A stretch of 64,000 nt of DNA from positions 1 through 64,000 of the IMG/VR virus record IMGVR_UViG_3300026097_000013; one strand, given 5' to 3'. Below are positions 1-64,000 of the stretch, in pieces (the stretch's first letter is position 1; every line of letters starts with the position of its first letter). The notes under the pieces are model-generated. The model saw nothing but the letters and a program-made list of their open reading frames with translations. It searched no databases and was not told where the DNA came from. This DNA comes from a virus. Both the position numbers and the translations under genes were made by a program.

Positions 1-2
1 AA

Positions 3-209
3 ATCAAGCTAGTATATACATCAGAGCCACGCACACAAATACTCAAAGAGTCAATCACATATTGTGTTACAATAGATCTATTTGTACATCACGGTATAGA
101 TTGTTTTCAAACTAGTGCAACACGCATAGCATTTGAGTCGGACCGTGATCGAGTGTTGGGCATACTCTATTTAAGTGCGAGTTCTAGTTTTGAGGTTGTG
201 TGCGTGTAA
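3..209 (+). CDS. C-terminal end of an unidentified protein (partial at left edge)
   Basis: Reading in the third forward frame from the left edge there are 68 codons without a stop, ending in TAA at 207-209. There is no Met in this stretch, so the gene would begin outside the window. The translation contains mixed hydrophobic and polar residues (for example VTIDLFVHHG and VLGILYLSAS) and looks protein-like, but I recognise no family. The stop overlaps the first arm of an inverted repeat at 206-234, and the next gene converges on it, which fits a gene end. It could be a chance open frame. Confidence 0.45.
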   Translation: MKLVYTSEPRTQILKESITYCVTIDLFVHHGIDCFQTSATRIAFESDRDRVLGILYLSASSSFEVVCV

Positions 210-234
210 ACGCTAGTATTAAAAAAGCGTTTAC
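206..234. terminator. Inverted repeat between converging genes
   Basis: GTAAACGCT (206-214) pairs with AGCGTTTAC (226-234), giving a 9-bp perfect stem with an 11-nt A-rich loop. On the minus strand it follows a second small GC hairpin (CCGCGAAGCGG, 233-243 region) and a run of six T. It lies between the converging ends of the partial gene at 3-209 and the oxygenase at 280-876. It is probably a transcription terminator; the exact active hairpin is uncertain. Confidence 0.5.
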
Positions 235-279
235 CGCTTCGCGGCTGTTGGCTCTTGCGCGACCGCAGGCGCTTCGCGC
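235..279. other. GC-rich hairpin-prone intergenic stretch
   Basis: This short stretch is far more GC-rich than its surroundings and repeats the octamer GCTTCGCG at about 236-243 and 271-278. Both copies can form small GAA/TTC-loop hairpins. It lies directly downstream of the stop codon of the minus-strand oxygenase, so terminator function for that gene is the simplest reading. No coding feature is evident. Confidence 0.4.
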
Positions 280-876
280 TTATTCGGAATCTCGAGCTGT
301 GTAATTCACATTGATTATGAATCTTCTAGCTGCATTCGTCGGTGAGTTTGAGCTGTGGTATGTTAGTCCATCGAACCATGCCATTTGATTTACTTGTGGA
401 CGAATAGTATAGTCTACCGTAGGTGTACCAATGTGTTGTTTGTAGTATTCTGTTTGGTCAAGTCCTTGGAGAGGATCATACTTTTCTTTGTATATAATTG
501 TATCGCCGTCGCAATTGTTGAGATAAAACAATGCAGTACGATGTGGAAAGTCTGTGTCCACATGTGGATCTGCTATATGATTTTCAGGAGTAATGCCTGT
601 TACACTACAGCGTATTCTAATAATATCAATATCAGTTTGTCCTGATCTACTCAACGCATCTCCTACTGCCATCTCTAAATAAGGAGCAAGATAAGTTTCA
701 CTGAGGTCTTTGTGATAGGCAATGTGCTGCCATTTGTGATTGCCCGGATGAATTGTTTCTCCGTCGCCGTAGTAGTCTGTTATGCACACAAACCAAGGCA
801 TGTCTCCGCCCATTAATAGCTGTTGTATTCTCTGTAGTTGCCAGGGACTCCATATGTCTTGAAATATATTATTCAT
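280..876 (-). CDS. 2OG-Fe(II) oxygenase (prolyl-hydroxylase-like)
   Basis: 198 aa. The jelly-roll core of Fe(II)/2-oxoglutarate dioxygenases is visible: H105-V-D107 (in PHVDTDFPHR), a distal H174 (FDGLTYHSSN) and R185 as the likely 2-oxoglutarate anchor, followed by the strand FIINVNY. This is the classic HxD...H...R order, close to phage and prolyl 4-hydroxylase-type enzymes of about 200 aa. Such enzymes hydroxylate or otherwise oxidise proteins, nucleic acids or small molecules; the substrate cannot be read from sequence. It stands alone on the minus strand, with an A-rich AAAGAGAT stretch as a possible ribosome site. It is one of four oxygenases of this fold in the window. Confidence 0.8.
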   Translation of the reverse strand: MNNIFQDIWSPWQLQRIQQLLMGGDMPWFVCITDYYGDGETIHPGNHKWQHIAYHKDLSETYLAPYLEMAVGDALSRSGQTDIDIIRIRCSVTGITPENHIADPHVDTDFPHRTALFYLNNCDGDTIIYKEKYDPLQGLDQTEYYKQHIGTPTVDYTIRPQVNQMAWFDGLTYHSSNSPTNAARRFIINVNYTARDSE

Positions 877-1154
877 TTAAATCTCTTTTTGTTGTTATAA
901 GTTTACGGATCAACTAGTATGTTTGTCATTGTTAATCCTCTGTATAAATTTATTTATGGTTAACATTATGCGCTTATCGAATTCTTGGCAAAATTAGTGA
1001 TATTGCGGATCGACGCTTGACGATCTCTAGTTTAAACATCATCTTTTCGTTAATCGTTGTTTAAGGGGTGTTGCAGTGCGTTGCTTTCGTTCGTAAAGCT
1101 AGGTTAGTTCAAAACGTTTTTTATATATGCGTATAGTATCGTTGTACTGATCGT
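877..1154. other. Intergenic region between divergent genes, no gene seen
   Basis: Between the divergent oxygenase and NlpC/P60 genes I see no credible open frame and no tRNA-like T-arm. The only clear element is the late promoter at its right end. A second TATAAAT-like string lies near 942-948 but has no gene placed to use it. Confidence 0.5.
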
Positions 1155-1162
1155 TATAAATA
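1155..1162 (+). promoter_or_regulatory. T4-type late promoter (exact TATAAATA), ATG at predicted +1
   Basis: TATAAATA is followed by 5 nt and then the ATG of the NlpC/P60 gene at 1168. T4 late transcripts start about 6 nt after this box, so the predicted +1 is the A of the start codon and the mRNA would lack a leader. There is no Shine-Dalgarno sequence. Confidence 0.8.
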
Positions 1163-1167
1163 ATTGC

Positions 1168-1746
1168 ATGAGGGTACCTTTTTTTATCATTGTTTGTGCA
1201 GCACTGAGCGGGTGTAACATGAGTATCACAGATGCGTTTCGCGGCAATGGACTGGCAGCACCGCCTGACACACTTACTATAGCAGAGCAGTATGTGGGCA
1301 TGAACGAACATGAGAACCGTGTGACACTTCGAGAGTTTCTTGGAATAGATCCTGTTAGAGTAGAATGGTGTGCTGCGTTTGTTAATTCAGTGCTGGAAGA
1401 AACTGAAGTTGAGTCAACTCGCAGTCTAATGGCACGTTCCTATCTAGATTGGGGAGTAAGCACTGATGAACCTTCGCCTGGAGACATCATGGTGTTTTCA
1501 AGAGGAAACCAAGGCTGGCAAGGACATGTGGGATTCTATGTTGCTACGGTAGGATATAAAAACAACAAGTATTGGGTAGTGCTAGGAGGCAATCAAGACA
1601 ACTCAGTTAGCTATAGACTATACAAAGAAAATCATTGGAGACATCTAGACACTAGGACACTGCCCGATAGCGAAAAGCAAAAGGCACTGGTAGAACGCCG
1701 CTGGTTGTTTGGCGGCATTCCTCTAGATATAATAGAACAAGATTAA
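1168..1746 (+). CDS. Putative lipoprotein NlpC/P60-CHAP-type peptidoglycan hydrolase (endolysin candidate)
   Basis: 192 aa. It starts with a hydrophobic segment and a lipobox, L13-S-G-C16, suggesting export and lipidation. The rest resembles small cysteine amidase/endopeptidase domains (the TIGR02594-like group): catalytic Cys68 in EWCAAFVNS, His120 in GHVGFYV, and a following GGNQ motif at 140-143 where the third polar residue lies. By family it would cut peptide or amide bonds of peptidoglycan, so it is the best lysis candidate in the window. A lipid-anchored endolysin would be unusual; alternatively it acts in tail-associated wall opening. It is isolated on the plus strand behind a late promoter, consistent with late lysis. 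Its stop overlaps that of gp41 by 4 bp. Confidence 0.75.
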   Translation: MRVPFFIIVCAALSGCNMSITDAFRGNGLAAPPDTLTIAEQYVGMNEHENRVTLREFLGIDPVRVEWCAAFVNSVLEETEVESTRSLMARSYLDWGVSTDEPSPGDIMVFSRGNQGWQGHVGFYVATVGYKNNKYWVVLGGNQDNSVSYRLYKENHWRHLDTRTLPDSEKQKALVERRWLFGGIPLDIIEQD

Positions 1747-3179
1747 TCGCCTAGGTTGTTTAGGAAACTGCGCAGCTTGCTTGAATCTGTTTCTGCACGA
1801 ATCTTCTTGACAGGTGCTCCGTCTTCTGGATCATCATTTATGCTGTCTGCGGGTGTTGTAGTTCCCATACCACGTTTTAGATTGGCTACAATTGAACTTC
1901 CACTTGTGCTACCTGCACCTGCTGTGCTTTGTTCGTCGTCTTCACCGATGTCGTAGATGCGCAGTGTGTCTACGTCAAAGCCTAGATCAACCTTTTGTCC
2001 TACACCACTTGAACTACGTGTCTTCATCAACTGGATCTGATAGCGTCCACGCTCACGCATGGCTCTGCTGGTAAAGATACCAATCAAATTGTCTGCTGTG
2101 TTGATCTTTGAAATACCACCTGAGATATGCGAGTGATCAAATTCAATCTCTTCTACACTCGATCTGTTCAACTGCGATGCTGTTACAAAGATTGTGTTAA
2201 GTTCCATTGCTAAGTTGCGTAGCTCTTCCGATACATACTTGTCTTTGACAAACAAGTTCTCTGCTGAAATCTTTTGTCCGATTGGATGCATCAAATCTAG
2301 ATAGTCAATTAACAGCACATCTACTTTCTTGCCTGTCTTGATTTCATACTCTTTTAAGTATGCTCTAACATCGTTTGCGTTCTTGCCTGTGGGCATGTAC
2401 TTGACTTGAAATGCGCCCGACTTCTTACCAATCATCTTGACTTTTAGTTCGACATCTTCGATACTCTTAAAGATATCACGACTTGGAATCTCTGTAGTCA
2501 TAGCATCTACACGCATACTTACTAGTGCTTCTGACAGCTCGAATGTCAAGTACATCACGTTGAGTCCAGCCAGTGCCCAGTTCACACCCATGTTCGCCAT
2601 AAACAAACTCTTACCCGAACCCGAACCGCCTGCAAAGATATTCAGTTCGCCTCGGTTGAATCCGCCAAACAATTTCTTGTCTAGTGCGGGCCAGCCTGTG
2701 CTTACTTGTCCGTTCTTGTCTTTGATGCTTTCGAGTCTGCCTCTAGGGTCAGCAAAGTAGTCTGTGCCTAGATCTTTTTGTAAGCCAATCTGCACAGCCT
2801 GCTTGACTAGATCTTCACACGCACCGTACTCGCCAGACTCTAGTAGGTCTGCACTTTTAAGAATAGCTGCTTCCAGTGCTTTGTGTTTAGAGAACGTTTC
2901 AAAGTCCTGCAACAACCAGTCATAATGATTCTCTGCTAGCTGCCCAGGATCTTTAAGATCAGTTTGTGTAGCAGCGTTCACCATATCAAATGTAGGCAGT
3001 GCATTATGCTCTTCTACATATTGTTTGATAAACTTAGCGGGTTCTACCAAACGCCTATCAAATGTATTAGGATCAAACACACCCTGACAGCGTACAAAGC
3101 TCTCAGCGTCTGTCATAAACATCTCTAGATATACTTTTTGTATATCATACCCATAGTCTGTGTTTTGTCTTGTGCTCAT
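1743..3179 (-). CDS. 41: Replicative DNA helicase, T4 gp41 / DnaB family
   Basis: 478 aa, close to T4 gp41 (475 aa). The N-terminal domain (about 1-145) is helical. The RecA-like motor has Walker A GGSGSGKS (184-191), Walker B VDVLLIDYLDLM (286-297), the sensor TASQLNR (333-339) and an arginine-finger strand QLMKTRSSSG (383-392). The C-terminal 70 residues are polar and likely flexible. By family it forms a hexamer that unwinds DNA 5'-3' at the fork and works with the primase encoded at 4862-5857. The ATG lies exactly at the predicted +1 of a perfect sigma70-type promoter, supporting this start and early expression. Confidence 0.95.
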   Translation of the reverse strand: MSTRQNTDYGYDIQKVYLEMFMTDAESFVRCQGVFDPNTFDRRLVEPAKFIKQYVEEHNALPTFDMVNAATQTDLKDPGQLAENHYDWLLQDFETFSKHKALEAAILKSADLLESGEYGACEDLVKQAVQIGLQKDLGTDYFADPRGRLESIKDKNGQVSTGWPALDKKLFGGFNRGELNIFAGGSGSGKSLFMANMGVNWALAGLNVMYLTFELSEALVSMRVDAMTTEIPSRDIFKSIEDVELKVKMIGKKSGAFQVKYMPTGKNANDVRAYLKEYEIKTGKKVDVLLIDYLDLMHPIGQKISAENLFVKDKYVSEELRNLAMELNTIFVTASQLNRSSVEEIEFDHSHISGGISKINTADNLIGIFTSRAMRERGRYQIQLMKTRSSSGVGQKVDLGFDVDTLRIYDIGEDDEQSTAGAGSTSGSSIVANLKRGMGTTTPADSINDDPEDGAPVKKIRAETDSSKLRSFLNNLGD

Positions 3180-3185
3180 GTGTTG

Positions 3186-3214
3186 ATTATACTACCTATG
3201 CCATTTGTTGTCAA
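3186..3214 (-). promoter_or_regulatory. Consensus sigma70 promoter of gp41, leaderless geometry
   Basis: On the minus strand TTGACA (3209-3214), a 17-nt spacer and TATAAT (3186-3191) match the sigma70 consensus exactly. Six nt (3180-3185) separate the -10 box from the ATG at 3179, which places the start codon at the predicted +1. Confidence 0.85.
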
Positions 3215-4157
3215 TTGATATTCGTTGTTGAGTTTTAGCAAGAACTGCACCTACGCAGCTTCCAGGGTCACCTGGGTTCTTGGGAATATGTACATCATGC
3301 CACATAACCCTAATTAAATCCACAGCTTGCCGGTTCATTGCGCCGCCGCCTGCTAGTGCCACATACTTAGACTCGGTAAGAGCATACGCACATCTAGACA
3401 AGTTTAGCAAGCAGTATTCAAATACTTTTTGTGTAGCTGCTGCAATGTCATACATGTCTTGTTCAGTAGTAAGCTCAGGTCGCCACCAACTGCATCCCCT
3501 GTGCAGATTTTCTCGCATTGAAATCTTAGGGTTGAAACCCATACCTTCTGTGCTAACTAATTCTTCGAGTATGGGCATGAAGAATCTATGGGCATCACCC
3601 TTGGCGCCCCATTGGGCTACTAGGTATTCGTCACGCTGTGCTACTAGCCCTATACGCTGTGTCATAGCACTATAAAAAAGTCCTAGGCTATGCGGATACC
3701 CTTGGCTATGTACCTTCTTGAGTTTGCCGTTCTTACCGTGCCATATGGTTAGGGTTTCGAACTCTCCTATGCTGTCTAGGCATATCACAGCACAATCATC
3801 ATGGGGCTGTGTGTAGTATGCGTAGGCTGCATGGCTAAGATGATGCTGGGTATAACGAATAGGAAGATCGCACAAGTGATGTTGCTCGAGATATTTGCGA
3901 ATATTATTTTCTTTGCCCAACCAGCCTTGTCCTGCCCAAAACTGCCTCAGTGTTTTAAGCACGGGTCGTTCATACCATACAATTTCTTGAGGATACCCGT
4001 GGCTGTTAATAGCGTGTTGTATCATCTCTTCGTTAGGGTGCGGGTCGTTAGGTATGCCGCTAAAGTCTTTAGCTAGTGCTGCCCATAACAACTCGTTGTC
4101 GTTGAATACTGCAATACTTGCGTCGTGGCTATTGCCTACCATTCCCCATGTTATCAT
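3192..4157 (-). CDS. Truncated carbamoyltransferase (Kae1-like domain only)
   Basis: 321 aa, about half the usual 550-600 aa of the NodU/CmcH/TobZ family. The Kae1-like ASKHA fold is recognisable: GNSHDAS (8-14), the metal-binding HHLSHAA (105-111), LDSIGE (127-132) and a late ALAGGGAMN loop. The C-terminal YrdC-like domain, which in full-length enzymes makes the carbamoyl-adenylate and carries a GPRALGNRS-type motif, is missing. The full-length relative at 52224-54053 has both parts. It may transfer a carbamoyl group using an intermediate made elsewhere, or have another role. It lies between gp41 and an oxygenase; the gp41 promoter overlaps its 3' end. Confidence 0.8.
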   Translation of the reverse strand: MITWGMVGNSHDASIAVFNDNELLWAALAKDFSGIPNDPHPNEEMIQHAINSHGYPQEIVWYERPVLKTLRQFWAGQGWLGKENNIRKYLEQHHLCDLPIRYTQHHLSHAAYAYYTQPHDDCAVICLDSIGEFETLTIWHGKNGKLKKVHSQGYPHSLGLFYSAMTQRIGLVAQRDEYLVAQWGAKGDAHRFFMPILEELVSTEGMGFNPKISMRENLHRGCSWWRPELTTEQDMYDIAAATQKVFEYCLLNLSRCAYALTESKYVALAGGGAMNRQAVDLIRVMWHDVHIPKNPGDPGSCVGAVLAKTQQRISIDNKWHR

Positions 4158-4174
4158 ATTATATTCTTCTTAAT

Positions 4175-4699
4175 TTAAAATTGTTTATAAACTTCTATAT
4201 TAGTGTTAAACCCTATAATAGTTTTTCGAGCTCCGGTGTTGGGTCTTGATCCATGTGCTAAAAATGAAGGAAACGTAATTATGTCGCCTTCATTAACATC
4301 AACTTTGTATTCAGTGCCCATGTAAGAAAAACTAGTCTTAGGAGAATCGTCGCCTAACTCGATATACATAACATTTGAATATATACTGCTTTCATGTACA
4401 TGCCATAAATGAAAATCTCCTGCTTCGTATTGCTGATGCCACACTGTAGATGTAGTAACGCTTCGTAGCTGTAACTTTTCTTTTAATATTTCATTATGCC
4501 TGTTAATCTCTGGAAAAACAATATTCAAATATGGCCTATGTTCATCAGGGTTAATATGCCAATCTGTATTAGAAAGTCGTTGTCCCGGACCGTCAATGCT
4601 GTATCGAGTCATTGAACTAATAGCAGAAAGTGTACTATTTTTAACAACTTCAAAGTTTGGTATTTTTGTAATATGCACAAGGCTTTCTATATTAATCAT
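4175..4699 (-). CDS. 2OG-Fe(II) oxygenase-like protein (HxH triad)
   Basis: 174 aa. The pattern is that of a phage-type double-stranded beta-helix oxygenase: H100-V-H102 in LWHVHESS, distal H149 in FLAHGSRP and R158 near the C-terminal strand TIIGFN. The usual aspartate of HxD is replaced by histidine, as in some putative oxygenases of the TIGR02466 type. Function is likely oxidation of a protein or small molecule, unassigned. It follows the 53-aa membrane protein by 10 bp and precedes the short carbamoyltransferase by 17 bp, so these genes are probably cotranscribed with primase. Confidence 0.7.
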   Translation of the reverse strand: MINIESLVHITKIPNFEVVKNSTLSAISSMTRYSIDGPGQRLSNTDWHINPDEHRPYLNIVFPEINRHNEILKEKLQLRSVTTSTVWHQQYEAGDFHLWHVHESSIYSNVMYIELGDDSPKTSFSYMGTEYKVDVNEGDIITFPSFLAHGSRPNTGARKTIIGFNTNIEVYKQF

Positions 4700-4709
4700 A
4701 TTTTCACTT

Positions 4710-4871
4710 TCATTTGTAAATAAACGGGTCTTTTTTGCGTAGCTCTTTAAGCTTCTTTCTAAAACGTAGTTCTTCAGTAATGCGTGTATATGGCCAAATA
4801 ATAATTCTCCATACTACCATGACTGCAAATACTATTGCTAACCAAATTTTATTTAAAATGTTTAAAACCAT
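4710..4871 (-). CDS. Small single-span membrane protein
   Basis: 53 aa, ATG start (4869-4871) overlapping the last 10 bases of the primase gene, TGA stop at 4710-4712. The first half is a strongly hydrophobic segment (residues about 5-26, including IWLAIVFAVMVVW) and the second half is basic and helical (RFRKKLKELRKKDPF). That predicts one membrane span with a positively charged tail, probably cytoplasmic. I cannot name a family or function. The tight placement between primase and oxygenase supports it as a real gene. Confidence 0.65.
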   Translation of the reverse strand: MVLNILNKIWLAIVFAVMVVWRIIIWPYTRITEELRFRKKLKELRKKDPFIYK

Positions 4872-5857
4872 TTTTTCATCCTCAGTTTAATTTTAAGTGA
4901 CGAGCTTTCTGCTGCACTAGCTATGCTATACAATGTATATAATCTACCGTACTTAGCAACTGCATCACCAATGTCGTTGATGTCTGAATCCCAGTTGGGC
5001 ATACTGACTTGCCAGCCTAGATCCATTGCTTGTTCTACTAATTTTTTACCTGCACTATCTCTGTCAGGAACAACGATAATATCTTTGTTAAGTCTATTTA
5101 ACAGCATTGCTTGTTGTTCGCCTACTTCGGATCCTAATAGTGCGCAGCCTTCTACATGTATAGCGTCCAATGGACCTTCGCATACTATACAAAATGCTTT
5201 TTGCCAACGCTGCTCATCAAGCCCATATACGTATCCAGGTTGACTTTCTGTAAGATATTTTGCTTTTGTTTCAGACTTAACCGTACGAGCAGTCCAACCT
5301 ACAATGCGTTCTTCATAATAGAAAGGAATAATAAATCTATCTCGATACCCTAATTTTGTAGTCCAATAGTAGTTTGTATCATCTAAATTAAGATCACGAG
5401 ATGCCATGTACTGGACTACTTCGATAAAATTATTAAAGCCTAGGTTGTGTTCATTATAATCTGGAATATCTTGTATCCGTACTGCATCTTCAGGCAACTG
5501 CACTGTTGAAAACTCTGGTATTTCGACCAAGTGTTCTTTAGCTTCGATACCTTCATTCATTCTAAGAATATCTAGTGCTAGTTTGTTAATATTGTCATCC
5601 GGTACGTTGAGCCACTCTAACAACTTGCGAAGTTTAAATGTCATGTGTCTTCCAGGTTGCCATCCTGTTTTAAATCCGCAGTTAAAGCAATGAAAACTTA
5701 CAACATCACCTTCTTGTATTAAGCCGCCGCGTTGCTTAGTATCTCGTGTTTCGTTATTGTGTACGCAACAGGGAGCATCAAAGCTAGTCCATCCACTAGG
5801 AGTAGTTTTTCGCTTTGCTGGCAAGTGTGCTGCGATTGTGTCAGATACGATGCTCAT
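4862..5857 (-). CDS. 61: DNA primase, T4 gp61-like
   Basis: 331 aa, similar in size to T4 gp61 (342 aa). It has an N-terminal zinc-binding module (C30-x2-H33 and C57-x2-C60, CFNC) and a TOPRIM domain with E227 in VCEGPLDAI and the DxD motif VPDRDSAG (D265, D267). By family it makes RNA primers for lagging-strand synthesis in complex with the gp41 helicase encoded two kilobases downstream. A sigma70-like promoter immediately upstream puts the ATG at +1. It overlaps the downstream 53-aa gene. Confidence 0.9.
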   Translation of the reverse strand: MSIVSDTIAAHLPAKRKTTPSGWTSFDAPCCVHNNETRDTKQRGGLIQEGDVVSFHCFNCGFKTGWQPGRHMTFKLRKLLEWLNVPDDNINKLALDILRMNEGIEAKEHLVEIPEFSTVQLPEDAVRIQDIPDYNEHNLGFNNFIEVVQYMASRDLNLDDTNYYWTTKLGYRDRFIIPFYYEERIVGWTARTVKSETKAKYLTESQPGYVYGLDEQRWQKAFCIVCEGPLDAIHVEGCALLGSEVGEQQAMLLNRLNKDIIVVPDRDSAGKKLVEQAMDLGWQVSMPNWDSDINDIGDAVAKYGRLYTLYSIASAAESSSLKIKLRMKKWF

Positions 5858-5863
5858 AACATT

Positions 5864-5892
5864 ATAATAGCACCGTGGAGAAGTTTTGTCAA
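5864..5892 (-). promoter_or_regulatory. sigma70-like promoter of primase, leaderless geometry
   Basis: Minus strand TTGACA (5887-5892), 17-nt spacer, TATTAT (5864-5869), then 6 nt (5858-5863) to the ATG at 5857. An overlapping TATAAT 3 nt closer to the gene would have a poorer 20-nt spacer. Confidence 0.75.
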
Positions 5893-6678
5893 TCAGTTTC
5901 TGATTAAAATCTTTTCAATTGTGTCTGCTGGATTTGTGTCTGTAACAAATCTTAAATAACTAAACACACCATTAAAGTTTACAGGAGTTGGAGTTACTTC
6001 AGATCCGTCAAGCGTTAGCGTAGCTACATCAGCCCATTGTGTGGTGTCTGTAATTTGGTTATCAAGAGTAGCCTGTACCACTACATCACCGCTGTATGAC
6101 GCTGTATACACTGCTGCGGTGTGTAGAGCTTCGTTACCATTAATAGCAGGTTGTGCGTCAATTGTTTCTGAAACCCACTCGTCTTTATCTACCTGTGTTT
6201 GTGTAAACTGAGTAACTTCATAAGTAGCCAATGGTCCTGGCATAGTTCTAGCATTAACATAGATAGTTGCATCGTTGTCGAAGTTTGAATGACTATATGT
6301 TAATAGTTTTTGATTTTCTGAATCTACTAAGTAAACATTATAATTTAAGTATTGTTGTTTAAGATTGAGTAAATCATTTTCTGTAATAGTTACACTAAAC
6401 AATCCTCGAACACCAGTAGATCCGTCGTCTTGAATAACACCTTGTCGTTCAATAACAAGTGATTTGTTTTCGTTAAATGCAACAAACATTGGAGTATAAC
6501 CTGTAGTATCGATTGGCCTTTGATCAGCATTCATTAATCTAAATTGAATGACATTATCAATGCCTTTGTAAACTTGTAGTTGTCTGCTGTACACTGGTCT
6601 ATACTCCGTAATAAAACCTGCCATATCTGCGACTAGGTTGACTCTGTTATTGACTAAATATCTAGGTAATAATTGCAT
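5893..6678 (-). CDS. Putative virion structural protein
   Basis: 261 aa, beta-rich and low in Cys, with stretches typical of T4-like marine phage virion proteins (for example an N-terminal MQLLPRYLVN followed by domains of alternating polar and aromatic residues, and a C-terminal FNGVFSYLRFVTDT strand pattern). I recognise no named T4 counterpart. It is expressed from a late promoter directly at its start codon, consistent with a virion component, perhaps a fibre or baseplate decoration. It ends where the primase promoter begins. Confidence 0.55.
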   Translation of the reverse strand: MQLLPRYLVNNRVNLVADMAGFITEYRPVYSRQLQVYKGIDNVIQFRLMNADQRPIDTTGYTPMFVAFNENKSLVIERQGVIQDDGSTGVRGLFSVTITENDLLNLKQQYLNYNVYLVDSENQKLLTYSHSNFDNDATIYVNARTMPGPLATYEVTQFTQTQVDKDEWVSETIDAQPAINGNEALHTAAVYTASYSGDVVVQATLDNQITDTTQWADVATLTLDGSEVTPTPVNFNGVFSYLRFVTDTNPADTIEKILIRN

Positions 6679-6682
6679 ATAG

Positions 6683-6689
6683 TATTTAT
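6683..6689 (-). promoter_or_regulatory. T4-type late promoter (ATAAATA), near-leaderless
   Basis: The box lies 4 nt upstream of the ATG at 6678, so the predicted transcript start coincides with the start codon within a base. Confidence 0.7.
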
Positions 6690-6704
6690 TTTAAAAAAGA
6701 CAGA

Positions 6705-7076
6705 ATGTTAACAAAAGATATTGAAGAAAAATTTCCATTCCTTAGCGTAGTTACGTATGGTGGCAACGAGTATATCGGCATCGTTATTAATCAAGATAAT
6801 GTCGTAACTAGTATGTATGTGTATACTGATATAAGAGAAATAGATGCACAACGTCGATTTTTAGAATTAGGTGAAGTATGGTGGTGGGAATCAAATAGAA
6901 TGATTCCTATTAATATTTTTCTTAAGGACGAAATGAACGAGTTCAAACCGTGCATAGTAACTATGAATACAAAAGATGTTAGAGTTACAATTGGGCCTTG
7001 TGTAAATTTAAATAATTTATCAGTAAAAAGAATAAAACGTAAAAGTGTACAGCTAGTTCGTAGACCTAAGAACTAA
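6705..7076 (+). CDS. Conserved-looking hypothetical protein
   Basis: 123 aa with a balanced composition: MLTKDIEEKF start, an aromatic motif VWWWES near residue 58, and a basic tail (KRIKRKSVQLVRRPK). I do not recognise the family. The basic end could contact nucleic acid, but that is only compositional. It is the lone plus-strand gene between two minus-strand blocks and its end overlaps the converging mini-DnaE gene by 11 bp. Confidence 0.6.
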   Translation: MLTKDIEEKFPFLSVVTYGGNEYIGIVINQDNVVTSMYVYTDIREIDAQRRFLELGEVWWWESNRMIPINIFLKDEMNEFKPCIVTMNTKDVRVTIGPCVNLNNLSVKRIKRKSVQLVRRPKN

Positions 7077-7626
7077 TTTGTTCACATAGTAAATTCATGT
7101 GTACTACACACGCCATAGCATAAGAAATGGCATGTGCTTTCTTAAAATAGTATGCACCGTCTTCAGGCTTCTTCCATATTTCTTCGTTTATCGTTTGCCA
7201 AGTTTCGTTGACAAGATGGCGTTTCGCAGGCCGTATCATCGCTAGTACTGCTGCTAACTGCTCCACTGATTGTGGCTTTAATTGTTTTAACAAATCGCTG
7301 TGCCCGTTTAAGTGGAATACCTGATCTGAAAATTCTTTGTGCTCCAAAAGTTGCCATAGTGGTTCTGTATCCATTAATCTATTTAAATGTTCTTCATTTT
7401 CGACATCATTGTATATACTAACATTCAAAAAGTCAAGTTTAAAATAGCCTCGGTCTTCTGCTGTCTTGTAGTCAATAGTAGCAATTTCATTAAAAGGATT
7501 GTGAGGGATCTCAGTCACATAAACACCAGTGTTGTGTTTTTTACCTGTATCAAGTTTTGCCACGCGATGCTGTATTTTGTTTAAGATAATATCTCTGTTT
7601 GAAAAATCTATATCGATATCAGGCAT
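7066..7626 (-). CDS. Mini DnaE: fragment-sized DNA polymerase III alpha-like protein
   Basis: 186 aa, versus about 1,160 aa for bacterial DnaE. It keeps, in order, the landmarks of the DnaE palm: PDIDIDF at 2-8 (D3 and D5 match the catalytic pair of PDFDVDF), a GKKHNTGVYV stretch (28-37) like GKHAAGVVI, KLDFL (63-67, D65 matching the third carboxylate) and FKKAHAISYA (161-170) like FNKSHSAAYA. Thumb, fingers, PHP and clamp-binding parts are absent or drastically shortened. A strong GGAGG ribosome site precedes the ATG, so it is not a random remnant. It may be a catalytic mini-polymerase, a regulator or a decoy subunit. It ends the uvsW-kds-def gene run. Confidence 0.7.
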   Translation of the reverse strand: MPDIDIDFSNRDIILNKIQHRVAKLDTGKKHNTGVYVTEIPHNPFNEIATIDYKTAEDRGYFKLDFLNVSIYNDVENEEHLNRLMDTEPLWQLLEHKEFSDQVFHLNGHSDLLKQLKPQSVEQLAAVLAMIRPAKRHLVNETWQTINEEIWKKPEDGAYYFKKAHAISYAMACVVHMNLLCEQISS

Positions 7627-7798
7627 TTTTTATTTTCCTCCAAAAGAATCCCTTGCGTGAAAGAGGACGCTGTCCTATATACTCTTCGCCTGTTTCCAAG
7701 TCAACTAACTTATATTTACTAGGACACTTAGTACGAACTTCCATAGTAATAGGAAATTCGTATTCAGGTGCTTTTGTTCCGTCGATCAGTTTACGCAA
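7619..7798 (-). CDS. Small conserved-looking protein between def and mini-dnaE
   Basis: 59 aa if translated from TTG (7796-7798), or 41 aa from the internal ATG at 7744. The reading frame overlaps the end of the deformylase gene by 8 bp and the start of the mini-DnaE by 8 bp, a tight fit typical of real genes here. The sequence is hydrophilic (VRTKCPSKYKLVDLETGEEY) and ends in a basic aromatic tail. No family is recognised. Confidence 0.5.
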   Translation of the reverse strand: MRKLIDGTKAPEYEFPITMEVRTKCPSKYKLVDLETGEEYIGQRPLSRKGFFWRKIKNA

Positions 7799-8288
7799 AT
7801 GCTTTCTCCAGCTTACGTGCTTTCTTTTGTGCCATGTCCCATTTAAGTTTACTTACACGATCTTTGATGGTAATACCTAGTAGATGATCAAGCTCATGTA
7901 AAAATACTTTAGCACTATAGCCTTCGATCTTTACTACACACTCTTTTAAATTTTCGTCGTACCATTGTGCAAGTATTTCTTTAGGACGTTTTACTTTTAC
8001 AAATGTATTAGGAAAACTTAAACATCCTTCTACGTCATATTGTGTGTCTTTGGTATATTGTAAAATTGTTGGATTAATACAAATAGTAGAGTTTTCTTTT
8101 GAATCTCCAAATACAAATACCTTAGCGTCTAGTCCAATTTGATTAGCTGCTAGACCAATTCCGCCGTGTTGTAGCATTAGATCTACCATTTGCTCTTTTA
8201 GTTCTAGAGGGTCGAAACCAGGATCTTCTAGATTAACATCTTTGACTTCGCGCTCTAAAATTTCATCGGGGTAGTATACTAATTTCAT
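7791..8288 (-). CDS. def: Peptide deformylase
   Basis: 165 aa. All three signature motifs of the family are intact: GIGLAANQIG (43-52), EGCLSFP (87-93, metal-binding Cys) and HELDH (131-135, two metal-binding His and the catalytic Glu). It removes the N-terminal formyl group from nascent proteins. Phage deformylases are known from cyanophages and other marine T4-like phages, where they are thought to speed maturation of proteins with short half-lives. This one is about the bacterial core size, without the usual C-terminal helix extension. It overlaps the zinc-finger gene by 4 bp in the long early operon. Confidence 0.95.
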   Translation of the reverse strand: MKLVYYPDEILEREVKDVNLEDPGFDPLELKEQMVDLMLQHGGIGLAANQIGLDAKVFVFGDSKENSTICINPTILQYTKDTQYDVEGCLSFPNTFVKVKRPKEILAQWYDENLKECVVKIEGYSAKVFLHELDHLLGITIKDRVSKLKWDMAQKKARKLEKAFA

Positions 8289-9037
8289 AAGTTTGATTCC
8301 TTTGCTACATCTTTAACTAATTGAACGTCAGTAGGCAATCGTTTAAATCGCATGGCCCAGTGCTCTGGACTGATAACATGATACACTAAGCCTAGCTGCT
8401 CGTCATTAAATTTACTTAGCATGTCCTTGCCGCTTTTACAATTAAGTATGAGCCACGGAGATACTTTACCATCTTTGATATCCCATACTGCTCTGTTTGT
8501 GCTTACATAATAAAAGTAATGATTCCACGGAGCACTTTTGTCTTCGCTCCATTCTACCATATTTTTAATACTACGTTCTAGTGCAGTATGCACATCTTCT
8601 TTTAATATAACTTCAAGTGCATACTTTTCATACATTTCTTCTCGACACCAGTGATCAAGTTTAACTCCACTGGTTACAACATAGTCAATATATTTCTCAG
8701 GGTATAATGGCTTTACATTACTAATAAAGCTACCAAACTTGACAAAAGCATTGTAGTATGGAGAGTTACAAAACTCTTGGTATGTTTTTTCTTTTTTATT
8801 TCCTGCACTTAATTTGTAAAATCTTTGAAATGCATAAAAACCATGACGTACACGCTTTTCATCTTTTTGCAATGCTCTGCGTTTCTTCTCACACATATGC
8901 GCTGCAAGAGTCTTTTCTCTTACATAGCCGCTGCCGCAGTATTCACATACATATGGTTTAGAGTTTGACTTCAATGCCGTGTTCTTCTGCAAGTTGTTTG
9001 AGTTCTTTTTTTGTAGATATTCTAGCAAGTAGCTCAA
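8285..9037 (-). CDS. C2H2 zinc-finger hypothetical protein
   Basis: 250 aa from a TTG start just after a GAGG stretch; no in-frame ATG occurs before the zinc finger. Residues about 30-50 form a C2H2-like finger (YVCEYCGSGYVREKTLAAHMC, final ligand Cys or a nearby residue). The rest is helical and aromatic, with no motif I can name. A zinc finger at the N-terminus suggests binding to nucleic acid or a host protein. It overlaps the upstream 154-aa gene by 80 bp, one of the longest overlaps in the window, which makes the start less certain. Confidence 0.6.
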   Translation of the reverse strand: MSYLLEYLQKKNSNNLQKNTALKSNSKPYVCEYCGSGYVREKTLAAHMCEKKRRALQKDEKRVRHGFYAFQRFYKLSAGNKKEKTYQEFCNSPYYNAFVKFGSFISNVKPLYPEKYIDYVVTSGVKLDHWCREEMYEKYALEVILKEDVHTALERSIKNMVEWSEDKSAPWNHYFYYVSTNRAVWDIKDGKVSPWLILNCKSGKDMLSKFNDEQLGLVYHVISPEHWAMRFKRLPTDVQLVKDVAKESNL

Positions 9038-9422
9038 CCTCGTCTTCTTTCATATTAGGATATAATTGTTCTAAGAATTTAATAGCTTTATTATTGTCGC
9101 TGGTTTTCTTTTTAAAACCAATCCAAGGATGAAATTCTTTTTTACCTGTGTCACCACATTGACATAATATAAGCCATTGTAGTTTTGCTTCTTTGTTACC
9201 AAGTACAGCCCAATTCTTATTATAATACTCGTTAGTTTTAAACACAGCAAGTTCTTGTTTTTCTCTACTGCCTTTAACGCTACTCATATACCTATTGAGA
9301 TTCCACAGGTCGCCTTTGATTTCTTTTTGGCCTTCTTCTCCGGCAACATCCCATAACTCTCGCATGCCTCCGTCTAGAGCAGGAATCATTTCTTTGAATA
9401 AATCAATATGTTTGTTTGGCAT
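8958..9422 (-). CDS. Helical hypothetical protein
   Basis: 154 aa from the ATG at 9422, preferred because GGAG lies 7 nt upstream; an in-frame ATG at 9437 would add five residues. The protein is mostly helical and charged (LWNLNRYMSS, YYNKNWAVLG, KLQWLILCQCGDTGKK) and ends with a short helix-turn-helix-like tail (TKKELKQLAEEHGI). No family is recognised, and it does not resemble T4 gp62. It lies between kdsB and the zinc-finger gene. Confidence 0.55.
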   Translation of the reverse strand: MPNKHIDLFKEMIPALDGGMRELWDVAGEEGQKEIKGDLWNLNRYMSSVKGSREKQELAVFKTNEYYNKNWAVLGNKEAKLQWLILCQCGDTGKKEFHPWIGFKKKTSDNNKAIKFLEQLYPNMKEDEVELLARISTKKELKQLAEEHGIEVKL

Positions 9423-10089
9423 TCCATGTCTCCACATCTTCTGGAGTATTAATCTCTACTCCATTAAAGTATACATTCTTACAGCCGATTTGCCAACCGT
9501 TTTTGAGCCAGCGCAGTTGTTCGAGCTTTTCAATGTTTTCTTCAGGATACTTTCTCAGATGCGGGTATGCCTTTATTGCTTCTTTAGTATAACCATATAC
9601 ACCTAAGTGCCATTCACCATATCCTGTAATTCCTCTGCCGAACCATAGAGCAGTATCTTTGCTGTCCTTGATCATCTTCACACTATTAGGATCGTCTTGC
9701 ATTTCCTTAGGCATGTCTGTGTAGACTGTGCTAACATCAAACGAGTTAAGCAACAGAACTGTATTCAGTAACATTTCAGTTGTAACATCAGGCATGTCTC
9801 CTTGTACATTTATGAATTGATCAAACTCTTCGAACTTGCGACTTAGTACAGCGCCTGCACATCTTGCAGTGCCATTTTCGTAATCAGTTTTGTCAACATA
9901 ACAATATTGTGCAGGAATCAAATCAGCAATACGTTTATCGTCAGTTAGCACAAACGTCTTGAAGCCTGCATTCCAGCAAGCATTGAACACACGTTGTATC
10001 ATTGTAGTGTCACCTAACTTGCACAAAGGCTTGCCAGGAAAGCGTGTGCTGCCGTATCTAGCGGGTATAAGAATAGCGGTGGATGTCAT
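9403..10089 (-). CDS. kdsB: 3-deoxy-manno-octulosonate cytidylyltransferase (CMP-Kdo synthetase)
   Basis: 228 aa, near the bacterial size of about 250. The nucleotide-binding signature IPARYGSTRFPGKPL is at 8-22, followed by the FVLTDD strand, NVQGDMP (the Mg-binding QGD), and late HLGVYGYTKEA and EQLRWLKNG motifs typical of KdsB. It couples Kdo to CMP from CTP, producing the sugar donor for lipopolysaccharide inner core or capsule linkers. Its start overlaps kdsA by 32 bp, so both are translated from the same early transcript. Kdo is absent from marine cyanobacterial lipopolysaccharide, which argues for a proteobacterial host. Confidence 0.93.
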   Translation of the reverse strand: MTSTAILIPARYGSTRFPGKPLCKLGDTTMIQRVFNACWNAGFKTFVLTDDKRIADLIPAQYCYVDKTDYENGTARCAGAVLSRKFEEFDQFINVQGDMPDVTTEMLLNTVLLLNSFDVSTVYTDMPKEMQDDPNSVKMIKDSKDTALWFGRGITGYGEWHLGVYGYTKEAIKAYPHLRKYPEENIEKLEQLRWLKNGWQIGCKNVYFNGVEINTPEDVETWNAKQTY

Positions 10090-10831
10090 CGACTACCTCC
10101 TCAAAATCTTCTAAGCACAGCATGTTAGGACCATCACTAGGTGCGTTGTCTGGATCGGCGTGTACTTCTAAGAAGAAATTAGTAACACCCAAAGCGGCGG
10201 CACTACGAGCCATGCCAGGAACGTAAGCGCGATTCCCGCCGCTACTACTTCCATTGCCGCCTGGCTTTTGTACGCTGTGGGTAGCATCAAACACCAGAGG
10301 ACAGTCAAAGTTATCAAGCATATACTGCATACCAGTATAGTCCACGACCAAAGTATTATAACCAAAGCTAGTTCCCCTTTCAGTGATCCAGACTTCTCGA
10401 GCGTCTGCACACTTACTTAGCACTCCTGTCATGTCCCACGGTGCAAGGAATTGGCCTTTTTTAATATTAACAATCTTGTCTGTAGCACATGCTGCTTGAA
10501 TTAGATCAGTTTGACGACAAAGGAATGCAGGTATTTGATACACATCTACTGCATCTCTAAACTCTCGCTCAATTCGATTAACTTGTACATAGTCATGCAC
10601 ATCTGTTAGTGTCTTTACACCTAGTGTAACTTTAAGTGCAAGAAAGTCTGTAAGCGTTGCGTCCATACCCATGCCACGTTTGCCAGTAGCACTTGTACGA
10701 TTTGCTTTGTCGTAACTTGCTTTAAAGTAATATTCAATACCATACTTGTCGCATACACGTTTGCACTCACGTGCAATCTCAGCACTCTGAGCTAGTGATT
10801 CATGCTGACAAGGTCCTGCTATAATTCTCAT
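10058..10831 (-). CDS. kdsA: 3-deoxy-8-phosphooctulonate synthase (Kdo-8-P synthase)
   Basis: 257 aa, somewhat shorter than E. coli KdsA (284). It contains GPCQHES (6-12), FKASYDKANR (36-45), TDVHDYVQV, FLCRQTDL and the barrel end LVFDATHSVQKPGG and FFLEVHADPD. These are family signatures of the (beta/alpha)8 enzyme that condenses phosphoenolpyruvate with arabinose-5-phosphate. Together with kdsB it gives the phage two of the four Kdo steps; the isomerase KdsD and phosphatase KdsC are not seen in this window. It sits in the operon run below uvsW and overlaps the 85-aa gene by 4 bp. Confidence 0.95.
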   Translation of the reverse strand: MRIIAGPCQHESLAQSAEIARECKRVCDKYGIEYYFKASYDKANRTSATGKRGMGMDATLTDFLALKVTLGVKTLTDVHDYVQVNRIEREFRDAVDVYQIPAFLCRQTDLIQAACATDKIVNIKKGQFLAPWDMTGVLSKCADAREVWITERGTSFGYNTLVVDYTGMQYMLDNFDCPLVFDATHSVQKPGGNGSSSGGNRAYVPGMARSAAALGVTNFFLEVHADPDNAPSDGPNMLCLEDFEEVVDDIHRYSYTR

Positions 10832-11085
10832 TTTTCGTCCTTTACTATGTAGTACATTGTTACTAATTGGTCTAACATTTTTTCTAGCGTAGGATGTTCT
10901 TTAGCCAGTCTGCATAAGTCTTGCCAGTCAGCGTAATGCAACATATCACCGTTTGCTTGTGCAACTGATGCTGGGTCTCCGCCTATGATCCAACGTTCAA
11001 TCTCAGGCTTATCACGATAGCGAGCGTATACAACACCGTTGCTACGCTCGTATATCAGTGGCTCATTTGGCTTTAGATTTCCCAA
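10828..11085 (-). CDS. Hypothetical protein between cupin and kdsA
   Basis: 85 aa. Recognisable only by composition: a short beta N-terminus (LIYERSNGVVYARYRD) followed by a helical half (WQDLCRLAKEH, LEKMLDQLVTMYY). No family is known to me. It overlaps the cupin gene by 23 bp and kdsA by 4 bp, so it is translationally coupled to both and may share their sugar-related role. Confidence 0.6.
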   Translation of the reverse strand: MGNLKPNEPLIYERSNGVVYARYRDKPEIERWIIGGDPASVAQANGDMLHYADWQDLCRLAKEHPTLEKMLDQLVTMYYIVKDEK

Positions 11086-11431
11086 CTTGTGTTCCGCTAG
11101 TACGTCTTACAATATCATCATGATTAAATTCTGCCCAATACAATTCAAAAGCAACTCCGTCTTCTAGTCCTTCAAACTGATGTATCTTACCCGGCTTGAC
11201 CTGTGTAAAGTCGCCTGCATTTAGGATAGTTTCATCAACTAAGCCTTGATCATCTTGCCATACACGTACAAGCATTTGTCCTGACTCTACATAGAAGCCA
11301 TTCCATTTAAACCGATGTTCGTGTTCACTACACTTGTATCCTTTGTTAAACTCAATACGATGAAACTCGAGTACACCGTTTGCGTGAATGAGCTCTGTGG
11401 CCCCCCATACCTTACCTGCTTTAATTCCCAT
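11063..11431 (-). CDS. Cupin-fold protein
   Basis: 122 aa, single cupin barrel. Metal-ligand motifs are partly visible as CSEHEHRFKWNGFYVESG (motif 1) and the PGKIHQFEG stretch (motif 2). Small cupins of this type are often sugar-phosphate isomerases or epimerases, or sensors of such metabolites. Proximity to kdsA/kdsB suggests a sugar role, which is inference. A ribosome site AAGGAA precedes the ATG. Two more cupin domains occur elsewhere in the window. Confidence 0.75.
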   Translation of the reverse strand: MGIKAGKVWGATELIHANGVLEFHRIEFNKGYKCSEHEHRFKWNGFYVESGQMLVRVWQDDQGLVDETILNAGDFTQVKPGKIHQFEGLEDGVAFELYWAEFNHDDIVRRTSGTQVGKSKAK

Positions 11432-11441
11432 TTGTTTTCCT

Positions 11442-11948
11442 TTATATTAAACTTGCATATTCTATTACTTCACTCTGTCGACTAATTTCTTTTACAAAAA
11501 ATGCACATAATGGCTTGTCGCCTTCTGTAATTGGAACACTTAGTAATTGTCCGTTCTTCATTTTAGGAAAGTACCATTTTACATCTGTATAGAAATTAAC
11601 AATATTAATATCGCCAAAGTCTGGTTTAAAACTAGTTAACGGATTAAATAAAAATGCTTCAAATCCCCTATCGTTTAAACTTGTTAATGGTAAAATTTCT
11701 AAATCATTACCGCTTTCTGAACACCCTACTGCTAAACTCCAATCAACAGGCATTGTAATTTCTTTGCCATTGATTTCTAAAACCATAGCAGGTGCGCTAA
11801 ATGATTCGAGAAATATTAGCGGCATAAAAAAGAAATCAGGATTTTTAGGGTCGCTGTTATCTAATACACTAAATCGTATATCGTCGTCTATTTGTTCTGG
11901 TAAGTTGTCTAGCTGAAAGCATTTATTTTCTAATGTTAATATTCTCAT
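11442..11948 (-). CDS. Hypothetical protein next to uvsW
   Basis: 168 aa, acidic and beta-rich, with notable runs FFFMPLIFLESF and AFLFNPLTSF. I recognise no domain. The gene begins 3 bp after uvsW ends and is followed 10 bp later by the cupin, so it belongs to the same transcript. An acidic small protein in a replication/recombination operon could be a partner or inhibitor, but nothing in the sequence decides this. Confidence 0.6.
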   Translation of the reverse strand: MRILTLENKCFQLDNLPEQIDDDIRFSVLDNSDPKNPDFFFMPLIFLESFSAPAMVLEINGKEITMPVDWSLAVGCSESGNDLEILPLTSLNDRGFEAFLFNPLTSFKPDFGDINIVNFYTDVKWYFPKMKNGQLLSVPITEGDKPLCAFFVKEISRQSEVIEYASLI

Positions 11949-11951
11949 GTA

Positions 11952-13415
11952 TTAATTCCAATCCACTTTTTCTATTGTAAATGGATACTGCGCCTCTTTG
12001 TAAAACTTTTTACGATGAGTAAGGTGCCGCTTCGCAAACTTACATGTCGATGTAAGGTCCCATATTTGAACGAAGTCTTTGTCTTTTGCCTTTCGAACGC
12101 CTCTACCAATTGACTGGATAACTCTTACAAAACTCTTACCAGGTTCAAGCAACACAAGATTAAAAATACGTGGAATGTTTAGTCCAACAGCCGCAACACC
12201 GTATGTAGCAATAATTACTTCATTAGTGCCTTCACGGATTGTGTCATACGTTTCTTTTCTGTCTTTGTTCTTTACAGCGCCGCTTACAAATGTGCTGCCT
12301 GGAATAAGTTCTGCTAGTGCTTCACCTGCACTAATTCTATCTACTAGTATAAGTGTGTTGCCTGATTCTTTTACTGTGTTTAATAATTTGCCTAAGTATT
12401 CTAATCTTGCCTGATTTGTAACAAGATATTTTAATTCTTCTTGATATCCTGAATGTGATACCGTGTCTATTAGCTGTACAATATTAACGTGACATTGTGC
12501 TAATACACCTTTGTCCTGTAGTTCCTTAGCACTAATCTGACCGATGACAGGACCTAAGCTAGCGTGAATACTTTCAAATTCAAACTTCTCTTTAGGCACT
12601 GTGCCAGTTAGACCCCATCGGATCGGAGCGTTACGTAGGTTGCGTGTGAGCAGGTTCTTTAGAACTTCTGCTTTAGCTTGGTGTACTTCGTCGACAATAA
12701 TAGTGCTTACACCTTCTAAGAACTCTGCGAGACTTAGTACTGCACTGCCGTCTTTGAACTTCTTGTCTAGAATGTTCAAACTCTGCCATGTACAGATAGT
12801 ATGAGTCTTACCTAGTTGCTTTCTATCGCCGAAGTACACCCCTACGTCGAGACCGCAGTTAATATAGTCCTCTTCTGTTTGTTCTACTAAGCTCTTGTTA
12901 GGAACAATTACAAGACTTCTACCATACGGCTCACTTATGTGTGACAGCGTTGCTGTGGTAATAGTTTTACCTGCGCCAGTAGCAATCTGTTGCAAGCTCT
13001 GTGGATTCTTAATAAAGTTGTTGATTGCTTCTACTTGATAGTCACGCAGAATGATATCTTCGCCTTCTGCTGGATGTCCTGCCGGCCACACAACACCTTG
13101 ATCCTTCCAGTAATTCTCTGTTACTTCTGGAAAGTTGAATTGTACCGGATGACGTCTGTCATCAATGTCGACTATCTGTACCTTGTTTTTAGTGAGTACT
13201 TCTACAATAGTATCAAGGTGATTGACGTAGCCAGTGCCACCGATGCCAAAGAATGCAACCTTGCCGTCCCAACGTCCTAGTTTATACTGAGGCATATATT
13301 TTGCATAAGGCACTTCAAATTTAAGAGCATTTGCCAGTTTGCGGCGTACATCTACATCAAGACCTTCGATCTTAATGTTAACTTCGTCTTCGATAATTAG
13401 TTTACAACTAGCCAT
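11952..13415 (-). CDS. uvsW: UvsW-like recombination DNA helicase (SF2)
   Basis: 487 aa, near T4 UvsW (502 aa). Visible are the N-terminal double-strand-binding domain (1-115), LRDYQVEAI (123-131), motif I ATGAGKT (145-151), DEVH box (242-245), motif III TGT near 270 and motif VI IQSIGRGVRK in the C-terminal RecA lobe. In T4 this enzyme unwinds branched DNA, D-loops and R-loops, and helps shift from origin-dependent to recombination-dependent replication. It overlaps the 403-aa upstream gene by 8 bp. It is transcribed here from an early-type promoter, whereas T4 uvsW is late, so timing may differ. Confidence 0.93.
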   Translation of the reverse strand: MASCKLIIEDEVNIKIEGLDVDVRRKLANALKFEVPYAKYMPQYKLGRWDGKVAFFGIGGTGYVNHLDTIVEVLTKNKVQIVDIDDRRHPVQFNFPEVTENYWKDQGVVWPAGHPAEGEDIILRDYQVEAINNFIKNPQSLQQIATGAGKTITTATLSHISEPYGRSLVIVPNKSLVEQTEEDYINCGLDVGVYFGDRKQLGKTHTICTWQSLNILDKKFKDGSAVLSLAEFLEGVSTIIVDEVHQAKAEVLKNLLTRNLRNAPIRWGLTGTVPKEKFEFESIHASLGPVIGQISAKELQDKGVLAQCHVNIVQLIDTVSHSGYQEELKYLVTNQARLEYLGKLLNTVKESGNTLILVDRISAGEALAELIPGSTFVSGAVKNKDRKETYDTIREGTNEVIIATYGVAAVGLNIPRIFNLVLLEPGKSFVRVIQSIGRGVRKAKDKDFVQIWDLTSTCKFAKRHLTHRKKFYKEAQYPFTIEKVDWN

Positions 13416-14619
13416 AGTATTGTGAATATCTCCGCATTGGGCTTAACTCTTCTTCTCTATAAACGACTAAATCACATCTTGTACCAATATATGAATTAAG
13501 ACTTCTATCAATTCTGCTGTTAAAAGAAAACGCAGTAATAGGAGACCAGTCAGTTTTTAATAAAACTTTTGGAAGCTTATTTTTACTAGTATATACTATC
13601 TTTGTATATTTGTCAACCCAGTTATTAAGTTTTCGATCCTTAATTAGTTGATTAAACCCTGACATTGAATTTTCTGTTCTAAACAAGACACTTTGACATT
13701 CGGACGGCATTATGTCTCTATAGTATGTTACAAACTTGTGTAGTTGTTCTTCGCAGTTGTGTTCGTCAAGTATAACTATCATTGGAAATCTATCAAGATT
13801 CCAAAGACTATTCAGTGTATCGTCTAACGAATATCTACTCGGCTTAGCTAGAAAATCGATATTAGTTCTATATGCAATTTTCTCTGTTAAATTGTTAGGT
13901 TCTCTAGTATCAAATACGTTAAATCCGTATCGATGCTTTCTGTCGATAAATTTTATAAGATTATCTTGATCAACTTCCCCTAGCTCACTTTTAATTACTT
14001 CACTGAGACTAGTGTTAATATTAATAAGTTTGTTATCTTTTATTCCGCTAAGATAATCATATCTGTTTTCTTGAATAGACTTTGCCTTAGAATATACTTC
14101 TTTAATTTCTTCATCAATAATAAATTCTTTATTTACAAATCTATCAAGCAACTTTACAATATTAGATTCAGTAAATGAAAAATAATGACTATGAGATCCT
14201 TTTTTATGAAAATAGTTTTCAGAAGATGCAATTTCGTTTATAAGCACAATGTCTGATTTCTTAAAAGGAAACCTAATCTTAATAAATTTTCCTTTGTCAT
14301 TTGATTCATAAACTATATCATTTGGGTAATCTACTATCTTAATATACTTACTACGATCAATATGACGCAGGGGCTGACGTAGAGTATCGACTGCTCTGTC
14401 AAAGTCGTAATCTAATGCTGTAAACTGATTACGATATGTTTGCAACTTTTCTTTCATAAGTGCGTACTGTCTATCAGTTAGTGCAGTACCCTTAAACACT
14501 TGTCTAGCAATACTATGCATAATGTTTGCATCGCTAGAGTTAATCTGCATTTTAGATTGTCCTTGCAGTCCTGCAAGAATTTCAAGAAGATCTTCAACGG
14601 TATTAGCTACATTTTTCAT
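13408..14619 (-). CDS. Unidentified 403-aa protein, first gene of early operon
   Basis: 403 aa. The N-terminal 75 residues are helical (a TDRQYALMKEKL stretch), the middle is charged and the C-terminal half alternates strands and helices with a buried acidic strand MIVILDEHN. There is no Walker A, so it is not an NTPase by itself. It directly precedes and overlaps uvsW, suggesting a UvsW partner or a DNA-processing factor. The ATG lies at the predicted +1 of a consensus sigma70 promoter. Confidence 0.7.
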   Translation of the reverse strand: MKNVANTVEDLLEILAGLQGQSKMQINSSDANIMHSIARQVFKGTALTDRQYALMKEKLQTYRNQFTALDYDFDRAVDTLRQPLRHIDRSKYIKIVDYPNDIVYESNDKGKFIKIRFPFKKSDIVLINEIASSENYFHKKGSHSHYFSFTESNIVKLLDRFVNKEFIIDEEIKEVYSKAKSIQENRYDYLSGIKDNKLININTSLSEVIKSELGEVDQDNLIKFIDRKHRYGFNVFDTREPNNLTEKIAYRTNIDFLAKPSRYSLDDTLNSLWNLDRFPMIVILDEHNCEEQLHKFVTYYRDIMPSECQSVLFRTENSMSGFNQLIKDRKLNNWVDKYTKIVYTSKNKLPKVLLKTDWSPITAFSFNSRIDRSLNSYIGTRCDLVVYREEELSPMRRYSQYYG

Positions 14620-14625
14620 ACACTT

Positions 14626-14654
14626 AGTATAGCTTAGATAAGCTTAGATGTCAA
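14626..14654 (-). promoter_or_regulatory. Consensus sigma70 promoter of the uvsW-kds-def operon, leaderless geometry
   Basis: Minus strand TTGACA (14649-14654), 17-nt spacer, TATACT (14626-14631), then 6 nt (14620-14625) to the ATG at 14619. It overlaps the 3' end of the glycan island and would drive about 7 kb of tightly packed genes. Confidence 0.85.
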
Positions 14655-15506
14655 TCGTTTTAGTGGAATGCCTTGTGCTATTTCGTCTAGGGTATATTCA
14701 GTGTATGCGTAGTTGTTGAGCCATTCTGTTCTGTCTGGCATTAGAGGATTTTCTATCTGAGATAAGTCTGTATTAGCTACAGGATAAGCAAGACTGCTAG
14801 GACCAACAAAAGAGGGAACACCGTCAATAATACTATGTATCCCAGGATTGCTGCTCCAGCTAATAGTAGCATGTATATCATTAAAGCCCATATCAAAATC
14901 ATCATAACTGCTATCTATCTTTACTGGTTCATGTCTGTATACGTATTTAAGACCGCGCTCTATGTGAGGAAGTCTACATCGTGGATGCGGACGGAATATG
15001 ATAGGACGGTCTGTGTGCTTGCGTAGTTCGTCGTATGTATTCAAAAACCAGTTGCTCATTCGTGGCATATTCTGCCATTGTAGACTTTTATCATGCTGTC
15101 CGCATATTAGAATATACTCGCCTTTTGTACGCCACGGCTTTACTTTAAGTTTAAGTAAATCACTACGGCTGTTATCGTGCCCCATATTAGGACCAAAGTA
15201 AGCATCTCTATTAATGCCATTTACGCCCACCTTCCAAGTTGTTCCTCTTTTGATTCCGCCAACTTCGAGTACAATAACTGGTTTTCCTCGAACACGGCAA
15301 TTATCCCACACACTACGATTGTTAGCCATTCTACCGTGAAATAAAACACTCCAAATAACATGAACATCGGCATCATCAATACTATCACTATCGATAATAC
15401 TACCGCCATTGTTAGTAATACTATTGCCAAAGGCGTCAAAAACAGGATTCGAATTAAGCGCACCGTATTCTCTCCATAACTTAAATCGTTTGCCAGTAAG
15501 GTTCAT
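14634..15506 (-). CDS. KpsC/KpsS-like glycosyltransferase paralogue 1
   Basis: 290 aa. It shares with the two genes at 16329 and 17258 a GT-B-like layout: a central RPIIFRPHPR strand, then a NDIHATISWSSNPGIHSIIDG loop with PSFVG, and a C-terminal NTDLSQIENP-LDEIAQG tail. This order resembles the C-terminal half of capsule Kdo-transferases of the KpsC/KpsS type, in which a His-Pro motif and a Ser-Asn loop bind the CMP sugar. With phage-encoded KdsA and KdsB upstream, Kdo is a plausible donor. The assignment is by motif order only. It overlaps the next gene by 26 bp. Confidence 0.55.
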   Translation of the reverse strand: MNLTGKRFKLWREYGALNSNPVFDAFGNSITNNGGSIIDSDSIDDADVHVIWSVLFHGRMANNRSVWDNCRVRGKPVIVLEVGGIKRGTTWKVGVNGINRDAYFGPNMGHDNSRSDLLKLKVKPWRTKGEYILICGQHDKSLQWQNMPRMSNWFLNTYDELRKHTDRPIIFRPHPRCRLPHIERGLKYVYRHEPVKIDSSYDDFDMGFNDIHATISWSSNPGIHSIIDGVPSFVGPSSLAYPVANTDLSQIENPLMPDRTEWLNNYAYTEYTLDEIAQGIPLKRLTSKLI

Positions 15507-16332
15507 TTCTATGTCCCATTAGGTCTTTTCGTTTACTACTACCATCAAACTTGCGGCCACCTTTCATGTGATCCATCCAACGGCCTAATTTTGAATTAAT
15601 TAGTGGGTGGCCGCCGCCGCCTGTTTTAGCAGTTTTAAGATAAATCTCAGCACTATAATCTAATACATTAGGATGTCGAAACTTTAAATCATTTAATATT
15701 TTACCAAATACAAACGAGTCATGCCATTCTTCTAGTGTAAAGATTCCGTTGTCAGCATCTTCATACATACGTTCAAATTCTTTAAGAAAGTCTTGACATA
15801 CTCCGTCTTTTAGATTCATACCATAGAATCCGCACTCTGGCCATGTTTGTGATCCTTTGCCACGTCCGACATATGTAACCCAACTAGTGTCTGGAAGTAA
15901 CTCAGCAAAGTCTTCATATGTCCAATCGCTATGAATAAAGCTGTCGGCATCCATCCATACACACCAGTCTTTTGATCTTTCTACAGCATCAAATACAGCA
16001 TAGACTTTGTTAGCAAATCTCACTGCGTCCCATTTAAATTCTTTGTGCCAGTCTCGTGGTCTACGTGCTTTAATATCATCAGGCGGAATACCATTTGCTT
16101 TTGGATCATCTTTCCAGCGTTGCTTAAATGCTACAAGTTTAGGTAATGTTTTTACAGCATCTAAAACTTCAATGCGACTAGGATCTGGATTTTCTGGTTT
16201 ACATTCTTCCGCATATACTATCAATTTGATACGTTTGTCAACATGTTTAGCAAAGCTATCTAAAAAATTCTTTCCGTAAACATTGTAATGTTTGTTATGA
16301 AAGGTTGTTACTACCGTTATATGTTTATTCAT
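15481..16332 (-). CDS. GT-A-fold glycosyltransferase
   Basis: 283 aa from the ATG at 16332, chosen because it overlaps the upstream stop in an ATGA arrangement; an in-frame start at 16362 is less likely. The N-terminal ITVVTTFHNKHY strand and the metal-binding WMDADSF (DxD) are typical of GT-A nucleotide-sugar transferases, followed by acceptor-side EEWHDSFVFG. Donor and acceptor are unknown. It sits between two KpsC/S-like genes in the glycan island, so it probably adds one sugar of a short chain or core. Confidence 0.75.
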   Translation of the reverse strand: MNKHITVVTTFHNKHYNVYGKNFLDSFAKHVDKRIKLIVYAEECKPENPDPSRIEVLDAVKTLPKLVAFKQRWKDDPKANGIPPDDIKARRPRDWHKEFKWDAVRFANKVYAVFDAVERSKDWCVWMDADSFIHSDWTYEDFAELLPDTSWVTYVGRGKGSQTWPECGFYGMNLKDGVCQDFLKEFERMYEDADNGIFTLEEWHDSFVFGKILNDLKFRHPNVLDYSAEIYLKTAKTGGGGHPLINSKLGRWMDHMKGGRKFDGSSKRKDLMGHRNEPYWQTI

Positions 16333-17261
16333 TTGTAAGCCCATTTCCTTAAATGCTTCCAAGCAGATCCGTCTTTGAGTTCATCTAAACTCCAATGCAT
16401 CTGTGCCATTTTGTGTATCCAACTTTCTCTGTCAAATTGCTGAGGATTTTCTAAATTTTTAAGATCAGTATTTGCTACATCTTTAGCTTGACTCCTATCA
16501 GCATCGAGAACAAAGATAGGTATGCCTTCTATAGCTGCAACAACTGCTGGACTGCTATTATAATTAACTACAGCATGTGCTGATTTTAAATCTCTAAATA
16601 GTGTGTCTGAATTACTAATTACAACGCCTTTTAATCTATACCTAGCAAGTGCTCTTTTGTGCATTAACTGATTTTTATCGCCTGGATGAAATCTTACTAA
16701 TATAGGTTTATCAGTATGTTTTTTTATCTGCTGTATAGTTTTTATAAGCCACGGTAGCAACGGCTGTCCATCCATGCTCCAGCCGCCGTCTCTCTGGCAA
16801 CATACTAAAATATGTTTTCCTTGTTTTCTATCAGACTTTAGTTCTATGCCAATTCGTTTACTAATTAATTCCCAACGTGCAGGATCAGCATATTGATTAC
16901 AATATTCTCCAGTTGTTGGAAATATACCATCATAACTATATCTCAAAAACTTTTGCGAGTTGCCGTGATCGTAAGATAAAAACAGATTACTATCTACAAT
17001 AATACTACGCTTACCTGTATTTTGTTGATGCTCAAAAACTTGTCTACGTAAGTTTAAATGAGGTGAATTTTTACTTCCAGGATGTACGTACCCTTGTACA
17101 ACTGCAACGTCTGCGTCAACTGGAGTATAGTCTGTTACAATAGTACCTTCGTCGCCAGCACGCCATACTCCTTCGATAAAGTTAGTAATAATTGCAGGCT
17201 TTTCGGGATTAGTATTACCAGGTGGTATTCCCATAAGATATGATGCTACTTTTATTGTCAT
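16329..17261 (-). CDS. KpsC/KpsS-like glycosyltransferase paralogue 2
   Basis: 310 aa from the ATG at 17261, which overlaps the stop of the upstream paralogue (ATGA). It has the shared signatures KPILVRFHPGD, VVNYNSSPAVVAAIEGIPI and NTDLKNLENP, with a tail LDELKDGSAWKHL that closely matches the third paralogue (AEMEDGTAWRIL). The N-terminal half differs more, as expected if acceptor specificity has diverged. A sugar-transfer role, possibly of Kdo, is inferred. It lies between two related or co-functioning genes with 4-bp overlaps. Confidence 0.55.
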   Translation of the reverse strand: MTIKVASYLMGIPPGNTNPEKPAIITNFIEGVWRAGDEGTIVTDYTPVDADVAVVQGYVHPGSKNSPHLNLRRQVFEHQQNTGKRSIIVDSNLFLSYDHGNSQKFLRYSYDGIFPTTGEYCNQYADPARWELISKRIGIELKSDRKQGKHILVCCQRDGGWSMDGQPLLPWLIKTIQQIKKHTDKPILVRFHPGDKNQLMHKRALARYRLKGVVISNSDTLFRDLKSAHAVVNYNSSPAVVAAIEGIPIFVLDADRSQAKDVANTDLKNLENPQQFDRESWIHKMAQMHWSLDELKDGSAWKHLRKWAYK

Positions 17262-18088
17262 ACTTGTGTTTCCTGCAATATACGCCAAGCAGTGCCGTCT
17301 TCCATCTCTGCTTGTGTAAATTGCGAATACGATAAGTGTGTTAGAAATGCATACATCTCATCTTCTGTGGGTATTCTAGGAGTTTCTAGATTTGCTAGAT
17401 CGGTTTCGCAGATTAATTGTGCGGCGTTTGGTCCTAGTGTAATAGCAGGCTTGCCTTCCATTAGTGCTTCCGTTGCTGCAATACTATTATATGTGATCAA
17501 ACAATGAACATCGTCTTGCAGAGCGTCTTGTATTGTTTTAGTACTAATACGCTCGCTGCGAATAGGCTTCATTCTAATTTCGATAGGGCGATCAGTAAGC
17601 GTCTTTAGTTGTGCTACTAGCTTATCAGTCCATTCTTGTGCAGTACCTTGATTAAACATATTCATTACTTTGTCGCTTGGGGGGCACACCATAATCTTAC
17701 TACCAGGTGTAAACGGTTTATAAATTTCTTTCCATGAGTCGGCTTTTAATTGTAATAGCAGTCTGTTGTCATCTTGTTTAATCATTTCGTTCATATTTTG
17801 CAATGCATTATATGTTATACGATGCCAAGTTTTATGTTTAGAGTTACCAAAATATCCTGTGTCTACAGCATAAAAAGATCTACCAGTTTTCCAACACTGC
17901 TTGATTGCTTTTTGACTGCCGCCGCCGAGGCCTCTAATTACAAGAATACTATCTGTATTTTCTTCATCGGCCCACGTTGACGTTGTACCATTAACTCCTT
18001 CGATAAAACTTTTTAAGTAAGGATCATAGTCGTGGCCTTTTCTTGCATAGTTTGTTCCGCTAGTATCTATAGCTGCTACTTTACCCAT
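17258..18088 (-). CDS. KpsC/KpsS-like glycosyltransferase paralogue 3
   Basis: 276 aa. Shared landmarks are RPIEIRMKPIR (here the His-Pro of the paralogues is replaced by Lys-Pro), CLITYNSIAATEALMEGKPA and CETDLANLETP with the tail MEDGTAWRIL. Loss of the motif histidine may mean altered or lost catalysis. The start overlaps the upstream GT8-like gene by 8 bp. Three tandem-type copies in one island suggest local duplication followed by divergence. Confidence 0.5.
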   Translation of the reverse strand: MGKVAAIDTSGTNYARKGHDYDPYLKSFIEGVNGTTSTWADEENTDSILVIRGLGGGSQKAIKQCWKTGRSFYAVDTGYFGNSKHKTWHRITYNALQNMNEMIKQDDNRLLLQLKADSWKEIYKPFTPGSKIMVCPPSDKVMNMFNQGTAQEWTDKLVAQLKTLTDRPIEIRMKPIRSERISTKTIQDALQDDVHCLITYNSIAATEALMEGKPAITLGPNAAQLICETDLANLETPRIPTEDEMYAFLTHLSYSQFTQAEMEDGTAWRILQETQV

Positions 18089-18755
18089 TCATCATTTCCT
18101 GTAGTTCGTCTTTCCATAGTTGATGGAATTCGCAGTCCCTGTAGTTTTCAAACCACGGGCCGCCTTCTGTATAGTGTATTAGATTAGGTTTTTCTAGATC
18201 TTCGTACACGCCTACTAAGTAGTTCCATGTATGATCTAACTCACCAATCTCTTCGTCTTTAAGCCAACTGAAACGATGCAAGTATGCTCCGGTAATTTCT
18301 GGGTCATTTACTAATTCTTTTGTAACTGCTCGATTACTAGGATGTGCGCAGTTAATTAACATAACACTACTCCAGTTTTTTCTCGGATATACGGTTTGTT
18401 GCTGTCCATCCATTTTAACTCCTTCTCTCGGAGTATAATCATGTTGCACACACATTACTGCATATTTGTCATCTGCCTGATCAAATAGTTCCTTAATATC
18501 AGTTGTAAGGATCATATCGCAATCCATGAACAAAGCCCAGCCTTTGTAATTTGTTAATTCAGGAATAAGAAAACGTGTAAACGTAAACTCTGTACTTGCA
18601 AGTTTATCTATATCTCTCCAATACAGATTAGATACTCTTAAATCATTTTGTTTTAAAGGCATAACTTCTGCGTCCGGCTGTTTACTTACAATACTATGTT
18701 TGCACACTTGATATGCAATATCTTCTCTACTATCCCATCCTACGAATACTTTCAT
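18081..18755 (-). CDS. Glycosyltransferase, GT8-like
   Basis: 224 aa from the ATG at 18755, which forms a TAATG junction with the upstream stop; an upstream in-frame start would overlap more. It begins MKVFVGWDSRED and has the DxD motif FMDCDMIL (D78, D80), then a WSSVMLINC strand and DHTWNYLVG, in the order found in GT8-type glycosyltransferases. It uses a nucleotide sugar and a divalent metal; the sugar is unknown. Part of the late glycan operon starting at 19525. Confidence 0.75.
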   Translation of the reverse strand: MKVFVGWDSREDIAYQVCKHSIVSKQPDAEVMPLKQNDLRVSNLYWRDIDKLASTEFTFTRFLIPELTNYKGWALFMDCDMILTTDIKELFDQADDKYAVMCVQHDYTPREGVKMDGQQQTVYPRKNWSSVMLINCAHPSNRAVTKELVNDPEITGAYLHRFSWLKDEEIGELDHTWNYLVGVYEDLEKPNLIHYTEGGPWFENYRDCEFHQLWKDELQEMMNG

Positions 18756-19525
18756 TAGTCTCTTCTTTCTATATCTTCTTCTATACACTCACTGCCCCAT
18801 TGTACCTCGAGGATGTGTGCATTTTCTTTTCCCGGATTACTAGGCTTGTGCCAGACTTGTGTGCCGATTTTATATGTAACAGACTCGGGCGTTAGTGTTA
18901 CCGAATGTTTATTTGAATTCCATTCTGTCGTGATATCTACTACACCTTCGAGTATGGTCCAATCTTCCGAACGTTTGAAGTGTCGCTGATCGCTTAGACT
19001 CTTGCCGGGGTAGATTACAAGTTCTTTTACTTTGTAACCTTTCTCGGGCTTATGATCTAATACACGCCAATAACCCCAATCACGTTCTGTCTTTTGTGTC
19101 TTCCACTCGTCAAGTATCCAACTACTCGAATTGGCTTTGTTTGCGCCGCCTACTCCAAACACAAACTCTACACTGGGATAATTGCCATAAGTTTCATATT
19201 CAGGTGTAGTTGTATTGGTTCTGTCGCCGCCATTGGCAAATACTACATTATCTATTGTAGTTGCTAGTATGTGTCCGATTGCATTGCGAGCTGTGTCGTC
19301 TTCGTCATTAAATCCGATAACATCGTCAACACATGCTAGTTCTTTAATAATAGCAGCCCGTTCTTCAAATGGCATGAACGGGCGGCCCTTTTTGCGTGTA
19401 AGCCATGCATCAGAATTAACACCGACTACTAATTTGTCGCCTAATTCTCGTGCTGCTTTGAAATAGGCAATGTGTCCTGAATGCAGAGGATCAAAGCCAC
19501 CTGTAACTAATACTACCTTGCTCAT
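18755..19525 (-). CDS. Nucleotidyltransferase-cupin fusion (HldE-C/RfaE-like plus M6P-isomerase-type cupin)
   Basis: 256 aa. Residues 1-140 are a cytidylyltransferase-like Rossmann domain with GGFDPLHSGH (9-18), VVGVNSDAWL and a FANGGDRTN loop, close to the adenylyltransferase half of HldE. Residues about 150-256 form a cupin with GYWRVLDHKPEKGYKVKELV and SLSDQRHFKRSEDW, the signature of type II mannose-6-phosphate isomerase cupins. It may make an NDP-sugar or sugar-alcohol donor and recognise the same sugar phosphate. This fusion of two sugar-activation domains is unusual. It opens the glycan operon behind an exact late promoter. Confidence 0.8.
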   Translation of the reverse strand: MSKVVLVTGGFDPLHSGHIAYFKAARELGDKLVVGVNSDAWLTRKKGRPFMPFEERAAIIKELACVDDVIGFNDEDDTARNAIGHILATTIDNVVFANGGDRTNTTTPEYETYGNYPSVEFVFGVGGANKANSSSWILDEWKTQKTERDWGYWRVLDHKPEKGYKVKELVIYPGKSLSDQRHFKRSEDWTILEGVVDITTEWNSNKHSVTLTPESVTYKIGTQVWHKPSNPGKENAHILEVQWGSECIEEDIERRD

Positions 19526-19530
19526 GTAGA

Positions 19531-19538
19531 TATTTATA
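19531..19538 (-). promoter_or_regulatory. T4-type late promoter (exact TATAAATA), ATG at predicted +1
   Basis: The box is followed by 5 nt (19526-19530) and the ATG at 19525. It controls the run of glycan genes down to 14634. There is no Shine-Dalgarno sequence in the gap. Confidence 0.8.
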
Positions 19539-19546
19539 TATGCTAT

Positions 19547-20260
19547 TCAGTATGAATTAAATTTATGGTAGCTTAAGATTGTTGTTACAGGATTATCAAT
19601 TTTATATTTTCTTGATTTAAATTCTTTTCTCATTTGAGATTTTACATCTTTTCTATAAGGAGACCCGTCACCAGTTAATTGTGTCTTGGTTAGCGATCCT
19701 CTAACTCTTCTATAAAGATATATTGGCAAATCTGTTTCTATTTTTTTTGTTAAATTTAATTTTGTTGCACGGCGTGTAAAAAAGCCATCACATGCTACCC
19801 TGTAGTGACTATACCCTCCTAGCAAATTTAAGGCATGTAAAGTAAAAAATATAGAGCCGTCGGCAATTTTTGGACTAGATTTTTGAGTTAAATTTTCGTC
19901 GCATTCGATTTGATAAGGTTGTACAACCTCAGAGTTTTCTAAATGTTTAATGCCATTCGCTAAAAAATTTTCACAGGGCACATCGTCAGAATCAAATCGT
20001 AAAAACGCATCTACATTATGACTTGCTGCTTCTTTTATAAGAGAGTTTGTAAGAATATATGTCCCTACATTTTCTGAAGCAGAATAATATGAAATATTTT
20101 TCTCTTTTAATAAATTTGCAGTATCAACACAAGCATCGACACCAATAAAGTATTTTATATTCCAGTCAGTTGGAATTTGTTGTTCCTTAAAGGAATTTAA
20201 TGTTTCTAATATATATTGTTCAGCCTTATAAGCTGTAATCATTACTGCAAGTGTTTTCAT
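19547..20260 (-). CDS. Family 2-type glycosyltransferase
   Basis: 237 aa. It starts with LAVMITAYKAEQYILETLNS, the classic GT2 beginning, followed by the metal-binding FDSDD (D90, D92) and a later FFTRRATK stretch. GT2 enzymes transfer sugars from NDP donors with inversion. The C-terminus is basic. The acceptor is unknown; its context is glycan remodelling. It overlaps the upstream gene in an ATGA arrangement. Confidence 0.85.
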   Translation of the reverse strand: MKTLAVMITAYKAEQYILETLNSFKEQQIPTDWNIKYFIGVDACVDTANLLKEKNISYYSASENVGTYILTNSLIKEAASHNVDAFLRFDSDDVPCENFLANGIKHLENSEVVQPYQIECDENLTQKSSPKIADGSIFFTLHALNLLGGYSHYRVACDGFFTRRATKLNLTKKIETDLPIYLYRRVRGSLTKTQLTGDGSPYRKDVKSQMRKEFKSRKYKIDNPVTTILSYHKFNSY

Positions 20261-20940
20261 TTTACTTCCGAAAAAAATCTGTAAACATCTCTAGCTATAT
20301 CAGTGCGTGAGCCTTTCTTGTTTACATTTCTGTGTAATTGTACTTTGTGTGTTGGCAATTCTGTAAATTCATCTGAAACAAATTTAAATTCATCTTGATT
20401 GGTTATTTTTGATATAGCTCTTGACATAAAAATATCTTCACCATTAAACACTTGTTGATAGTCTTTCCAATAAATTTTAGCATACTTTATTACGTCTGGA
20501 AGCAGCCAGCTATCGACTAGTGTTCCGCCTGTTAAAATTAGTGGCGCAGTTTGTTGTCCTTCGATTGGAGGACGATCTCGGTATTTGTTATTATGAAACC
20601 ATCTAGGCCAACATCCAGTAATTGGCTGTTTCATATCTAACATTTTTTTCATAGTGCTTTCTTTGTACACAAAATCGTCGTCTTGCATAAAAACATATCT
20701 GTTTTTACAATTCAATGCCCACGTATATCTTGCAAGTAATCCAAAGCTTGGCCAAGCACCGTATGTATACGGTCCAGGCATATGCACAAACTTAAATTTA
20801 GATGTAGGCTTGGCTAACGCAACTTCAGTTCCTGTTATTACCAATACTTCGTCTACAATATCATAATGCTCATATGCCTCGTATATTGCATCTAGATTAG
20901 CAGCTCTGTCGGGGTGTAGTGTAAAGCTAACTGAGATCAT
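20257..20940 (-). CDS. GT-A glycosyltransferase (GT64/EXTL-like order)
   Basis: 227 aa. MISVSFTLHPDR starts the nucleotide-binding half, DDD at 87-89 (FMQDDDFVY) is the metal site, and NGEDIFMSRA near residue 170 is a candidate catalytic acidic loop. This order resembles exostosin-like GT64 domains, though sequence identity cannot be judged here. It may transfer HexNAc or a related sugar. A short AGGAAAA ribosome site precedes the ATG. It lies between methyltransferase and GT2 genes. Confidence 0.7.
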   Translation of the reverse strand: MISVSFTLHPDRAANLDAIYEAYEHYDIVDEVLVITGTEVALAKPTSKFKFVHMPGPYTYGAWPSFGLLARYTWALNCKNRYVFMQDDDFVYKESTMKKMLDMKQPITGCWPRWFHNNKYRDRPPIEGQQTAPLILTGGTLVDSWLLPDVIKYAKIYWKDYQQVFNGEDIFMSRAISKITNQDEFKFVSDEFTELPTHKVQLHRNVNKKGSRTDIARDVYRFFSEVK

Positions 20941-20942
20941 TT

Positions 20943-21536
20943 TTATGTTTTCCTAAATATATAAAAATCACTAAAGGATGTGGTCTTTTCGTAATCGCTG
21001 TTGTATGGATATAAATTTTTTATAATTTTTATACATTCAAAATTTGAAGGAATGTCGTTGACAAACTTTCTGTGTCTTACATGTGAAGATTTTGATGTTA
21101 TAGTTTCATCATTAGACGAATATATAATTACAAATTTTTTTGACGATGTAAATAAATTTTGTATATAATTATTATAAGTATCATCTTCAATTAAATGATA
21201 TAATACATCTAATGACAAGCTTAACTCATACATTTGATTGTTATATTCGTCAATATGATAAAAGTTTTTAGTTCTATCGTCTTTGAAAATTTCTTTGCAT
21301 ATGGATATAGATTTAGTAGAAATGTCATACCCAACATAGCTAGGATAATTTGCCAATGATAACTGATTTCCATCACCGCAACCAAATTCTATAACTGATT
21401 CAATATTATTTTCTATTACAAAATTATTTAATATCTCTGATTTAAATTTAGCAAGATTTCCGTAAGAACCTGCTCCAGAATTTCCGTTAGAATTATATCT
21501 ATCGTTCCAATATTGTTTAGAATTTTTAAATTTCAT
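20943..21536 (-). CDS. SAM-dependent methyltransferase (class I)
   Basis: 197 aa. Motif I VIEFGCGDGNQ (48-58) and an acidic loop VGYDIST identify the Rossmann SAM-binding fold, with a post-I SLDVLYHL strand. The N-terminus KQYWNDRYNSNG is typical of small-molecule or sugar methyltransferases of the Methyltransf_11/23 group. It likely methylates a sugar or lipid headgroup in the glycan island. Its start lies immediately after an exact late promoter. Confidence 0.85.
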   Translation of the reverse strand: MKFKNSKQYWNDRYNSNGNSGAGSYGNLAKFKSEILNNFVIENNIESVIEFGCGDGNQLSLANYPSYVGYDISTKSISICKEIFKDDRTKNFYHIDEYNNQMYELSLSLDVLYHLIEDDTYNNYIQNLFTSSKKFVIIYSSNDETITSKSSHVRHRKFVNDIPSNFECIKIIKNLYPYNSDYEKTTSFSDFYIFRKT

Positions 21537-21541
21537 ACAAC

Positions 21542-21549
21542 TATTTATA
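21542..21549 (-). promoter_or_regulatory. T4-type late promoter (exact TATAAATA), ATG at predicted +1
   Basis: Five nt (21537-21541) lie between the box and the methyltransferase ATG at 21536. It is back to back with the plus-strand late promoter at 21565. Confidence 0.8.
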
Positions 21550-21564
21550 TACGTACTTTACAGC

Positions 21565-21570
21565 TAAATA
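21565..21570 (+). promoter_or_regulatory. T4-type late promoter (CTAAATA), ATG at predicted +1
   Basis: TAAATA is followed by 5 T residues and the ATG at 21576. It diverges from the methyltransferase promoter; only 15 bp lie between the two boxes. Confidence 0.7.
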
Positions 21571-21575
21571 TTTTT

Positions 21576-22190
21576 ATGTTTATTTCTCACAAATACAAAT
21601 TTATTTTTATAAAAACAAGAAAAACAGCCGGATCAAGTATTGAAAAATTCTTTTTAGATTTACATAAAACATCAGATGATTTTGTATTCGGGGGCATGCC
21701 TCCAGAAAATTTAAAGCCAATAAATATAAAATCAAAAAAAGATTGTGAACATATTAGTTGGAAGTGGATTAACAAAAATTACTCTAAAGAATGGAAAGAG
21801 TATTACAAGTTTACTATCGAAAGAAATTCTTGGGATAAAGTCATTAGTACATATTATTGGCAGTTAAAAAACGGACCATGGAAAATTAAATCATTTGACG
21901 AATATATAAAGACTCAAGGAAAATTATTTAACAGAGGGTGTTGGAATTTGTATACTGCTCAAAATAGATTGTTAGTAGACAATGTTATGCAGTATCATAC
22001 ACTGAGCAAAGACTTTTACAAAATCACAACCAAATTAAATATTCCATATAATAACGAAATTGAAAATATACGTTTTAAATCTAGTGTGAGACCCGATATT
22101 AATTATAAAAATATGTATGACGATCAAACAAAAGAAATTGTTAAAAATTCGTTTATTCAGCCTATAAATTGTTTTGATTATACATTTTAA
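21576..22190 (+). CDS. Sulfotransferase-family protein
   Basis: 204 aa from the ATG at 21576, set by the adjacent late promoter; a start further upstream would run into the divergent gene. The N-terminus FISHKYKFIFIKTRKTAGSS carries the PAPS 5'-phosphosulfate loop (KTRKTAGSS, 13-21) typical of carbohydrate sulfotransferases of the Sulfotransfer_2 type. A later FTIERNSWDKVISTYYW matches the 3'-phosphate-binding region (R-N-x-W-x-R/K-x-x-S). It likely sulfates a glycan or lipid, using host PAPS. The gene stands alone on the plus strand and ends in a 4-bp overlap with uvsY. Confidence 0.75.
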   Translation: MFISHKYKFIFIKTRKTAGSSIEKFFLDLHKTSDDFVFGGMPPENLKPINIKSKKDCEHISWKWINKNYSKEWKEYYKFTIERNSWDKVISTYYWQLKNGPWKIKSFDEYIKTQGKLFNRGCWNLYTAQNRLLVDNVMQYHTLSKDFYKITTKLNIPYNNEIENIRFKSSVRPDINYKNMYDDQTKEIVKNSFIQPINCFDYTF

Positions 22191-22642
22191 AGTGTTGCGT
22201 CTTCCATGCCTGCTACTCTGAGCTTAACAACGTTTGTGATCTGCCATTGCTTTTGATCAAGTGCTTTGAGTACACCTAACCATTTGTTGCGCATAAGAGC
22301 AAACTCATTAATAATCTTTTCATAGTCAACAACGTCTGCTTCACCGTCAACGTATTTTTCAACATCACGGCTAGATAGCGCACGTTGATAGTTTTCGAGA
22401 TATTTCTTAAAGTACGAGCTGCGCAACCTACGCAGCTCGATGTTTAAGTAGTTTAGAATTGCTTCAATTTCTTGCAGCTGGTTAAAACGATATTCAACAA
22501 TGCCTGGCATTTCTGCTGCGGCACGTTCAACATTGCCATGTAACTTGCACTCTTGCCGAGCTTTCAATAACTCGTCCTCATAGTGTGCTACAGCATCAGG
22601 AATCTTACTAATATCTCGAGATACTGTACTATACCATCCCAT
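22187..22642 (-). CDS. uvsY: UvsY recombination mediator
   Basis: 151 aa, near T4 UvsY (137 aa). The central helical region with LNIELRRLRSSYFKKYLE and the following YQRALSSRDVEKYVDGE is characteristic of the T4-like family. In T4 it helps UvsX displace gp32 from single-stranded DNA and forms hexamers. Here uvsY, uvsX and gene 32 are adjacent, so the recombination core is in one block. It joins the upstream 77-aa gene by a 1-bp TAATG overlap. Confidence 0.92.
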   Translation of the reverse strand: MGWYSTVSRDISKIPDAVAHYEDELLKARQECKLHGNVERAAAEMPGIVEYRFNQLQEIEAILNYLNIELRRLRSSYFKKYLENYQRALSSRDVEKYVDGEADVVDYEKIINEFALMRNKWLGVLKALDQKQWQITNVVKLRVAGMEDATL

Positions 22643-22875
22643 TATTCATCCCATTCGTCATCGTCGTCTACAAATGCATCAGCATCAATTTCTAGATAGT
22701 ACCCTATAGCATTATCTAAGTCAGAGTCAGTTCCTAAAATTTCTTTAAACGACTCGTCACTAACACCGTAATCAGCAAGCATGTCTACATATTTTTCTGC
22801 AACAACATCTATTTGTTTTTTGTCGCAATAACCTTTAAATAATGCCCAAATATCAGCAATTTGTTCTTCATTCAT
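22642..22875 (-). CDS. Small acidic protein between uvsX and uvsY
   Basis: 77 aa, very acidic at the C-terminus (DADAFVDDDDEWDE). Helical N-terminal half (EEQIADIWALFKGYCDKKQ). It is inserted between the two recombination genes with 8-bp and 1-bp overlaps, hence co-translated. The acidic tail resembles the single-stranded DNA-mimicking tails of protein partners, which is only analogy. I do not recognise the family. Confidence 0.6.
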   Translation of the reverse strand: MNEEQIADIWALFKGYCDKKQIDVVAEKYVDMLADYGVSDESFKEILGTDSDLDNAIGYYLEIDADAFVDDDDEWDE

Positions 22876-24007
22876 TTTCGGTAGTTTCCTCGATTAAGTT
22901 ATCCTCGGTATTTACCAATTCGGCATCAAGTTCAGCTAATTCTGCTTCTCTTTCTAAACGTGCAGCTTCCGCTTCTTGTTCAGCAATTTGTGCTTCTTTA
23001 GCTGGCAAGTCTGCCATAACTTTATCGAGTAGATCACCAGTCCAACGCTTGCGGAACTCGAGGATCTCTTCACCGTCACTCATAATGTACTTGTAGCGAT
23101 TACCTTGCTTTTCCAGCAAGCCTTTTGCATCCATTAGATCAAACATGCCTGAATAAGGATCCATGCCTGTTTCATATGGAATCTCAACTTGTACACTTTC
23201 AAACGGTTTAGCATAACGTGTTTTCATAACTTTACATGCTGCACGAATACCATGTACTTGTGATGTTTTGTTGCCGTCTGCGTCTACTTTTAGTTTAAGT
23301 TTCTTCATAGCAACAACCATTGAACTTGCATACACAAAGCCCGAACCGCCTGAGATCTTGTCATCTGGATCAAACATATCTTGCGATGCATACGTGTGGT
23401 TAGTAACGCACATGCCTACGTTGTAACTACCAAACATGTTAACACAATTGGTTACAAGTGCTTTCAGTGCTTTGGCCTTACGACCCATGTCACCTTTCAT
23501 GTCACCTGCTTCGAACTGCTTTAGTTCTGTAGGCGACATAAGCATACCTAATGAGTCAACTACAAACAATACTTTTGGACGCTCTTCTTCGTTCATGCTT
23601 TTATAGTCGTCCATAAACGTACTAACCGTTTTAGCAACGTCATCAATCATTGCCATATTGAGTTTAAGTAGTTTACTTTCATCTGTATCTACATTAAGTG
23701 CTTGTAGCCATGTTTCATCAAGTGCGTTCTCTGAGTCAATAAGCACAACAAAGATACCTTGCTCTTGTGCATAACGTACAATGTTACCTGATACAATATA
23801 TGATTTGCCTGCGCCTGATTCGCCTGCAAACACTGACACTTTGCCTAATGGAATACCTTTGTTAAAATCGCCACTTAGCAAATAGTTAAGTGCAAAGTTA
23901 CCTGTGCTAATCCAGTCAGTTGGATCATGGAAACCTGCACTCATACCCGTAATAGATTTTGTTAACGAATTACGGAACTTCGTTGGATCGAATGTTTTAC
24001 TAGCCAT
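22868..24007 (-). CDS. uvsX: UvsX recombinase (RecA-like)
   Basis: 379 aa (T4 UvsX 391). Walker A GESGAGKS is at 62-69, Walker B KVLFVVDSL around 145-153, followed by a TNHTYAS loop region and the C-terminal YETGMDPYSGMFDL stretch found in T4-type recombinases. It forms filaments on single-stranded DNA for strand exchange and recombination-dependent replication. The extended Glu-rich C-terminus is likely the regulatory tail. A good AGGAGA ribosome site lies just ahead of the ATG. Confidence 0.95.
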   Translation of the reverse strand: MASKTFDPTKFRNSLTKSITGMSAGFHDPTDWISTGNFALNYLLSGDFNKGIPLGKVSVFAGESGAGKSYIVSGNIVRYAQEQGIFVVLIDSENALDETWLQALNVDTDESKLLKLNMAMIDDVAKTVSTFMDDYKSMNEEERPKVLFVVDSLGMLMSPTELKQFEAGDMKGDMGRKAKALKALVTNCVNMFGSYNVGMCVTNHTYASQDMFDPDDKISGGSGFVYASSMVVAMKKLKLKVDADGNKTSQVHGIRAACKVMKTRYAKPFESVQVEIPYETGMDPYSGMFDLMDAKGLLEKQGNRYKYIMSDGEEILEFRKRWTGDLLDKVMADLPAKEAQIAEQEAEAARLEREAELAELDAELVNTEDNLIEETTENE

Positions 24008-24039
24008 TAAATTCTCCTAAAAAAGCTGGGCAAGTATAT

Positions 24040-24066
24040 AGGGTTGCTCTTGTAAAAAGCAACCCT
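24040..24066 (-). terminator. Hairpin between gene 32 and uvsX
   Basis: AGGGTTGCT (24040-24048) and AGCAACCCT (24058-24066) form a 9-bp perfect stem with a 9-nt loop. The minus strand lacks a clean T run after the stem, so it may be a partial terminator or a processing and mRNA-stabilising hairpin that sets gp32 above UvsX levels. Confidence 0.6.
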
Positions 24067-24081
24067 TTTAGCTTGCTTTTA

Positions 24082-25089
24082 TTATCCTTGACGAGCGCGG
24101 ATCATTGCAAGAATGTCCTGTGCGCCACCGCCTGCTGGTGCTTCTTCAGCTGCCGGAGTTGCAGTTTCTGTTGCTGCTTCCTCTGTGCTCTTAAAAGGAA
24201 CATCATCTGCAGGTGCTGCTGGTGTAGATGCAGGTGCGCTTTGACTGACAGCAGTTGCTTGTGGGCTTGCTGCTACTTGCGGATCACCTGTACGTGCAGC
24301 CATACCTGCTGGACGGAAGTATTGGCTCCAGCGATCTGCATCATACGGTTCACCGTCTACTGAAGCTTCAAACATTTCCTGCATAACTTTTACAGCAGTT
24401 TCGTCTGGCTTTTTAGGAAGGAAGTCTGATAAATTAAACAATCCATGTTCGTTTACTGCTGCCATTTCTGCATCAGTTAGTGGACGTTCACGACGTGCCC
24501 AATTACTAGTACCATAGTCAGCATAGCCACCTTTTGAACCTTTGTTAAGACGGAAGTCTACGCCTGCTGTGTAATCTGTTGGCATTTCTTCCATGTCTGG
24601 ATCCATAAGACTTGCTTTAATAATTTGGAAGATTTGAGGACCAATAATAAAACGACGAATCGGATTATCTGGAACTTGATCATCAGTTAAAGGATTGTCA
24701 GTTACAAAGCCTTGGAAGATATAACTACGTTTTTTCCAGTACTTACGACCCATATCTTCAAGACTTGGGTCTTTAAACCAACCACGTACTTCATTTAGAA
24801 TGTTACATGACTCGCCATACATTTCCATACATGGAACTTGTACCTGTACTGGACGTGAGCCAGTCTCGCCTTTAACTCCACTAAACGGAAGTTTGATCAT
24901 CAAACGTTCTGCCCAGAAGTATGTGTTATCTGGATTACCATCAGGGAGGAAACGAAAGGTTGCTGTTGAACCTTCTGCAATATTCCAAAATGGGTAAATT
25001 GGGTTTGGACCACTTGGTCCGCTTGATGCACCTGATGAACGTGCTTCTTGTTCTTTGAGCTTTGCTCGGATTTCTGCTAATGATGCCAT
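24082..25089 (-). CDS. 32: Single-stranded DNA-binding protein gp32
   Basis: 335 aa (T4 gp32 301). The core after residue 30 (YPFWNIAEGSTATFRFLPDG) and the C-terminal Ala/Glu/Pro-rich linker followed by QDILAMIRARQG fit the family, in which the C-terminal tail recruits partner proteins. T4 gp32 binds zinc through His64, Cys77, Cys87 and Cys90. Here only two cysteines (C87 and C95 in VPCMEMYGESCN) lie in that region, so the zinc site looks reduced. A strong AGGAGG site precedes the ATG. It is the first gene of the gene 32-uvsX-uvsY run. Confidence 0.92.
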   Translation of the reverse strand: MASLAEIRAKLKEQEARSSGASSGPSGPNPIYPFWNIAEGSTATFRFLPDGNPDNTYFWAERLMIKLPFSGVKGETGSRPVQVQVPCMEMYGESCNILNEVRGWFKDPSLEDMGRKYWKKRSYIFQGFVTDNPLTDDQVPDNPIRRFIIGPQIFQIIKASLMDPDMEEMPTDYTAGVDFRLNKGSKGGYADYGTSNWARRERPLTDAEMAAVNEHGLFNLSDFLPKKPDETAVKVMQEMFEASVDGEPYDADRWSQYFRPAGMAARTGDPQVAASPQATAVSQSAPASTPAAPADDVPFKSTEEAATETATPAAEEAPAGGGAQDILAMIRARQG

Positions 25090-25168
25090 AGTTATGCCTC
25101 CTAATTTTATGCCTATGTGCCTTTGATAGCGTTTTGCTATCTGTGCCTAATTATGTAGCACACTTATA

Positions 25169-25197
25169 ATACTACACGAAGTTATTTATCTTGTCAA
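25169..25197 (-). promoter_or_regulatory. sigma70-like promoter of gene 32 with a long leader
   Basis: Minus strand TTGACA (25192-25197), 17-nt spacer, TAGTAT (25169-25174). Unlike the other early promoters it leaves about 75 nt of leader ending in AGGAGG. A late-type ATAAATA (25183-25189) lies inside the spacer, so transcription may continue late. The leader is a candidate site for translational autoregulation, as in T4. Confidence 0.7.
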
Positions 25198-25283
25198 CTA
25201 ATTTTTTTAAGTTTTTTGGTATTGAAAGTTTGCATAATGTTCATTCGAGCTATAGCTGTCTCCGAAGATCCAAACTTTTTGCA

Positions 25284-27077
25284 TTATCTCAAGCCAGCCA
25301 GTTCTCTCATACGATCGTGTTCAGCAGGATCAGACATTATTGGCTGCGATTGCTGATATGCTTCAAATGTCTGATTAACTGATTCGATAAATGCCTTAGC
25401 AGGTTCTATGAACTGCTCGCCGTAATCTTTCTCTACCATGGTAAGTACAGCAGTTTCGCCTTTTGGAAACTCGCCTGTTTCTCTGTCGTAGTATGAAAGT
25501 ATAAACTCGCCTAGTGGTGTCTTAGCTTCTTTTTCTAGTGTGATTTCGTCACCGTCTGGACCTTTGACTTTGTCGCCTTTTTTCTTACCATCCATTTTGG
25601 CTTTGCGTACAGCATGTGCAAATGCATTGCCTTCGTCTGCATCTTGCTCATCTTCAAAGGAAATGCCTTCAACTTTTTTACAGCTACCTTTTTCGCCTGC
25701 TTTTTTTCCTGGTACTTTACGATAGCCTTTCCAACACTTGTCATATATCTTGCTGTTTCCGTGACGTTCGCCTTCTTCTACATCAGACTCATTTTTCTTT
25801 TTCTTTCTCATCGAAGAACATGCTTCTTCAATTTCTTCTTCAGTCATGCCTAGTGTAGTCCAGCTTTGATTGCCGCACTCTTCACATACGTCTTCTGAGA
25901 ACTGACCCATCGATGCTTCGAATGCTGCTTCTAGTTCAATTTCTTCTTTTGTTTTCTTTTCAGCCTTGCTGTACTTGTCTTTTAGTCTGCCTAGTTCTTC
26001 TTGACTAGCGCCGTCACGTCCTGCTTGTGCTGCCTTTTTCATATATTCTTTACCGTGCTTCTTAACACCTGTGTAATATTGTAAGCCTGATTCGTCTACT
26101 AAGTCGTCTGGACCTAGTTCTTTAGCCTTCGTGCCTTCTTTTACTAGGTTGTAAATGTACGGAAATACATCTGCTAGTTCTTCGTTAAATTGTTTGATAG
26201 TTAATTCGTCAATCCAATTTTCAGCAACATCACTAGGAACATCTTCTAGAACTGGGGTTTCAAATGCTTCAAATGTCTCTTTGTAGAATGCTGGTTTTTG
26301 TAGTGACTCGATTGTTTTCTTTACTGTGGAAATACGCTCCTTAACAATGTCCATATAACCACTTAGACTTTCTGCCATTACAGCACTACGGCCCATGTAG
26401 TTCTTAAACTTGCGTAGCTTACCCATTTCTTCCGATAGGCCTACAATATGTTTACCGAAGTCATCGTATGCTGTACCACCTTCTGCTACGTGACGAGCCA
26501 TTGCTCTTGCGCCACTTAGGTGTTTGTAAGGATAACGGAATCTTTCGCCTTCAGGTGATTCGATATAAATCTTACCGATTTTTTGTGTGCGTCCTGTAGC
26601 AGTTTCTTGATTAATACTTTCTGTATGCTTAATCATTATACGTGCTTCGCCTACATTTTGGTAGCTAATACGGCTTGTTCCATATAACTTTGATTCGTTC
26701 ATTGTTTCATCCCCAGTACGAGTTGCTAAAAATTTGTAATCTCTTTTGTTTAAATTTGACTTGTTTACGTCTCTTACACTAAATTCTAACATACGTTTTT
26801 TACTAAAAATACGTAGTTCTTTTAAGAAGTTGTACCATTCATCTTGTGTCATTTCGTCTTGACCTTCAATAAAGTCTTTTGAATATATCACTGTTAGACC
26901 ATCATCTTCAGAAATACTTACACTTACTTTACCTAAGCCATTATAATCAAAATCAAAGAAGCGAGCATCTAGTGGCTCATTAGTAACTGTGCCACTATCG
27001 TCACCTATAGTAACTTCAGAAAATCTGCCTCTAATCTTATTAAAGAGATCTTCGCCTATCTTGTCAAAATCTATCAT
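25284..27077 (-). CDS. Large hypothetical protein downstream of terminase
   Basis: 597 aa, no T4 counterpart recognised. The N-terminal part is globular beta-rich, the middle is helical and charged, and residues about 395-465 form a Cys-containing basic region (VCEECGNQSW, then KCWKGYRKVPGKKAGEKGSC, a motif seen in phage and giant-virus proteins) that could bind zinc or nucleic acid. Its place after gp17 and its late promoter suggest a head or packaging role. It is probably an internal or scaffold-type virion protein, but this is inference. Confidence 0.65.
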   Translation of the reverse strand: MIDFDKIGEDLFNKIRGRFSEVTIGDDSGTVTNEPLDARFFDFDYNGLGKVSVSISEDDGLTVIYSKDFIEGQDEMTQDEWYNFLKELRIFSKKRMLEFSVRDVNKSNLNKRDYKFLATRTGDETMNESKLYGTSRISYQNVGEARIMIKHTESINQETATGRTQKIGKIYIESPEGERFRYPYKHLSGARAMARHVAEGGTAYDDFGKHIVGLSEEMGKLRKFKNYMGRSAVMAESLSGYMDIVKERISTVKKTIESLQKPAFYKETFEAFETPVLEDVPSDVAENWIDELTIKQFNEELADVFPYIYNLVKEGTKAKELGPDDLVDESGLQYYTGVKKHGKEYMKKAAQAGRDGASQEELGRLKDKYSKAEKKTKEEIELEAAFEASMGQFSEDVCEECGNQSWTTLGMTEEEIEEACSSMRKKKKNESDVEEGERHGNSKIYDKCWKGYRKVPGKKAGEKGSCKKVEGISFEDEQDADEGNAFAHAVRKAKMDGKKKGDKVKGPDGDEITLEKEAKTPLGEFILSYYDRETGEFPKGETAVLTMVEKDYGEQFIEPAKAFIESVNQTFEAYQQSQPIMSDPAEHDRMRELAGLR

Positions 27078-27081
27078 ATTG

Positions 27082-27088
27082 TATTTAT
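27082..27088 (-). promoter_or_regulatory. T4-type late promoter (ATAAATA), near-leaderless
   Basis: Four nt (27078-27081) separate the box from the ATG at 27077, so the start codon lies about at the predicted transcript start. Confidence 0.7.
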
Positions 27089-28668
27089 CAATAGTTCGTG
27101 CTTATAAAGATAGGCATTGGTGCTTCGTAATCTTCAAAATCTTCTGTTTGATTAAAAGTATTATACACTCTTGGATCCCAATCTTTAAGAACGTCCATCA
27201 TCCTTATTGCTAATAGTGTTGCGCTAACCAAATCATCTGACATTCCTGATTTTGCCTGATAGCTTGTATTAGTTGCTACAAAACCCTTTAGTTCTGATAC
27301 TAAAGGTTTTGATCGAATCATCATTTTATTATTTTCGATCATAGTTTTTAATCTACTACAGGCTGTAATCTTAGTACCATGAGTAGTGTTAAATCCTTTG
27401 CGGAATTTGCGTACATGTCCTTTGCGCATAGGTTCACTCACAAACAAGCCCGGTATGTTTTCTTCCCCAAAATCGTTTATAACAATTAGTGCTGCTTCTC
27501 CAATGCCATTGTTTTCTACACTCCAATAAACGCCGTTTGGATTCTTAATTTCTTGTGCTATATAATTGCAAATATCAGCAAGCACACGAACCTGTCCCGG
27601 TATAGCAGTTTGATTGTGTTGCCATTCTGCTACTTGTTCATAGCTAGGAAGTTCAAACACTTGTATAGCAGCATTGTCTCCACCTGTGCCCATACTAGGA
27701 TCTAGTGCTACACAATAAGTGTATTGACTAGTTGGCTTTTTATACCAGCGTGTTTGACCCATGTTAAGTATAGGCGTTTCTCCGTCCATAGTCGATAGTT
27801 TTAAACTATTAATTAGTGTTTCGTCAAAAACTAGGAATTCACAACCGTATTCACGACGGAATTTTTCTTCGCCGATACGTCCAATTTCTTCCTCTTTCCA
27901 TTTTTCGTCACGATCTGGATGTTCGTCCCATTGTGCAACAAAACTATGGAAACCGTTTGAACCTAGTTCTTGTTCGTTGCCATGTGCATCAAACTTTTCT
28001 TCTGCTTGTTTCCAAATAGTCGCAAATGTATCTTCGTCTGAGTTAGGTGTTGATGTAATAATAGCACGACCACCTGTTGCTAGAGTAGGTGATATCGAAG
28101 TCCAAAATTCTTCAGCAATGTTAGGTTGCACAAATGCAAATTCGTCACAATATAGTAGCGAAATCGACATACCACGTCCTGTGTTGCCTGTTGTTGTTTG
28201 TGCTACAATGCGTGATCCGTTTTCAAATTCAATCGATTGTTTGTTGTAACTGGTAACACCTGCTCTAATATGATCTGGACATGTTTCATACACAAAACGT
28301 ATACGTGACATAATCTCTTGCGCACCTGTGTATTTGTGTGCTGCTACAAGAATAGTTTGATCTGGATTAAACATCGCATACCATGCTAGGTAGATACTTG
28401 CACATGTAGTTTTACCTGTTTGTCTAGGCATCATGTTAATATTAAAGCGATAGTTATGATAACTATGCATTAATCGTAGCTGATACTCATAAGGATCAAA
28501 TAACAATTTACCTTTTACAGGGTGTTGGATAAAAGCAAACTTACGAGCAAAGTACAAGTACCCTTCGTCAGGATCCATGCATTGCATAAGGTCGTTAATT
28601 TGCTCTTCTGTATATGTTTCTTGTTTATTCGCCTTTTTAATTAAGACGCCGTCTAATGATGCTGCCAT
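27088..28668 (-). CDS. 17: Terminase large subunit gp17
   Basis: 526 aa from the ATG at 28668; a start 27 bp further upstream would read through the terminator hairpin and is rejected. Walker A PRQTGKTT (81-88), Walker B SLLYCDEFAF (170-179) and the coupling motif TSTPN (205-209) form the packaging ATPase. The C-terminal nuclease has ALDPSMGTGGDNA, SVENNGIGEA and SDDLVSA acidic motifs (RNase H fold). It cuts concatemeric DNA and pumps it through the portal. A late promoter places its ATG at +1. The family is about 550-610 aa. Confidence 0.95.
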   Translation of the reverse strand: MAASLDGVLIKKANKQETYTEEQINDLMQCMDPDEGYLYFARKFAFIQHPVKGKLLFDPYEYQLRLMHSYHNYRFNINMMPRQTGKTTCASIYLAWYAMFNPDQTILVAAHKYTGAQEIMSRIRFVYETCPDHIRAGVTSYNKQSIEFENGSRIVAQTTTGNTGRGMSISLLYCDEFAFVQPNIAEEFWTSISPTLATGGRAIITSTPNSDEDTFATIWKQAEEKFDAHGNEQELGSNGFHSFVAQWDEHPDRDEKWKEEEIGRIGEEKFRREYGCEFLVFDETLINSLKLSTMDGETPILNMGQTRWYKKPTSQYTYCVALDPSMGTGGDNAAIQVFELPSYEQVAEWQHNQTAIPGQVRVLADICNYIAQEIKNPNGVYWSVENNGIGEAALIVINDFGEENIPGLFVSEPMRKGHVRKFRKGFNTTHGTKITACSRLKTMIENNKMMIRSKPLVSELKGFVATNTSYQAKSGMSDDLVSATLLAIRMMDVLKDWDPRVYNTFNQTEDFEDYEAPMPIFISTNY

Positions 28669-28673
28669 ATCAA

Positions 28674-28679
28674 TATTTA
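28674..28679 (-). promoter_or_regulatory. T4-type late promoter (TAAATA) of gp17, ATG at +1
   Basis: TAAATA is followed by 5 nt (28669-28673) and the gp17 ATG at 28668. It begins only 4 nt after the T-run of the upstream terminator, so upstream transcripts are probably stopped and gp17 restarted here. Confidence 0.7.
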
Positions 28680-28682
28680 CCC

Positions 28683-28710
28683 AAAAAAATAGCACCCGAA
28701 GGTGCTATTT
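28683..28710 (-). terminator. Rho-independent terminator with UUCG tetraloop
   Basis: On the minus strand AAATAGCACC, loop TTCG and GGTGCTATTT form a 10-bp stem closed by the extra-stable UUCG loop and followed by a run of T (TTTTTTT). This is a textbook intrinsic terminator after the gene ending at 28730 and directly before the gp17 promoter. Confidence 0.92.
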
Positions 28711-28729
28711 GATATAATTTCACTGTAGA

Positions 28730-29551
28730 TTATTGCATACGTTTCTTGGCTCTATTCATGCCTTTAGTTCTTTTAGCATTTCTTTTCTGCAACTCTTGGT
28801 TTGCTTTCCAGTCGTTAGTTGAACCGTCTCTTTTGAGAATATCATCAGTGTTGTCACGGTCAACTTTTGCATTTTTAGTATAACGCTTTGCCATGTCGCT
28901 CGAGATTTCGTCAAGCGCTGATTCGTTTTTCTTTTTAAACTGCGCAGGCACTTCACCTTTTTTAGGTTTACTACCTTTGTCTTTAAGTGCCTTCTTCATT
29001 GGCTCTTTTTTATCGCCGTCTTTGTCAACATCTAAAAAGTCTGGCTTAGATTTCTTTTCGCTTAGTGCTGCCATTAGCTGTGCTTTAATAGCTTCTACAG
29101 CCATTGCATTGTCGCCATCTTGTGCAGCAGCATATGCTTTCTTCTCACGGTTAAGACCACCGCTTAGATCTTTGGTCATGTACTTGTGATCTTGATACTC
29201 TGCATCTGGCTCATTATCGTAACCTTCATCAGTGTCAATTTCGTCTTCTACAGGCTCCATTTCTTCGTTTGGATCTTCCATGCCTGGTTCGTCCATAATA
29301 CCTGACAAGCGTTCCATGTCCATGCGTGGCGAAAGTGTTTTAGCACTTACAGGTTCTGCTGCGCCCATGCCTGCGTTTTTCATCATGTTGATAAGATCGT
29401 CAACGTGTTCTTTGCCGCTAGCATTTAAATTAACACTCATTGTCACTGGATTGCCTTTGTCCATTTCCGGTGCTGGCATTGCAGCAGGCATCTCTGTCAT
29501 ACCACATTCTTCAATGTGATCCATTGATTCGATTAATTTCTTCATATTCAT
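28730..29551 (-). CDS. Hypothetical virion-associated protein, highly charged
   Basis: 273 aa. Met/Asp/Glu-rich N-terminal half (a PGMEDPNEEMEPVEDEIDTD stretch), then a Lys-rich segment with DVDKDGDKKEP, and a basic C-terminus (RNAKRTKGMNRAKKRMQ). The low-complexity, charge-segregated make-up is typical of scaffold or head-packaged DNA-binding proteins of marine T4-like phages. No named homologue is recognised. It follows the 185-aa gene by 4 bp in the packaging cluster and ends at an intrinsic terminator. Confidence 0.55.
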   Translation of the reverse strand: MNMKKLIESMDHIEECGMTEMPAAMPAPEMDKGNPVTMSVNLNASGKEHVDDLINMMKNAGMGAAEPVSAKTLSPRMDMERLSGIMDEPGMEDPNEEMEPVEDEIDTDEGYDNEPDAEYQDHKYMTKDLSGGLNREKKAYAAAQDGDNAMAVEAIKAQLMAALSEKKSKPDFLDVDKDGDKKEPMKKALKDKGSKPKKGEVPAQFKKKNESALDEISSDMAKRYTKNAKVDRDNTDDILKRDGSTNDWKANQELQKRNAKRTKGMNRAKKRMQ

Positions 29552-29555
29552 AATT

Positions 29556-30113
29556 TCAGCCTCCTACAACTGCTTTAGTATTTTCTGCATCACCAATATC
29601 AGATGATTCTCCAACTGGAGCACCTTCTGCACCGCTGTGTTTGTTTTCCTTGCGAGCAGTTTCTAATTCTTTTAATAAATCCATAACACGATTACCGCCA
29701 ACTGATTCTTGAGCACTTTCGCCGCCCATATCTTCAGTAGTTAACATTGCTTCATAAGGTGCATCGTCTTTGGTTTCTTGATATTCTTCTCTTGGATCAT
29801 TTGCATTACGCACAATAATGTGTGCTTGATCAATGCCACAGCATTTACCCAAATACTCTTGTAATACTTGCGGAGTAGTAGGATATTCAACAACAGCTTC
29901 AAAATATGTAACTTCCATATTTTGTAATTGTGGAAAGTCTAGCGGGCGTTCTTGAATTGGAGTTTTCTTACCTGATGACATATTAGAAACATTAAACTTT
30001 TTAAGCGATGTTTCCATTGAGTCTTCAAAGCCTTCTGGTAAAGGCCCGGCGACTCCAATTTTAAATTCATAAGTCTTTTTAGACTCTGTTAGTATATCTT
30101 TAAATGATCTCAT
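29556..30113 (-). CDS. Hypothetical protein in the packaging cluster
   Basis: 185 aa. The first 110 residues form a compact domain (YEFKIGVAGPLPEGFEDSM, then paired beta-alpha elements such as MEVTYFEAVVEYPTTPQVLQ) and the remainder is disordered and Glu/Gly-rich. The pattern recurs in marine T4-like phages near the terminase genes, but I know no function. It is co-directional with gp16 and lies behind a late promoter motif with a 20-nt leader. Confidence 0.55.
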   Translation of the reverse strand: MRSFKDILTESKKTYEFKIGVAGPLPEGFEDSMETSLKKFNVSNMSSGKKTPIQERPLDFPQLQNMEVTYFEAVVEYPTTPQVLQEYLGKCCGIDQAHIIVRNANDPREEYQETKDDAPYEAMLTTEDMGGESAQESVGGNRVMDLLKELETARKENKHSGAEGAPVGESSDIGDAENTKAVVGG

Positions 30114-30139
30114 TGCGCATTGATCCTGTTCTATATATA

Positions 30140-30643
30140 TTATTTATCTTTATCTAGCCCTTTTAAGCGCTCTAATAGACTATTACGATCTGTAATGATA
30201 GCACCTTCGCCGTTGACTATATTTCCATCGCCGGTGCCTGCATTATCTTTATCCATCTTTTCTTTTTTAAGTTGTAATTCAACCATTTTTAATTTTTTAT
30301 CTAGTTTAGCAACTTTAGCATCTAAACTTGTTTTTAACATGCCGCCTGCTACTTCCATAATTCTTCCGGCATATCGACTTTCAACATTCATACCTAAATC
30401 CATTAGATCATCGTATGCTGTCATTGCTTTATCAGCAACTTCGTTAAGTTCTTTGTCGGCCATTTCTCCCAAGCCTTTAACGGCAGGAAGTGCAGAACTT
30501 ATTTTATCAAATTCTGCAATATCGCGAAATGTCTGATCGCGTTCGATTTCATGTTTGTTTTGTTCAACTTCTTGCGCTTCAGCTTCTTCAACAATTTCTT
30601 TTGAATCCGGAAGATTAAGAAGGTCTTCTAATTTTTTTGTCAT
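30140..30643 (-). CDS. 16: Terminase small subunit gp16
   Basis: 167 aa (T4 gp16 164). A central helical hairpin (DDLMDLGMNVESRYAGRIMEVAGGMLKTS) followed by a long coiled-coil (AKVAKLDKKLKMVELQLKKEK) is the hallmark of the T4-like small terminase oligomer. It recognises viral DNA and regulates the gp17 motor. The coil is followed by a short, probably flexible tail. The order gp4, gp16, two unknowns and gp17 keeps the packaging genes together. Expressed behind a late motif about 25 bp upstream. Confidence 0.9.
   Translation of the reverse strand: MTKKLEDLLNLPDSKEIVEEAEAQEVEQNKHEIERDQTFRDIAEFDKISSALPAVKGLGEMADKELNEVADKAMTAYDDLMDLGMNVESRYAGRIMEVAGGMLKTSLDAKVAKLDKKLKMVELQLKKEKMDKDNAGTGDGNIVNGEGAIITDRNSLLERLKGLDKDK
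30141..30147 (-). promoter_or_regulatory. T4-type late promoter with leader (for 30113 gene)
   Basis: ATAAATA with the ATG about 22 nt downstream of the predicted transcript start, allowing a normal leader with an AGGAT-like site. Confidence 0.6.
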
Positions 30644-30669
30644 GGGTCCAATCCATTATATGCTACTAT

Positions 30670-30676
30670 TATTTAT
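30670..30676 (-). promoter_or_regulatory. T4-type late promoter with leader (for gp16)
   Basis: ATAAATA; the predicted transcript start is about 21 nt upstream of the gp16 ATG at 30643. It overlaps the 3' end of the gp4 gene. Confidence 0.6.
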
Positions 30677-31110
30677 CTTCTTCTTCCAGTATGGAAAATG
30701 TCTTCTTCAGTAACAATTCTAAAATAGATCTTTTTTTGTTTGCACCATGCTCTAGCTGCTTCCCATTTGGCTTGATTAACGACATAATGTGCTTGGTTAT
30801 GTTTACTACGTCCAAGTCTTTCTTTTCGTGCTTGATTACTAGGCTTAACTTCAATAAGCTCTACTCGTTGCTTTCCGCCTTTGTCTGCGTAAACAATGAA
30901 AAAGTCAGGCACATAGATAGTTTGTTTTCCTGTAAGAGGATTACGATAGGGTATACGTATTGCTTCACTTGCCCATTGGCTAACACTAGGATGCTCATCA
31001 CAGAACTTCATAAAAGTAAATTCCCAACCACTGCGATATGTAGGAGTTTTTGTACCTACATATTTTTCAGGATGTTTGAGATTAAATTTACCCTGTGCAA
31101 ATCGTCCCAT
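30673..31110 (-). CDS. 4: Head-completion protein gp4
   Basis: 145 aa (T4 gp4 150). It has the PD-(D/E)xK-like pattern YRSGWEFTFMKFCDEHP, IPYRNPLTGKQTIYVPDFFIVY and VELIEVKP, in which VPDF and EVKP would form the metal site; the family is often described as nuclease-like. In T4 gp4 acts after DNA packaging to make heads competent for tail joining. The ATG overlaps the stop of the neighbouring gene at 31110. Confidence 0.88.
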   Translation of the reverse strand: MGRFAQGKFNLKHPEKYVGTKTPTYRSGWEFTFMKFCDEHPSVSQWASEAIRIPYRNPLTGKQTIYVPDFFIVYADKGGKQRVELIEVKPSNQARKERLGRSKHNQAHYVVNQAKWEAARAWCKQKKIYFRIVTEEDIFHTGRRR

Positions 31111-31481
31111 TATACAATAATATTTCTCTGTTCTACTAGAAGTGTTTGTGTAGCAGTTCTGTATCCAATTTTGCTACTTTTACCTCTATTATAGTTAAGT
31201 ATCTGCGCAACAATATTACTAAGTTGAACGTCATTGACGCCTTTTAGTGTATCGATTAATTGAAATACGGTAATTTGATCTACTTCTGCTTGTTGTAGTA
31301 GTACACTTGCAGTATTAATAGCTGCAATTCTATCAAAGCCACGTTTTAAAAAATAACCTATTACTGCATCAACTTCACTGGCATTGTAACTGATTTCTCT
31401 ATTATAGAAATTATCAAAAAATCTTGCAGTAAGTTCTTTAGTGGTTAAATTTGATAGATCTGATGTTGTTGTTTCTGACAT
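31110..31481 (-). CDS. Hypothetical helical protein next to gp4
   Basis: 123 aa. Predicted all-helical (LTTKELTARFFDNFYNRE, VDAVIGYFLKRGFDRIAAIN), resembling small neck- or tail-associated proteins of T4-like phages, but no name can be given. It overlaps gp4 by 1 bp and follows the tube-like gene by 12 bp in the tail and head completion cluster, so a virion assembly role is likely. Confidence 0.55.
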   Translation of the reverse strand: MSETTTSDLSNLTTKELTARFFDNFYNREISYNASEVDAVIGYFLKRGFDRIAAINTASVLLQQAEVDQITVFQLIDTLKGVNDVQLSNIVAQILNYNRGKSSKIGYRTATQTLLVEQRNIIV

Positions 31482-31493
31482 ATTATTTTTCCA

Positions 31494-32675
31494 TTATTTG
31501 TTTGCAGCAATAGCATTACTAGCAAACTGAGCTAGTTTTTGATTTCCAGAGGTTGCTTGATTTATAGCATCATCCATTATAGCCCTGCGCTGAAAGGCAT
31601 CAAGTTGTCTATAATCTAAATAGCTGTTGACGCCGTCTTCGTCAACAACAATAGTTCCACTGTTAATCGCTTGTGCAATAAATGCTGTTCTTGCTGCTTG
31701 ATTATCACTTAGTCCACTGGCAATAGCTGCACTTGATAATAGCGGAGCATCTGCGCCACTTGGAGGAACAACCGAACTACTACTGGATGTTGAAGGTATT
31801 TCTGTTCCTGGTAAAGCAGGATTTGGTGAAGGCTGTTGCGGCGAAAAAATACCAGCTGTGCCTGGTGTATTAAAATTTTGATTTGTGTTATTTTCTGTAG
31901 TTGTTACACTTGGAGATGCTGTTTTTAATGACGGCGCGGATGCTCCGCCTGCACTACTAACTATATCATGTGTAGTTGTATCATAACCAGTTACAGGATC
32001 TGTAAAGTTTGTAGGTTCGCTGTTTGCTCCTACATCGCCGTTGCCATAAAACACCGCTTCATATGCAAATGTTATTGTATGTTCTACCATGCCTGCGCCT
32101 TCGGCATATGCTACATCGCCGTGATTCCATTGTGACAACATTGGATTGACTAGAGTATATCTATTCCATTTGTTTTTGCCCATTTGGTATATGTGAATAT
32201 ACTTAAAGAAGCCTTTATTTTCTCTATGAGATTTTGTGTTTAATCCGTAGTTAGAAGGAGCACCAGAATGATATTTATCACGTTGTTCGTAACTGCCGTC
32301 TGAATCAGTATGTCTGCCGTCTTCTATATAATATTGATAATATTCTGTAAGCATACTTCTTACACTGCCTACATTATCGTCCCATAGACGCATTTGCACA
32401 TCTTGATAATCGATTCTAGTCTGCATATTCTTTTTACGATTATATTGTTGTTTGTTTTCTAAATTAACTCTAAATGCAGGCAAATCTGTACTATTAACTA
32501 GCATTGCTATTTCTTTAGAAAATGCATCTGTATTTGGTTTTGACGGATCAGGAACATCTTGATGCGGGACAAATACTACATGATAAAGGTATTTGACTTT
32601 TGGACTAAATGCATGTCCAAAGTTGCTATAAAATTGGTTGGCGTGGCGCCAGTCTCTAAGATGTAGTATACTCAT
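31494..32675 (-). CDS. Tail-tube-fold structural protein (gp19/gp54-like)
   Basis: 393 aa. The first 230 residues read like a tail-tube domain: KYLYHVVFVPHQ, VNSTDLPAFRVNLENKQQYN, RIDYQDVQMRLWDDN and ITFAYEAVFYG, the strand order of T4 gp19 and of the baseplate tube initiator gp54. The last 150 residues are a Ser/Pro/Thr-rich linker and a small C-terminal helical part. It may be the tube initiator or a specialised tube protein. Late promoter immediately upstream. It lies between gp19 and gp4. Confidence 0.65.
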   Translation of the reverse strand: MSILHLRDWRHANQFYSNFGHAFSPKVKYLYHVVFVPHQDVPDPSKPNTDAFSKEIAMLVNSTDLPAFRVNLENKQQYNRKKNMQTRIDYQDVQMRLWDDNVGSVRSMLTEYYQYYIEDGRHTDSDGSYEQRDKYHSGAPSNYGLNTKSHRENKGFFKYIHIYQMGKNKWNRYTLVNPMLSQWNHGDVAYAEGAGMVEHTITFAYEAVFYGNGDVGANSEPTNFTDPVTGYDTTTHDIVSSAGGASAPSLKTASPSVTTTENNTNQNFNTPGTAGIFSPQQPSPNPALPGTEIPSTSSSSSVVPPSGADAPLLSSAAIASGLSDNQAARTAFIAQAINSGTIVVDEDGVNSYLDYRQLDAFQRRAIMDDAINQATSGNQKLAQFASNAIAANK

Positions 32676-32680
32676 AGTAA

Positions 32681-32687
32681 TATTTAT
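32681..32687 (-). promoter_or_regulatory. T4-type late promoter (ATAAATA), ATG at predicted +1
   Basis: Five nt (32676-32680) separate the box from the ATG at 32675, so the predicted mRNA is leaderless. Confidence 0.75.
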
Positions 32688-32710
32688 CTTTATATATTAT
32701 GTGTATATAT

Positions 32711-32741
32711 AAAGAAAAGCAAGAGCCGAGACTCTTGCTTT
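32711..32741 (-). terminator. Intrinsic terminator after gp19
   Basis: AAAGCAAGAG (32716-32725) and CTCTTGCTTT (32732-32741) form a 10-bp stem with a 6-nt loop. On the minus strand the stem is followed by TTTTCTTT, giving a good intrinsic terminator downstream of gp19. Confidence 0.85.
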
Positions 32742-32775
32742 CTTTTTGAAATAGACTACCAATCTAACTAAAATA

Positions 32776-33423
32776 TTAGTCTGTTGATAGTGTTCCGCCG
32801 ACGTCACCTGCTGTGAATCTTGTTTCTTCAGATCCAACGCCTGTGCGTGTGTCACCGTTCTCACCAAACTGAATTGCGTTATCATAACGAATAGATAGTG
32901 TAGTAGTAACAGCATCACTTGTTGCGTATGCTAATGTGTTGTAGTTTGCACTTTCAAGATAGCATCCAACTAGCGTGTAGTTGTCAACAACATTTGCGCC
33001 GTTTGCGCCGTTGCCGCCGTCTAGTATTTCGATGATTGTTTTAAACTTATAAGAACCACCTGATACAGCACTTGACTGCTCGAAGAAATCAAACTGCTTC
33101 TGTAGCTGTTTACCAACCATCTTCTGTACGTTATTATTTGCATCTTCACGTAGAGTAAGAGTAATTGGTTCCCATGTGTGCTTACCAGCTAGGTAAGTTC
33201 TTGAGTTATATGCGTCTAATGTCATTTGTTCAAATGAAACATTTGGACGAGTTACGTCAACAACTTGACGTGTTAGTTCTTTTAGGCCATCGCCTGTATC
33301 CGGTCCGCCGAAGCCTTCAAATAGCACTCTAAAGCGATATTGTAGCTTTGGCATTAGAAGGTTAGCATTGCTGTTTGCGCCTTCGTTAGGTACCGAAATA
33401 TTCTGTAGTGTTGTGATTGGCAT
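32776..33423 (-). CDS. 19: Tail tube protein gp19
   Basis: 215 aa, somewhat larger than T4 gp19 (163 aa). The tube signature is clear: PKLQYRFRVLFEGFGG, QVVDVTRPNVSFEQMTLDAYNSR, WEPITLTLREDANNNV and a C-terminal ESANYNTLAYATSDAVTTTLSIRYD, the main beta strands that line the DNA channel. It polymerises around the tape measure inside the sheath encoded by the upstream gene. Its leader has an AGGAGA site and it is followed by a strong terminator, consistent with a separately tuned high-level transcript. Confidence 0.93.
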   Translation of the reverse strand: MPITTLQNISVPNEGANSNANLLMPKLQYRFRVLFEGFGGPDTGDGLKELTRQVVDVTRPNVSFEQMTLDAYNSRTYLAGKHTWEPITLTLREDANNNVQKMVGKQLQKQFDFFEQSSAVSGGSYKFKTIIEILDGGNGANGANVVDNYTLVGCYLESANYNTLAYATSDAVTTTLSIRYDNAIQFGENGDTRTGVGSEETRFTAGDVGGTLSTD

Positions 33424-33444
33424 TCTAATCTCCTGTTACATTAA

Positions 33445-33451
33445 TATTTAT
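33445..33451 (-). promoter_or_regulatory. T4-type late promoter with leader (gp19)
   Basis: ATAAATA with a predicted start about 16 nt upstream of the gp19 ATG and an AGGAGA ribosome site in between. Confidence 0.7.
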
Positions 33452-33457
33452 GCCACT

Positions 33458-33483
33458 ATAGGCTGGGTGTTATCCCAGCCTAT
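33458..33483. terminator. Hairpin between gp18 and gp19
   Basis: ATAGGCTGGG (33458-33467) and CCCAGCCTAT (33474-33483) form a perfect 10-bp stem with a 6-nt loop. There is no T-run, so it may act as a partial terminator or a stabilising 3' end for the very abundant sheath mRNA. Confidence 0.65.
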
Positions 33484-33498
33484 TATGTGCGCATATTA

Positions 33499-36400
33499 TT
33501 AGCCAAGTGCTGCAATTTCGCCTGTGTTCTTAATTCTCAATGGAATGTAAATAAACTCGATTGCTTTAACTGGTTCGATAGCAATATCTAACCAAAGCTC
33601 ATTACGATCAATTCTTGCCGGTGTGTTGTTAGTTTCGTCACACACAACTAGGAAGTCATAAAGTGCTCTTAGCGTTACTAGTTCAAGTAGCAATGCATCT
33701 GCTGCTGCCTTGACTTGATCACGTGTGATCTTGTCGTTTGGCTCAAACAAATATGGTCTTGCTAGCTGCTCTAGTTGTACACGTAAGTAAACAACCAAAC
33801 GTGCTACATTTACTCTGTCTAGAGCACTTGCATTTCTTGCACGAGTTTTTTGTCCAAATACAACTAGTCCTGATCCGTTTAAGAACGTAATCGGGTTAAT
33901 ACTATTGCTGTATAATGTATCACGCTGTCCTGTGTTTAGAGCAACACTTTGGAATTCGCCTTCTGAAGTTACATAACCACTTGCTGTAGCATTAGTTACG
34001 CCGCCGCGTCTTGTACCTGCTGGTGCAAACCATGGATAAGCAACTTGGTCATTTAGAATGATTGTTCTAAGTGCCATGTGGCTCGGTGGTACAACAACAT
34101 TGTTACCTGCGTTATCGCTTGAGAATCCCCAACCCCAGTACATTGCTAGATATTCATCAAAGCTTACTGCACCGTCATCGTTGTCTTCAACTGCTAGTCT
34201 AACATTATTTGCCCATTCGTTAAGTGAAGTTGCATCTGGTGTTAGTCTTGCTGGAACATCTGCTACAACAAATGCTGTTAAACGTCTGTCATAGTTAAAT
34301 GATACCATTTCGCCAATTAGCTCAGGATAACCTGGGCATGCGATCAAGTTAAAGATACGTGATTCTTCGTCACGGATTTCTTGGTTGCTGTTGACTTCAG
34401 CTTGTAGAGCTGTAATAACAGTCTTACGCTGAGCTTTACGTCCAAATGTACCTGAACCGTCTTCTTCGTTTGGAGAAGCAGTAATCCAGCGGTGTGGGTA
34501 GTAATCTGCCATTGGTTCGTCTTCTAGTGAACCGCTGTTGCCGATTGCTTGGAAACGTCCGTTGTCGCCGTCTACATCAATGTAGTTACGAACAAACTTC
34601 TTAACGTTAAATCCGCTTCTGCGTGTGTTCCATAGCAACATACCTTTTGGATATAGTGCAGGATCTGGTGCATCTGGATCTAAGTAATCGCTTACTAATA
34701 GATCTGCAATTGGTGCTTCTACTGAATTTTCACCTGCATCACTCCAACGTGCATCTGCAAATAAGATACCGTTTTCTGTGGTTTGATCAGTTTTATCTAG
34801 TAGTACCCAGCTTTCTAGTAAGCCGTTATAACGATAAACATTACCATACTCTTCAACATCTGATGTATCAATCCAAAGATCGCCGTCAACTAATGGACTA
34901 TCGTCTGTTTGTGCAGTTGGTTCTGTAGCACTTACGATCGGACCTTCTGGGTTTGTATCTTGATACGCTGCACTAAAGTTTTGGTATCCTACCCAGTTAG
35001 AACCATCATGTATTAGCATGTCAACTTCGTCAACAATTGAGTTGTACCATAGTTCGCCGTCTGCTGTTAAGCTTAGTGGCTCATCGTCTGATGCTGTATA
35101 CGTTAGTGGTTTCCAGTTTGATGCAACAAAATCATGTGTTGCGTCACCTGTTGGTGCTGCATATAAGTTTGGAGTACCTGCGCCTGTAGTTTCGTTGAAC
35201 GCTGCAAATCCAAGTAAGTTTAGGGCGCCGTCGATGTCGTTGATACGGAAGTCGCCGCCTGTTTTATGCTGGATGATAAGTTTGTTTGCTGCATCAGTTA
35301 ATGCTACAACATTAGTAAATCCTGCTGCGTTAATTGCGCCTGCAATAGTTTTTGCATCTGAACTTGCTGCTGCTGCTGTAAATGATACAGTTTTAGGTTG
35401 TGCAAGTTCAGCTTCGCCTACTTTAGTTTCTCTAATATCAAATGTGTATGTAACACCATTTGTAAGTTGTGTTGAAACTTTGTCACTAGTAACACTTGTT
35501 GCTCCAGTTACAACTCTTCTATAAATTTTAAAGTTAGCAATTGGATACTCTTCTTCTTCAGCGTTTACTTTTACATAAACATCACCTGCTACTAAGTTGG
35601 CGCCGCCGCCTGAACGATCTAAGTCAAAGATAGCTGCTTCATTAGTAGTATGAAGTGGAGCACTTACACTATTCCATAGCTGTGTGTCGCTATTATATTG
35701 CTTAACACTAAATTCAGCACCACCGTTTGGAGTAGTTGTTTTAATCCAAATTGAACCTGTTGGTGCAGGATTAGTATCTGTGTCTTTAAATGCTGGAACT
35801 TGTGTGTGAGGTGCAATAGCTAGCCTTGGTGGACTATATGTCCCGTTAAGGATACCAGTACCGCCGTTGTCCGAACCTGCTAGTCCAGTTAACGATCCTG
35901 CTCCGCCGTCAATTTCAATATCAAACTCATTTGAGTAAATTTCAATAATTCCGTCTACAACTGCTGCTGCAACACCTGATACACTACCGTTGATTCCGTT
36001 GGCTAAATCTGTTACCGTTGTACCAGCAAGAACAATAGTTGCTGTTTCTTCTAGTACACCGCCATTGTAAGTAGTAATAACCATTTCGTCGCCATTGTTT
36101 AGCGTAGGATTAACAACCGTGCCGCGTACTGCTGGCCAGCTTGCTTTCCACTCAGGTGATCCAACTTCAACCCAACTTCCGGCATCGCCTGCTAGTGTGT
36201 TTGTGCCTGCTGTTTTGTACCATAAACGGTTCATTGTAGTTGTTGCGTCTACAGCATAATCGCCAATTTGACCAATTGATGTTACTGGTGCATCTGTAAC
36301 ATCGTCAATGTCTGAAGCTTCAGTAATTGCATAACGGAATTGAGTTGTAAAACTTTGTCCGCCGCGTGTAGTAATTGGTGCAGCATTCCACTCAAGAACA

Positions 36401-36834
36401 CCAAAGTTTGTTGTTTGTGTGTCTAGCCACCATGCACCGTCTGCTGGCTCGCCGCCTGGTGCTGTTGCACTTGCTGTTAGTTTTCCTAAGTCTAGATCAG
36501 CACGTACAATGTACGCTCTGTTACTTACACCTAGTACTGAATATGCTGTTTGTAGTCCATATTCGTTAAGCTCTCCTGCGTGTATCATATTTCCGTTTGC
36601 ATCGGAATAGAAAGTAGGATCGCCGAATAAGTCACCAAGCTCTCTTTGGCTGGTGATTAAATAAGGTCGACCAGCGTTTGCTTTTAGTGTACCTTGTGCA
36701 ACTCCGCTACCACTTGCTGATGTTTTATTTTCAGCCGTAGCAACAAAGATCATCGGTACAGTACCAGCTGCCGCCGGCGTGTAGAAAGATTCGTCAATTA
36801 CGTTTACTTCTACGCCTGGTGATACTAATGCCAT
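33499..36834 (-). CDS. 18: Tail sheath protein gp18 with large insertion
   Basis: 1111 aa versus 659 in T4. N-terminus MALVSPGVEVNVIDESFYTP and the C-terminal domain (from about 760: a KTRARNASALDRVNVARLV strand, PYLFEPNDKITRDQVKAAAD and the closing FIYIPLRIKNTGEIAALG) are conserved sheath elements. The central region, roughly 125-690, is a long insert containing several short modules of the form G-x-LWxxT...W (for example GAWWLDTQTTN, DLWIDTSD with a following YRYNG...W). These likely form surface-exposed beta domains on the sheath. The gene has a long AGGAGA leader and ends at a hairpin. Confidence 0.92.
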   Translation of the reverse strand: MALVSPGVEVNVIDESFYTPAAAGTVPMIFVATAENKTSASGSGVAQGTLKANAGRPYLITSQRELGDLFGDPTFYSDANGNMIHAGELNEYGLQTAYSVLGVSNRAYIVRADLDLGKLTASATAPGGEPADGAWWLDTQTTNFGVLEWNAAPITTRGGQSFTTQFRYAITEASDIDDVTDAPVTSIGQIGDYAVDATTTMNRLWYKTAGTNTLAGDAGSWVEVGSPEWKASWPAVRGTVVNPTLNNGDEMVITTYNGGVLEETATIVLAGTTVTDLANGINGSVSGVAAAVVDGIIEIYSNEFDIEIDGGAGSLTGLAGSDNGGTGILNGTYSPPRLAIAPHTQVPAFKDTDTNPAPTGSIWIKTTTPNGGAEFSVKQYNSDTQLWNSVSAPLHTTNEAAIFDLDRSGGGANLVAGDVYVKVNAEEEEYPIANFKIYRRVVTGATSVTSDKVSTQLTNGVTYTFDIRETKVGEAELAQPKTVSFTAAAASSDAKTIAGAINAAGFTNVVALTDAANKLIIQHKTGGDFRINDIDGALNLLGFAAFNETTGAGTPNLYAAPTGDATHDFVASNWKPLTYTASDDEPLSLTADGELWYNSIVDEVDMLIHDGSNWVGYQNFSAAYQDTNPEGPIVSATEPTAQTDDSPLVDGDLWIDTSDVEEYGNVYRYNGLLESWVLLDKTDQTTENGILFADARWSDAGENSVEAPIADLLVSDYLDPDAPDPALYPKGMLLWNTRRSGFNVKKFVRNYIDVDGDNGRFQAIGNSGSLEDEPMADYYPHRWITASPNEEDGSGTFGRKAQRKTVITALQAEVNSNQEIRDEESRIFNLIACPGYPELIGEMVSFNYDRRLTAFVVADVPARLTPDATSLNEWANNVRLAVEDNDDGAVSFDEYLAMYWGWGFSSDNAGNNVVVPPSHMALRTIILNDQVAYPWFAPAGTRRGGVTNATASGYVTSEGEFQSVALNTGQRDTLYSNSINPITFLNGSGLVVFGQKTRARNASALDRVNVARLVVYLRVQLEQLARPYLFEPNDKITRDQVKAAADALLLELVTLRALYDFLVVCDETNNTPARIDRNELWLDIAIEPVKAIEFIYIPLRIKNTGEIAALG

Positions 36835-36868
36835 GTCATTTCTCCTGTTGGGTTATACATTCTAATTG

Positions 36869-36875
36869 TATTTAT
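36869..36875 (-). promoter_or_regulatory. T4-type late promoter with leader (gp18)
   Basis: ATAAATA, predicted start about 29 nt upstream of the gp18 ATG, with AGGAGA just before the start codon. Confidence 0.75.
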
Positions 36876-36933
36876 TATATCTAGCATAAAAAGAGGCTGA
36901 TAACACCACAAAAAAGGTACCGAAAAGGTGAGC

Positions 36934-36939
36934 TAAATA
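36934..36939 (+). promoter_or_regulatory. T4-type late promoter (TAAATA), near-leaderless
   Basis: CTAAATAC is followed by 4 nt and the ATG of the HNH-like gene at 36944. An AAGGTGAG string lies upstream of the box, outside the predicted transcript. Confidence 0.6.
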
Positions 36940-36943
36940 CAAT

Positions 36944-37279
36944 ATGAGACCGTTATGCCAGTGCGGACAACGTCCAGCAGCAATAAACTACAAAAAAGGT
37001 AATAAAACTTATTATCGTAAGCTATGTGAAAGATGCTTGCGAAACGGAGAAGGACATGGCATACCTCTGTGGAAACAGGCAGGTTACGAAAAGAAAAACT
37101 ATTGCGAAAAGTGCAATTTTAAATCACCACATCCGGAACAATTTAATGTATTCCATATTGACGGAGATTTAAAGAATTGTCGTCCAACAAATCTAAAAAC
37201 TATTTGTGCTAATTGTCAAAGGATTATACAAAAAGAAGGAGTGCGTTGGAGACAAGGAGATCTTACTCCTGATTTTTAG
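36944..37279 (+). CDS. HNH-type zinc-binding protein (putative endonuclease)
   Basis: 111 aa with two zinc-binding pairs: CQC near the N-terminus with C28-x2-C31, and C54-x2-C57 with C88-x2-C91. In between is HIDGDLKNCRPTNLKTICANC, the H-x-x-G-D-x-x-N...N-L-x-T-C pattern of HNH nucleases. Such genes are scattered through T4-like phages as homing-type or recombination nucleases; some are conserved core proteins. It is divergent from gp18 and converges with the kinase-like gene with a 4-bp tail overlap. No mobile-element borders are visible. Confidence 0.7.
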   Translation: MRPLCQCGQRPAAINYKKGNKTYYRKLCERCLRNGEGHGIPLWKQAGYEKKNYCEKCNFKSPHPEQFNVFHIDGDLKNCRPTNLKTICANCQRIIQKEGVRWRQGDLTPDF

Positions 37280-37788
37280 TAGGTGCTGTAAGGGTCGATA
37301 TAATTAATAAGCTGTCCTACATTAAACTCTAAGTCCTCTAAAGAACCATTATTATCAATAGTATAATCTGCCATCCATTGCTCGAGACTCATTGAGTTTT
37401 TACTTTCAGGAGGAAGATGATCTAATCTATCAACCCAAATAGCTTTGTCAAATACACCTGTATTTTTCATAGCAAAGAATTCACGTTTGTTACGCAAGCC
37501 GCAGTATATATCGTGTGCTTGAAATATTTCTCTACCTAGCGTAGCAGCATCGGGTACGTTATAGTCACAAATAGCTTCATACCATTCCTGCCTGTGATTA
37601 TGCCTGTCAGCATAGCACTCTTCTTCACTAGTGTAGCCGTACTTGTCTTTTAGATCATTATAGATAAACAACTTGCTACAGAACTTGCTGCTGCTTTCAA
37701 AACTATATCCGTACTTGTCTCGAAGAATTTCGCATACCGTATCTTTGCCGTGGCGGCCGTGACCTATGACTAACAATTTTAATTTCAT
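37276..37788 (-). CDS. P-loop dNMP kinase-like protein
   Basis: 170 aa. P-loop GHGRHGKDT (9-17) near the N-terminus, followed by FESSSKFCSKL and GREIFQ stretches, in the style of phage deoxynucleoside monophosphate kinases of the T4 gp1 group (T4 241 aa, so this one is short). It would feed dNTP supply by phosphorylating dNMPs. A DRLDHLPP segment could be part of the lid. It has its own sigma70-like promoter with the ATG at +1, unusual amid late genes, and converges with the HNH gene. Confidence 0.65.
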   Translation of the reverse strand: MKLKLLVIGHGRHGKDTVCEILRDKYGYSFESSSKFCSKLFIYNDLKDKYGYTSEEECYADRHNHRQEWYEAICDYNVPDAATLGREIFQAHDIYCGLRNKREFFAMKNTGVFDKAIWVDRLDHLPPESKNSMSLEQWMADYTIDNNGSLEDLEFNVGQLINYIDPYSTY

Positions 37789-37794
37789 AGTCGC

Positions 37795-37823
37795 AGTGTA
37801 ACAGATTTAAATTACTTTGTCAA
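37795..37823 (-). promoter_or_regulatory. sigma70-like promoter of dNMP-kinase-like gene, leaderless geometry
   Basis: Minus strand TTGACA (37818-37823), 17-nt spacer, TACACT (37795-37800), then 6 nt (37789-37794) to the ATG at 37788. This places an early promoter inside the structural region. Confidence 0.75.
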
Positions 37824-38578
37824 CCAATTAAAAAGCCATAGCCTGTTCCGCCTGGTACAGCCATTGCTACTTCATTTTCTAGTTTTTCCATTTCAGCTTG
37901 TGCTTCAGCTTTTAGAGTGTCGCCGTTAAGAGTTGATCCACCTTGTGGACCTGCAATAGTAGCAAACTTTGAACGTGCTTCGCCTAACATATATTTACAT
38001 GCTGCTAGTGTGTAGTCTTTGATCCATTGTTTTGCTAGATAGTCTTCCATTAGTTGGCTGTCTGGACGAAAGTTATAACACATTAACAATAGTTCTTCTT
38101 CTGCTCTAGGACGCTGTAATAGATTAAGTCTTTTAGTACTGCTGTTCCAGGTAAACTCAATAAAGCTACCGAACATTCTACCTACTAATTCTTGATGTTG
38201 TGCAAACAAATCATATGTTGCTAGTCCGCCCATTTTTGAACTAGATAGCAAATAAGTATTTGTATATGCTAAGTTAAATGGTTCAAACAAACTGCCGCCA
38301 TCGCCACCGCCGGTTCTTGAACCAATTGATCTACGAAATATCTTACGTACTTCCATTACTTCATTTGGCAATGTATATCCGTTTTGATCAATAACCGTTG
38401 GCATAAACACATAACTTTCTTCAACTGAGTTATCTGAACGTTGTCTAAAACGTGTTAGTGCCTTTGTAAGAGCAGTTTCGTAATGTACAGGGTCAAGTTC
38501 AACGTCAACCATGCCTCCACCTAAAAATGCATTTACATAGTCAAATATTTCTTGTTTCTGTGTTGCTAAATCTGCCAT
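37820..38578 (-). CDS. Neck/connector protein, gp13-like
   Basis: 252 aa. The opening GGGMVDVELDPVHYETALTKALTRF and the strand YTLPNEVMEVRKIFRR match the adaptor-type head-tail connector domain, and the end (GGSTLNGDTLKAEAQAEMEKLENE) resembles the C-terminal helix of T4-like gp13. In T4, gp13 binds the portal and recruits gp14. The divergent neighbour encodes gp14, which supports the role. A distinct T4-like paralogue cannot be excluded. Late promoter with a short leader and a TTGGAGAA ribosome site. Confidence 0.65.
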   Translation of the reverse strand: MADLATQKQEIFDYVNAFLGGGMVDVELDPVHYETALTKALTRFRQRSDNSVEESYVFMPTVIDQNGYTLPNEVMEVRKIFRRSIGSRTGGGDGGSLFEPFNLAYTNTYLLSSSKMGGLATYDLFAQHQELVGRMFGSFIEFTWNSSTKRLNLLQRPRAEEELLLMCYNFRPDSQLMEDYLAKQWIKDYTLAACKYMLGEARSKFATIAGPQGGSTLNGDTLKAEAQAEMEKLENEVAMAVPGGTGYGFLIG

Positions 38579-38594
38579 ATTGGTTCTCCAATAG

Positions 38595-38601
38595 TATTTA
38601 T
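38595..38601 (-). promoter_or_regulatory. T4-type late promoter (gp13-like gene)
   Basis: ATAAATA with an approximately 11-nt leader containing GGAG before the ATG at 38578. Confidence 0.7.
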
Positions 38602-38609
38602 CGTTACGC

Positions 38610-38615
38610 TAAATA
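38610..38615 (+). promoter_or_regulatory. T4-type late promoter of gp14
   Basis: CTAAATA on the plus strand. The predicted transcript start is near 38621, followed by AGGAG (38628-38632) and the proposed ATC start at 38640. It diverges from the gp13-like promoter. Confidence 0.65.
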
Positions 38616-38639
38616 TGTATATCGAATAGGAGAACAGCT

Positions 38640-39800
38640 ATCCCTCGTCTTAGCTTATATAAACCAGAGCGCGGTAACGATTATCATTTTTTAGATCGAC
38701 AGATCCAAGAAATGTTTATTGTCGGCGGAACTGATATTAACATACACAAGTATCTAGGAACAGAAGCGCCCGGCGACGATGATCGAAGTGCTACACAACC
38801 TGAATACGATGCTGTAGCAGAAACAAATATTCAAGATTTATTATTCTTAGAAAACAGAGATCGCAAGTACGACCCTGACGTTTACAATACTAGAGCAATT
38901 TACAATGTACAAGACATAGACTTTGACCTAAGTCAGTTTGGTTTATTTCTAAGTAATGATACGTTATTTCTTACCGTACATATAAACAGCATTGTAAAAA
39001 CTATTGGTAGAAAACCTATCTCAGGCGATGTAATTGAATTGCCGCATTTAAAAGACGAATATGCTCTTAATGATCTTAGCATAGCACTAAAGAGGTTTTA
39101 TGTTATTGAAGATGTTAATCGTGCAGCAGAAGGCTTTTCGCAGACTTGGTATCCGCACTTATACAGACTTAAACTAAAGCAAATATACGATGGTCAAGAG
39201 TATGCAGAAATACTAGACTTGCCTGCAGAAGAGGGCAGTGATAATACGTTACGTGATCTACTATCAACTTACGAAAAAGAAATGCAGATTTCGGATGCAG
39301 TAGTTGCACAAGCAGAAGCCGATGCGCCTGAATCAGGATTTAATACTAGCCATTTCTATACCGTAAATACTAGAGACGATGGAAGTGTAGAACTTGCTAC
39401 GGTAGACGACGAAAATTTAGATGCAAGCGGTCTAAATACTGCTGATCAAACATACGGAAAACCCGACAGAGAAGGCTATACAGGCTATCTTGTAAATTAC
39501 GGAGATGCAACTACGCCAAACGGACATCCATTTGGGTTTGGTATACAATTTCCTAGAGATAATCAAAAGGGAGACTACTTTTTGCGCACAGACTTTTTAC
39601 CAAATAGAATGTTTCAGTATGACGGAACTAGATGGGTAAAAGTAGAAGATGATCTACGCATGTCACTAAGTAACACTCTAGAAAGACGAACATACAAAAC
39701 TACATTTATTAATAATACAAATACCAACGAAATCAATGGAGAAGTAGTTGAAGAAAGACAAAGTCTATCTAAAGCACTAAGACCTAAGGCAGATAATTAA
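38640..39800 (+). CDS. 14: Neck protein gp14, apparently starting at an AUC codon
   Basis: 386 aa if started at ATC 38640-38642; the first in-frame ATG is 24 codons later at 38712. The upstream codons read PRLSLYKPERGNDYHFLDRQ, which as I recall it is the usual gp14 N-terminus in marine T4-like phages (positions 2-21 of that protein). AGGAG (38628-38632) lies 7 nt before the ATC. Further landmarks are FIVGGTDINIHKYLG, FLENRDRKYDP and the C-terminal NEINGEVVEERQSLSKALRPK. By homology it caps the head-tail neck together with gp13. The alternative is a base error (ATG to ATC). It overlaps gp15 by 1 bp. Confidence 0.88.
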   Translation: MPRLSLYKPERGNDYHFLDRQIQEMFIVGGTDINIHKYLGTEAPGDDDRSATQPEYDAVAETNIQDLLFLENRDRKYDPDVYNTRAIYNVQDIDFDLSQFGLFLSNDTLFLTVHINSIVKTIGRKPISGDVIELPHLKDEYALNDLSIALKRFYVIEDVNRAAEGFSQTWYPHLYRLKLKQIYDGQEYAEILDLPAEEGSDNTLRDLLSTYEKEMQISDAVVAQAEADAPESGFNTSHFYTVNTRDDGSVELATVDDENLDASGLNTADQTYGKPDREGYTGYLVNYGDATTPNGHPFGFGIQFPRDNQKGDYFLRTDFLPNRMFQYDGTRWVKVEDDLRMSLSNTLERRTYKTTFINNTNTNEINGEVVEERQSLSKALRPKADN

Positions 39801-41212
39801 TGTTACATTTTTACGACGGACAAATAAGACGTTATACAACACAAATAATGCGCATACTATCTAACTTTCCTGTCAAAGACGGTAAGGGAAATACTAAAGA
39901 TGTGCCTGTATTATATGGCGATCTAACACGTCAAGTTGCTAATATTATTAGAGAAAATAGTGAAAACAAACTACCTAGTGCTCCTAGAATAAGTGTTTAT
40001 ATTACAGCACTTGAACTAGATAAAGACAGATTAACAGATGCTACATTTGTAGATAAAGTTAATATTAGAGAACGCGAATACGATGCTGAAGATCTTAAGT
40101 ACCTTAATACTCAAGGTAAGAATTATACGGTTGAACGTCTTATTCCAACACCGTATATTATGCGTGTTAATGCAGATATATGGGCAAGTAACACAGATCA
40201 AAAACTTCAATTGCTAGAGCAAATATTAGTATTATTCAACCCTAGTTTAGAAATGCAAACTACAGACAACTACATCGATTGGACTAGTGTTACTACTGTA
40301 AACTTAGAAAATGTACAATGGTCAAATAGAAGTATTCCTGTTGGAGTAGATACCGAAATTGATATTGCGACCCTTACGTTTAGTGTGCCTATATATATTT
40401 CGCCTCCGACTAAAGTTAAAAAGATGGGCGTTATTACAAATGTTATTACCAGTATGTTTGACGAAACTAGAGGAACAATCGAAAGTGGTGTTAGTAACCC
40501 TCAAGTTAATCAATGGGACGATTACCCCGAAACTGGTTCTGAAACAAATGAATTTGGTAAAAAGCCAAACACCGTACTTGGGCCTGAAATGGCAAATGTA
40601 AACTACAAAACATACGGAGTATATGTAGAAAGTAATACAGCACGTATTATTTCAAATGGCACCATTGGTGCTAAAAACTGGAGAGAAGTGTTCGAAGCTT
40701 TACCTGGAACATATAGAGCCGATTTGTCAAGAATTTATTTTAATAATTTAGATAACGATTCTGTAACCACTGGTACAATTACACTTAATCCGTTTGATGA
40801 AGGAATAATTAATATCAATTGGGACGAAGATAGTTTCCCACAAGATAGTATTGTTGCAGGACGCACAAGTATAGATTACATAATTGATCCTACTCGTTGG
40901 AACCCACTACAATACCTAACGCAAGGACTTCGTCTATTAATACTGGAAGATCTCGGCAATTCTGATGCAACTGAATATCCATATGCTTGGACAAATGCAG
41001 ACAATAGTCAGTTTGTTGCAAGTGCAAACGATATTATCGAATGGGATGGTGCTAAATGGAATATTGTATTTGATGCTAGTGAAACTACAGAAATTACTTA
41101 TACAACTAACTTAAACACAGGCATACAATATCGTTATAAAAACGGAGAATGGCTGTTAAGTGTAGAAGGCGATTACCCAATAGGTTCATGGAGAATCGAC
41201 CTCTACGGCTAA
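39800..41212 (+). CDS. 15: Tail completion and sheath stabiliser protein gp15
   Basis: 470 aa versus about 272 in T4. The N-terminal 225 residues keep the gp15 plan: FYDGQIRRYTTQIMRILSNF, VPVLYGDLTRQ, LPSAPRISVYITALELD, PTPYIMRVNADIWA and LEQILVLFNPSLEM. The C-terminal half is an extra beta-rich region ending in ANDIIEWDGAKW and YRYKNGEWLLS modules like those in gp18 and gp14. gp15 forms the ring that joins the tail to the neck. Its ATG forms a TAATG junction with the gp14 stop. Confidence 0.85.
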   Translation: MLHFYDGQIRRYTTQIMRILSNFPVKDGKGNTKDVPVLYGDLTRQVANIIRENSENKLPSAPRISVYITALELDKDRLTDATFVDKVNIREREYDAEDLKYLNTQGKNYTVERLIPTPYIMRVNADIWASNTDQKLQLLEQILVLFNPSLEMQTTDNYIDWTSVTTVNLENVQWSNRSIPVGVDTEIDIATLTFSVPIYISPPTKVKKMGVITNVITSMFDETRGTIESGVSNPQVNQWDDYPETGSETNEFGKKPNTVLGPEMANVNYKTYGVYVESNTARIISNGTIGAKNWREVFEALPGTYRADLSRIYFNNLDNDSVTTGTITLNPFDEGIININWDEDSFPQDSIVAGRTSIDYIIDPTRWNPLQYLTQGLRLLILEDLGNSDATEYPYAWTNADNSQFVASANDIIEWDGAKWNIVFDASETTEITYTTNLNTGIQYRYKNGEWLLSVEGDYPIGSWRIDLYG

Positions 41213-41220
41213 TTATTTGT

Positions 41221-41661
41221 ATGACTCAGATAATTTGCAGTGGTGCATTATTCTATACCCTTAATACAAATAGATTTTTATTCCTACATAGAGCTCAAGG
41301 AAAACGAGCAAATATGTGGGGATTAGTTGGCGGTACAAACGAAGGTGCTGAAACTCCATTTGAAGGACTTACTAGAGAAATTTCCGAAGAAATAGGATTT
41401 GTTCCTGAAATCAAAAAGACTCTTCCCTTAGAAAGTTTTATATCTCCAGATGATAGATTTCACTTTCATACATACCTGTGTATAGTTGAAGAAGAATTTA
41501 TTCCCACTTTAAATAACGAACACGACGGTTATGCATGGTGTAGTTTTACTAAATGGCCAAAGCCGTTGCATCACGGATTACGTAATACTCTTCAAAGTAA
41601 AATTAATATTAAAAAACTAGAAACCGTTTTTAAAACTATTAATTTACTTGACTCGAATTAA
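41221..41661 (+). CDS. Nudix hydrolase
   Basis: 146 aa from the ATG 8 bp after the gp15 stop. The Nudix box is complete: G-x5-E-x7-REISEEIGF (a GGTNEGAETP start). Nudix enzymes cleave nucleoside diphosphates linked to another moiety; phage examples range from ADP-ribose and NADH to NDP-sugar or mRNA cap hydrolases. The gene is followed 21 bp later by hldE, and a role in trimming NDP-sugars or the host nucleotide pool is possible. There is no clear ribosome site, so it may be read by coupling to gp15. Confidence 0.8.
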   Translation: MTQIICSGALFYTLNTNRFLFLHRAQGKRANMWGLVGGTNEGAETPFEGLTREISEEIGFVPEIKKTLPLESFISPDDRFHFHTYLCIVEEEFIPTLNNEHDGYAWCSFTKWPKPLHHGLRNTLQSKINIKKLETVFKTINLLDSN

Positions 41662-41676
41662 TAAAGGTATTATAAT
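41648..41676 (+). promoter_or_regulatory. sigma70-like promoter of the ADP-heptose operon, leaderless geometry
   Basis: TTGACT (41648-41653), 17-nt spacer, TATAAT (41671-41676), then 6 nt to the hldE ATG at 41683. It lies across the nudix stop codon and would start the hldE-hldD-cupin-gmhB transcript independently of the late genes. Confidence 0.8.
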
Positions 41677-41682
41677 AGTACT

Positions 41683-42945
41683 ATGATTAAAGTCTACGGA
41701 GACATAATGTTAGATCGTTGGATACAAGGATCTATTCAAAGGATTAGCCCCGAAGCACCAGTTCCTGTATTGCACGAAGAAGAAGTAGGGCATAACGCAG
41801 GCGGTGCAGCTAATCTTGCACTTAACATTAAAAATTTAGGCAGCAGTGTAGAATTATATGGTGCTTGTTCAGATGACCAAGAAGGTAAAACACTTGTAAG
41901 TTTGCTAGACGTTGATAAAGTACATCTAGACATGAGCCATTCTGTTACAACTACTAAGACTAGACTAGTAGATAATAGCGGACAACACGTATGTCGCTGG
42001 GATCGAGAAGCATATTACGACAAAACTGATTTGTTAGAGCAGTGTGCAGACGATTTACAAAAAGATGATATACTTTGCATAAGTGATTACGCAAAGGGCG
42101 TTGTGCGCAGTTCTACAGTTGCAAGATTAAGAAAATATTGCGATACTATTCTAGTTGATCCAAAACAGGAACCTAACTTTTACAAAGGGGCATTTGTATT
42201 CAAACCTAATATAAAATATTGGGCTGACTATTTTGGCAAATTAAACCTAGAAGATATTTCTAGAATAATGAAAGAATATAAATGGGAATGGGTTGTATTA
42301 ACATGTGGCGCTGCTGGCATGTATGTAGTTAACAAAGACGGTAAGTATCGTCATTATCAGGAACCAGTAAGAGAAGTTGCAGATGTAACTGGAGCAGGAG
42401 ATACCGTTCTAGCAGTTATTGCACATTGCTTGTTCCAAGGTATGGATGTATATCGAGCATCAGAGTTTGCATGTTATGCAGGTGCTAGAATGGTTGAACG
42501 CAGAGGCGTTGGTTTAGTAAGCGTAGACGATCTAGTTAAAGGTGTTGTATTTACAAACGGCGTGTTTGATATATTACATACAGGTCATTTTAAACTACTA
42601 CAAGCAGCACGAGCTAAGGGATCTAAATTAGTAGTAGGAATTAACACTGATGCTAGTGTTAAACGTCTAAAGGGCGATGAAAGACCTATTAACACTCTAA
42701 AAAAACGCATTAGTCAACTTGAAATATTACCTTGGGTAGATGAAGTTATTCCGTTCGAAGAAGATACTCCGTTAGAACTTATCAAAGGCATTAGTCCAGA
42801 CTTAATTGTCAAAGGCGGCGATTATAATGTCGAAGAAGTTGTAGGACACGATTATGCCCCAGTATATATCGTTCCCACTGAAGAAGGCTATTCAACGTCA
42901 GAAATTATAGAGAAAACAAATGAAAATACTAGTAACAGGACATAA
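41683..42945 (+). CDS. hldE: Bifunctional heptose-7-P kinase / heptose-1-P adenylyltransferase
   Basis: 420 aa (E. coli HldE 477). The ribokinase-like half (1-280) has GDIMLDRWI, NAGGAANLALNI, a DYAKGV loop and the anion-hole motif VTGAGDT (235-241). The second half begins at VVFTNGVFDILHTGHFK (nucleotidyltransferase HxGH) and ends VPTEEGYSTSEII, all family landmarks. It phosphorylates D-glycero-D-manno-heptose-7-phosphate and later adenylates heptose-1-phosphate. Both domains look complete. It is the first gene of the heptose operon; ADP-heptose feeds lipopolysaccharide inner core and is also a known host immune signal in other contexts. Confidence 0.95.
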   Translation: MIKVYGDIMLDRWIQGSIQRISPEAPVPVLHEEEVGHNAGGAANLALNIKNLGSSVELYGACSDDQEGKTLVSLLDVDKVHLDMSHSVTTTKTRLVDNSGQHVCRWDREAYYDKTDLLEQCADDLQKDDILCISDYAKGVVRSSTVARLRKYCDTILVDPKQEPNFYKGAFVFKPNIKYWADYFGKLNLEDISRIMKEYKWEWVVLTCGAAGMYVVNKDGKYRHYQEPVREVADVTGAGDTVLAVIAHCLFQGMDVYRASEFACYAGARMVERRGVGLVSVDDLVKGVVFTNGVFDILHTGHFKLLQAARAKGSKLVVGINTDASVKRLKGDERPINTLKKRISQLEILPWVDEVIPFEEDTPLELIKGISPDLIVKGGDYNVEEVVGHDYAPVYIVPTEEGYSTSEIIEKTNENTSNRT

Positions 42946-43744
42946 AGGATTTATAGGTTCAAATATTGCATTATATTTGCAATCACAAGGACATGAAGTA
43001 GAAGGTTGGGAATGGGCACCAGGCATTATTCCTAGTACAGAAGACTACGACTGGTGCATACACACTGGTGCAATTAGCTCAACTACATATACAGATGTAA
43101 ATCAAATACTAGAACAAAACTTTGAGTTTACCGTGAGGTTAGCACAAGTTTGCGAAAACTTTGGCACTAATCTGCAATATGCATCTAGTGCAAGTGTATA
43201 CGGTCCTACTGAACATTTTACAGAAGATAAAGATTTATTACCGCAATCACCTTATGCATGGTCAAAGTATCTGTTTGATAGGTTTATAAATCAGTTTCAA
43301 GACGAATTTGAAATTATTATTCAAGGATTTAGATATTTTAATGTATACGGTCCGGGCGAAGAACACAAAGGCGATCAAGCATCACCGTATACTAAGTTTA
43401 CACGCCAAGCACTAGATAATGGCGTTGTAAAACTATTCGAAAATTCAGACCAATACAAGCGAGACTTTGTCTGTGTAGAAGATTTGTGTCGTCTTCACGA
43501 AAAAATGTTTGATGTTAACACTAGTGGTATTTTTAATGCTGGCACAGGCACTGCTACTAGTTTTGATACCGTAGGGCGTGCAATTGCTAAGAAATACAAT
43601 GCAGACATAGAATACATTCCTATGCCAGATACACTAAAAGGTCAGTATCAAGAATACACTTGTGCTAATTTAGACAAACTAAATTCAGTAGTAGATATGT
43701 CGTGGACATCAATAGAGGATTATATAAATGCAAGAACTAACTAG
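42920..43744 (+). CDS. hldD: ADP-glyceromanno-heptose 6-epimerase
   Basis: 274 aa (E. coli 310). Rossmann start MKILVTGHKGFIGSN, catalytic Y112-x3-K116 (SPYAWSKYLFD) and the HldD-specific RYFNVYGPGEEHKG at about 138-151. The extended SDR enzyme converts ADP-D-glycero-D-manno-heptose to the L-glycero form used by heptosyltransferases. Its start overlaps hldE by 26 bp, so the two are coupled. Shorter than bacterial forms, mainly between motifs. Confidence 0.92.
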   Translation: MKILVTGHKGFIGSNIALYLQSQGHEVEGWEWAPGIIPSTEDYDWCIHTGAISSTTYTDVNQILEQNFEFTVRLAQVCENFGTNLQYASSASVYGPTEHFTEDKDLLPQSPYAWSKYLFDRFINQFQDEFEIIIQGFRYFNVYGPGEEHKGDQASPYTKFTRQALDNGVVKLFENSDQYKRDFVCVEDLCRLHEKMFDVNTSGIFNAGTGTATSFDTVGRAIAKKYNADIEYIPMPDTLKGQYQEYTCANLDKLNSVVDMSWTSIEDYINARTN

Positions 43745-44123
43745 GCTAGAAGGTGTTGTTCCAAAAGGATGGGGATACGAATTAATTTGGGCAACTAATG
43801 ACAAATACTGCGGTAAAATTATGTTTTTCGAAAAGGAAGGTGCAATGTTTTCAATGCATTTCCACAAAGAAAAGGACGAAACTTGGTTTGTAAATACCGG
43901 TAAATTTAAAGTTCAGTGGATTGATACAAGTACTGCTGCACTTTATGAAAAAGAACTTAAAGAAGGCGATGTTTGGCACAATCCGCCATTGCAGCCGCAT
44001 CGATTAATTTGTTTACAAGCTGAATCAAGTATTACTGAAGTAAGTACTGCTGATAGTGTCGAAGACAATTACAGAGTTGCTCCAGGAGATAGTCAAAGAC
44101 AAGATGTAAACAAAAATGTCTAG
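43728..44123 (+). CDS. Cupin-fold protein in heptose operon
   Basis: 131 aa. Single cupin with FSMHFHKEKDETWFVNTG (motif 1, H-x-H...E) and a WHNPPLQPHRLIC second motif carrying a further His. It resembles type II mannose-6-phosphate isomerase cupins and the other small cupins here. Its position between hldD and gmhB suggests a sugar-phosphate isomerase or a regulator; GmhA, the missing heptose isomerase, has a different fold, so the cupin is not an obvious replacement. GAGG ribosome site before the ATG. Confidence 0.75.
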   Translation: MQELTRLEGVVPKGWGYELIWATNDKYCGKIMFFEKEGAMFSMHFHKEKDETWFVNTGKFKVQWIDTSTAALYEKELKEGDVWHNPPLQPHRLICLQAESSITEVSTADSVEDNYRVAPGDSQRQDVNKNV

Positions 44124-44775
44124 TGTTTATCAATGGGGAGATCCTGTAAATATTCAAAGTACCCATTATGAGCCTCAACAAGATCATATGCAAGATCCAG
44201 AGTATATTGCTCCTAAATGTGTAATTGGCCTAGATAGAGACGGAGTTATAAATGTTGATCGCGGACAATATACTTACTCTATAAATGATTTTATTCCTAT
44301 TGTAAATAGCTTAGAAGCTATTGCTAAATTGCGCAGGCTTGGACATAAAATAGCCATTATAACTAATCAAGGCGGTATTGAAAAAGGATTATTCACAGAA
44401 CAAGATGTTGAAATTTTACATCAGCATATGCTCGATCTTCTAGGCAATGCAGGTTGTCCTAGTATTGATGCAATCTATTACAGCGCCAGTAGCAGAAAAA
44501 ATGACGAATGGGCAAAGCCAAATGTCGGAATGTTTAAACGCTGTGAAAAAGAATTTCCTCATATAAAATTTTCAAAAGGATTTTATGTAGGTGATAAAAT
44601 AACCGATCTTAAAGCAGCACACAAGATAGGTGCAAAGCCTGTTCTTGTACGTACGGGTTACGGTGTCGAAACTGAAAAAGAATTAAAAAAGTTTACCTAC
44701 CGTGACATAAGAAAAAAGACCATTATATTCAATGATCTTAATTCTTTTGCAGAGTATATCGAAGCGCAAAGTTAA
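44116..44775 (+). CDS. gmhB: D,D-heptose 1,7-bisphosphate phosphatase
   Basis: 219 aa. HAD motif I is GLDRDGVINVD (38-48) with both aspartates, followed by ITNQGGI (motif II), KPNVGMF (motif III Lys) and GDKITDLKAA (motif IV). These identify GmhB, which removes the C7 phosphate before adenylation. About 35 additional N-terminal residues precede the domain. The zinc-binding Cys cluster of E. coli GmhB is not obvious. It completes three enzymes of ADP-heptose synthesis and ends in a 4-bp overlap with the converging fibre gene. Confidence 0.9.
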   Translation: MSSVYQWGDPVNIQSTHYEPQQDHMQDPEYIAPKCVIGLDRDGVINVDRGQYTYSINDFIPIVNSLEAIAKLRRLGHKIAIITNQGGIEKGLFTEQDVEILHQHMLDLLGNAGCPSIDAIYYSASSRKNDEWAKPNVGMFKRCEKEFPHIKFSKGFYVGDKITDLKAAHKIGAKPVLVRTGYGVETEKELKKFTYRDIRKKTIIFNDLNSFAEYIEAQS

Positions 44776-44786
44776 GCCTGCGCTTC
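44761..44786. terminator. Shared hairpin between converging gmhB and fibre genes
   Basis: GAAGCGCA (44761-44768) and TGCGCTTC (44779-44786) form an 8-bp stem with a 10-nt loop. It spans both stop codons, so it could end both converging transcripts; there is no T-run to confirm this. Confidence 0.55.
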
Positions 44787-47700
44787 GCCCCAATTTAGAA
44801 TAATATTTGAAGTTGCTGTTGCACCACTAACCTTATACACGTTAATTGCTAGTACGTCAGGGCCATTTGGATATGTCCCTCGGCCACCTAGTGGCGTATT
44901 TGTAAGTTCTTTAAGTTCACTAAAGTCAACTGTTGCACGTTCACCTGGAACAGCAATAAACGAGAAAATAGTTTCACCTGGTTGAGCAAAAGGTGGTTGA
45001 CTAAATGTTACTTCGACTGTACCCGAACTAGCTACTAGTGTTCCGCTATAAGAGTTATTAAACTGTATCTCGTAATATTCTGTTGTTCCAAGACTATCTA
45101 ATGTAATGTTGTTAACTTGTGTGTTAGCTGGAAATGTAACTGCTGATCCGCCAGTTACGCTTGTTCCCACAGTAACTCCTGCAGAGTCTACACTAGTTTT
45201 AGTAAAGAAACCATAGTTTCTGTTTGTTAAGTTTCCATGTCTACTAAAAGTTAACGTGTCGTTGTCGTTGACTCTATTTCCTAGACTACCGTCTAATCTT
45301 ACGAAAACTTCTTGGAATCCGCCGAAAAAGGACGGCGAGCTTATAAATGTAATTCTTCTTGTATTGCCACCCGGAATAGTTACACTGTCCCCTACTTTAA
45401 TATTTTTGCCATCGAAACCTGCGGCTGTATTCCATCTCATATACAAATAATTGTTGTTAGAGTTTGTGCCATCGTTGACCACCGCAGTTGTAGTCAACAC
45501 AGCTTGAGATGTGATGTTAGCTGTAGTTGCAGCTTCGCCTGTACTCCATACAACCGAGCCGCCGGAAGCAATCTGTGCAAAACTAGGCTGTCCACCTTGT
45601 GCAACACCTGCTAGACCTGACCAGCCAACATCTGCCGGATTAAGTGGATAATTTTGAGGATTAAGAACACCTTCAACAACAATGCCGCCTATAATATCGT
45701 TAGTTCCGTCAGTTCCGTCTGATGTAATTTCTAGACTTTGTAGTAACAATTGAGCTCGGTTTAGCAGTTCTCTTTCTCCTAAATCGCCAATAATAGCATT
45801 TGATACACTTGGTGCTAATCGAATTAAGAAAGCTGTTTGTTTTGTAGTACTAACCTCAATACCAGTTTCAGCATATGAGAAAATATAACCACGATCTTCA
45901 TCAAAGCCACCGTCTGTGATAAACGCCGAACCCCAGTGGCTAATAAGTGGTGTAATGGATTGTGATATTAATACTACACCAGTTCTAGCCGAATGTGCTG
46001 CTGCTGCTCCAGCTGTATAACTACGAGTTGCTCCTGCTTGAAAATTATTAAAAGTTGCACTTCTTGTTAATCCAGTTAAGTGATTTGAAGAACGCCCTGT
46101 GAATGTTATAATTTCATTGTCAATGTATATTGTTCCAGATTGTGGGAAAAAGCTACCATCTTCTAATTCTAATGTAGTCTGAGAGTCATCCATTGCAGCA
46201 GCAAGTTTACCTGACGGGCCTTCGTTTGAAACTTCGTAACGTACAGGCAAGTTACCCGAACGCATAAATGCTTCTGTGTTTACATTTGAGTTACGCATTC
46301 TGTGTGCAAATATAAAGTTACCGTCTGCACCACGTAGCATAAAGTCAATAAAGCCAGCACCATACCAGCTGTACTGAATACCGATCATTTGCATTTTAGC
46401 AATATCAATATCATAGCCACTGGGTCCTGTGCCGTCTAATTTGTCTAAGTTAAAGTCTTGTTGTTTAGTTTTCTTATCTACAATTAAATTAGCCTTGGCG
46501 CCATTAATGCTAACAACGCCTCGCCAATCTGGTGTTACAGTTATCTCTGTTTGACTGTTAACATGACTTACAACATGTGTCATTCCTTTGATAACAATTC
46601 TATCTCCAGCTTTTAACTGATCTTCAAATCTAGTGTTTATTCCTGTTACTAGGTTATCATCTACTTCTAGCGAAATAGTTCCTGCAAGTTGTCTAGTACC
46701 AGTACGTTGTACTGCACTTATTTGTGTGCCGTCAAATTCCCAAAAAATACCATTTTGATCATCAAAGATACCCGAACGCACTGTTGCTCCGTGCCAGCTA
46801 ACAACACTCATTTGCGAGCCGAAACCTAATACAGCATCAGTTGCTCCTAATCTGCGCTGTGCTCGAACCGTAAATCTACGTTCGTCTAGTACACTTTCTA
46901 CAGTATAATCAAATGCCGGAGGTACTGCCGTTGCAGGTCCACTATTATATCCAGGTGTCTCAACTCCTAATATTCTAATAGTTCCACCAACTTGTACACC
47001 GTGATCGTTGTCATCTGTTTCTATAGTAATTAAATCGCCAACTTCTGTTCCAGATGCTGTTAAACTACGTAAGTCGTAACTCGGTGCAAACAGCGCACCG
47101 GTTGTATACATAATGCCTTTACCTGACTGATAACGAATGTATTTCTTACTTTGACGTATTGCTTGAGCACCGTGCTGCGGACCACCTGTGCCTAATTGTA
47201 CGCCGCCATCAAATGGTCTGTGAATAAAGAAGCTATCTGGTCTTGGATAAACCGTTGCTTGTATAGATTGTGTTGATGTATCAATATTTCCAGGAGATCT
47301 TGCTAGATATCTAAGTTTGTTTACGGCTGTAATTTCAGTAGCAAGAAACGAGCCTGCTGCTAGTTTATGATTATTAGTTCCATCATCAGAATTTATTGTT
47401 GTAATAAAGGTGCTGCCAGGAACTAGTCCGTGAGCATTCGGAAATGTAACTTCTAGCGTAGGCAATGCTTCATAAGTAATCTGTTCATCTTTAGCAATTG
47501 TTGCTGTAGTAGCCTCTGTCATTAATATAGTTGATATTAAATCAAAATTACTTCCATATTCTGCTTCTGTATAATCATAAGTTAATCCAGTTATATCTCC
47601 ACTAGCTCCTGCTGTACTAACAGTTAACACAATATCGTTAGTTGGTGATACACCATCAAATAGCGTTCCAGGTAAAATAACACGATCACCAGTTTTATAT

Positions 47701-50700
47701 CCGGTTCCTCCTGTTGATACACTAACGGAGTCATATGCTGCAAAGTTTTTAGCAACATCAAATGTTGCCGATGTTCCTAAAGGTTGTTCACTAGTGCCCT
47801 CTACACTTGTATATGTTCCGCCAGGAGTAGCAACGGTACCTGCACTACTAATTGTAGATATTACACCAGATTCAAGGGCATCAACAGTGTCGATTGTAAT
47901 AGTTAAATCATTTGTAGGAGATTCACCTGAAAGTAATAATCCCGACACGTTAAGTTCTTGTCCGGCTCCGTACTCGGTGCCAGGTGTATTAATAACTACA
48001 CTATAGAGGCCGCCACTAATAGATACATCAAACGTTGCACCTGATCCAATAACATTCGAACCGGACGATATTGCATTTTGCGAACTAGAAGTAGATGCTG
48101 TACCTGAGATAGTAAAATCTGTAATCTCACCGCTTCCTCCAACATTATCAATAGTAATAGTTAAATCATTAGCAGGTGATGTGCCGCCTAATTGCGTTCC
48201 TATTACAGTAATTGTTTCTGTTGGTAGATAATTAGTACCTGCTACATCAATAGTTACACCATATATTCCAGCAGCTTGATCTATTGTAAATACTACTCCT
48301 GTTCCAGAAGTACTAGTAGTAGTAAATCCTGTTTGGCTACTTAAATACGTATTAATAACTGGCGGCGGCGTTCCTGAATAACTTAAACTAGTTATTGCTC
48401 CGGCGCCATCTATACCGTCAACTGTTATATATAAATCGTGAACACCGTCGGCGCCGCCGATGTCGCTACCTAATATTAAGATTATGTCATTTACTATATA
48501 GCCTGATGAATTATCAGAGGTATCATTAGCAGTTCCTGTTATACTTGCTGTTAACACCTCGCCGCTTGCACCAATTGTATCAATAGTTATAGTAGCATCA
48601 TTAGCAGGTGATTCGCCGCCTAACTCTGTTCCGAGAATTGTAAAAGTTTCTGTTGCGAGATAATCTTGTCCAGCTGTATCTATAGCAATGCTATATACAT
48701 CTAAAGTTTTAGTTATTTCAAATGTTGCGCCGAAACCTGATGCACCGTTATATGACAAAGTTGGATTATTATATACTACAGTTCCAGTTGACATAATAAC
48801 ACTAGTATATGCTCCTTGATCATACTCTAAGTCAAATGCCGCGCCTGTTCCAACTCCTCCACTATATGTTGCACTAACAGTAGTTGAAAGTGTTCCGTCC
48901 CAGTGTGCTCCGCTAAATGTTATAGTAGTAATAGCACCTAAACCGTCAACACCTGTAACACTTATAGTAAGATCGTTAATTGAAGTTTGTCCACCTAAGT
49001 CCAAACCATCTATAATAATTCTGTCGCCTACTTTATAATCACTACCAGCAGAATTAATGACAACTGCATAATCTCTCGATACGTTTTGAGTTTGTGTAAC
49101 ATCAAATGTTGCGCCAGTTCCTATTACACTATCATTTTGGCCAGAAACTGATGTATATGTTTTTACGTTAGGTATTAATTCAGAAGTAAAACTATCATTA
49201 AAATCAATAAACGAAGTATCTACATTATTAACATAAATTGCTGTGCCGTCGCCGCGATCTACTGCTAGGTTGTTAACAATTCCGGCAGTCGAGTCGAGAA
49301 ATACTCTGTTTTCACCAATTGTAACATTATCAGATATAGCTGGCGAAATATATGTACCGCCGCCTGCACTTGTATCATTAATGCCTGTTACTTGAGAGCC
49401 TGTTGGTATATTAGCATTAACTAAAGGAGCACCAACACCCGGAGATGGACCATCAAACGGAATAATAGTACTACCAGTTAAAACATCTAATTCTGAAGTT
49501 ATTGTACCGTTAAATCCATTAGAAATTACATCTACTTGTGGACTTGTACTTATAGATGCTCCTGTATAAAATGCTGCTTCTCTTAATTGTGTATAAGTTG
49601 TAGAAAGTGTAGTTGGGTTAACTGTACCAACTTTAGATTTTGCATAATAATTAAACGTATTATTAGTAGGAACATCATTAATAACAAATGATCCTTCAGC
49701 TCTTGCTGCTCCAGGTACTCCGTCTTCAAGTGCTTTAAGAGTTATAGGAGTTCCGGCTTCAAATCCATGTGCAGCTACAGTAGTAACCGTAATTAAAGAC
49801 TGACCTATACCTTCTGTACCTGCTGATGCATCTGTTTCAACTCTAAGTACTGGAGTATCTGTTCCTGGAACTTCGTAAATTGAAGGGTAGCCTCTCATAG
49901 TCGAAATAGCAGCCCATTTAGTAGGCTGTAGACCATATTCAAAGTCAGCATCAAGCATTGATACTGGCATAGCAGCTCTCGGGCGTTCAATAGCATCTGT
50001 ACCAAAGTCATAAGGTCTAGTAGTTACTATACTTTTTCCGTTTTCAATTTTTTCTATAAAAATTTGTAATTCGTCTGTTGGATTATGTCCGCTTGTGTTA
50101 TAATTGAGTGTGATTGTAGTAATAGCATCAGTTGTTTCTAGATATTTAACAAAGTCTGTGTCTGTTGCTATACTATCAACTTTAAGACTAATTAGTCCAC
50201 CTGTAGCAGGAGCACTAAAATTGTATATAATATCATTAGATGTTACATTGGTGATAAGTATTATTTGATCTAAATCGTATCTACCTTGAATTTTAATTGT
50301 TCCTACACCTGTTGGTACAACTGTAGGAAACGCAGATATTCCAGTTGTAATAACATCAATAGTAGTTTGAACAAGGTCGCCGACAATTGTTGATGTTCCT
50401 GATTCAGAAGTTTTAGTAACGTCAATAGTTTGAGATACTTCGTTATTGCTAGCAGAGTATGCAACATTTGCTAAAATATTTGTTTGTATAAGTGTTTTAA
50501 TAAATTCGTATGTTTGTATTTCAGGCTGACGGTCGCCGTCAATTTGTGCTACATCTTGATCCCAATAATATTTTACAACATTATATGTATTTTCGTTGCC
50601 GCCGTATCTTAAATCTTTTAAGTACGCATCAATATTGTATCCAATGTCTCTTTCGCATTTTTCTGCATTATACGTATAGCCTATAAACCCTGCTGCATCT

Positions 50701-50849
50701 GCTGCTACTTGATCTGCAATCCAAGCAGTTGCTTCTTTTTGTATGAAAGTTTTGTTTGCATTTAATAAGCTATAAGCATCAGGGTACAGATTATCAGCTG
50801 CGCCTAATCCTGGTTTAAATACGTAATTTTTTATTTGTGTCTTTGCCAT
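44772..50849 (-). CDS. Giant tail-fibre/baseplate-type virion protein with internal repeats
   Basis: 2025 aa, Gly/Thr/Ser/Asn-rich, almost free of Cys. The N-terminus (YNAEKCERDIGYNIDAYLKDLRYGG) is a motif shared with the fibre protein at the right edge. Residues about 590-1095 carry tandem beta repeats with a GT-x-L-GG-x-SP-x-ND-x-TITID core (see the repeat feature). Later parts contain NGIFWEFDGTQ, a HRMRNSNVNTEAF segment and a C-terminal beta domain. The size and repeats fit a long fibre or baseplate spike that binds the host surface. It is the largest gene of the window and lies next to a heptose operon. A late promoter is not obvious upstream. Confidence 0.75.
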   Translation of the reverse strand: MAKTQIKNYVFKPGLGAADNLYPDAYSLLNANKTFIQKEATAWIADQVAADAAGFIGYTYNAEKCERDIGYNIDAYLKDLRYGGNENTYNVVKYYWDQDVAQIDGDRQPEIQTYEFIKTLIQTNILANVAYSASNNEVSQTIDVTKTSESGTSTIVGDLVQTTIDVITTGISAFPTVVPTGVGTIKIQGRYDLDQIILITNVTSNDIIYNFSAPATGGLISLKVDSIATDTDFVKYLETTDAITTITLNYNTSGHNPTDELQIFIEKIENGKSIVTTRPYDFGTDAIERPRAAMPVSMLDADFEYGLQPTKWAAISTMRGYPSIYEVPGTDTPVLRVETDASAGTEGIGQSLITVTTVAAHGFEAGTPITLKALEDGVPGAARAEGSFVINDVPTNNTFNYYAKSKVGTVNPTTLSTTYTQLREAAFYTGASISTSPQVDVISNGFNGTITSELDVLTGSTIIPFDGPSPGVGAPLVNANIPTGSQVTGINDTSAGGGTYISPAISDNVTIGENRVFLDSTAGIVNNLAVDRGDGTAIYVNNVDTSFIDFNDSFTSELIPNVKTYTSVSGQNDSVIGTGATFDVTQTQNVSRDYAVVINSAGSDYKVGDRIIIDGLDLGGQTSINDLTISVTGVDGLGAITTITFSGAHWDGTLSTTVSATYSGGVGTGAAFDLEYDQGAYTSVIMSTGTVVYNNPTLSYNGASGFGATFEITKTLDVYSIAIDTAGQDYLATETFTILGTELGGESPANDATITIDTIGASGEVLTASITGTANDTSDNSSGYIVNDIILILGSDIGGADGVHDLYITVDGIDGAGAITSLSYSGTPPPVINTYLSSQTGFTTTSTSGTGVVFTIDQAAGIYGVTIDVAGTNYLPTETITVIGTQLGGTSPANDLTITIDNVGGSGEITDFTISGTASTSSSQNAISSGSNVIGSGATFDVSISGGLYSVVINTPGTEYGAGQELNVSGLLLSGESPTNDLTITIDTVDALESGVISTISSAGTVATPGGTYTSVEGTSEQPLGTSATFDVAKNFAAYDSVSVSTGGTGYKTGDRVILPGTLFDGVSPTNDIVLTVSTAGASGDITGLTYDYTEAEYGSNFDLISTILMTEATTATIAKDEQITYEALPTLEVTFPNAHGLVPGSTFITTINSDDGTNNHKLAAGSFLATEITAVNKLRYLARSPGNIDTSTQSIQATVYPRPDSFFIHRPFDGGVQLGTGGPQHGAQAIRQSKKYIRYQSGKGIMYTTGALFAPSYDLRSLTASGTEVGDLITIETDDNDHGVQVGGTIRILGVETPGYNSGPATAVPPAFDYTVESVLDERRFTVRAQRRLGATDAVLGFGSQMSVVSWHGATVRSGIFDDQNGIFWEFDGTQISAVQRTGTRQLAGTISLEVDDNLVTGINTRFEDQLKAGDRIVIKGMTHVVSHVNSQTEITVTPDWRGVVSINGAKANLIVDKKTKQQDFNLDKLDGTGPSGYDIDIAKMQMIGIQYSWYGAGFIDFMLRGADGNFIFAHRMRNSNVNTEAFMRSGNLPVRYEVSNEGPSGKLAAAMDDSQTTLELEDGSFFPQSGTIYIDNEIITFTGRSSNHLTGLTRSATFNNFQAGATRSYTAGAAAAHSARTGVVLISQSITPLISHWGSAFITDGGFDEDRGYIFSYAETGIEVSTTKQTAFLIRLAPSVSNAIIGDLGERELLNRAQLLLQSLEITSDGTDGTNDIIGGIVVEGVLNPQNYPLNPADVGWSGLAGVAQGGQPSFAQIASGGSVVWSTGEAATTANITSQAVLTTTAVVNDGTNSNNNYLYMRWNTAAGFDGKNIKVGDSVTIPGGNTRRITFISSPSFFGGFQEVFVRLDGSLGNRVNDNDTLTFSRHGNLTNRNYGFFTKTSVDSAGVTVGTSVTGGSAVTFPANTQVNNITLDSLGTTEYYEIQFNNSYSGTLVASSGTVEVTFSQPPFAQPGETIFSFIAVPGERATVDFSELKELTNTPLGGRGTYPNGPDVLAINVYKVSGATATSNIILNWGEAQA
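47570..49090 (-). repeat. Tandem beta-repeat array inside the 2025-aa protein
   Basis: Five clear copies and one degenerate copy of a roughly 75-100-residue unit. Each begins with a Y/D-x-V-x-I/S-x-x-x-G-x-x-Y strand, continues to LG-x-xSPANDxTITI, and ends with a G-x-I-x-x-I/L-x-x-S/T-G strand. Examples start near 49070, 48690, 48275, 48005 and 47735. Protein identity is moderate while DNA identity looks lower, so the array is old rather than freshly duplicated. Confidence 0.8.
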
Positions 50850-50852
50850 GTT

Positions 50853-51743
50853 TTATAATCCAAATGCTACTGCTAATGCAACCGCGGTACGATCTACATA
50901 TTGTTTATTTGCTACACTACTATTTATAGTAGGGTCATTACTAACTGTTGCAGAAGTAAATGCTGCTGTTGTAGGTGTAACGGCGCCTATCGTAGTGTTA
51001 TTTATAGTTGTATTTTCTATTGGAAGATCAGATCCTGTAGAACTTATAGTACCTAATTTATTTCCATCTATTTTTAGTACAATTTGATTAGTAGCTTCTA
51101 ATTCTAAATTTGTAGGTGAACTAATATTAGTTATGCCAATACCGTCGATATTAAGAGATCCTGCAACATATAAATCACCTTCAATTCCTACACCGCCTGC
51201 TACTGTAAGAGCACCGGAAGTAGAGCTTGTTGATGCAGTTGTTGAGTTGATATCAAGAGTACTAAACACTCCTACAGGATCAACTACATTTATAATGCCA
51301 TATATCGTTCCAGTATCATTACCATAATATAAAATATCAGGAGCAGATATTGGAGTTGAAAAATATAATCTTCCGCTATTTTTTCCTTGGGCATCTACTC
51401 CTGTTGTTGCGTCAGAATGTCTTAGCCCAACATTGTATAAGGTTAACGTATCGCCGACACTACTAAAAATACTAAATGTAAAATTAGTAAGATCTAAGTC
51501 AATTGTAGTTGAAGAATTTCTAGTAAATGTAATACTAGGATTGTTAGTTGCATTATTAATTAATCTAAAATTATTATCAACTTCTTCAAAGCTAAAATCA
51601 GCAGCAACGTCAACGTCTTCAACAACGTCTTGTACTTCAAGTGTAATCGATCTAGCTGTAATATTTCCTACAGAATCTACAGTAAAACTAGGACTTTCAA
51701 ATCCATATTTTGATCTTAAAGGTGCGTTTACAATCGTTGACAT
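50853..51743 (-). CDS. Fibre-type virion structural protein
   Basis: 296 aa, Thr/Ser/Asn-rich and beta-rich. The segment SGALTVAGGVGIEGDLYVAGS is a signature of phage fibre proteins with trimeric beta structure, and the C-terminus with VANKQYVDR is also common in fibre and baseplate proteins. No Cys or enzymatic motif. It starts behind a late promoter with a leader and overlaps no neighbour; 3 bp separate it from the giant fibre gene, so the two form one late unit. Confidence 0.7.
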   Translation of the reverse strand: MSTIVNAPLRSKYGFESPSFTVDSVGNITARSITLEVQDVVEDVDVAADFSFEEVDNNFRLINNATNNPSITFTRNSSTTIDLDLTNFTFSIFSSVGDTLTLYNVGLRHSDATTGVDAQGKNSGRLYFSTPISAPDILYYGNDTGTIYGIINVVDPVGVFSTLDINSTTASTSSTSGALTVAGGVGIEGDLYVAGSLNIDGIGITNISSPTNLELEATNQIVLKIDGNKLGTISSTGSDLPIENTTINNTTIGAVTPTTAAFTSATVSNDPTINSSVANKQYVDRTAVALAVAFGL

Positions 51744-51762
51744 ATCTCACTCCGTTCAATTA

Positions 51763-51769
51763 TATTTAT
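51763..51769 (-). promoter_or_regulatory. T4-type late promoter with leader (fibre gene 50853-51743)
   Basis: ATAAATA with a leader of about 15 nt containing GGAG before the ATG at 51743. Confidence 0.7.
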
Positions 51770-51781
51770 CAATTAAGATAG

Positions 51782-52198
51782 TTATCGAGAAAGTGGAGTC
51801 AATGTATGAAAGTATTGAGCAGTAAAGATAACCTTAGTTCCATTATTTTGTCCTGCAGGTGATGATATTGCCGGATTTAGTATGACATCAACATAACTAT
51901 TGTTAACTACAGGCTCAATAGTAATTAATTCACGTAGTGTATGATTTCTAGCATACACTACAACACTTGCTCGATCGTCAGTTGCTGTTATTAATGCTTT
52001 AATTATTTCTTTATTATTAGCATCAAGATCTGCAGATATAGTATATTCTACTGACGAAAATTCTCCCACGTGCCATCGATCAAGTGTTGTGTTTTCATAT
52101 ACTTGCTTCCAGGGACCTTTATGACTAGTCCCTGAATTATTTTTAAAAAGTAATGTATTCTTTAATCCGTCTGTTAAATATTTTTGTAAGTTTTGCAT
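51782..52198 (-). CDS. Hypothetical virion protein
   Basis: 138 aa, beta-rich, with SSVEYTISADLDANNKEI and a C-terminal KVIFTAQYFHTLTPLSR. It resembles small structural proteins placed between fibre genes in marine myophages, but no name is known to me. It has a late promoter motif upstream, so it is probably a virion part. Confidence 0.55.
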   Translation of the reverse strand: MQNLQKYLTDGLKNTLLFKNNSGTSHKGPWKQVYENTTLDRWHVGEFSSVEYTISADLDANNKEIIKALITATDDRASVVVYARNHTLRELITIEPVVNNSYVDVILNPAISSPAGQNNGTKVIFTAQYFHTLTPLSR

Positions 52199-52217
52199 TA
52201 CGTGCCCCTATATGTAA

Positions 52218-52224
52218 TATTTAT
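52218..52224 (-). promoter_or_regulatory. T4-type late promoter with leader (for 51782-52198)
   Basis: ATAAATA at the 3' end of the carbamoyltransferase gene; the predicted start is about 15 nt upstream of the ATG at 52198, with a GGGG stretch in between. Confidence 0.6.
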
Positions 52225-54053
52225 CAGTTCTTTACCGTAATTAGCTTTCCGTATTCAGGAAGATACAAATACTCGATTTTACTATGCGTTAATGTACGCA
52301 ATGCATCGTCAAGTGTTTCTACAAGAGGTTCACCGCCTAAGTTAAAGCTTGTGTTAAAGATAATTGGAACTCCGGTGCGCTCTTTAAATTCTTTAATAAT
52401 TCTGTAATATAGAGGATTGTCCTTTTCGTTTACTGTTTGAATTCTGCATGTACCGTCAACATGTATAATACTAGGAATTTTTTCAGCAATGCCTGGTTGA
52501 CAGTTTACAGCATACATCATGTGCGGACTATCTTCCATGCCACGCAAGTCGAACCATTCGTGTGCATCCTCAGCAAGTATTGATCCAGCAAACGGTCGGA
52601 AGTATTCACGACGTTTAATTTCGTTTACAAAGTCCTTGCCATCTTCGAATGTCGGATCAAACATTAAGCTACGATTACCTAATGCACGTGGTCCTGCTTC
52701 CGAGCGTCCTTGAAAACATGCTACAATATTTTTACTTGTCATTAGGTCAACAACATCTTTGTCTGTAGCATTTCTGATTTCTGCATTATAGTTTTCAACA
52801 ATTGAATTAATTTCATCGGATGTATATGTGTATTCAAATCCTAAATAAATTTCTCTCCCGTTTAGTTTATCAGGTATTTCAGTTATGGAATGAAATCCAA
52901 AAAGTGCTACACCAATAGCTGTGCCGCCATCGTTTGATATAGGTTCGACATAAAAATCAATTCCTTCTTCGTTTAAGCGATTTAAGAAATAATAATTAGC
53001 AACGCAGTTAAGTGCATACCCTCCGGATAATACTACTTTTTTCTTTCCAGACATTTCTACAGCTTTAAGTATAAGATTTAGAACTTGCTCTTGTGTTTCA
53101 GTTTGAACTGCGTATGCAAGATCTCTACGATTTTGTTCTAGTGTGACATCATCAAAGTTGTTTAGTTCGGTATTCAATTCGTCAAATAACTGCGTATTTA
53201 CAAAGGCTCCTCGAGGATAATAAGGAACAATAACATTTGGATCAGATAATTCATAGTCTCCAACTTTTTTAAATAGTGAAGGAATTTTATCGTTAGGCTT
53301 GCCGTATGGGAATAGTCCCATAGTTTTTCCTGCTTCAATTTCTTGAAATCCGCAATACTTTGTAACTGCTTCGTATGTTTTGGTAATACCTGCATTTCTA
53401 GATAATATAGCATGGAATGTATTATCTATTTCACCATACAAAAATTCAGCTTCTTTTTCTTTATCGATAATTGTTAATGTAGTATCTTTTGTTGCAGAAT
53501 GTTTGTATAAATGATTAAATGTTGCAGGGTAATTACAATCTAAAATTGATTCAATTTCCCATGTTGATACTACATCAGTATCATTTGGATTAAATTTTGG
53601 ATCTATACAAATCTCTAAAGGTATTTCAGAACCACAACCGTCTACTACTAGTGCTACAGCTTCGTCAAACCCAGATCGATAAAAGGCACAGGCTGCATGT
53701 ATCTTGTGGTGCTGATGACTAAGATCATACACCTGAGGATGATTATGAGGATCTGCATGTTGGTCAATTAATCCTAATTTTCGAGCTAACCCAATATACA
53801 TATTATCGCCACTAAAATCAATAGTGCCAGATGTATGCATTCCTTGAGTATGAACAATAAACATATAATCAACTTTATCTGTATACTCTTTTACTTTTAC
53901 CATTGCAGCAAATGGACTGCCGTCGTATTTTTTTCTGCTAAGGCGCTCTTCTTCAATTGCAAATACAATTTTACCATTTTTTAATAAACATACACCTGAA
54001 TTGTGTCCTCGAGAGATGCCTAATACCCAAAGATCTTTTTTTATTTCATTCAT
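52224..54053 (-). CDS. Carbamoyltransferase (NodU/CmcH family), full length
   Basis: 609 aa from the ATG at 54053; an in-frame GTG at 54065 would add four residues and overlap more. N-terminal Kae1-like domain with GISRGHNSG, the metal-binding HQHHKIHA near 113-120 and VDGCGSE; then LSGGYALNCVAN; then the C-terminal YrdC-like region with FQGRSEAGPRALGNRSLMFDP and RPFAGSI. It uses carbamoyl phosphate and ATP to carbamoylate a hydroxyl group of a sugar or other acceptor. Together with the GT9-like transferase it forms the start of the enzyme cassette between fibre genes. A second, shortened relative lies at 3192-4157. Confidence 0.92.
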   Translation of the reverse strand: MNEIKKDLWVLGISRGHNSGVCLLKNGKIVFAIEEERLSRKKYDGSPFAAMVKVKEYTDKVDYMFIVHTQGMHTSGTIDFSGDNMYIGLARKLGLIDQHADPHNHPQVYDLSHQHHKIHAACAFYRSGFDEAVALVVDGCGSEIPLEICIDPKFNPNDTDVVSTWEIESILDCNYPATFNHLYKHSATKDTTLTIIDKEKEAEFLYGEIDNTFHAILSRNAGITKTYEAVTKYCGFQEIEAGKTMGLFPYGKPNDKIPSLFKKVGDYELSDPNVIVPYYPRGAFVNTQLFDELNTELNNFDDVTLEQNRRDLAYAVQTETQEQVLNLILKAVEMSGKKKVVLSGGYALNCVANYYFLNRLNEEGIDFYVEPISNDGGTAIGVALFGFHSITEIPDKLNGREIYLGFEYTYTSDEINSIVENYNAEIRNATDKDVVDLMTSKNIVACFQGRSEAGPRALGNRSLMFDPTFEDGKDFVNEIKRREYFRPFAGSILAEDAHEWFDLRGMEDSPHMMYAVNCQPGIAEKIPSIIHVDGTCRIQTVNEKDNPLYYRIIKEFKERTGVPIIFNTSFNLGGEPLVETLDDALRTLTHSKIEYLYLPEYGKLITVKN

Positions 54054-54054
54054 A

Positions 54055-55011
54055 TTATAGTCCACTTAAAATTTTACCTGCTATTTGTTTAATTTGATCG
54101 TCAGTTAAATTCATTGCTGACTCATTTTTTCTATCTGCACACTCGTCTAAAGTGATACGTATAGGGCTGTACTCTTTATTATTTTTATTAAAATCAAAAA
54201 TATTAAAATATTTATTGTTAGGATAAGATACATTTTCAGCAAATGTTGACCCTAGCACCACATAAGATTTTTTATTAAACGAATGTGCGATATGCTGTCC
54301 TATCGAATCACATCCTATAAATGCATCTGCGGCATTTATCATTCCAAACCATTTCCTCAAATTTACGTTTTCAATAAAAAATGTTTCTTGTTTACATCCG
54401 TATGCGCTAAAATCTACATTAAATTCATTCATTAATAATATAGAACATCTGTGTTCAATCTTTTTTATTAAATTTGCAGCTGATGCAATAGTAAAAGACC
54501 TACCAGTCGAATCAATCGGCCCTGCTGATGTTTCTACATTATTTAATGTTATACCTTTGCCAAACGGTTGAAAAATCATCAGAGGCTTGTTATGTTTATT
54601 CCTCATATCGTTGGCCATATTTAATGCTGTATGCTTTTCTTCGTTATTTAAATATATAGACGGCGCTGACAGATTATCATCTAAAGTTCCATTAATTTCG
54701 ATATCAAATGCTTGTGCAATACTGCATTTTTGATTATAGTATTCCCATACATAATAAGGCTCCGGCGCTACTATGTTTCTATCTTTTAGTTTATCTTTAA
54801 ATAAATGAGGTAAGTTTGACGGATATGATCTAGCATGCAATGACGGATGTCCTGAAAATGCTTCATATGCAAATTCTGAAAATATTACAAAATCATCGTC
54901 TGGATTATTTTCTAGATATTTTTCTAATGCCGGAATGGCGCACACAACTCTTCCAATGCCGCCATTAATATAGAATGCAGTATTACGTTCTTTGTTGTTT
55001 ATTTTTTTCAT
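54055..55011 (-). CDS. GT9-like (heptosyltransferase-type) glycosyltransferase
   Basis: 318 aa. The GT-B plan of ADP-heptose transferases is visible: GGIGRVVCAIPALEKYLENN at the N-terminus, a mid IFQPFGKG strand and the donor-site loop NAADAFIGCDSIGQHIAHSFNKKSYVVLGST, as in the D-S-G-x-x-H-x-A motif of WaaC/WaaF. The exact donor is not fixed by sequence, but with hldE/hldD in the same genome ADP-heptose is a strong candidate. Its stop is followed 1 bp later by the carbamoyltransferase ATG, and it overlaps the oxygenase gene by 4 bp. Confidence 0.75.
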   Translation of the reverse strand: MKKINNKERNTAFYINGGIGRVVCAIPALEKYLENNPDDDFVIFSEFAYEAFSGHPSLHARSYPSNLPHLFKDKLKDRNIVAPEPYYVWEYYNQKCSIAQAFDIEINGTLDDNLSAPSIYLNNEEKHTALNMANDMRNKHNKPLMIFQPFGKGITLNNVETSAGPIDSTGRSFTIASAANLIKKIEHRCSILLMNEFNVDFSAYGCKQETFFIENVNLRKWFGMINAADAFIGCDSIGQHIAHSFNKKSYVVLGSTFAENVSYPNNKYFNIFDFNKNNKEYSPIRITLDECADRKNESAMNLTDDQIKQIAGKILSGL

Positions 55012-55646
55012 AAGTTTAACTCATTTAATGTTATTGTTGTTCCGAGGGTTCCTTTTACAAAAACATTAAAAGATAAACTTATTCTGTTTTTGTTTGAATT
55101 ATTAGGACTTACTTCGTGAAACAACGTTGAAGGAAAGAAAATAATATCATTATTTTTTACAGGAACAGTCCATATATTTGAATTAGTTACATTATATGTA
55201 GAAACATCGATTTGTAGTGTGGGATTATTTGTAATAGTATCATTGTTATTAGAAATAAATGTTATACTATCTTCGGGTGTTGTATCTATATAATAAACTC
55301 CACTTATTAAAGAATTACTATGATTGTGTCTATGATGACTAGAACCAGGCGGATTAAAATTTAACCAAGATTGTGTAAGATAAAATTCATGTTTAGGATC
55401 TATAAATAATACGTTGTTAATATATTCATTAAGACCAGACATAATTCTATCACGTATTAAACTGTAAGAATCTAAATTCAACACATTAGTATTAGTTGAT
55501 GAAAGGTTTCCTCCAACATTTTCACGAGTTTTTAATTGTTCGGTTGTTGTGTCATGTACTTCGGTTATATCTGAATATTTGTTATATATAAAAACCGGAG
55601 TACTAAAAAGTAATAATGTATTATCTAAAGATTGATTTTGATTCAT
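55008..55646 (-). CDS. Putative 2OG-Fe(II) oxygenase (TIGR02466-like)
   Basis: 212 aa. A HHRHNHS cluster (residues 104-110) provides the first metal ligands and the strand NDIIFFPSTLFHEVSPNNSNKNRISLSFNVF gives the distal H177 and R188, the layout of the putative 2OG oxygenase family TIGR02466/PF13759. HxH replaces the common HxD. Substrate unknown; it lies between a similar oxygenase and the GT9-like gene, so it may act on the same product. AAGGAT ribosome site before the ATG. Confidence 0.75.
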   Translation of the reverse strand: MNQNQSLDNTLLLFSTPVFIYNKYSDITEVHDTTTEQLKTRENVGGNLSSTNTNVLNLDSYSLIRDRIMSGLNEYINNVLFIDPKHEFYLTQSWLNFNPPGSSHHRHNHSNSLISGVYYIDTTPEDSITFISNNNDTITNNPTLQIDVSTYNVTNSNIWTVPVKNNDIIFFPSTLFHEVSPNNSNKNRISLSFNVFVKGTLGTTITLNELNL

Positions 55647-55656
55647 TTTTTATCCT

Positions 55657-56325
55657 TTAGTTGCAATCTAGAGATATTCTAATATTTCCAGAAACGCTTA
55701 TTCTGTAATCATCCGAAGTATAAAATGGATATACACAATGATTCAACGTAGCAGGAAACATTAAAATAGTTCCTTCCCATGTCTTATCAACCGGAACCGG
55801 TGTAGTTTGTATTCTGCCTAGTATATCATTGTAAATAAAAGTAAATTTTGAAGTATAAGCGCCCGATGTGTCTGTATTATCTGATTCGTGCAAGATATCA
55901 GAGTTAAGAGGAAAATAAGTTTCTTCATCTTTTAATTCATAAGGTATTTTAATCCAAATAACAAAGCTTAATACACCCGAATGATGATGTATAGGGTTAA
56001 ATTCATATTTTTTTTGTTTATTGACCCACATAGAATCAACAATTAAATTATATTTTTTAGATTTTGAAACTTCTTCAAATGTATCAAGAAATCCTGGATT
56101 ATTAATCTGCCAAGTATCTGCCATTGCTAATAGAAATTCAGACATATTTTCCTTAATATGATTTAAAGAATATTCTTCTTGCATATGTCCCAAAAGCTTA
56201 TGATTATATTTCTCTCCTGTGTCACCCATAGTATCTATAACAGATTTTAAATTTTTAAAAATATCAAACGGAAGTTTAGACTCTAATACACCGAGATTAT
56301 TAAGTGCTTTTAATGATAATGTCAT
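55657..56325 (-). CDS. 2OG-Fe(II) oxygenase-like protein with HHH motif
   Basis: 222 aa. The helical N-terminal half is followed by FNPIHHHSGVLSFVIWIKIP (H113-H115), and the strand GTILMFPATLNHCVYPFYTSDDYRISVSGNI provides the distal H196 and R208. This is the cupin-type oxygenase order found in phage homologues of this length. It is a near-neighbour of the previous enzyme but only distantly similar. Its stop is 10 bp from the next ATG, so both belong to the cassette. Confidence 0.7.
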   Translation of the reverse strand: MTLSLKALNNLGVLESKLPFDIFKNLKSVIDTMGDTGEKYNHKLLGHMQEEYSLNHIKENMSEFLLAMADTWQINNPGFLDTFEEVSKSKKYNLIVDSMWVNKQKKYEFNPIHHHSGVLSFVIWIKIPYELKDEETYFPLNSDILHESDNTDTSGAYTSKFTFIYNDILGRIQTTPVPVDKTWEGTILMFPATLNHCVYPFYTSDDYRISVSGNIRISLDCN

Positions 56326-56330
56326 GTTTT

Positions 56331-57908
56331 CTATGTATCCTTATCATTGTATATATACCGAGATAACCAATCACAAGCACTAAGCTGAGTGCTTGCAGCA
56401 TTTTTCCATTGATTTACTTTGTTATATCTATCGTATAAAAAATTTTCACAAAGATCGCGCATACTTGTCTGCATACCCAATTCTTGCTTTACAATGTCAA
56501 TTTCATTGTATACATTATAATTCATACCGTTAGCTATACATACAATACCTGCACGTCCAGTATGACTAAGTGTAAGTGTTTTCTTTACATATAGATCATT
56601 AAATCCGCTAGTACTAGTGCGTAAATTTGAATCGTAAACTCTTTCTCTATTTTTATTCCAGTAATCTGAATCACTTCTTATAGACAAAGCGTAATGCAAT
56701 GCAACAAATTCTGCAAAATTCTGATAAAAATTTCTTATGTGTGCGTTATACACATCTCGATCAAATTGATTAACTACTGGTCGATCTACATGACGACAAA
56801 ATTCTAACAAAAATTCATGAACACTTAATAATCCATTACTTTCTAGTGGCTCAATGAATGCAGCAGCCAACCCAATGCCTAATACATTTTTAACCCATAT
56901 ACGTTCATAAATACCTGTTTTAAAATTAATGTGCTTAAAATTAAGATCATCTGTAACTCTATTAGGATTGTGCAATGTCATTTTATCCGAATTAAGATGA
57001 TTTTTAAATTCTTGCAGAGCATCTTCGTCTGATATAAATTCATCTGAATATACGTATCCTGTACCTATTCTAGACCAAAGCGGAATATTCCAAACCCACC
57101 CGTTACTTAGTGCAGTACAATTTGTATATACTTCTAGTTCTTTTTCTTTATCAGTATACGGTATTTGTACAGCCCATGCCTTGTTATTTGGTAAAATATC
57201 TCTATAAGATACAAATGGCTCTTCTAGTGCTTTACCTAAAAGTAAACTTTCAAATCCAGTGCAATCTACATAAAGATCTGCTGTTAATTTTGTTCCGTCT
57301 TCTAAAATAATTTTAGATATACCGTTATCGTCTGTAGGAGCGTCAACAACTGTTCCTACTACATGTTTAACTCCACGAGGTATACAATAGCGATCTTTAA
57401 GATATTTTCCGAATAATAACGAGTCAAAATGAAAAGCTGTATGATAATCAAATCTAAAATCATCAAAACTACCGTCTTCATTAGTTGATATTTTATTTTC
57501 GTTTACTAATGCCATTACAGGCCAAAAGTTTTCTGCAAAGTCGCTAGAATGAGTTTCAGGATAGTAAGCTTTTTTTAATTGCCAATGATTATAATTAATA
57601 TCTTCAGTTTCTATAGGATCACCAAACGGATAATGGAATCCTCCGTAGTCTTTATCATAAAAGTCAGTAAATTTGATACTAAACTTATAACTACCATTTG
57701 TATGTTTTAGAAAATCTTTGTCATCTATTCCGAGGTACGCTGTCCAGTCACGAATAAATCCTAAGGTACTTTCACCCACACCAATTTTTGGTATATCATC
57801 ACTTTCAACTAATGTAATAGATTTATCGGGAAATTTTCTAATCAGTGTTGCAGCAGCCATCCATCCAGCTGAGCCGCCGCCTACTATTAATATACTATTA
57901 AATGCCAT
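56331..57908 (-). CDS. Flavin-dependent tryptophan halogenase-like enzyme
   Basis: 525 aa (PrnA 538). The FAD dinucleotide-binding GGGSAGW (10-16), VGESTLGFIRDW (44-55), catalytic Lys79 in the stretch SYKFSIKF (position as in PrnA K79), the GWVWNIP (270-276) signature and FIEPLES (351-357) with the second catalytic Glu are all in place. The residues needed for FADH2-dependent chlorination or bromination of an aromatic ring therefore look intact. Halogenases of this kind occur in T4-like cyanophages, but the target is unknown. It is the first gene of the cassette. Confidence 0.9.
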   Translation of the reverse strand: MAFNSILIVGGGSAGWMAAATLIRKFPDKSITLVESDDIPKIGVGESTLGFIRDWTAYLGIDDKDFLKHTNGSYKFSIKFTDFYDKDYGGFHYPFGDPIETEDINYNHWQLKKAYYPETHSSDFAENFWPVMALVNENKISTNEDGSFDDFRFDYHTAFHFDSLLFGKYLKDRYCIPRGVKHVVGTVVDAPTDDNGISKIILEDGTKLTADLYVDCTGFESLLLGKALEEPFVSYRDILPNNKAWAVQIPYTDKEKELEVYTNCTALSNGWVWNIPLWSRIGTGYVYSDEFISDEDALQEFKNHLNSDKMTLHNPNRVTDDLNFKHINFKTGIYERIWVKNVLGIGLAAAFIEPLESNGLLSVHEFLLEFCRHVDRPVVNQFDRDVYNAHIRNFYQNFAEFVALHYALSIRSDSDYWNKNRERVYDSNLRTSTSGFNDLYVKKTLTLSHTGRAGIVCIANGMNYNVYNEIDIVKQELGMQTSMRDLCENFLYDRYNKVNQWKNAASTQLSACDWLSRYIYNDKDT

Positions 57909-57930
57909 AAAAAAAATACCTCCTATAATG

Positions 57931-57964
57931 TATTTAATTATAACATCATAGGAAGCATTGTCAA
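57931..57964 (-). promoter_or_regulatory. Dual promoter of halogenase cassette: sigma70 plus overlapping late box
   Basis: Minus strand TTGACA (57959-57964), 16-nt spacer and TATAAT (57937-57942), with a TAAATA late-type box (57931-57936) immediately downstream. An AGGAGG ribosome site follows before the ATG at 57908. The same early/late overlap occurs at gene 32. Confidence 0.7.
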
Positions 57965-57977
57965 TGTGATTTATATA

Positions 57978-58502
57978 TTACTCTTCAGGATCTGGATCTG
58001 GGCCTGGATCTGGAATCACAACTCCGGGAATTAACGGCCATTCAATCTCAGATTCATGTGATATTGTATCCCAATCAATTGTGTCGGGCAAGTCTCTTAG
58101 TTGCTGTCTATACGTTGCCCATTCTGCTTTTTCTGCATCACTAAGTGGTGCATCCGGCAATTGTGTCCAATCCGAAGCTGGTAATAAATTTAGACGGGTA
58201 CGTTCCATAAATCTAAATCGCTTTTCCAGTATATCAATTGATTTTTCAATCCACTCTTGAGTAAAAGTTCCGTCTTCATTTTTTATAATATCGCCTGGCG
58301 CTATGTCTACATCAGTATCGCCGTTGACATAGTCTCTAATTGAATCATATACCGGAGCATAACCTTTAGCACGTACTTCTTCTTCAGTAAAGTCCCATGT
58401 TTCTTTCATTATATAATGTATATTTTCGTTAGAAATATATGTAGAGTCAACCATATCTCCATTTTCATCTATTCTTATATAGTTTACATTTTGTAAATTC
58501 AT
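57978..58502 (-). CDS. Tail-fibre assembly chaperone-like protein
   Basis: 174 aa. The region ERTRLNLLPASDWTQLPDAP, followed by LSDAEKAEWATYRQQLRDLP (about 108-150), is the hallmark of Phage_tail_APC/tail-fibre assembly proteins, in which this helical part grips the fibre. The C-terminus is an unusual PGPDPDPEE-type proline/acid tail. It directly follows the Gly-rich fibre gene on the same strand, the usual order for a fibre and its chaperone. AAGGAAC site before the ATG. Confidence 0.82.
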   Translation of the reverse strand: MNLQNVNYIRIDENGDMVDSTYISNENIHYIMKETWDFTEEEVRAKGYAPVYDSIRDYVNGDTDVDIAPGDIIKNEDGTFTQEWIEKSIDILEKRFRFMERTRLNLLPASDWTQLPDAPLSDAEKAEWATYRQQLRDLPDTIDWDTISHESEIEWPLIPGVVIPDPGPDPDPEE

Positions 58503-58522
58503 TGTGCAGTTCCTTAATCTTA

Positions 58523-60046
58523 TTATAAGTTATGTGTGTTACAGCAAGGCCACGCTCTATTTGCGCCCCAAACAATTCTAACAACACCCGGCCCGCCCCA
58601 GCCGCCGCCGTGTGACGTGCCGCCGCCTCCGGCGCCGCCGCCGAACTTTCCGCCGCAATTATAACCGTTTCCTCGTCCATTCGAATACGGCTCACCTGGA
58701 TTACCACAGCAACCGCCTGATCCGCCTTGGCCTGCTCCGCCGCTTGTGCCGTGACCTGTTCGTCCATGGCCGCATCTGCCTTCACTGCTGCTACTACCAT
58801 AACAGCACATGCCACATGCGCCAGTGCCGCCACCGCCGCCAGTACCGTAAGTTGAACTGTGATAAGAAGTTGCGCTGCCCCCTCCGCCACCGCAACCACG
58901 ATATCCCGGAGTATTAGAGTTAGCAGGTGATCGGCCACAATAGCCAGCTCCGCCGCCGCCTCCGCCAGCAGTACCCGGATAAGCAACCATTCCGTAACTA
59001 CCGCAGCATGTTCCGCTGCCGCCATTTACATCACTGAAGCTGTAACATCCGCCGTAACATCCACAACATCCGCCGCAGGCTATCATACCCGGCCAGCATG
59101 AATATCCACCAAGGTTTTGGCTGTTAGACCAGCATGCTCCACGTCCGACGCGGATACAATAAGATTGACCTGGTGTAACTGGAATATTATTAGCCCATAC
59201 AGAGCCACCGCCGTGCCCGCCGCAGCCTGCCCAGTCGTAACGGCCGCTGCCGCCAGCGCCGATTGCTAGTACATTAACACTTGTAACTCCATCTGGGGCT
59301 ACCCATGTATAATTACATGTGCCGCCAGCTTGGCCATATACACCTTCATATTGTGCTTGTCCTTTAACGGCTTCAAAATAGAATTGTTTGCTAAATGCTG
59401 TAGTTCTATACGAACCTTCAGGCATTGATGTATTACGTACACCTAGTGTAAAGTTATAATTATTAGTTGTTTCGTCACTAGATTTTCCTGGAAAAGTCAT
59501 TAGTCCGTTGTTATCAATAGTTACATTAGACGGTAAGTTGCCTCTGTTAGTAATTGCCCATTCTGTAGCTGTACCGCTATTACTGAATTGAAAAGTTTCC
59601 GCAGCAGTAAGTGTTACATTATTGTTATTAGTAGTAATACTAGGATAATCGTTTGTTGTGCTAACAAATATAGTTATATCAGCTTCGTATACAACATCAT
59701 ATTTTGAATCAGTAATATTTATCGTTAATACTGACAATGGATCCATGCTAGCAGCCGATCCTGATAGTGTTCCACTAGATGATAGAGTTAGTCCGTATTG
59801 TGCGCCATCTCGCCACGCAAAGGTATATTCTGAATCACCAAAAGCACCTGTTACGCTAAGTGTAACATTTAAACTTTCGTTTGCATTTATATAATCTGGA
59901 AGAGGATCTCTATCAAGAGATGCGCCGCCAGCTAAAACAAATCCTGTTCCGTTACTTGTTAAAATTAGTCCAGTATTTTCAAAGTCTGCATCCTCGATTG
60001 CTAGACCACTACCTCTGTTTTTTGTTAATCCTATAAATCTTCCCAT
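58523..60046 (-). CDS. Tail fibre or adhesin with Cys/Gly-rich tip domain
   Basis: 507 aa. The first 240 residues are beta-rich cadherin/fibre-like repeats without any cysteine. After GTCNYTWVAPDGVTSVNVLAIG (the start of glycine-rich domains of the PF21722 type) the last 265 residues are dominated by glycine and contain all 23 cysteines, many as CC, GCYGGC or CGGCC clusters. The layout resembles polyglycine-sandwich adhesins such as the gp38 tips of T4-like phages, which determine receptor choice. Cysteine-rich versions may be held by disulfides or metal. The chaperone gene follows directly. Confidence 0.8.
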   Translation of the reverse strand: MGRFIGLTKNRGSGLAIEDADFENTGLILTSNGTGFVLAGGASLDRDPLPDYINANESLNVTLSVTGAFGDSEYTFAWRDGAQYGLTLSSSGTLSGSAASMDPLSVLTINITDSKYDVVYEADITIFVSTTNDYPSITTNNNNVTLTAAETFQFSNSGTATEWAITNRGNLPSNVTIDNNGLMTFPGKSSDETTNNYNFTLGVRNTSMPEGSYRTTAFSKQFYFEAVKGQAQYEGVYGQAGGTCNYTWVAPDGVTSVNVLAIGAGGSGRYDWAGCGGHGGGSVWANNIPVTPGQSYCIRVGRGACWSNSQNLGGYSCWPGMIACGGCCGCYGGCYSFSDVNGGSGTCCGSYGMVAYPGTAGGGGGGAGYCGRSPANSNTPGYRGCGGGGGSATSYHSSTYGTGGGGGTGACGMCCYGSSSSEGRCGHGRTGHGTSGGAGQGGSGGCCGNPGEPYSNGRGNGYNCGGKFGGGAGGGGTSHGGGWGGPGVVRIVWGANRAWPCCNTHNL

Positions 60047-60067
60047 TATAATTTCCTTTTATACATG

Positions 60068-60074
60068 TATTTAT
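60068..60074 (-). promoter_or_regulatory. T4-type late promoter with leader (Cys/Gly-rich fibre)
   Basis: ATAAATA with a predicted start about 16 nt upstream of the ATG at 60046 and an AAGGAAA ribosome site. Confidence 0.65.
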
Positions 60075-60388
60075 GCTGATGTTTCGATACCAAAAACTAC
60101 AGCACTAATACTTGCTTCTGATGATAATGCAACTATTTTTTGACCTGCTGCTAACACTAGACCTGTACGTTCTAGTACGTTTTTAGCAAGTAACCCTGTT
60201 TCAAATTCTATGTATTCTCCGTTAGTAGGAGTATCTGCATCTGCAATTGCTAAACTAATATTAGAAGCATCAGCACCTCTATTACATATCGATATTGTTG
60301 CAACGGCATAAGTGTCTGCTGGACATTCGTATACTGTTGTAAGTGTTGCTGCGCTTAAATCGCTTGCTGCTAATCTTCCTGTAGCCAT
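60071..60388 (-). CDS. Small virion-type protein between fibre genes
   Basis: 105 aa. Beta-rich; VATISICNRGADASNISLAI and LVLAAGQKIVALSSEASISAV suggest a compact beta-sandwich like those at the ends of phage fibres. Similar short proteins accompany fibre genes in marine myophages. No family name known. It lies between the fibre at the right edge and the Cys/Gly-rich fibre. Confidence 0.6.
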   Translation of the reverse strand: MATGRLAASDLSAATLTTVYECPADTYAVATISICNRGADASNISLAIADADTPTNGEYIEFETGLLAKNVLERTGLVLAAGQKIVALSSEASISAVVFGIETSA

Positions 60389-60403
60389 TTTATATATTCT
60401 CCG

Positions 60404-63400
60404 TTATGATGATAAAAAGTAATTCAATGCAACTGGTGCACCTTTGATTCCGCCAGTAAAATTAACTTTCTGTGTTATATTTATCTGTGCATTAGTTGTA
60501 GTTGTAATTTCCTGTCCAGAAACTTTAATTACGCCTGCTGTTAAACTATTAACATTTAGTTCGCCTTGGCCTCCGCCAATTTGGCTAGCAATATAAGTTT
60601 TAATTGCCTTTTGTGTTGGAACAATATTATCACTATTAGCAGTAAACGTACCGTCTACACTAAATTCAGTAATAACAGCACCTGTGCCGCCTAGTGCAAC
60701 TGCACCAAGTTGTAGCTCATTCAATCCAGTAATGTTAAACGCATCAGCATTAAGTGTTGCTACACCAGTTGATTGTTCAACGTTGAACAACCCACCAACT
60801 CTAAAGTTACCGTCTTGGTCAGTAGTGGTGTAGAACACTCTACCGCCGCCGCCAGTAAATGTTTCTTTTGTTGGATCGATTGGATTAACTGGAGTGTTAG
60901 GGTAGTTAGTATCTTCAAAATTTCCAGTACCGATATCCAAGAAGTCGTGTCCTGTTAGACGAACTTGTGAATATCTAATTCTAAATTCAATAGGATCGTC
61001 GTGATCTGGTGCATGAGTTATAGTTATTTCTGGACTTACTTGTAATTGTGCAGTATAAGGACCAGTTCCTTCAACATTTCTAACATTTACAAGTTTATAG
61101 TAATCTCCAGGAATTCCTTGGAATGTTAGGTTGGAGCCAGCTTGTGGTATTTCTGTTAATCCACTTACATTAATAAGCGTACCGGGCTGATATCTATCAG
61201 CATATCCGTCACCAACAACGTCAGCTGCTGCTGTTGCCATTCCACTACCACGATTTGTCCATGTAGGCTGTGTTAATACACCGTCGCCGATTCTAACTTC
61301 ATGCGGTGCTTCTACTGTATTATTTGGATCAGTAATAGTCATTGTAGGAGCACTTGTGTATCCTTGTCCAGGATTCCATATACGAATTTCAGTAATCTTA
61401 CCGTCTTCGACTCTTGCGCGAGCTGCTGTAGTATCAGCATATAATCCGCTAGCAGGTGCAGTAAACGATAATCTAGGTTCAATCGAATATGATGTTGTTT
61501 CGTTTAGCGTAGTCTCAATAGCAACACCAGTTACATGATCCCAGCCTGCTGTATCATCACTCATTTTCTTAATAGTAGCAAGCTTTGTACCGCTATTGTA
61601 AGTATCAATATATCCGTATTGACCTGCGCCTACTCCGGATGTAATATATATTGCCATGCCTACATATGCTGCATCAAGTCTAGTATCGGTGTTTGATAAA
61701 GTTATTTGTGTAGCATTACCCGATTGTGCTACATTTTCACTAGTTATATAATCAAGGCCGCCAAAGTTTTCAGCTGGATCTAATAATCTAACTTCAAATA
61801 CGCCGCCATTAACTGTTTGCACTTCATCAATGAGAGCGCCGAAGCCTTCGCCTGATGGTGTAATAGTAGTGGCACCAGCTGTGTAATTTACTCCTGCATT
61901 TCCGTATTCAAGTGTAAGAATATTATTTCCGTCGGTCATAACATTTGTAACAAACGCTTCAAGTGCGTTGTTATTAACGTTACCAGTGATCGGAGTTTCA
62001 GTAATATCAACACCTTCAGCAACTGTACCAAATGCGCCGTATGATGAGTTACCGTTTGTAGCGCGAATCTTACCACCGTTCTCTGCCAAGTAACCGATGT
62101 GTCCATAGTATGAGAACACAGATACAAGTTCTGTTCTGCCTAGGTTAGTACACCATACGCCAATACCATCACTGATAATCTGTGTAAAGTCGTTAGCAAC
62201 AATTGAGTCGTTACCGCCATCATGTAGATCGCCGTCAATCTTACAACCGACACAACCTGTACCAAATGTAGTTACGTTTTGTACGTACGGTGATTTGTTA
62301 ATAATCCATGCGTCGAGGTGTTCTGGTCCCCAACCTGGATCAAGACTTACAAATGCACCTGCTGTTGGACGTTTTGTGCCGTAAACATTTGCAGTAGTTA
62401 GTGACCCAGATAGATCTGCTACAGTACAATTGCGCAAACCTGTTCCGTTACGCATATAAAACATATCTTCTGTTGTACTTCCGCCGACAGCATTTACATA
62501 ATAACGTGCATATAATAATGACTTATAGTTTCCTGTATAAATTAAATCATGCTTAATAGCGTCAATATATCTGTGGATATCTCTTTCGCACTTTGCAACA
62601 TCATATTCATAAGAAGGATATGTATCTGCAATATACGCTGTAACTTCTGCTACTAAGAATGCTCTGTTTGCTTCAAGTGTTTCAACAGCATATGTATAGT
62701 CAGTAGTAGTATTTGGAGTATTTGATCCTGCGCTTACAGGTACAGTCGAATCGCCAGTTGCACCGTTAACACCGTAGTCAATATAATCATAAATTTGTTG
62801 CCATAGACCGGCAGCATCAACACCTGCGCTCGCGCTGCCTGCTGGTGACGTTGTTACTGGATCTAATGAATTTCCTGTAGTCTTTGTAACTACACCGTGT
62901 GTAATAACGTTATTTGTAATTGCTTGTAGTCTACTAATCGCATCAAGAGTGTAAGGTGTATCACTACTATCAACTAGTACACCAGCAGGTGTAATGCGTG
63001 TTGATCGTAATTCGTCGCCGATAACTGCTGTGTTTTCAGGAACAACAATCGGCAGTACTTCTGAAAATTGTCCAGTTTTAACAAATATACTATTTTGAGG
63101 TTTACGTTCAGCTGGAACTTCTGTAGTATTACCAGCAGTAATTGCATCAGTAACAATATTAACTAGTGTTTCTGCAGTCGCTTGTGCATCAGCTTCTTCT
63201 ACAAAGTCAGTATTAATATATTGGTTTAATGAGCCTCTAACTGTTGCAGGAGCAAGGTTTGATAAAATTGCATCTGTTAATGTTTTAATATAATTTAGTC
63301 CTGCTGCTGTTTCTGTTTGATTGCCTGCTGTATATGTATCTCCAGCACTATTAAAGTATGTCAATGATTGTACTCTAGAACGTGCATTGCCGCCGTGTGA

Positions 63401-64000
63401 CAAGTCCCATATAATTGCATCAACAACAGCACCTGCATCTTCTCTAAATGCTGCTTTATCGTATACTCCTACAAGTGCAGGGTATGTTGCATCAATATAT
63501 TCAACAACTTCATCTTGAATAAAGCTTCTGTTTCTCTCTAAAAGATGTTTAGCATTATAACGTATTGCACCTGCTTGAATTTGTTCTGTTGCATAACGAA
63601 TAGTTTTCCAAGGTCGATCTAGTGTAACACCATACAACGGTGCTGGCTCATCAACGCCAGAAATGCTTTCGACATAAAATACATTATTAATACGACCAAG
63701 ATATGCCCACTCTGGAGCATCACCGCTATTATTAACTCTTAATGCTTGTCCTGGCGTGCCTATTGGCAATCTTGTTGCGCCTGCGCCGCCGTAGTAGACA
63801 ATGTCGCCCGAAGTAGTTAAGTTACCAGATTCTGCGCCCGCAACTAATAAATTCCAATTAGTGCCAGTAACATCTTGATCTGGTCTGTTCTGTTCTATAA
63901 CTTCATCTGATGTATGTGCTAATACACAAATATATGAGTTTACACCATGTTGTATACTATCTCCTGCATCATAAAATGTTGCATCAGTCCATGTTCCCTT
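60404..64000 (-). CDS. Large tail-fibre/baseplate-type protein (N-terminus beyond window)
   Basis: At least 1198 aa, open through the right edge. The in-frame TTG at 63767-63769 is internal and preceded by further open coding sequence (for example NSYICVLAHTSDEV and NLTTSGDIVYYGGAG), so the start lies outside. The protein has several YDVAKCERDIHRYIDAIKHD- and REDAGAVVDAIIWDLSHGGN-like units that also occur in the 2025-aa protein. A right-handed beta-helix-like middle (VSVFSYYGHIGYLAENGGKI) and fibre-type C-terminal FNVEQSTGVATLNADAF follow. It is likely a baseplate-attached fibre or spike. Confidence 0.88.
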   Translation of the reverse strand, partial: KGTWTDATFYDAGDSIQHGVNSYICVLAHTSDEVIEQNRPDQDVTGTNWNLLVAGAESGNLTTSGDIVYYGGAGATRLPIGTPGQALRVNNSGDAPEWAYLGRINNVFYVESISGVDEPAPLYGVTLDRPWKTIRYATEQIQAGAIRYNAKHLLERNRSFIQDEVVEYIDATYPALVGVYDKAAFREDAGAVVDAIIWDLSHGGNARSRVQSLTYFNSAGDTYTAGNQTETAAGLNYIKTLTDAILSNLAPATVRGSLNQYINTDFVEEADAQATAETLVNIVTDAITAGNTTEVPAERKPQNSIFVKTGQFSEVLPIVVPENTAVIGDELRSTRITPAGVLVDSSDTPYTLDAISRLQAITNNVITHGVVTKTTGNSLDPVTTSPAGSASAGVDAAGLWQQIYDYIDYGVNGATGDSTVPVSAGSNTPNTTTDYTYAVETLEANRAFLVAEVTAYIADTYPSYEYDVAKCERDIHRYIDAIKHDLIYTGNYKSLLYARYYVNAVGGSTTEDMFYMRNGTGLRNCTVADLSGSLTTANVYGTKRPTAGAFVSLDPGWGPEHLDAWIINKSPYVQNVTTFGTGCVGCKIDGDLHDGGNDSIVANDFTQIISDGIGVWCTNLGRTELVSVFSYYGHIGYLAENGGKIRATNGNSSYGAFGTVAEGVDITETPITGNVNNNALEAFVTNVMTDGNNILTLEYGNAGVNYTAGATTITPSGEGFGALIDEVQTVNGGVFEVRLLDPAENFGGLDYITSENVAQSGNATQITLSNTDTRLDAAYVGMAIYITSGVGAGQYGYIDTYNSGTKLATIKKMSDDTAGWDHVTGVAIETTLNETTSYSIEPRLSFTAPASGLYADTTAARARVEDGKITEIRIWNPGQGYTSAPTMTITDPNNTVEAPHEVRIGDGVLTQPTWTNRGSGMATAAADVVGDGYADRYQPGTLINVSGLTEIPQAGSNLTFQGIPGDYYKLVNVRNVEGTGPYTAQLQVSPEITITHAPDHDDPIEFRIRYSQVRLTGHDFLDIGTGNFEDTNYPNTPVNPIDPTKETFTGGGGRVFYTTTDQDGNFRVGGLFNVEQSTGVATLNADAFNITGLNELQLGAVALGGTGAVITEFSVDGTFTANSDNIVPTQKAIKTYIASQIGGGQGELNVNSLTAGVIKVSGQEITTTTNAQINITQKVNFTGGIKGAPVALNYFLSS

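Follow-up and report, generated by a model that had tools for sequence, protein, structure and literature searches.

The stretch of DNA analysed here (the window) comprises 64,000 nt of IMG/VR record IMGVR_UViG_3300026097_000013, a 120,484 base fragment of a T4-like phage in which 101 genes were called. Within the window, nine genes are preceded by a T4-type late promoter box located 4 or 5 nt from the ATG, and a further five genes by a sigma70 promoter located 6 nt from the ATG, whereas other genes, including those for sheath, tail tube and gp32, carry Shine-Dalgarno (SD) sites and longer leaders (Table 1). Two additional late boxes of this placement are found outside of the window in the same record, before genes starting at 84157(-) and 105595(+); the latter has an AGGA motif overlapping the box. 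The late boxes are TATAAATA-like, relaxed to NTAAATA or TAAGTA in some cases. A gp55-type late sigma is encoded at 96788-97630 of the record (phrog_12791, E = 1.1e-78; phrog_234, E = 2.6e-22).

Table 1. Close-spaced promoters, contrasting leadered genes and an associated terminator within the window, with the state of each in orthologues
Position	Strand	Feature	Downstream gene	Orthologues
1155..1170	+	T4-type late promoter TATAAATA, 5 nt, ATG	192-aa lysozyme-like protein (ATG at 1168)	The 3 found are not leaderless
3180..3214	-	sigma70 promoter TTGACA-17-TATAAT-6-ATG	gp41-like helicase (1743-3179)	Kept in 25 of 65; others SD-led or within operons
5858..5892	-	sigma70 promoter TTGACA-17-TATTAT-6-ATG	DNA primase (4862-5857)	Kept in 65 of 65, down to 39% identity
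6679..6688	-	late box TAAATA, 4 nt, ATG	261-aa virion-protein-like gene (5893-6678)	Late-leaderless in 19 of 56 start-aligned
14620..14654	-	sigma70 promoter TTGACA-17-TATACT-6-ATG	403-aa gene (13408-14619)	Kept in 10 of 13
19526..19538	-	late box TATAAATA, 5 nt, ATG	HldE-C-like nucleotidyltransferase (18755-19525)	Kept in 23 of 25
21537..21549	-	late box TATAAATA, 5 nt, ATG	methyltransferase-like gene (20943-21536)	
21565..21575	+	late box TAAATA, 5 nt, ATG	sulfotransferase-like (21576-22190), divergent from the gene at 21536	
25090..25110	-	contrast: strong SD (AGGAGG)	gp32-like ssDNA-binding gene (24082-25089)	SD-led in 46 of 46
27078..27087	-	late box TAAATA, 4 nt, ATG	597-aa virion-protein-like gene (25284-27077)	Kept in 36 of 41 start-aligned
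28669..28679	-	late box TAAATA, 5 nt, ATG	terminase large subunit, TerL (27088-28668)	TAA(A/G)TA + 4-5 nt kept in 53 of 56
28680..28710	-	intrinsic terminator (10-bp stem plus T run) ending just before the TerL promoter		
32676..32686	-	late box TAAATA, 5 nt, ATG	393-aa tail-tube-like gene (31494-32675)	Kept in 16 of 16 start-aligned; 15 more had shifted N-termini
33424..33450	-	contrast: TAAATA 21 nt upstream and an SD site	tail-tube gene (32776-33423)	SD-led in 40 of 40
36934..36943	+	late box TAAATA, 4 nt, ATG	111-aa HNH-like gene (ATG at 36944)	Kept in 15 of 16
37789..37823	-	sigma70 promoter TTGACA-17-TACACT-6-ATG	dNMP-kinase-like gene (37276-37788)	SD-led in 9 of 9; peculiar to this phage
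41648..41682	+	sigma70 promoter TTGACT-17-TATAAT-6-ATG	hldE (41683-42945)	Too few to judge conservation

The placement of these promoters is far beyond chance. Across the whole record, TAAATA is located 4 nt from the start codon in three genes, 5 nt in eight and 6-14 nt in none, with the remainder scattered from 15 nt upward and mostly accompanied by SD sites. Sigma70 sites scoring >=9.5 bits occur at exactly 6 nt in five genes, against 0.019 expected per distance, although the matrix used is an approximation of the E. coli one. In 300 dinucleotide shuffles of the upstream regions, the late arrangement was found 0.37 times on average (maximum 4) against 11 observed, and the sigma70 arrangement 0.06 times (maximum 1) against 5 observed. 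Genes were called with a home-made ORF/hexamer caller, and two of the start codons (1168 and 37788) were set by hand. A count of TAAATA followed by ATG across the genome without gene context was only moderately significant; the gene-based test is the proper one. SD-like motifs are found in 1/16 close-spaced genes and in 62/85 others (P = 6e-7). All 16 sites use ATG with a pyrimidine at -1, against 35/85 of the other genes, consistent with the expected Y(-1)A(+1) initiator. Thus, the preliminary description, which had reported the five sigma70 and nine TAAATA sites with these spacers and start distances, was accurate at every position, as was its contrast with genes that keep leaders and SD sites.

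The same pattern recurs in 1,898 genes of IMG/VR relatives. TAAATA is located at a distance of 5 nt in 157 genes and 4 nt in 63, against about 2-12 at neighbouring distances (other close distances mostly 1-12), with a separate broad peak at about 18-29 nt. Likewise, sigma70 sites are found at 6 nt in 76 genes, 7 nt in 25 and 5 nt in 9, with others near 1 and a broad peak beyond 22 nt. These pooled counts contain orthologues and are not independent. SD-like motifs occur in 1% of genes with a sigma70 site at 5-7 nt against 73% at 15 nt or more, and in 11% against 64% for the late boxes. The -1 position is a pyrimidine in 157/157 late sites at 5 nt, 97% of those at 4 nt and 86% of the sigma70 sites, compared with 44% in SD genes. 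Start codons behind the late boxes at 4 or 5 nt are 261 ATG, 12 GTG and 1 TTG. Five long relatives (designated G003, G004, G005, G007 and G008) each show both peaks.

Whether a gene is of the close-spaced or the leadered class follows the gene itself. The close spacing is kept in nearly all orthologues of primase, TerL, HldE-C and the HNH-like gene, and the promoter and its spacing are conserved while the flanking sequence changes; in contrast, gp32, UvsX (39/39) and tail tube are SD-led in 125/125 orthologues together. Of the 16 genes, however, three (lysozyme-like, dNMP kinase and hldE) are not leaderless in the relatives found, with the reservation on hldE given in Table 1.

The feature is lineage-specific. 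Comparison of the spacing across related T4-like genomes, as had been suggested in advance, came out negative in T4 and most other relatives: in T4, Syn9, S-PM2, KVP40, CBB, RaK2, Phosso and phiM12 no gene has the box 4-5 nt before ATG, and in PA5oct only one does. T4-type late promoters (TATAAATA, gp55) of T4, KVP40 and cyanomyoviruses (PMC2984593) have the same box and the same kind of late sigma, but in the genomes examined the box lies mostly 15-40 nt or more upstream. The T4-like Pelagibacter phages HTVC008M and Mosig EXVC030M, however, have late boxes 5 nt before ATG in 11 and 6 genes, respectively, and Mosig also has 4 sigma70 sites at 6 nt, whereas HTVC008M lacks the sigma70 peak. Examples of the TAAATA-N5-ATG genes in HTVC008M are those at 11972, 19456, 49760 and 75830. 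The known host is Pelagibacter ubique. Both encode bS21. The TerL of the phage described here is nearer to those of PA5oct and Phosso. Assignment of a host through MAGs was not informative, as the hits are in bins of Neomarinimicrobiota, Methylophilaceae, Euryarchaeota and Spirochaetaceae; in the first of these bins the convincing sigma70-leaderless matches lie mainly on the two phage contigs. No tRNA genes were found that could help.

The best explanation, held with high confidence, is that these are true leaderless genes. In this view, host sigma70 RNA polymerase (for an early or constitutive set) and the gp55-type late polymerase of the phage (for a late set) would start transcription on the A of the ATG, leaving an mRNA with neither a 5′ leader nor an SD site. 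Translation would then presumably begin by 70S or 5′-terminal-AUG recognition, while other genes of the same phage, in both expression classes, are made with leaders and SD sites. Promoter placement, initiator base, start codon, absence of SD sites and conservation by gene are demonstrated by the analysis, whereas the transcript 5′ end and the mode of ribosome recruitment are inferred from sequence alone, with no mapped 5′ ends. The interpretation in the preliminary description, that the start codon is +1, is supported by the sharp spacing peaks in independent relatives, the -1 pyrimidine, the near-exclusive use of ATG, the loss of SD sites, the conservation of class over primases only 39% identical, and the terminator directly before the TerL promoter, which leaves hardly any room for a leader. 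Some parts of that interpretation are weaker, in addition to the three genes without conserved placement. The set is not simply one of replication, packaging and glycan genes, as had been proposed, since tail and virion genes are included, and the suggested tie to host ribosome changes remains speculative.

As for why particular genes are affected, the likeliest reason is that the mode fixes a lower or differently regulated yield for particular enzymes and assembly proteins, in hosts whose ribosomes accept leaderless messages. A lower yield has no support from codon adaptation, which does not differ clearly between the classes (P = 0.12). The first 40 nt of coding sequence are weakly folded in all classes, most so in sigma70-leaderless genes, and thus 5′-end structure is not specific. 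It is also possible, although unlikely, that two parallel translation channels are run, with leaderless messages preferentially read by ribosomes that the phage has altered, for example with its own bS21, so that a fixed set of replication, packaging and assembly proteins escapes or follows the takeover of SD-dependent translation. A bS21 is encoded by the three longest relatives tested and by HTVC008M, Mosig and Melnitz. However, PA5oct and Phosso encode bS21 without the signature, and the 120-kb fragment shows none, thus bS21 is not sufficient as the cause. No IF3 or S1-domain gene was found in the signature-bearing phages tested.

Other readings of the close promoters appear improbable. Transcription could start 2-5 nt upstream of the ATG or be spread over several positions, giving ultra-short leaders read by a non-SD, AU-rich 30S route rather than by strict leaderless initiation. 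The distances do vary a little across orthologues (late 4-5 nt, sigma70 5-7 nt), and a leader of 1-2 nt is possible at sites with a distance of 4 or 7 nt. However, the Y(-1)A(+1) initiator sits precisely on the ATG, ATG is nearly exclusive, and established distances from the -10 element to the transcription start put +1 on the A; this alternative is considered unlikely. Less likely still is that the genes are expressed mainly from upstream promoters in operons by translational coupling, the close promoters being minor or decorative. Some gp41 orthologues are indeed SD-led or within an operon, and the gene upstream often ends within tens of bases, yet the promoter and its spacing outlast changes in the flanking sequence, TerL follows a terminator, and the divergent genes at 21536 and 21576 have no upstream gene on their strand nearby. 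Chance coincidence of AT-rich motifs with start codons might be considered given that TAAATA is common in DNA of 38% GC (128 copies in the record), but it is refuted by the shuffles, and the single-distance peaks and the absence of the pattern from equally AT-rich T4, RaK2, CBB and (nearly) PA5oct also speak against it.

Leaderless mRNAs have been shown in other systems. Thermus phage phiYS40 is a lytic phage with both leadered and leaderless mRNA and a proposed change of translation mode, with IF2 up and IF3 down (Sevostyanova et al. 2007, pmid 17187825; as described in PMC3594737). There the split follows time, with middle and late transcripts being leaderless. The early promoters of phiYS40 are of the -10/-35 class. 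Here, the predicted leaderless genes are not confined to one temporal class; leaderless and leadered genes occur at both sigma70 and late promoters, and class follows the gene. Bacterial leaderless genes, such as the -10-adjacent genes of Deinococcus (PMC12340547) and those of alphaproteobacteria such as Bradyrhizobium (PMC4842269), as well as lambda cI, likewise have a -10 element directly before the start codon and no SD site, but these are cellular genes or a single phage gene rather than a fixed multi-gene set in a T4-like phage with its own late sigma. The use of leaderless mRNAs at T4-type late promoters together with sigma70 promoters, by gene rather than by time, appears undescribed; no paper combining leaderless genes with TATAAATA was found, and papers on leaderless genes with pelagiphages or jumbo phages did not describe it, in a search that left out most subscription literature.

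The pattern also affects gene finding, as starts in these phages should be called with a leaderless model. Additionally, it offers paired orthologues that switched between leaderless and SD-led starts, allowing tests of what leaderless initiation is for, and it is present in cultured pelagiphages where it can be tested at once. Leaderless translation in phages is known from a few cases. Here, as inferred from promoter placement, it is a conserved, gene-specific feature of a large and widely distributed group of environmental T4-like phages, absent from T4 and most model relatives, in which the mRNA of a fixed set of genes should begin exactly at the start codon while neighbouring genes keep ordinary ribosome-binding leaders; this means that one phage probably uses two different ways of starting translation.

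The preliminary description had reported five sigma70 promoters lying exactly 6 nt before ATG and nine T4-type late boxes lying 4–5 nt before ATG, and from these inferred leaderless mRNAs alongside genes led by Shine-Dalgarno (SD) sites. All fourteen sites were confirmed by reading the sequence, and the observation is real. The window lies within a virus record of 120,484 bases, which was read whole and in which 101 genes were called. TAAATA ends 4 nt before the start in three genes, 5 nt before it in eight, 6–14 nt before it in none, and 15–44 nt or more before it in the others, mostly with SD sites. Sigma70 sites of >=9.5 bits, scored with a matrix that approximates that of E. coli, lie at exactly 6 nt in five genes, where 0.019 would be expected at any one distance. 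Shuffling of the upstream regions gave 0.37 late sites (maximum 4) and 0.06 sigma70 sites (maximum 1), against 11 and 5 observed, respectively. All 16 starts are ATG and all 16 are preceded by a pyrimidine (others 35/85, P = 8e-6), and SD-like motifs are present in 1/16 of these genes against 62/85 of the others.

The phage is T4-like, with a major head protein, portal, terminase, sheath, tube, UvsX, UvsY, gp32, gp41, primase and a gp55-type late sigma. Its TerL is 55% identical to that of Pseudomonas phage PA5oct and 49% identical to that of Sinorhizobium phage Phosso. Relatives in IMG/VR are numerous (at least 80 loci for each of two queries) and reach 357 kb, so the record is probably a fragment of a larger genome. 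No tRNA or tmRNA gene was found by ARAGORN in the whole 120-kb record. A phage-encoded peptide deformylase, a translation-linked gene, is present, as is a protein matching a DNA polymerase family, which suggests a split polymerase. Additionally, two phage contigs of this group are binned into one Neomarinimicrobiota MAG in GTDB, and the convincing sigma70-leaderless matches in that bin lie mainly on them; these contigs share identical promoter matches and may therefore be overlapping copies.

The pattern is repeated in the relatives. In 1,898 distinct genes from 160 relative loci, chosen by TerL and gp41 similarity and with genes called from the first ATG of the longest frame, TAAATA lies at a distance (d) of 4 nt in 63, d=5 in 157, d=6 in 10 and d=7 in 12, with a separate broad hump at about 18–29. 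Sigma70 sites lie at d=6 in 76, d=7 in 25 and d=5 in 9, with near 0–3 elsewhere below 15 and a broad hump beyond 22. SD-like motifs occur in 1% of close sigma70 genes against 73% of distant ones, and in 11% against 64% for late boxes. At d=5 the base before ATG is a pyrimidine in 157/157, against 44% in SD genes, as RNA polymerase prefers at -1/+1. Start codons at d=4/5 with an open frame are 261 ATG, 12 GTG and 1 TTG. These pooled counts contain orthologues, and the gene-by-gene comparison is the safer evidence. Five long relatives each show both peaks on their own.

Among orthologues with aligned starts, class follows the gene. The primase is sigma70-leaderless in 65/65, with protein identity down to 39% and a distance of 6 in 52, 7 in 9, 5 in 3 and 8 in 1. 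The leaderless arrangement is likewise found for TerL in 53/56, HldE-C in 23/25, the 597-aa virion gene in 36/41, the tail gene in 16/16, the HNH gene in 15/16 and the 403-aa gene in 10/13. The SD controls are SD-led, with gp32 46/46, UvsX 39/39, tube 40/40, adaptor 10/10 and sheath 23/24. The gp41 gene is mixed (25 sigma70-leaderless, 19 SD, 21 other), so switches occur, and the lysozyme-like, dNMP kinase and hldE genes are not conserved as leaderless in the relatives found. For TerL, a 10-bp hairpin with a T run ends only a few bases before the box, and the same layout recurs in many relatives, so there is hardly room for any leader. In the case of the primase, the start overlaps a mini-frame in the DNA that leaderless initiation would leave untranscribed. 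A divergent gene pair within the window carries a late box for each gene, and similar divergent pairs occur in relatives.

Coordinates of additional features in the record, its relatives and other phages
Sequence	Position	Feature
Window	5857-5866	Primase start overlapping an upstream ATG-TTA-TGA mini-frame
Window	7066-7626	186-aa protein matching a DNA polymerase family (phrog_11778)
Window	7791-8288	Peptide deformylase
Window	21536-21576	Divergent methyltransferase-like and sulfotransferase-like genes, each with its own late box 5 nt from ATG, within a 39-bp gap
G001 (relative)	60022-60066	Example of a similar divergent pair
Whole record	109607-120484 (8607-19484 of L007, a stretch of the record)	Single open frame of 3,626 codons running off the end of the record
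G003 (long relative)	181826-181981	Ribosomal protein bS21
G004 (long relative)	23004-23159	Ribosomal protein bS21
G005 (long relative)	332212-332364	Ribosomal protein bS21
HTVC008M	91228-91431	Ribosomal protein bS21
Mosig	9932-10141	Ribosomal protein bS21
Melnitz	35389-35661	Ribosomal protein bS21
Phosso (PV764938)	382560-382817	Translation initiation factor IF3 homologue
PBPT01000016.1 (GTDB, 335 kb)		Phage contig binned into a Neomarinimicrobiota MAG
PBPT01000082.1 (GTDB, 153 kb)		Phage contig binned into the same Neomarinimicrobiota MAG

By the same method, T4, Syn9, S-PM2, KVP40, CBB, RaK2, Phosso and phiM12 have no late box at d=4–5 and no sigma70 site at d=5–7, while PA5oct has one of each. 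HTVC008M has 11 late boxes at d=5, Mosig has 6 late and 4 sigma70 sites, and Melnitz has 3 late and 2 sigma70 sites at d=7, which is weak. The trait therefore occurs in at least two T4-like lineages, and may have been gained twice or lost repeatedly.

Promoter position, initiator, start codon, absence of SD sites and conservation are all evident from the sequence itself. That transcription begins on the A of ATG, so that the message is leaderless, is inferred from established promoter geometry rather than from any mapped RNA end, and 5′-terminal-AUG recognition by 70S ribosomes is inferred from work on leaderless mRNAs; neither a difference in yield nor a change in the ribosome has been shown. 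Codon adaptation gave no clear difference. Ribosomal protein bS21 is encoded by the three longest relatives tested and by the pelagiphages and methylophage, but also by PA5oct and Phosso, which lack the leaderless signature. IF3 and S1-domain genes were not found in the signature-bearing phages tested, although Phosso encodes an IF3 homologue as well as bS21. A link to bS21 is thus a lead only.

Leaderless transcripts have been described in other systems. Phage phiYS40 of Thermus makes most middle and late mRNAs leaderless and is thought to shift IF2/IF3 (PMC3594737), and Deinococcus-Thermus and alphaproteobacteria have many leaderless genes (PMC12340547, PMC4842269). Late promoters of cyanomyoviruses have been reviewed without mention of this arrangement (PMC2984593), and the description of Melnitz lists early and late promoters but does not appear to note their distance to the starts. 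No report of leaderless T4-type late promoters was found in the literature searched, which did not include most subscription papers. Taken together, the preliminary inference of leaderless mRNAs is supported and very probably right. Leaderless genes as such are already known, and what appears to be undescribed is their placement at T4-type late promoters, as a conserved feature that is open to direct testing in cultured pelagiphages.

Follow-up and report, generated by a model that had tools for sequence, protein, structure and literature searches.

The window analysed here is a 64,000-base stretch, namely bases 1-64000 of the 120,484-base linear virus record IMGVR_UViG_3300026097_000013, and its source is a large marine virus infecting bacteria. 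On the minus strand, five intact enzyme ORFs (52224-57908) encode a flavin-dependent halogenase, two 2OG-Fe(II) oxygenases, a transferase predicted to be a heptosyltransferase and an O-carbamoyltransferase; they are flanked by an adhesin and a chaperone and by further structural genes (Table 1). Their order and coordinates agree with the sequence-only reading, which had described five same-strand enzyme genes between fibre genes. Compared with three relatives, all five genes show dN/dS values of 0.08-0.31, that is, purifying selection, and the cassette is no chance insertion. The terminase is closest to those of PA5oct-type jumbo Pseudomonas phages (54%), and neither psbA nor psbD was found in the fragment. 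Because of this terminase affinity and the lack of psbA in the fragment, the virus is probably not a standard cyanophage; the cyanobacterial host that had been assumed at first was dropped on the terminase affinity and the missing psbA/psbD.

Table 1. Genes and regulatory features of the fibre-region cassette and the heptose operon, with positions in the window.
Feature	Position	Strand	Basis
Early-type promoter of heptose operon, leaderless spacing	41648..41676	+	11/12 consensus here
HldE (heptose-7-P kinase + adenylyltransferase)	41683..42945	+	NF008454 2e-103, below strict cut-off
HldD-like ADP-heptose epimerase	42920..43744	+	TIGR02197 5e-71, below strict cut-off
Cupin of heptose operon	43728..44123	+	Neighbourhood in phage clusters
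GmhB-like heptose bisphosphate phosphatase	44116..44775	+	NF006506 1e-41
Three structural genes (2025, 296, 138 aa), downstream of cassette	44772..52198	-	Conserved downstream partners
TobZ/NodU-type O-carbamoyltransferase	52224..54065	-	PF16861, PF02543; PDB matches; motifs
GT9-fold transferase, predicted heptosyltransferase, 318 aa, phrog_8954	54055..55011	-	AlphaFold2 model and fold match
2OG-Fe(II) oxygenase A	55008..55646	-	PF13759/TIGR02466; 3bvc, 2rg4; HxH...H...R
2OG-Fe(II) oxygenase B	55657..56325	-	PF13759; motif conservation
Flavin-dependent halogenase, VirX1 relative	56331..57908	-	Trp_halogenase; 6qgm; motifs
17-bp hairpin; -10 in loop, Shine-Dalgarno in right arm	57915..57959	-	-20.5 kcal/mol, z -6.4
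Early-type promoter TTGACA-16-TATAAT, extended -10	57937..57964	-	12/12 consensus
Tail-fibre assembly chaperone (Phage_tail_APC), upstream of cassette	57978..58502	-	Pfam 3e-15
Glycine/cysteine-rich adhesin, type A, proposed acceptor	58523..60046	-	phrog_4474; alignment; halogenase linkage
Long fibre/structural protein, upstream of adhesin	60404..63769	-	Position common to most loci

Judging from its sequence, the first enzyme is a VirX1-like flavin-dependent halogenase: it matches the Pfam family Trp_halogenase at 1e-102, and its best PDB match is VirX1 of cyanophage Syn10 (6qgm; 8e-99, 39% identity). The GxGxxG, K79-equivalent, WxWxIP and ES chloride-site motifs, contained here in the stretches GGGSAGW, NGSYKFSIKF, GWVWNIPLW and FIEPLESNGL, are intact in this enzyme and in every close relative. 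The carbamoyltransferase possesses both the N and the C domain (Carbam_trans_N, PF02543, 7e-27; Carbam_trans_C, PF16861, 6e-59), matches 7xb6, TobZ (3ven) and GdmN in the PDB, and retains the conserved His, Asp and ATP-site motifs (69 sequences). The earlier impression that the catalytic residues of these two enzymes are intact was thus borne out, both here and among relatives. Oxygenases A and B match the Pfam family 2OG-FeII_Oxy_5 (PF13759) at 2e-22 and 3e-10, respectively, with the HxH...H residues and the Arg conserved; the relatives of oxygenase A, 3bvc and 2rg4, are structures without an assigned function.

The alignment of the halogenase with PrnA ends at residue 423 of 525 (PrnA residue 413) and leaves the last 100 residues unaligned; we take this C-terminal part to correspond to the PrnA region that contacts free tryptophan. 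Halogenated free tryptophan is therefore not favoured as a product. The same unaligned region speaks against the synthesis of a small diffusible halogenated, carbamoylated glycoside serving as a toxin, signal or defence, comparable to the products of aminoglycoside or septacidin-type pathways. A halogenase, a glycosyltransferase, a carbamoyltransferase and oxygenases do constitute a natural-product toolkit, the substrates of TobZ and GdmN are small molecules, and VirX1 accepts many small aromatics in vitro (PMC8407142); however, the cassette contains no recognised scaffold, transport or resistance gene, and a small-molecule product, which we consider improbable, would leave the conserved coupling to fibre genes unexplained.

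The transferase had no Pfam or NCBIfam match, GT9 models included, and its sequence profile gave no significant match to the PDB; therefore, its identity was sought in structure. The AlphaFold2 model built from 57 relatives (pLDDT 89, pTM 0.87) and compared as a monomer only gave VIA Z scores of 23.1 to the GT9 structure 3tov, 21.3 to WaaF, 19.6 to WaaC and 19.5 to TibC with ADP-heptose, as opposed to approximately 12 for the next fold families (UDP-GlcNAc epimerases and other GT-B proteins). The protein is thus predicted to have the GT-B fold of the GT9 ADP-heptose heptosyltransferase type, and since the model matches GT9 enzymes (Z 19-23 versus about 12 for others), the previous label "GT9-like" holds as far as the fold is concerned. 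In the absence of a GT9 match in Pfam or NCBIfam, we call the enzyme "GT9-fold" and do not file it as a GT9 member; in PHROGs, its family is a function-unknown entry. All members of the family carry an invariant Arg in the N-terminal glycine loop (GGxGR), near the place of the catalytic Asp of GT9 enzymes (TibC D110), so the donor or the activity may differ. Relatives were found 438 times in viral contigs and in only 7 contigs among 84,980 cellular genomes. These seven are marine metagenome bins, six with two to three phage-type glycine-rich adhesins and the seventh with one, and because of these neighbours they are probably binned phage; the family is nearly virus-only.

DNA hypermodification systems include oxygenases, glycosyltransferases and carbamoyltransferases, and the occurrence of such enzyme classes there raises the possibility of base hypermodification for restriction evasion. 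Nevertheless, the oxygenases of the cassette are of the PF13759 family and not of the TET/JBP type, the genes are located in the fibre module, and GT9 enzymes and ADP-heptose have no known role in DNA; we regard this explanation as highly improbable.

The surroundings of the transferase are strongly conserved. Of 91 transferase loci, a few of which share one contig, 90 have a carbamoyltransferase no more than 2.5 kb away, 81 have a glycine-rich protein and 85 have a fibre chaperone; several of the missing cases are contig ends. The chaperone is often less than 130 nt from the transferase. In the common arrangement, which is often operon-tight, the glycine-rich adhesin is followed by the chaperone, the transferase, in some cases an SGNH-like gene, and the carbamoyltransferase; in other loci, the enzymes are antiparallel to the structural genes and their place is unchanged. 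Additionally, the enzyme set covaries with the adhesin type: where adhesins were in view, type A was found in 13/13 halogenase-bearing transferase loci, and the halogenase-free loci had type B alone in 75 and A or A+B in 3 (3/78), with the reservation that the loci are not independent and that two lineages underlie the link between halogenase and adhesin. Where the transferase is missing, halogenases are usually also situated beside fibre, glycine-rich or chaperone genes. Starting from the fibre chaperone instead, as an anchor without bias, returned too few loci. A tblastn search of the adhesin against isolates gave no match, perhaps owing to the low-complexity filter, and the structure prediction of the adhesin reached a pLDDT of 46.

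In the GT9 tree, all halogenase-bearing cassettes of both lineages group together (97/86), possibly by long-branch attraction, whereas in a quick carbamoyltransferase tree the halogenase-bearing lineages stand apart and two changes are needed. This contrast is what would be expected if the transferase were fitted to its acceptor, and it fits a carbamoyltransferase that would act on the sugar. The linkage to fibres could instead reflect a general insertion hotspot, as related phages are documented to have a hypervariable host-recognition cluster in the corresponding position (PMC7029224), and auxiliary genes may pile up between fibre genes with no functional relation to them. Such unrelated cargo appears quite improbable to us, given that the order adhesin-chaperone-transferase-carbamoyltransferase is constant despite varying orientation and flanks and that the enzyme set follows the adhesin type. 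Modification of fibre proteins would, from this linkage, be the best fit among the three hypotheses of the sequence-only reading, with the adhesin as the proposed substrate.

Upstream of the halogenase, the promoter is conserved, with no more than one mismatch in any close relative. The proposal of a dual early/late promoter stands in its early half only: relatives do not preserve the late motif TATAAATC (57975-57968), and the window shows no enrichment of TATAAATA, with 6 occurrences found and 10 expected. When the regions upstream of transferase genes were scanned for promoters, mostly at halogenase-free loci, matches of at least 10/12 occurred in 8/49 versus 7% in shuffles; because this is no clear excess, we claim early control for the present lineage only. 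The hairpin at the promoter folded with z values of -6.1 to -8.6 in six tested sequences, and the Shine-Dalgarno sequence was fully paired in 8/8 sequences although the arm sequences differ, as judged from individual folds (the MAFFT alignment misregisters three sequences). RNA beginning at the expected own start is without the left arm and largely unstructured. Since the Shine-Dalgarno sequence is paired in the read-through RNA and the left arm is missing in the cassette's own transcript, the folding models predict that RNA reading through from the fibre genes stays untranslated at the halogenase and that the own transcript is translated.

At a distance of 8-11 kb, the genes for HldE, the HldD-like epimerase, a cupin and GmhB form a plus-strand operon (41683-44775), in which the HldE, GmhB and HldD calls are all below strict NCBI cut-offs; GmhA is absent from the 120-kb record. 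The promoter of this operon matches the consensus at 11/12 positions here and, with unchanged spacing, at 12/12 in five relatives, and early use of both this promoter and that of the cassette is suggested by their sigma70-like form. An HldE adenylyltransferase match was present in 23/23 isolate records with a close transferase, many of which are repeats of the same phage, and in 102 of 50,697 phage records overall; HldE was also found in 30 of 50 IMG/VR transferase contigs, most of which are fragments. P-SSM2 and S-SSM7 each have a single cluster of fibre, transferase, carbamoyltransferase and heptose genes, in which cupin/"cysteine dioxygenase" genes likewise occur.

These heptose genes are relevant to the main rival explanation, in which carbamoylated heptose is transferred to LPS or exopolysaccharide of the host, thereby blocking superinfection or receptor trapping. 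The LPS heptosyltransferases WaaC and WaaF are as near in fold as TibC, early-type promoters are present at both operons, and phage glycosyltransferases of this region have been interpreted in this manner in the literature (PMC7029224). Early expression would be compatible with host-surface modification, too. However, P-SSM2, S-SSM7 and S-CAM phages carry the transferase and HldE although cyanobacterial LPS is devoid of heptose (PMC4390846), which renders the ordinary LPS core an unlikely destination of the sugar in cyanophages with both genes. Moreover, modification of the host surface predicts neither the halogenase-adhesin link nor the adjacency of chaperone and transferase, and the halogenase requires an electron-rich, usually aromatic target. 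We therefore consider the host surface an unlikely destination.

The most economical reading, to which we assign a probability of about 0.5, is a system, expressed early, by which the fibre-tip adhesin is heptosylated, carbamoylated, hydroxylated and halogenated. That the cassette is the gene set of a tailoring pathway, as proposed earlier, is supported, and chemical decoration of the fibre tip is the probable task of its enzymes, with a rare sugar for which the phage bears biosynthesis genes. The heptose operon as a probable source of the sugar donor, the hairpin and the conserved gene arrangement had escaped the sequence-only reading. We read the genes, fold, linkage, selection, promoter and hairpin from the sequence, and we infer the donor sugar, the acceptor, the order of steps, the timing and the benefit. 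Two strong early promoters would drive HldE, HldD and GmhB on the one hand, and the halogenase, oxygenases, GT9-fold enzyme and carbamoyltransferase on the other. The oxygenases and the halogenase may introduce functional groups into side chains of the adhesin, which is rich in glycine, cysteine and aromatic residues, or into a glycan attached to it; heptose would be added by the GT9-fold enzyme, and the carbamoyltransferase would then carbamoylate the sugar. The adjacent chaperone may help to mount the decorated adhesin on the fibre, where the decoration could adjust how it binds the receptor or how stable it is. The hairpin would uncouple the cassette from the fibre operon by hiding the ribosome site of the halogenase in read-through RNA, so that the enzyme would be made from its own early transcript. 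Slightly more tentatively, we suggest that marine T4-like phages possess dedicated heptosylation and carbamoylation of the fibre-tip adhesin with a phage-made donor, and that one branch has added halogenation and hydroxylation fitted to the adhesin type.

Since 2010, "tryptophan halogenases", carbamoyltransferases and 2OG oxygenases of cyanophages have been unexplained auxiliary genes (PMC3037559, PMC2984593), for which guesses have ranged from protection against antibiotics (PMC2984593) to the synthesis of pyrimidines (PMC9146016). The components are thus already known in cyanophages; the fold assignment, the linkage rule, the association with adhesin type, the masking hairpin and the reading of the genes as a system are new here, as we found none of them described in the open-licence literature searched. 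The fixed link to the adhesin, the heptosyltransferase fold and the heptose supply together lead to a single testable proposal, that of chemically decorated receptor-binding proteins. If true, this would account for the kind of native substrate on which VirX1 and other viral halogenases act.

Several known systems share parts of this arrangement. The T4 genes e, soc and 49 have hairpins that mask the ribosome site, and an inner promoter yields free RNA; the Shine-Dalgarno sequence is hidden in read-through RNA there and, by prediction, here, but the inner promoter is late in T4 and of early type in this cassette. The TobZ/NodU O-carbamoyltransferases share both domains and the motifs with the cassette enzyme, which differs in its GT9-fold partner. 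We know of no carbamoyltransferase partner of TibC or AAH, the autotransporter adhesin heptosyltransferases. TibC heptosylates adhesins, and the GT9-type fold is common to both systems, as would be the ADP-heptose donor and the adhesin acceptor proposed here (PMC4358343); unlike these enzymes, the cassette transferase is shorter (TibC aligns from residue 86), with no detectable sequence similarity between them. VirX1 of Syn10 shares all catalytic motifs with the halogenase and is likewise directly downstream of fibre-region genes, but, unlike here, neither a transferase nor a carbamoyltransferase gene was found within the surrounding 20 kb. The clusters of P-SSM2 and S-SSM7 contain the same transferase family (42% and 39%), annotated there as "hypothetical", together with a carbamoyltransferase and heptose genes, and that of S-SSM7 adds 2OG oxygenases and a halogenase-family gene whose product is just 28% identical; in both phages, unlike in the present virus, the heptose genes are contiguous with the transferase and the adhesins are of type B.

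Five genes in the window, which encode a DnaB-like helicase, a primase, HldE and two proteins of unknown function, are each preceded by a strong sigma70-like promoter whose spacing to the ATG is fixed (see table); this spacing, together with the absence of a Shine-Dalgarno (SD) sequence, implies that they are expressed as leaderless early mRNAs. The HldE promoter arrangement is kept in five relatives. For the window HldE, L144, a phage that lacks the halogenase, gives a higher score than do the window's own kin that bear it, which suggests recombination in the history of this gene; in the close relatives L140 and L142, the heptose operon lacks GmhB.

Positions of the genes with early-type promoter arrangements and of the SGNH-like genes
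Feature	Source	Position (strand)	Characteristics
Genes with an early-type promoter	window	3179, 5857, 14619, 37788 (-)	exactly 35 nt 5' of ATG; no SD
HldE gene with an early-type promoter	window	41683 (+)	exactly 35 nt 5' of ATG; no SD
SGNH-like esterase/acyltransferase gene	locus L005	10984-11910	FGCSFT ... DxxH
SGNH-like esterase/acyltransferase gene	locus L007	10977-11894	FGCSFT ... DxxH

Highly stable hairpins (-31 to -45 kcal/mol) lie 5' of the transferase gene, in the gap that follows the tail-fibre chaperone gene, in six related loci (L006, L020, L048, L052, L060 and L079); some resemble terminators, and the SD is often within the pairing, so decoupling by a hairpin may be a general feature. 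Before or near the transferase gene, L005, L007 and L028 carry arrays of small proteins, at most three per array, that are rich in Gly and Cys and contain CCxWTVP and CCC motifs; chaperone genes are interspersed among their genes, and the Cys content of these proteins is striking, given assembly in the cytoplasm. An SGNH-like gene, recognized by eye from its motifs, separates the transferase from the carbamoyltransferase in 44 of 91 loci. In L090, L092, L103 and L104, both enzymes are surrounded by three to five halogenase-family genes per cluster, with at least four 2OG oxygenases; most of the extra paralogues lack WxWxIP, and these proteins may not be halogenases.

The virus appears to be either a mosaic or a member of a poorly sampled marine jumbo clade: the nearest relatives of its terminase (27088-28695) are PA5oct-type jumbo phages, whereas its fibre-region genes resemble those of cyanophages.
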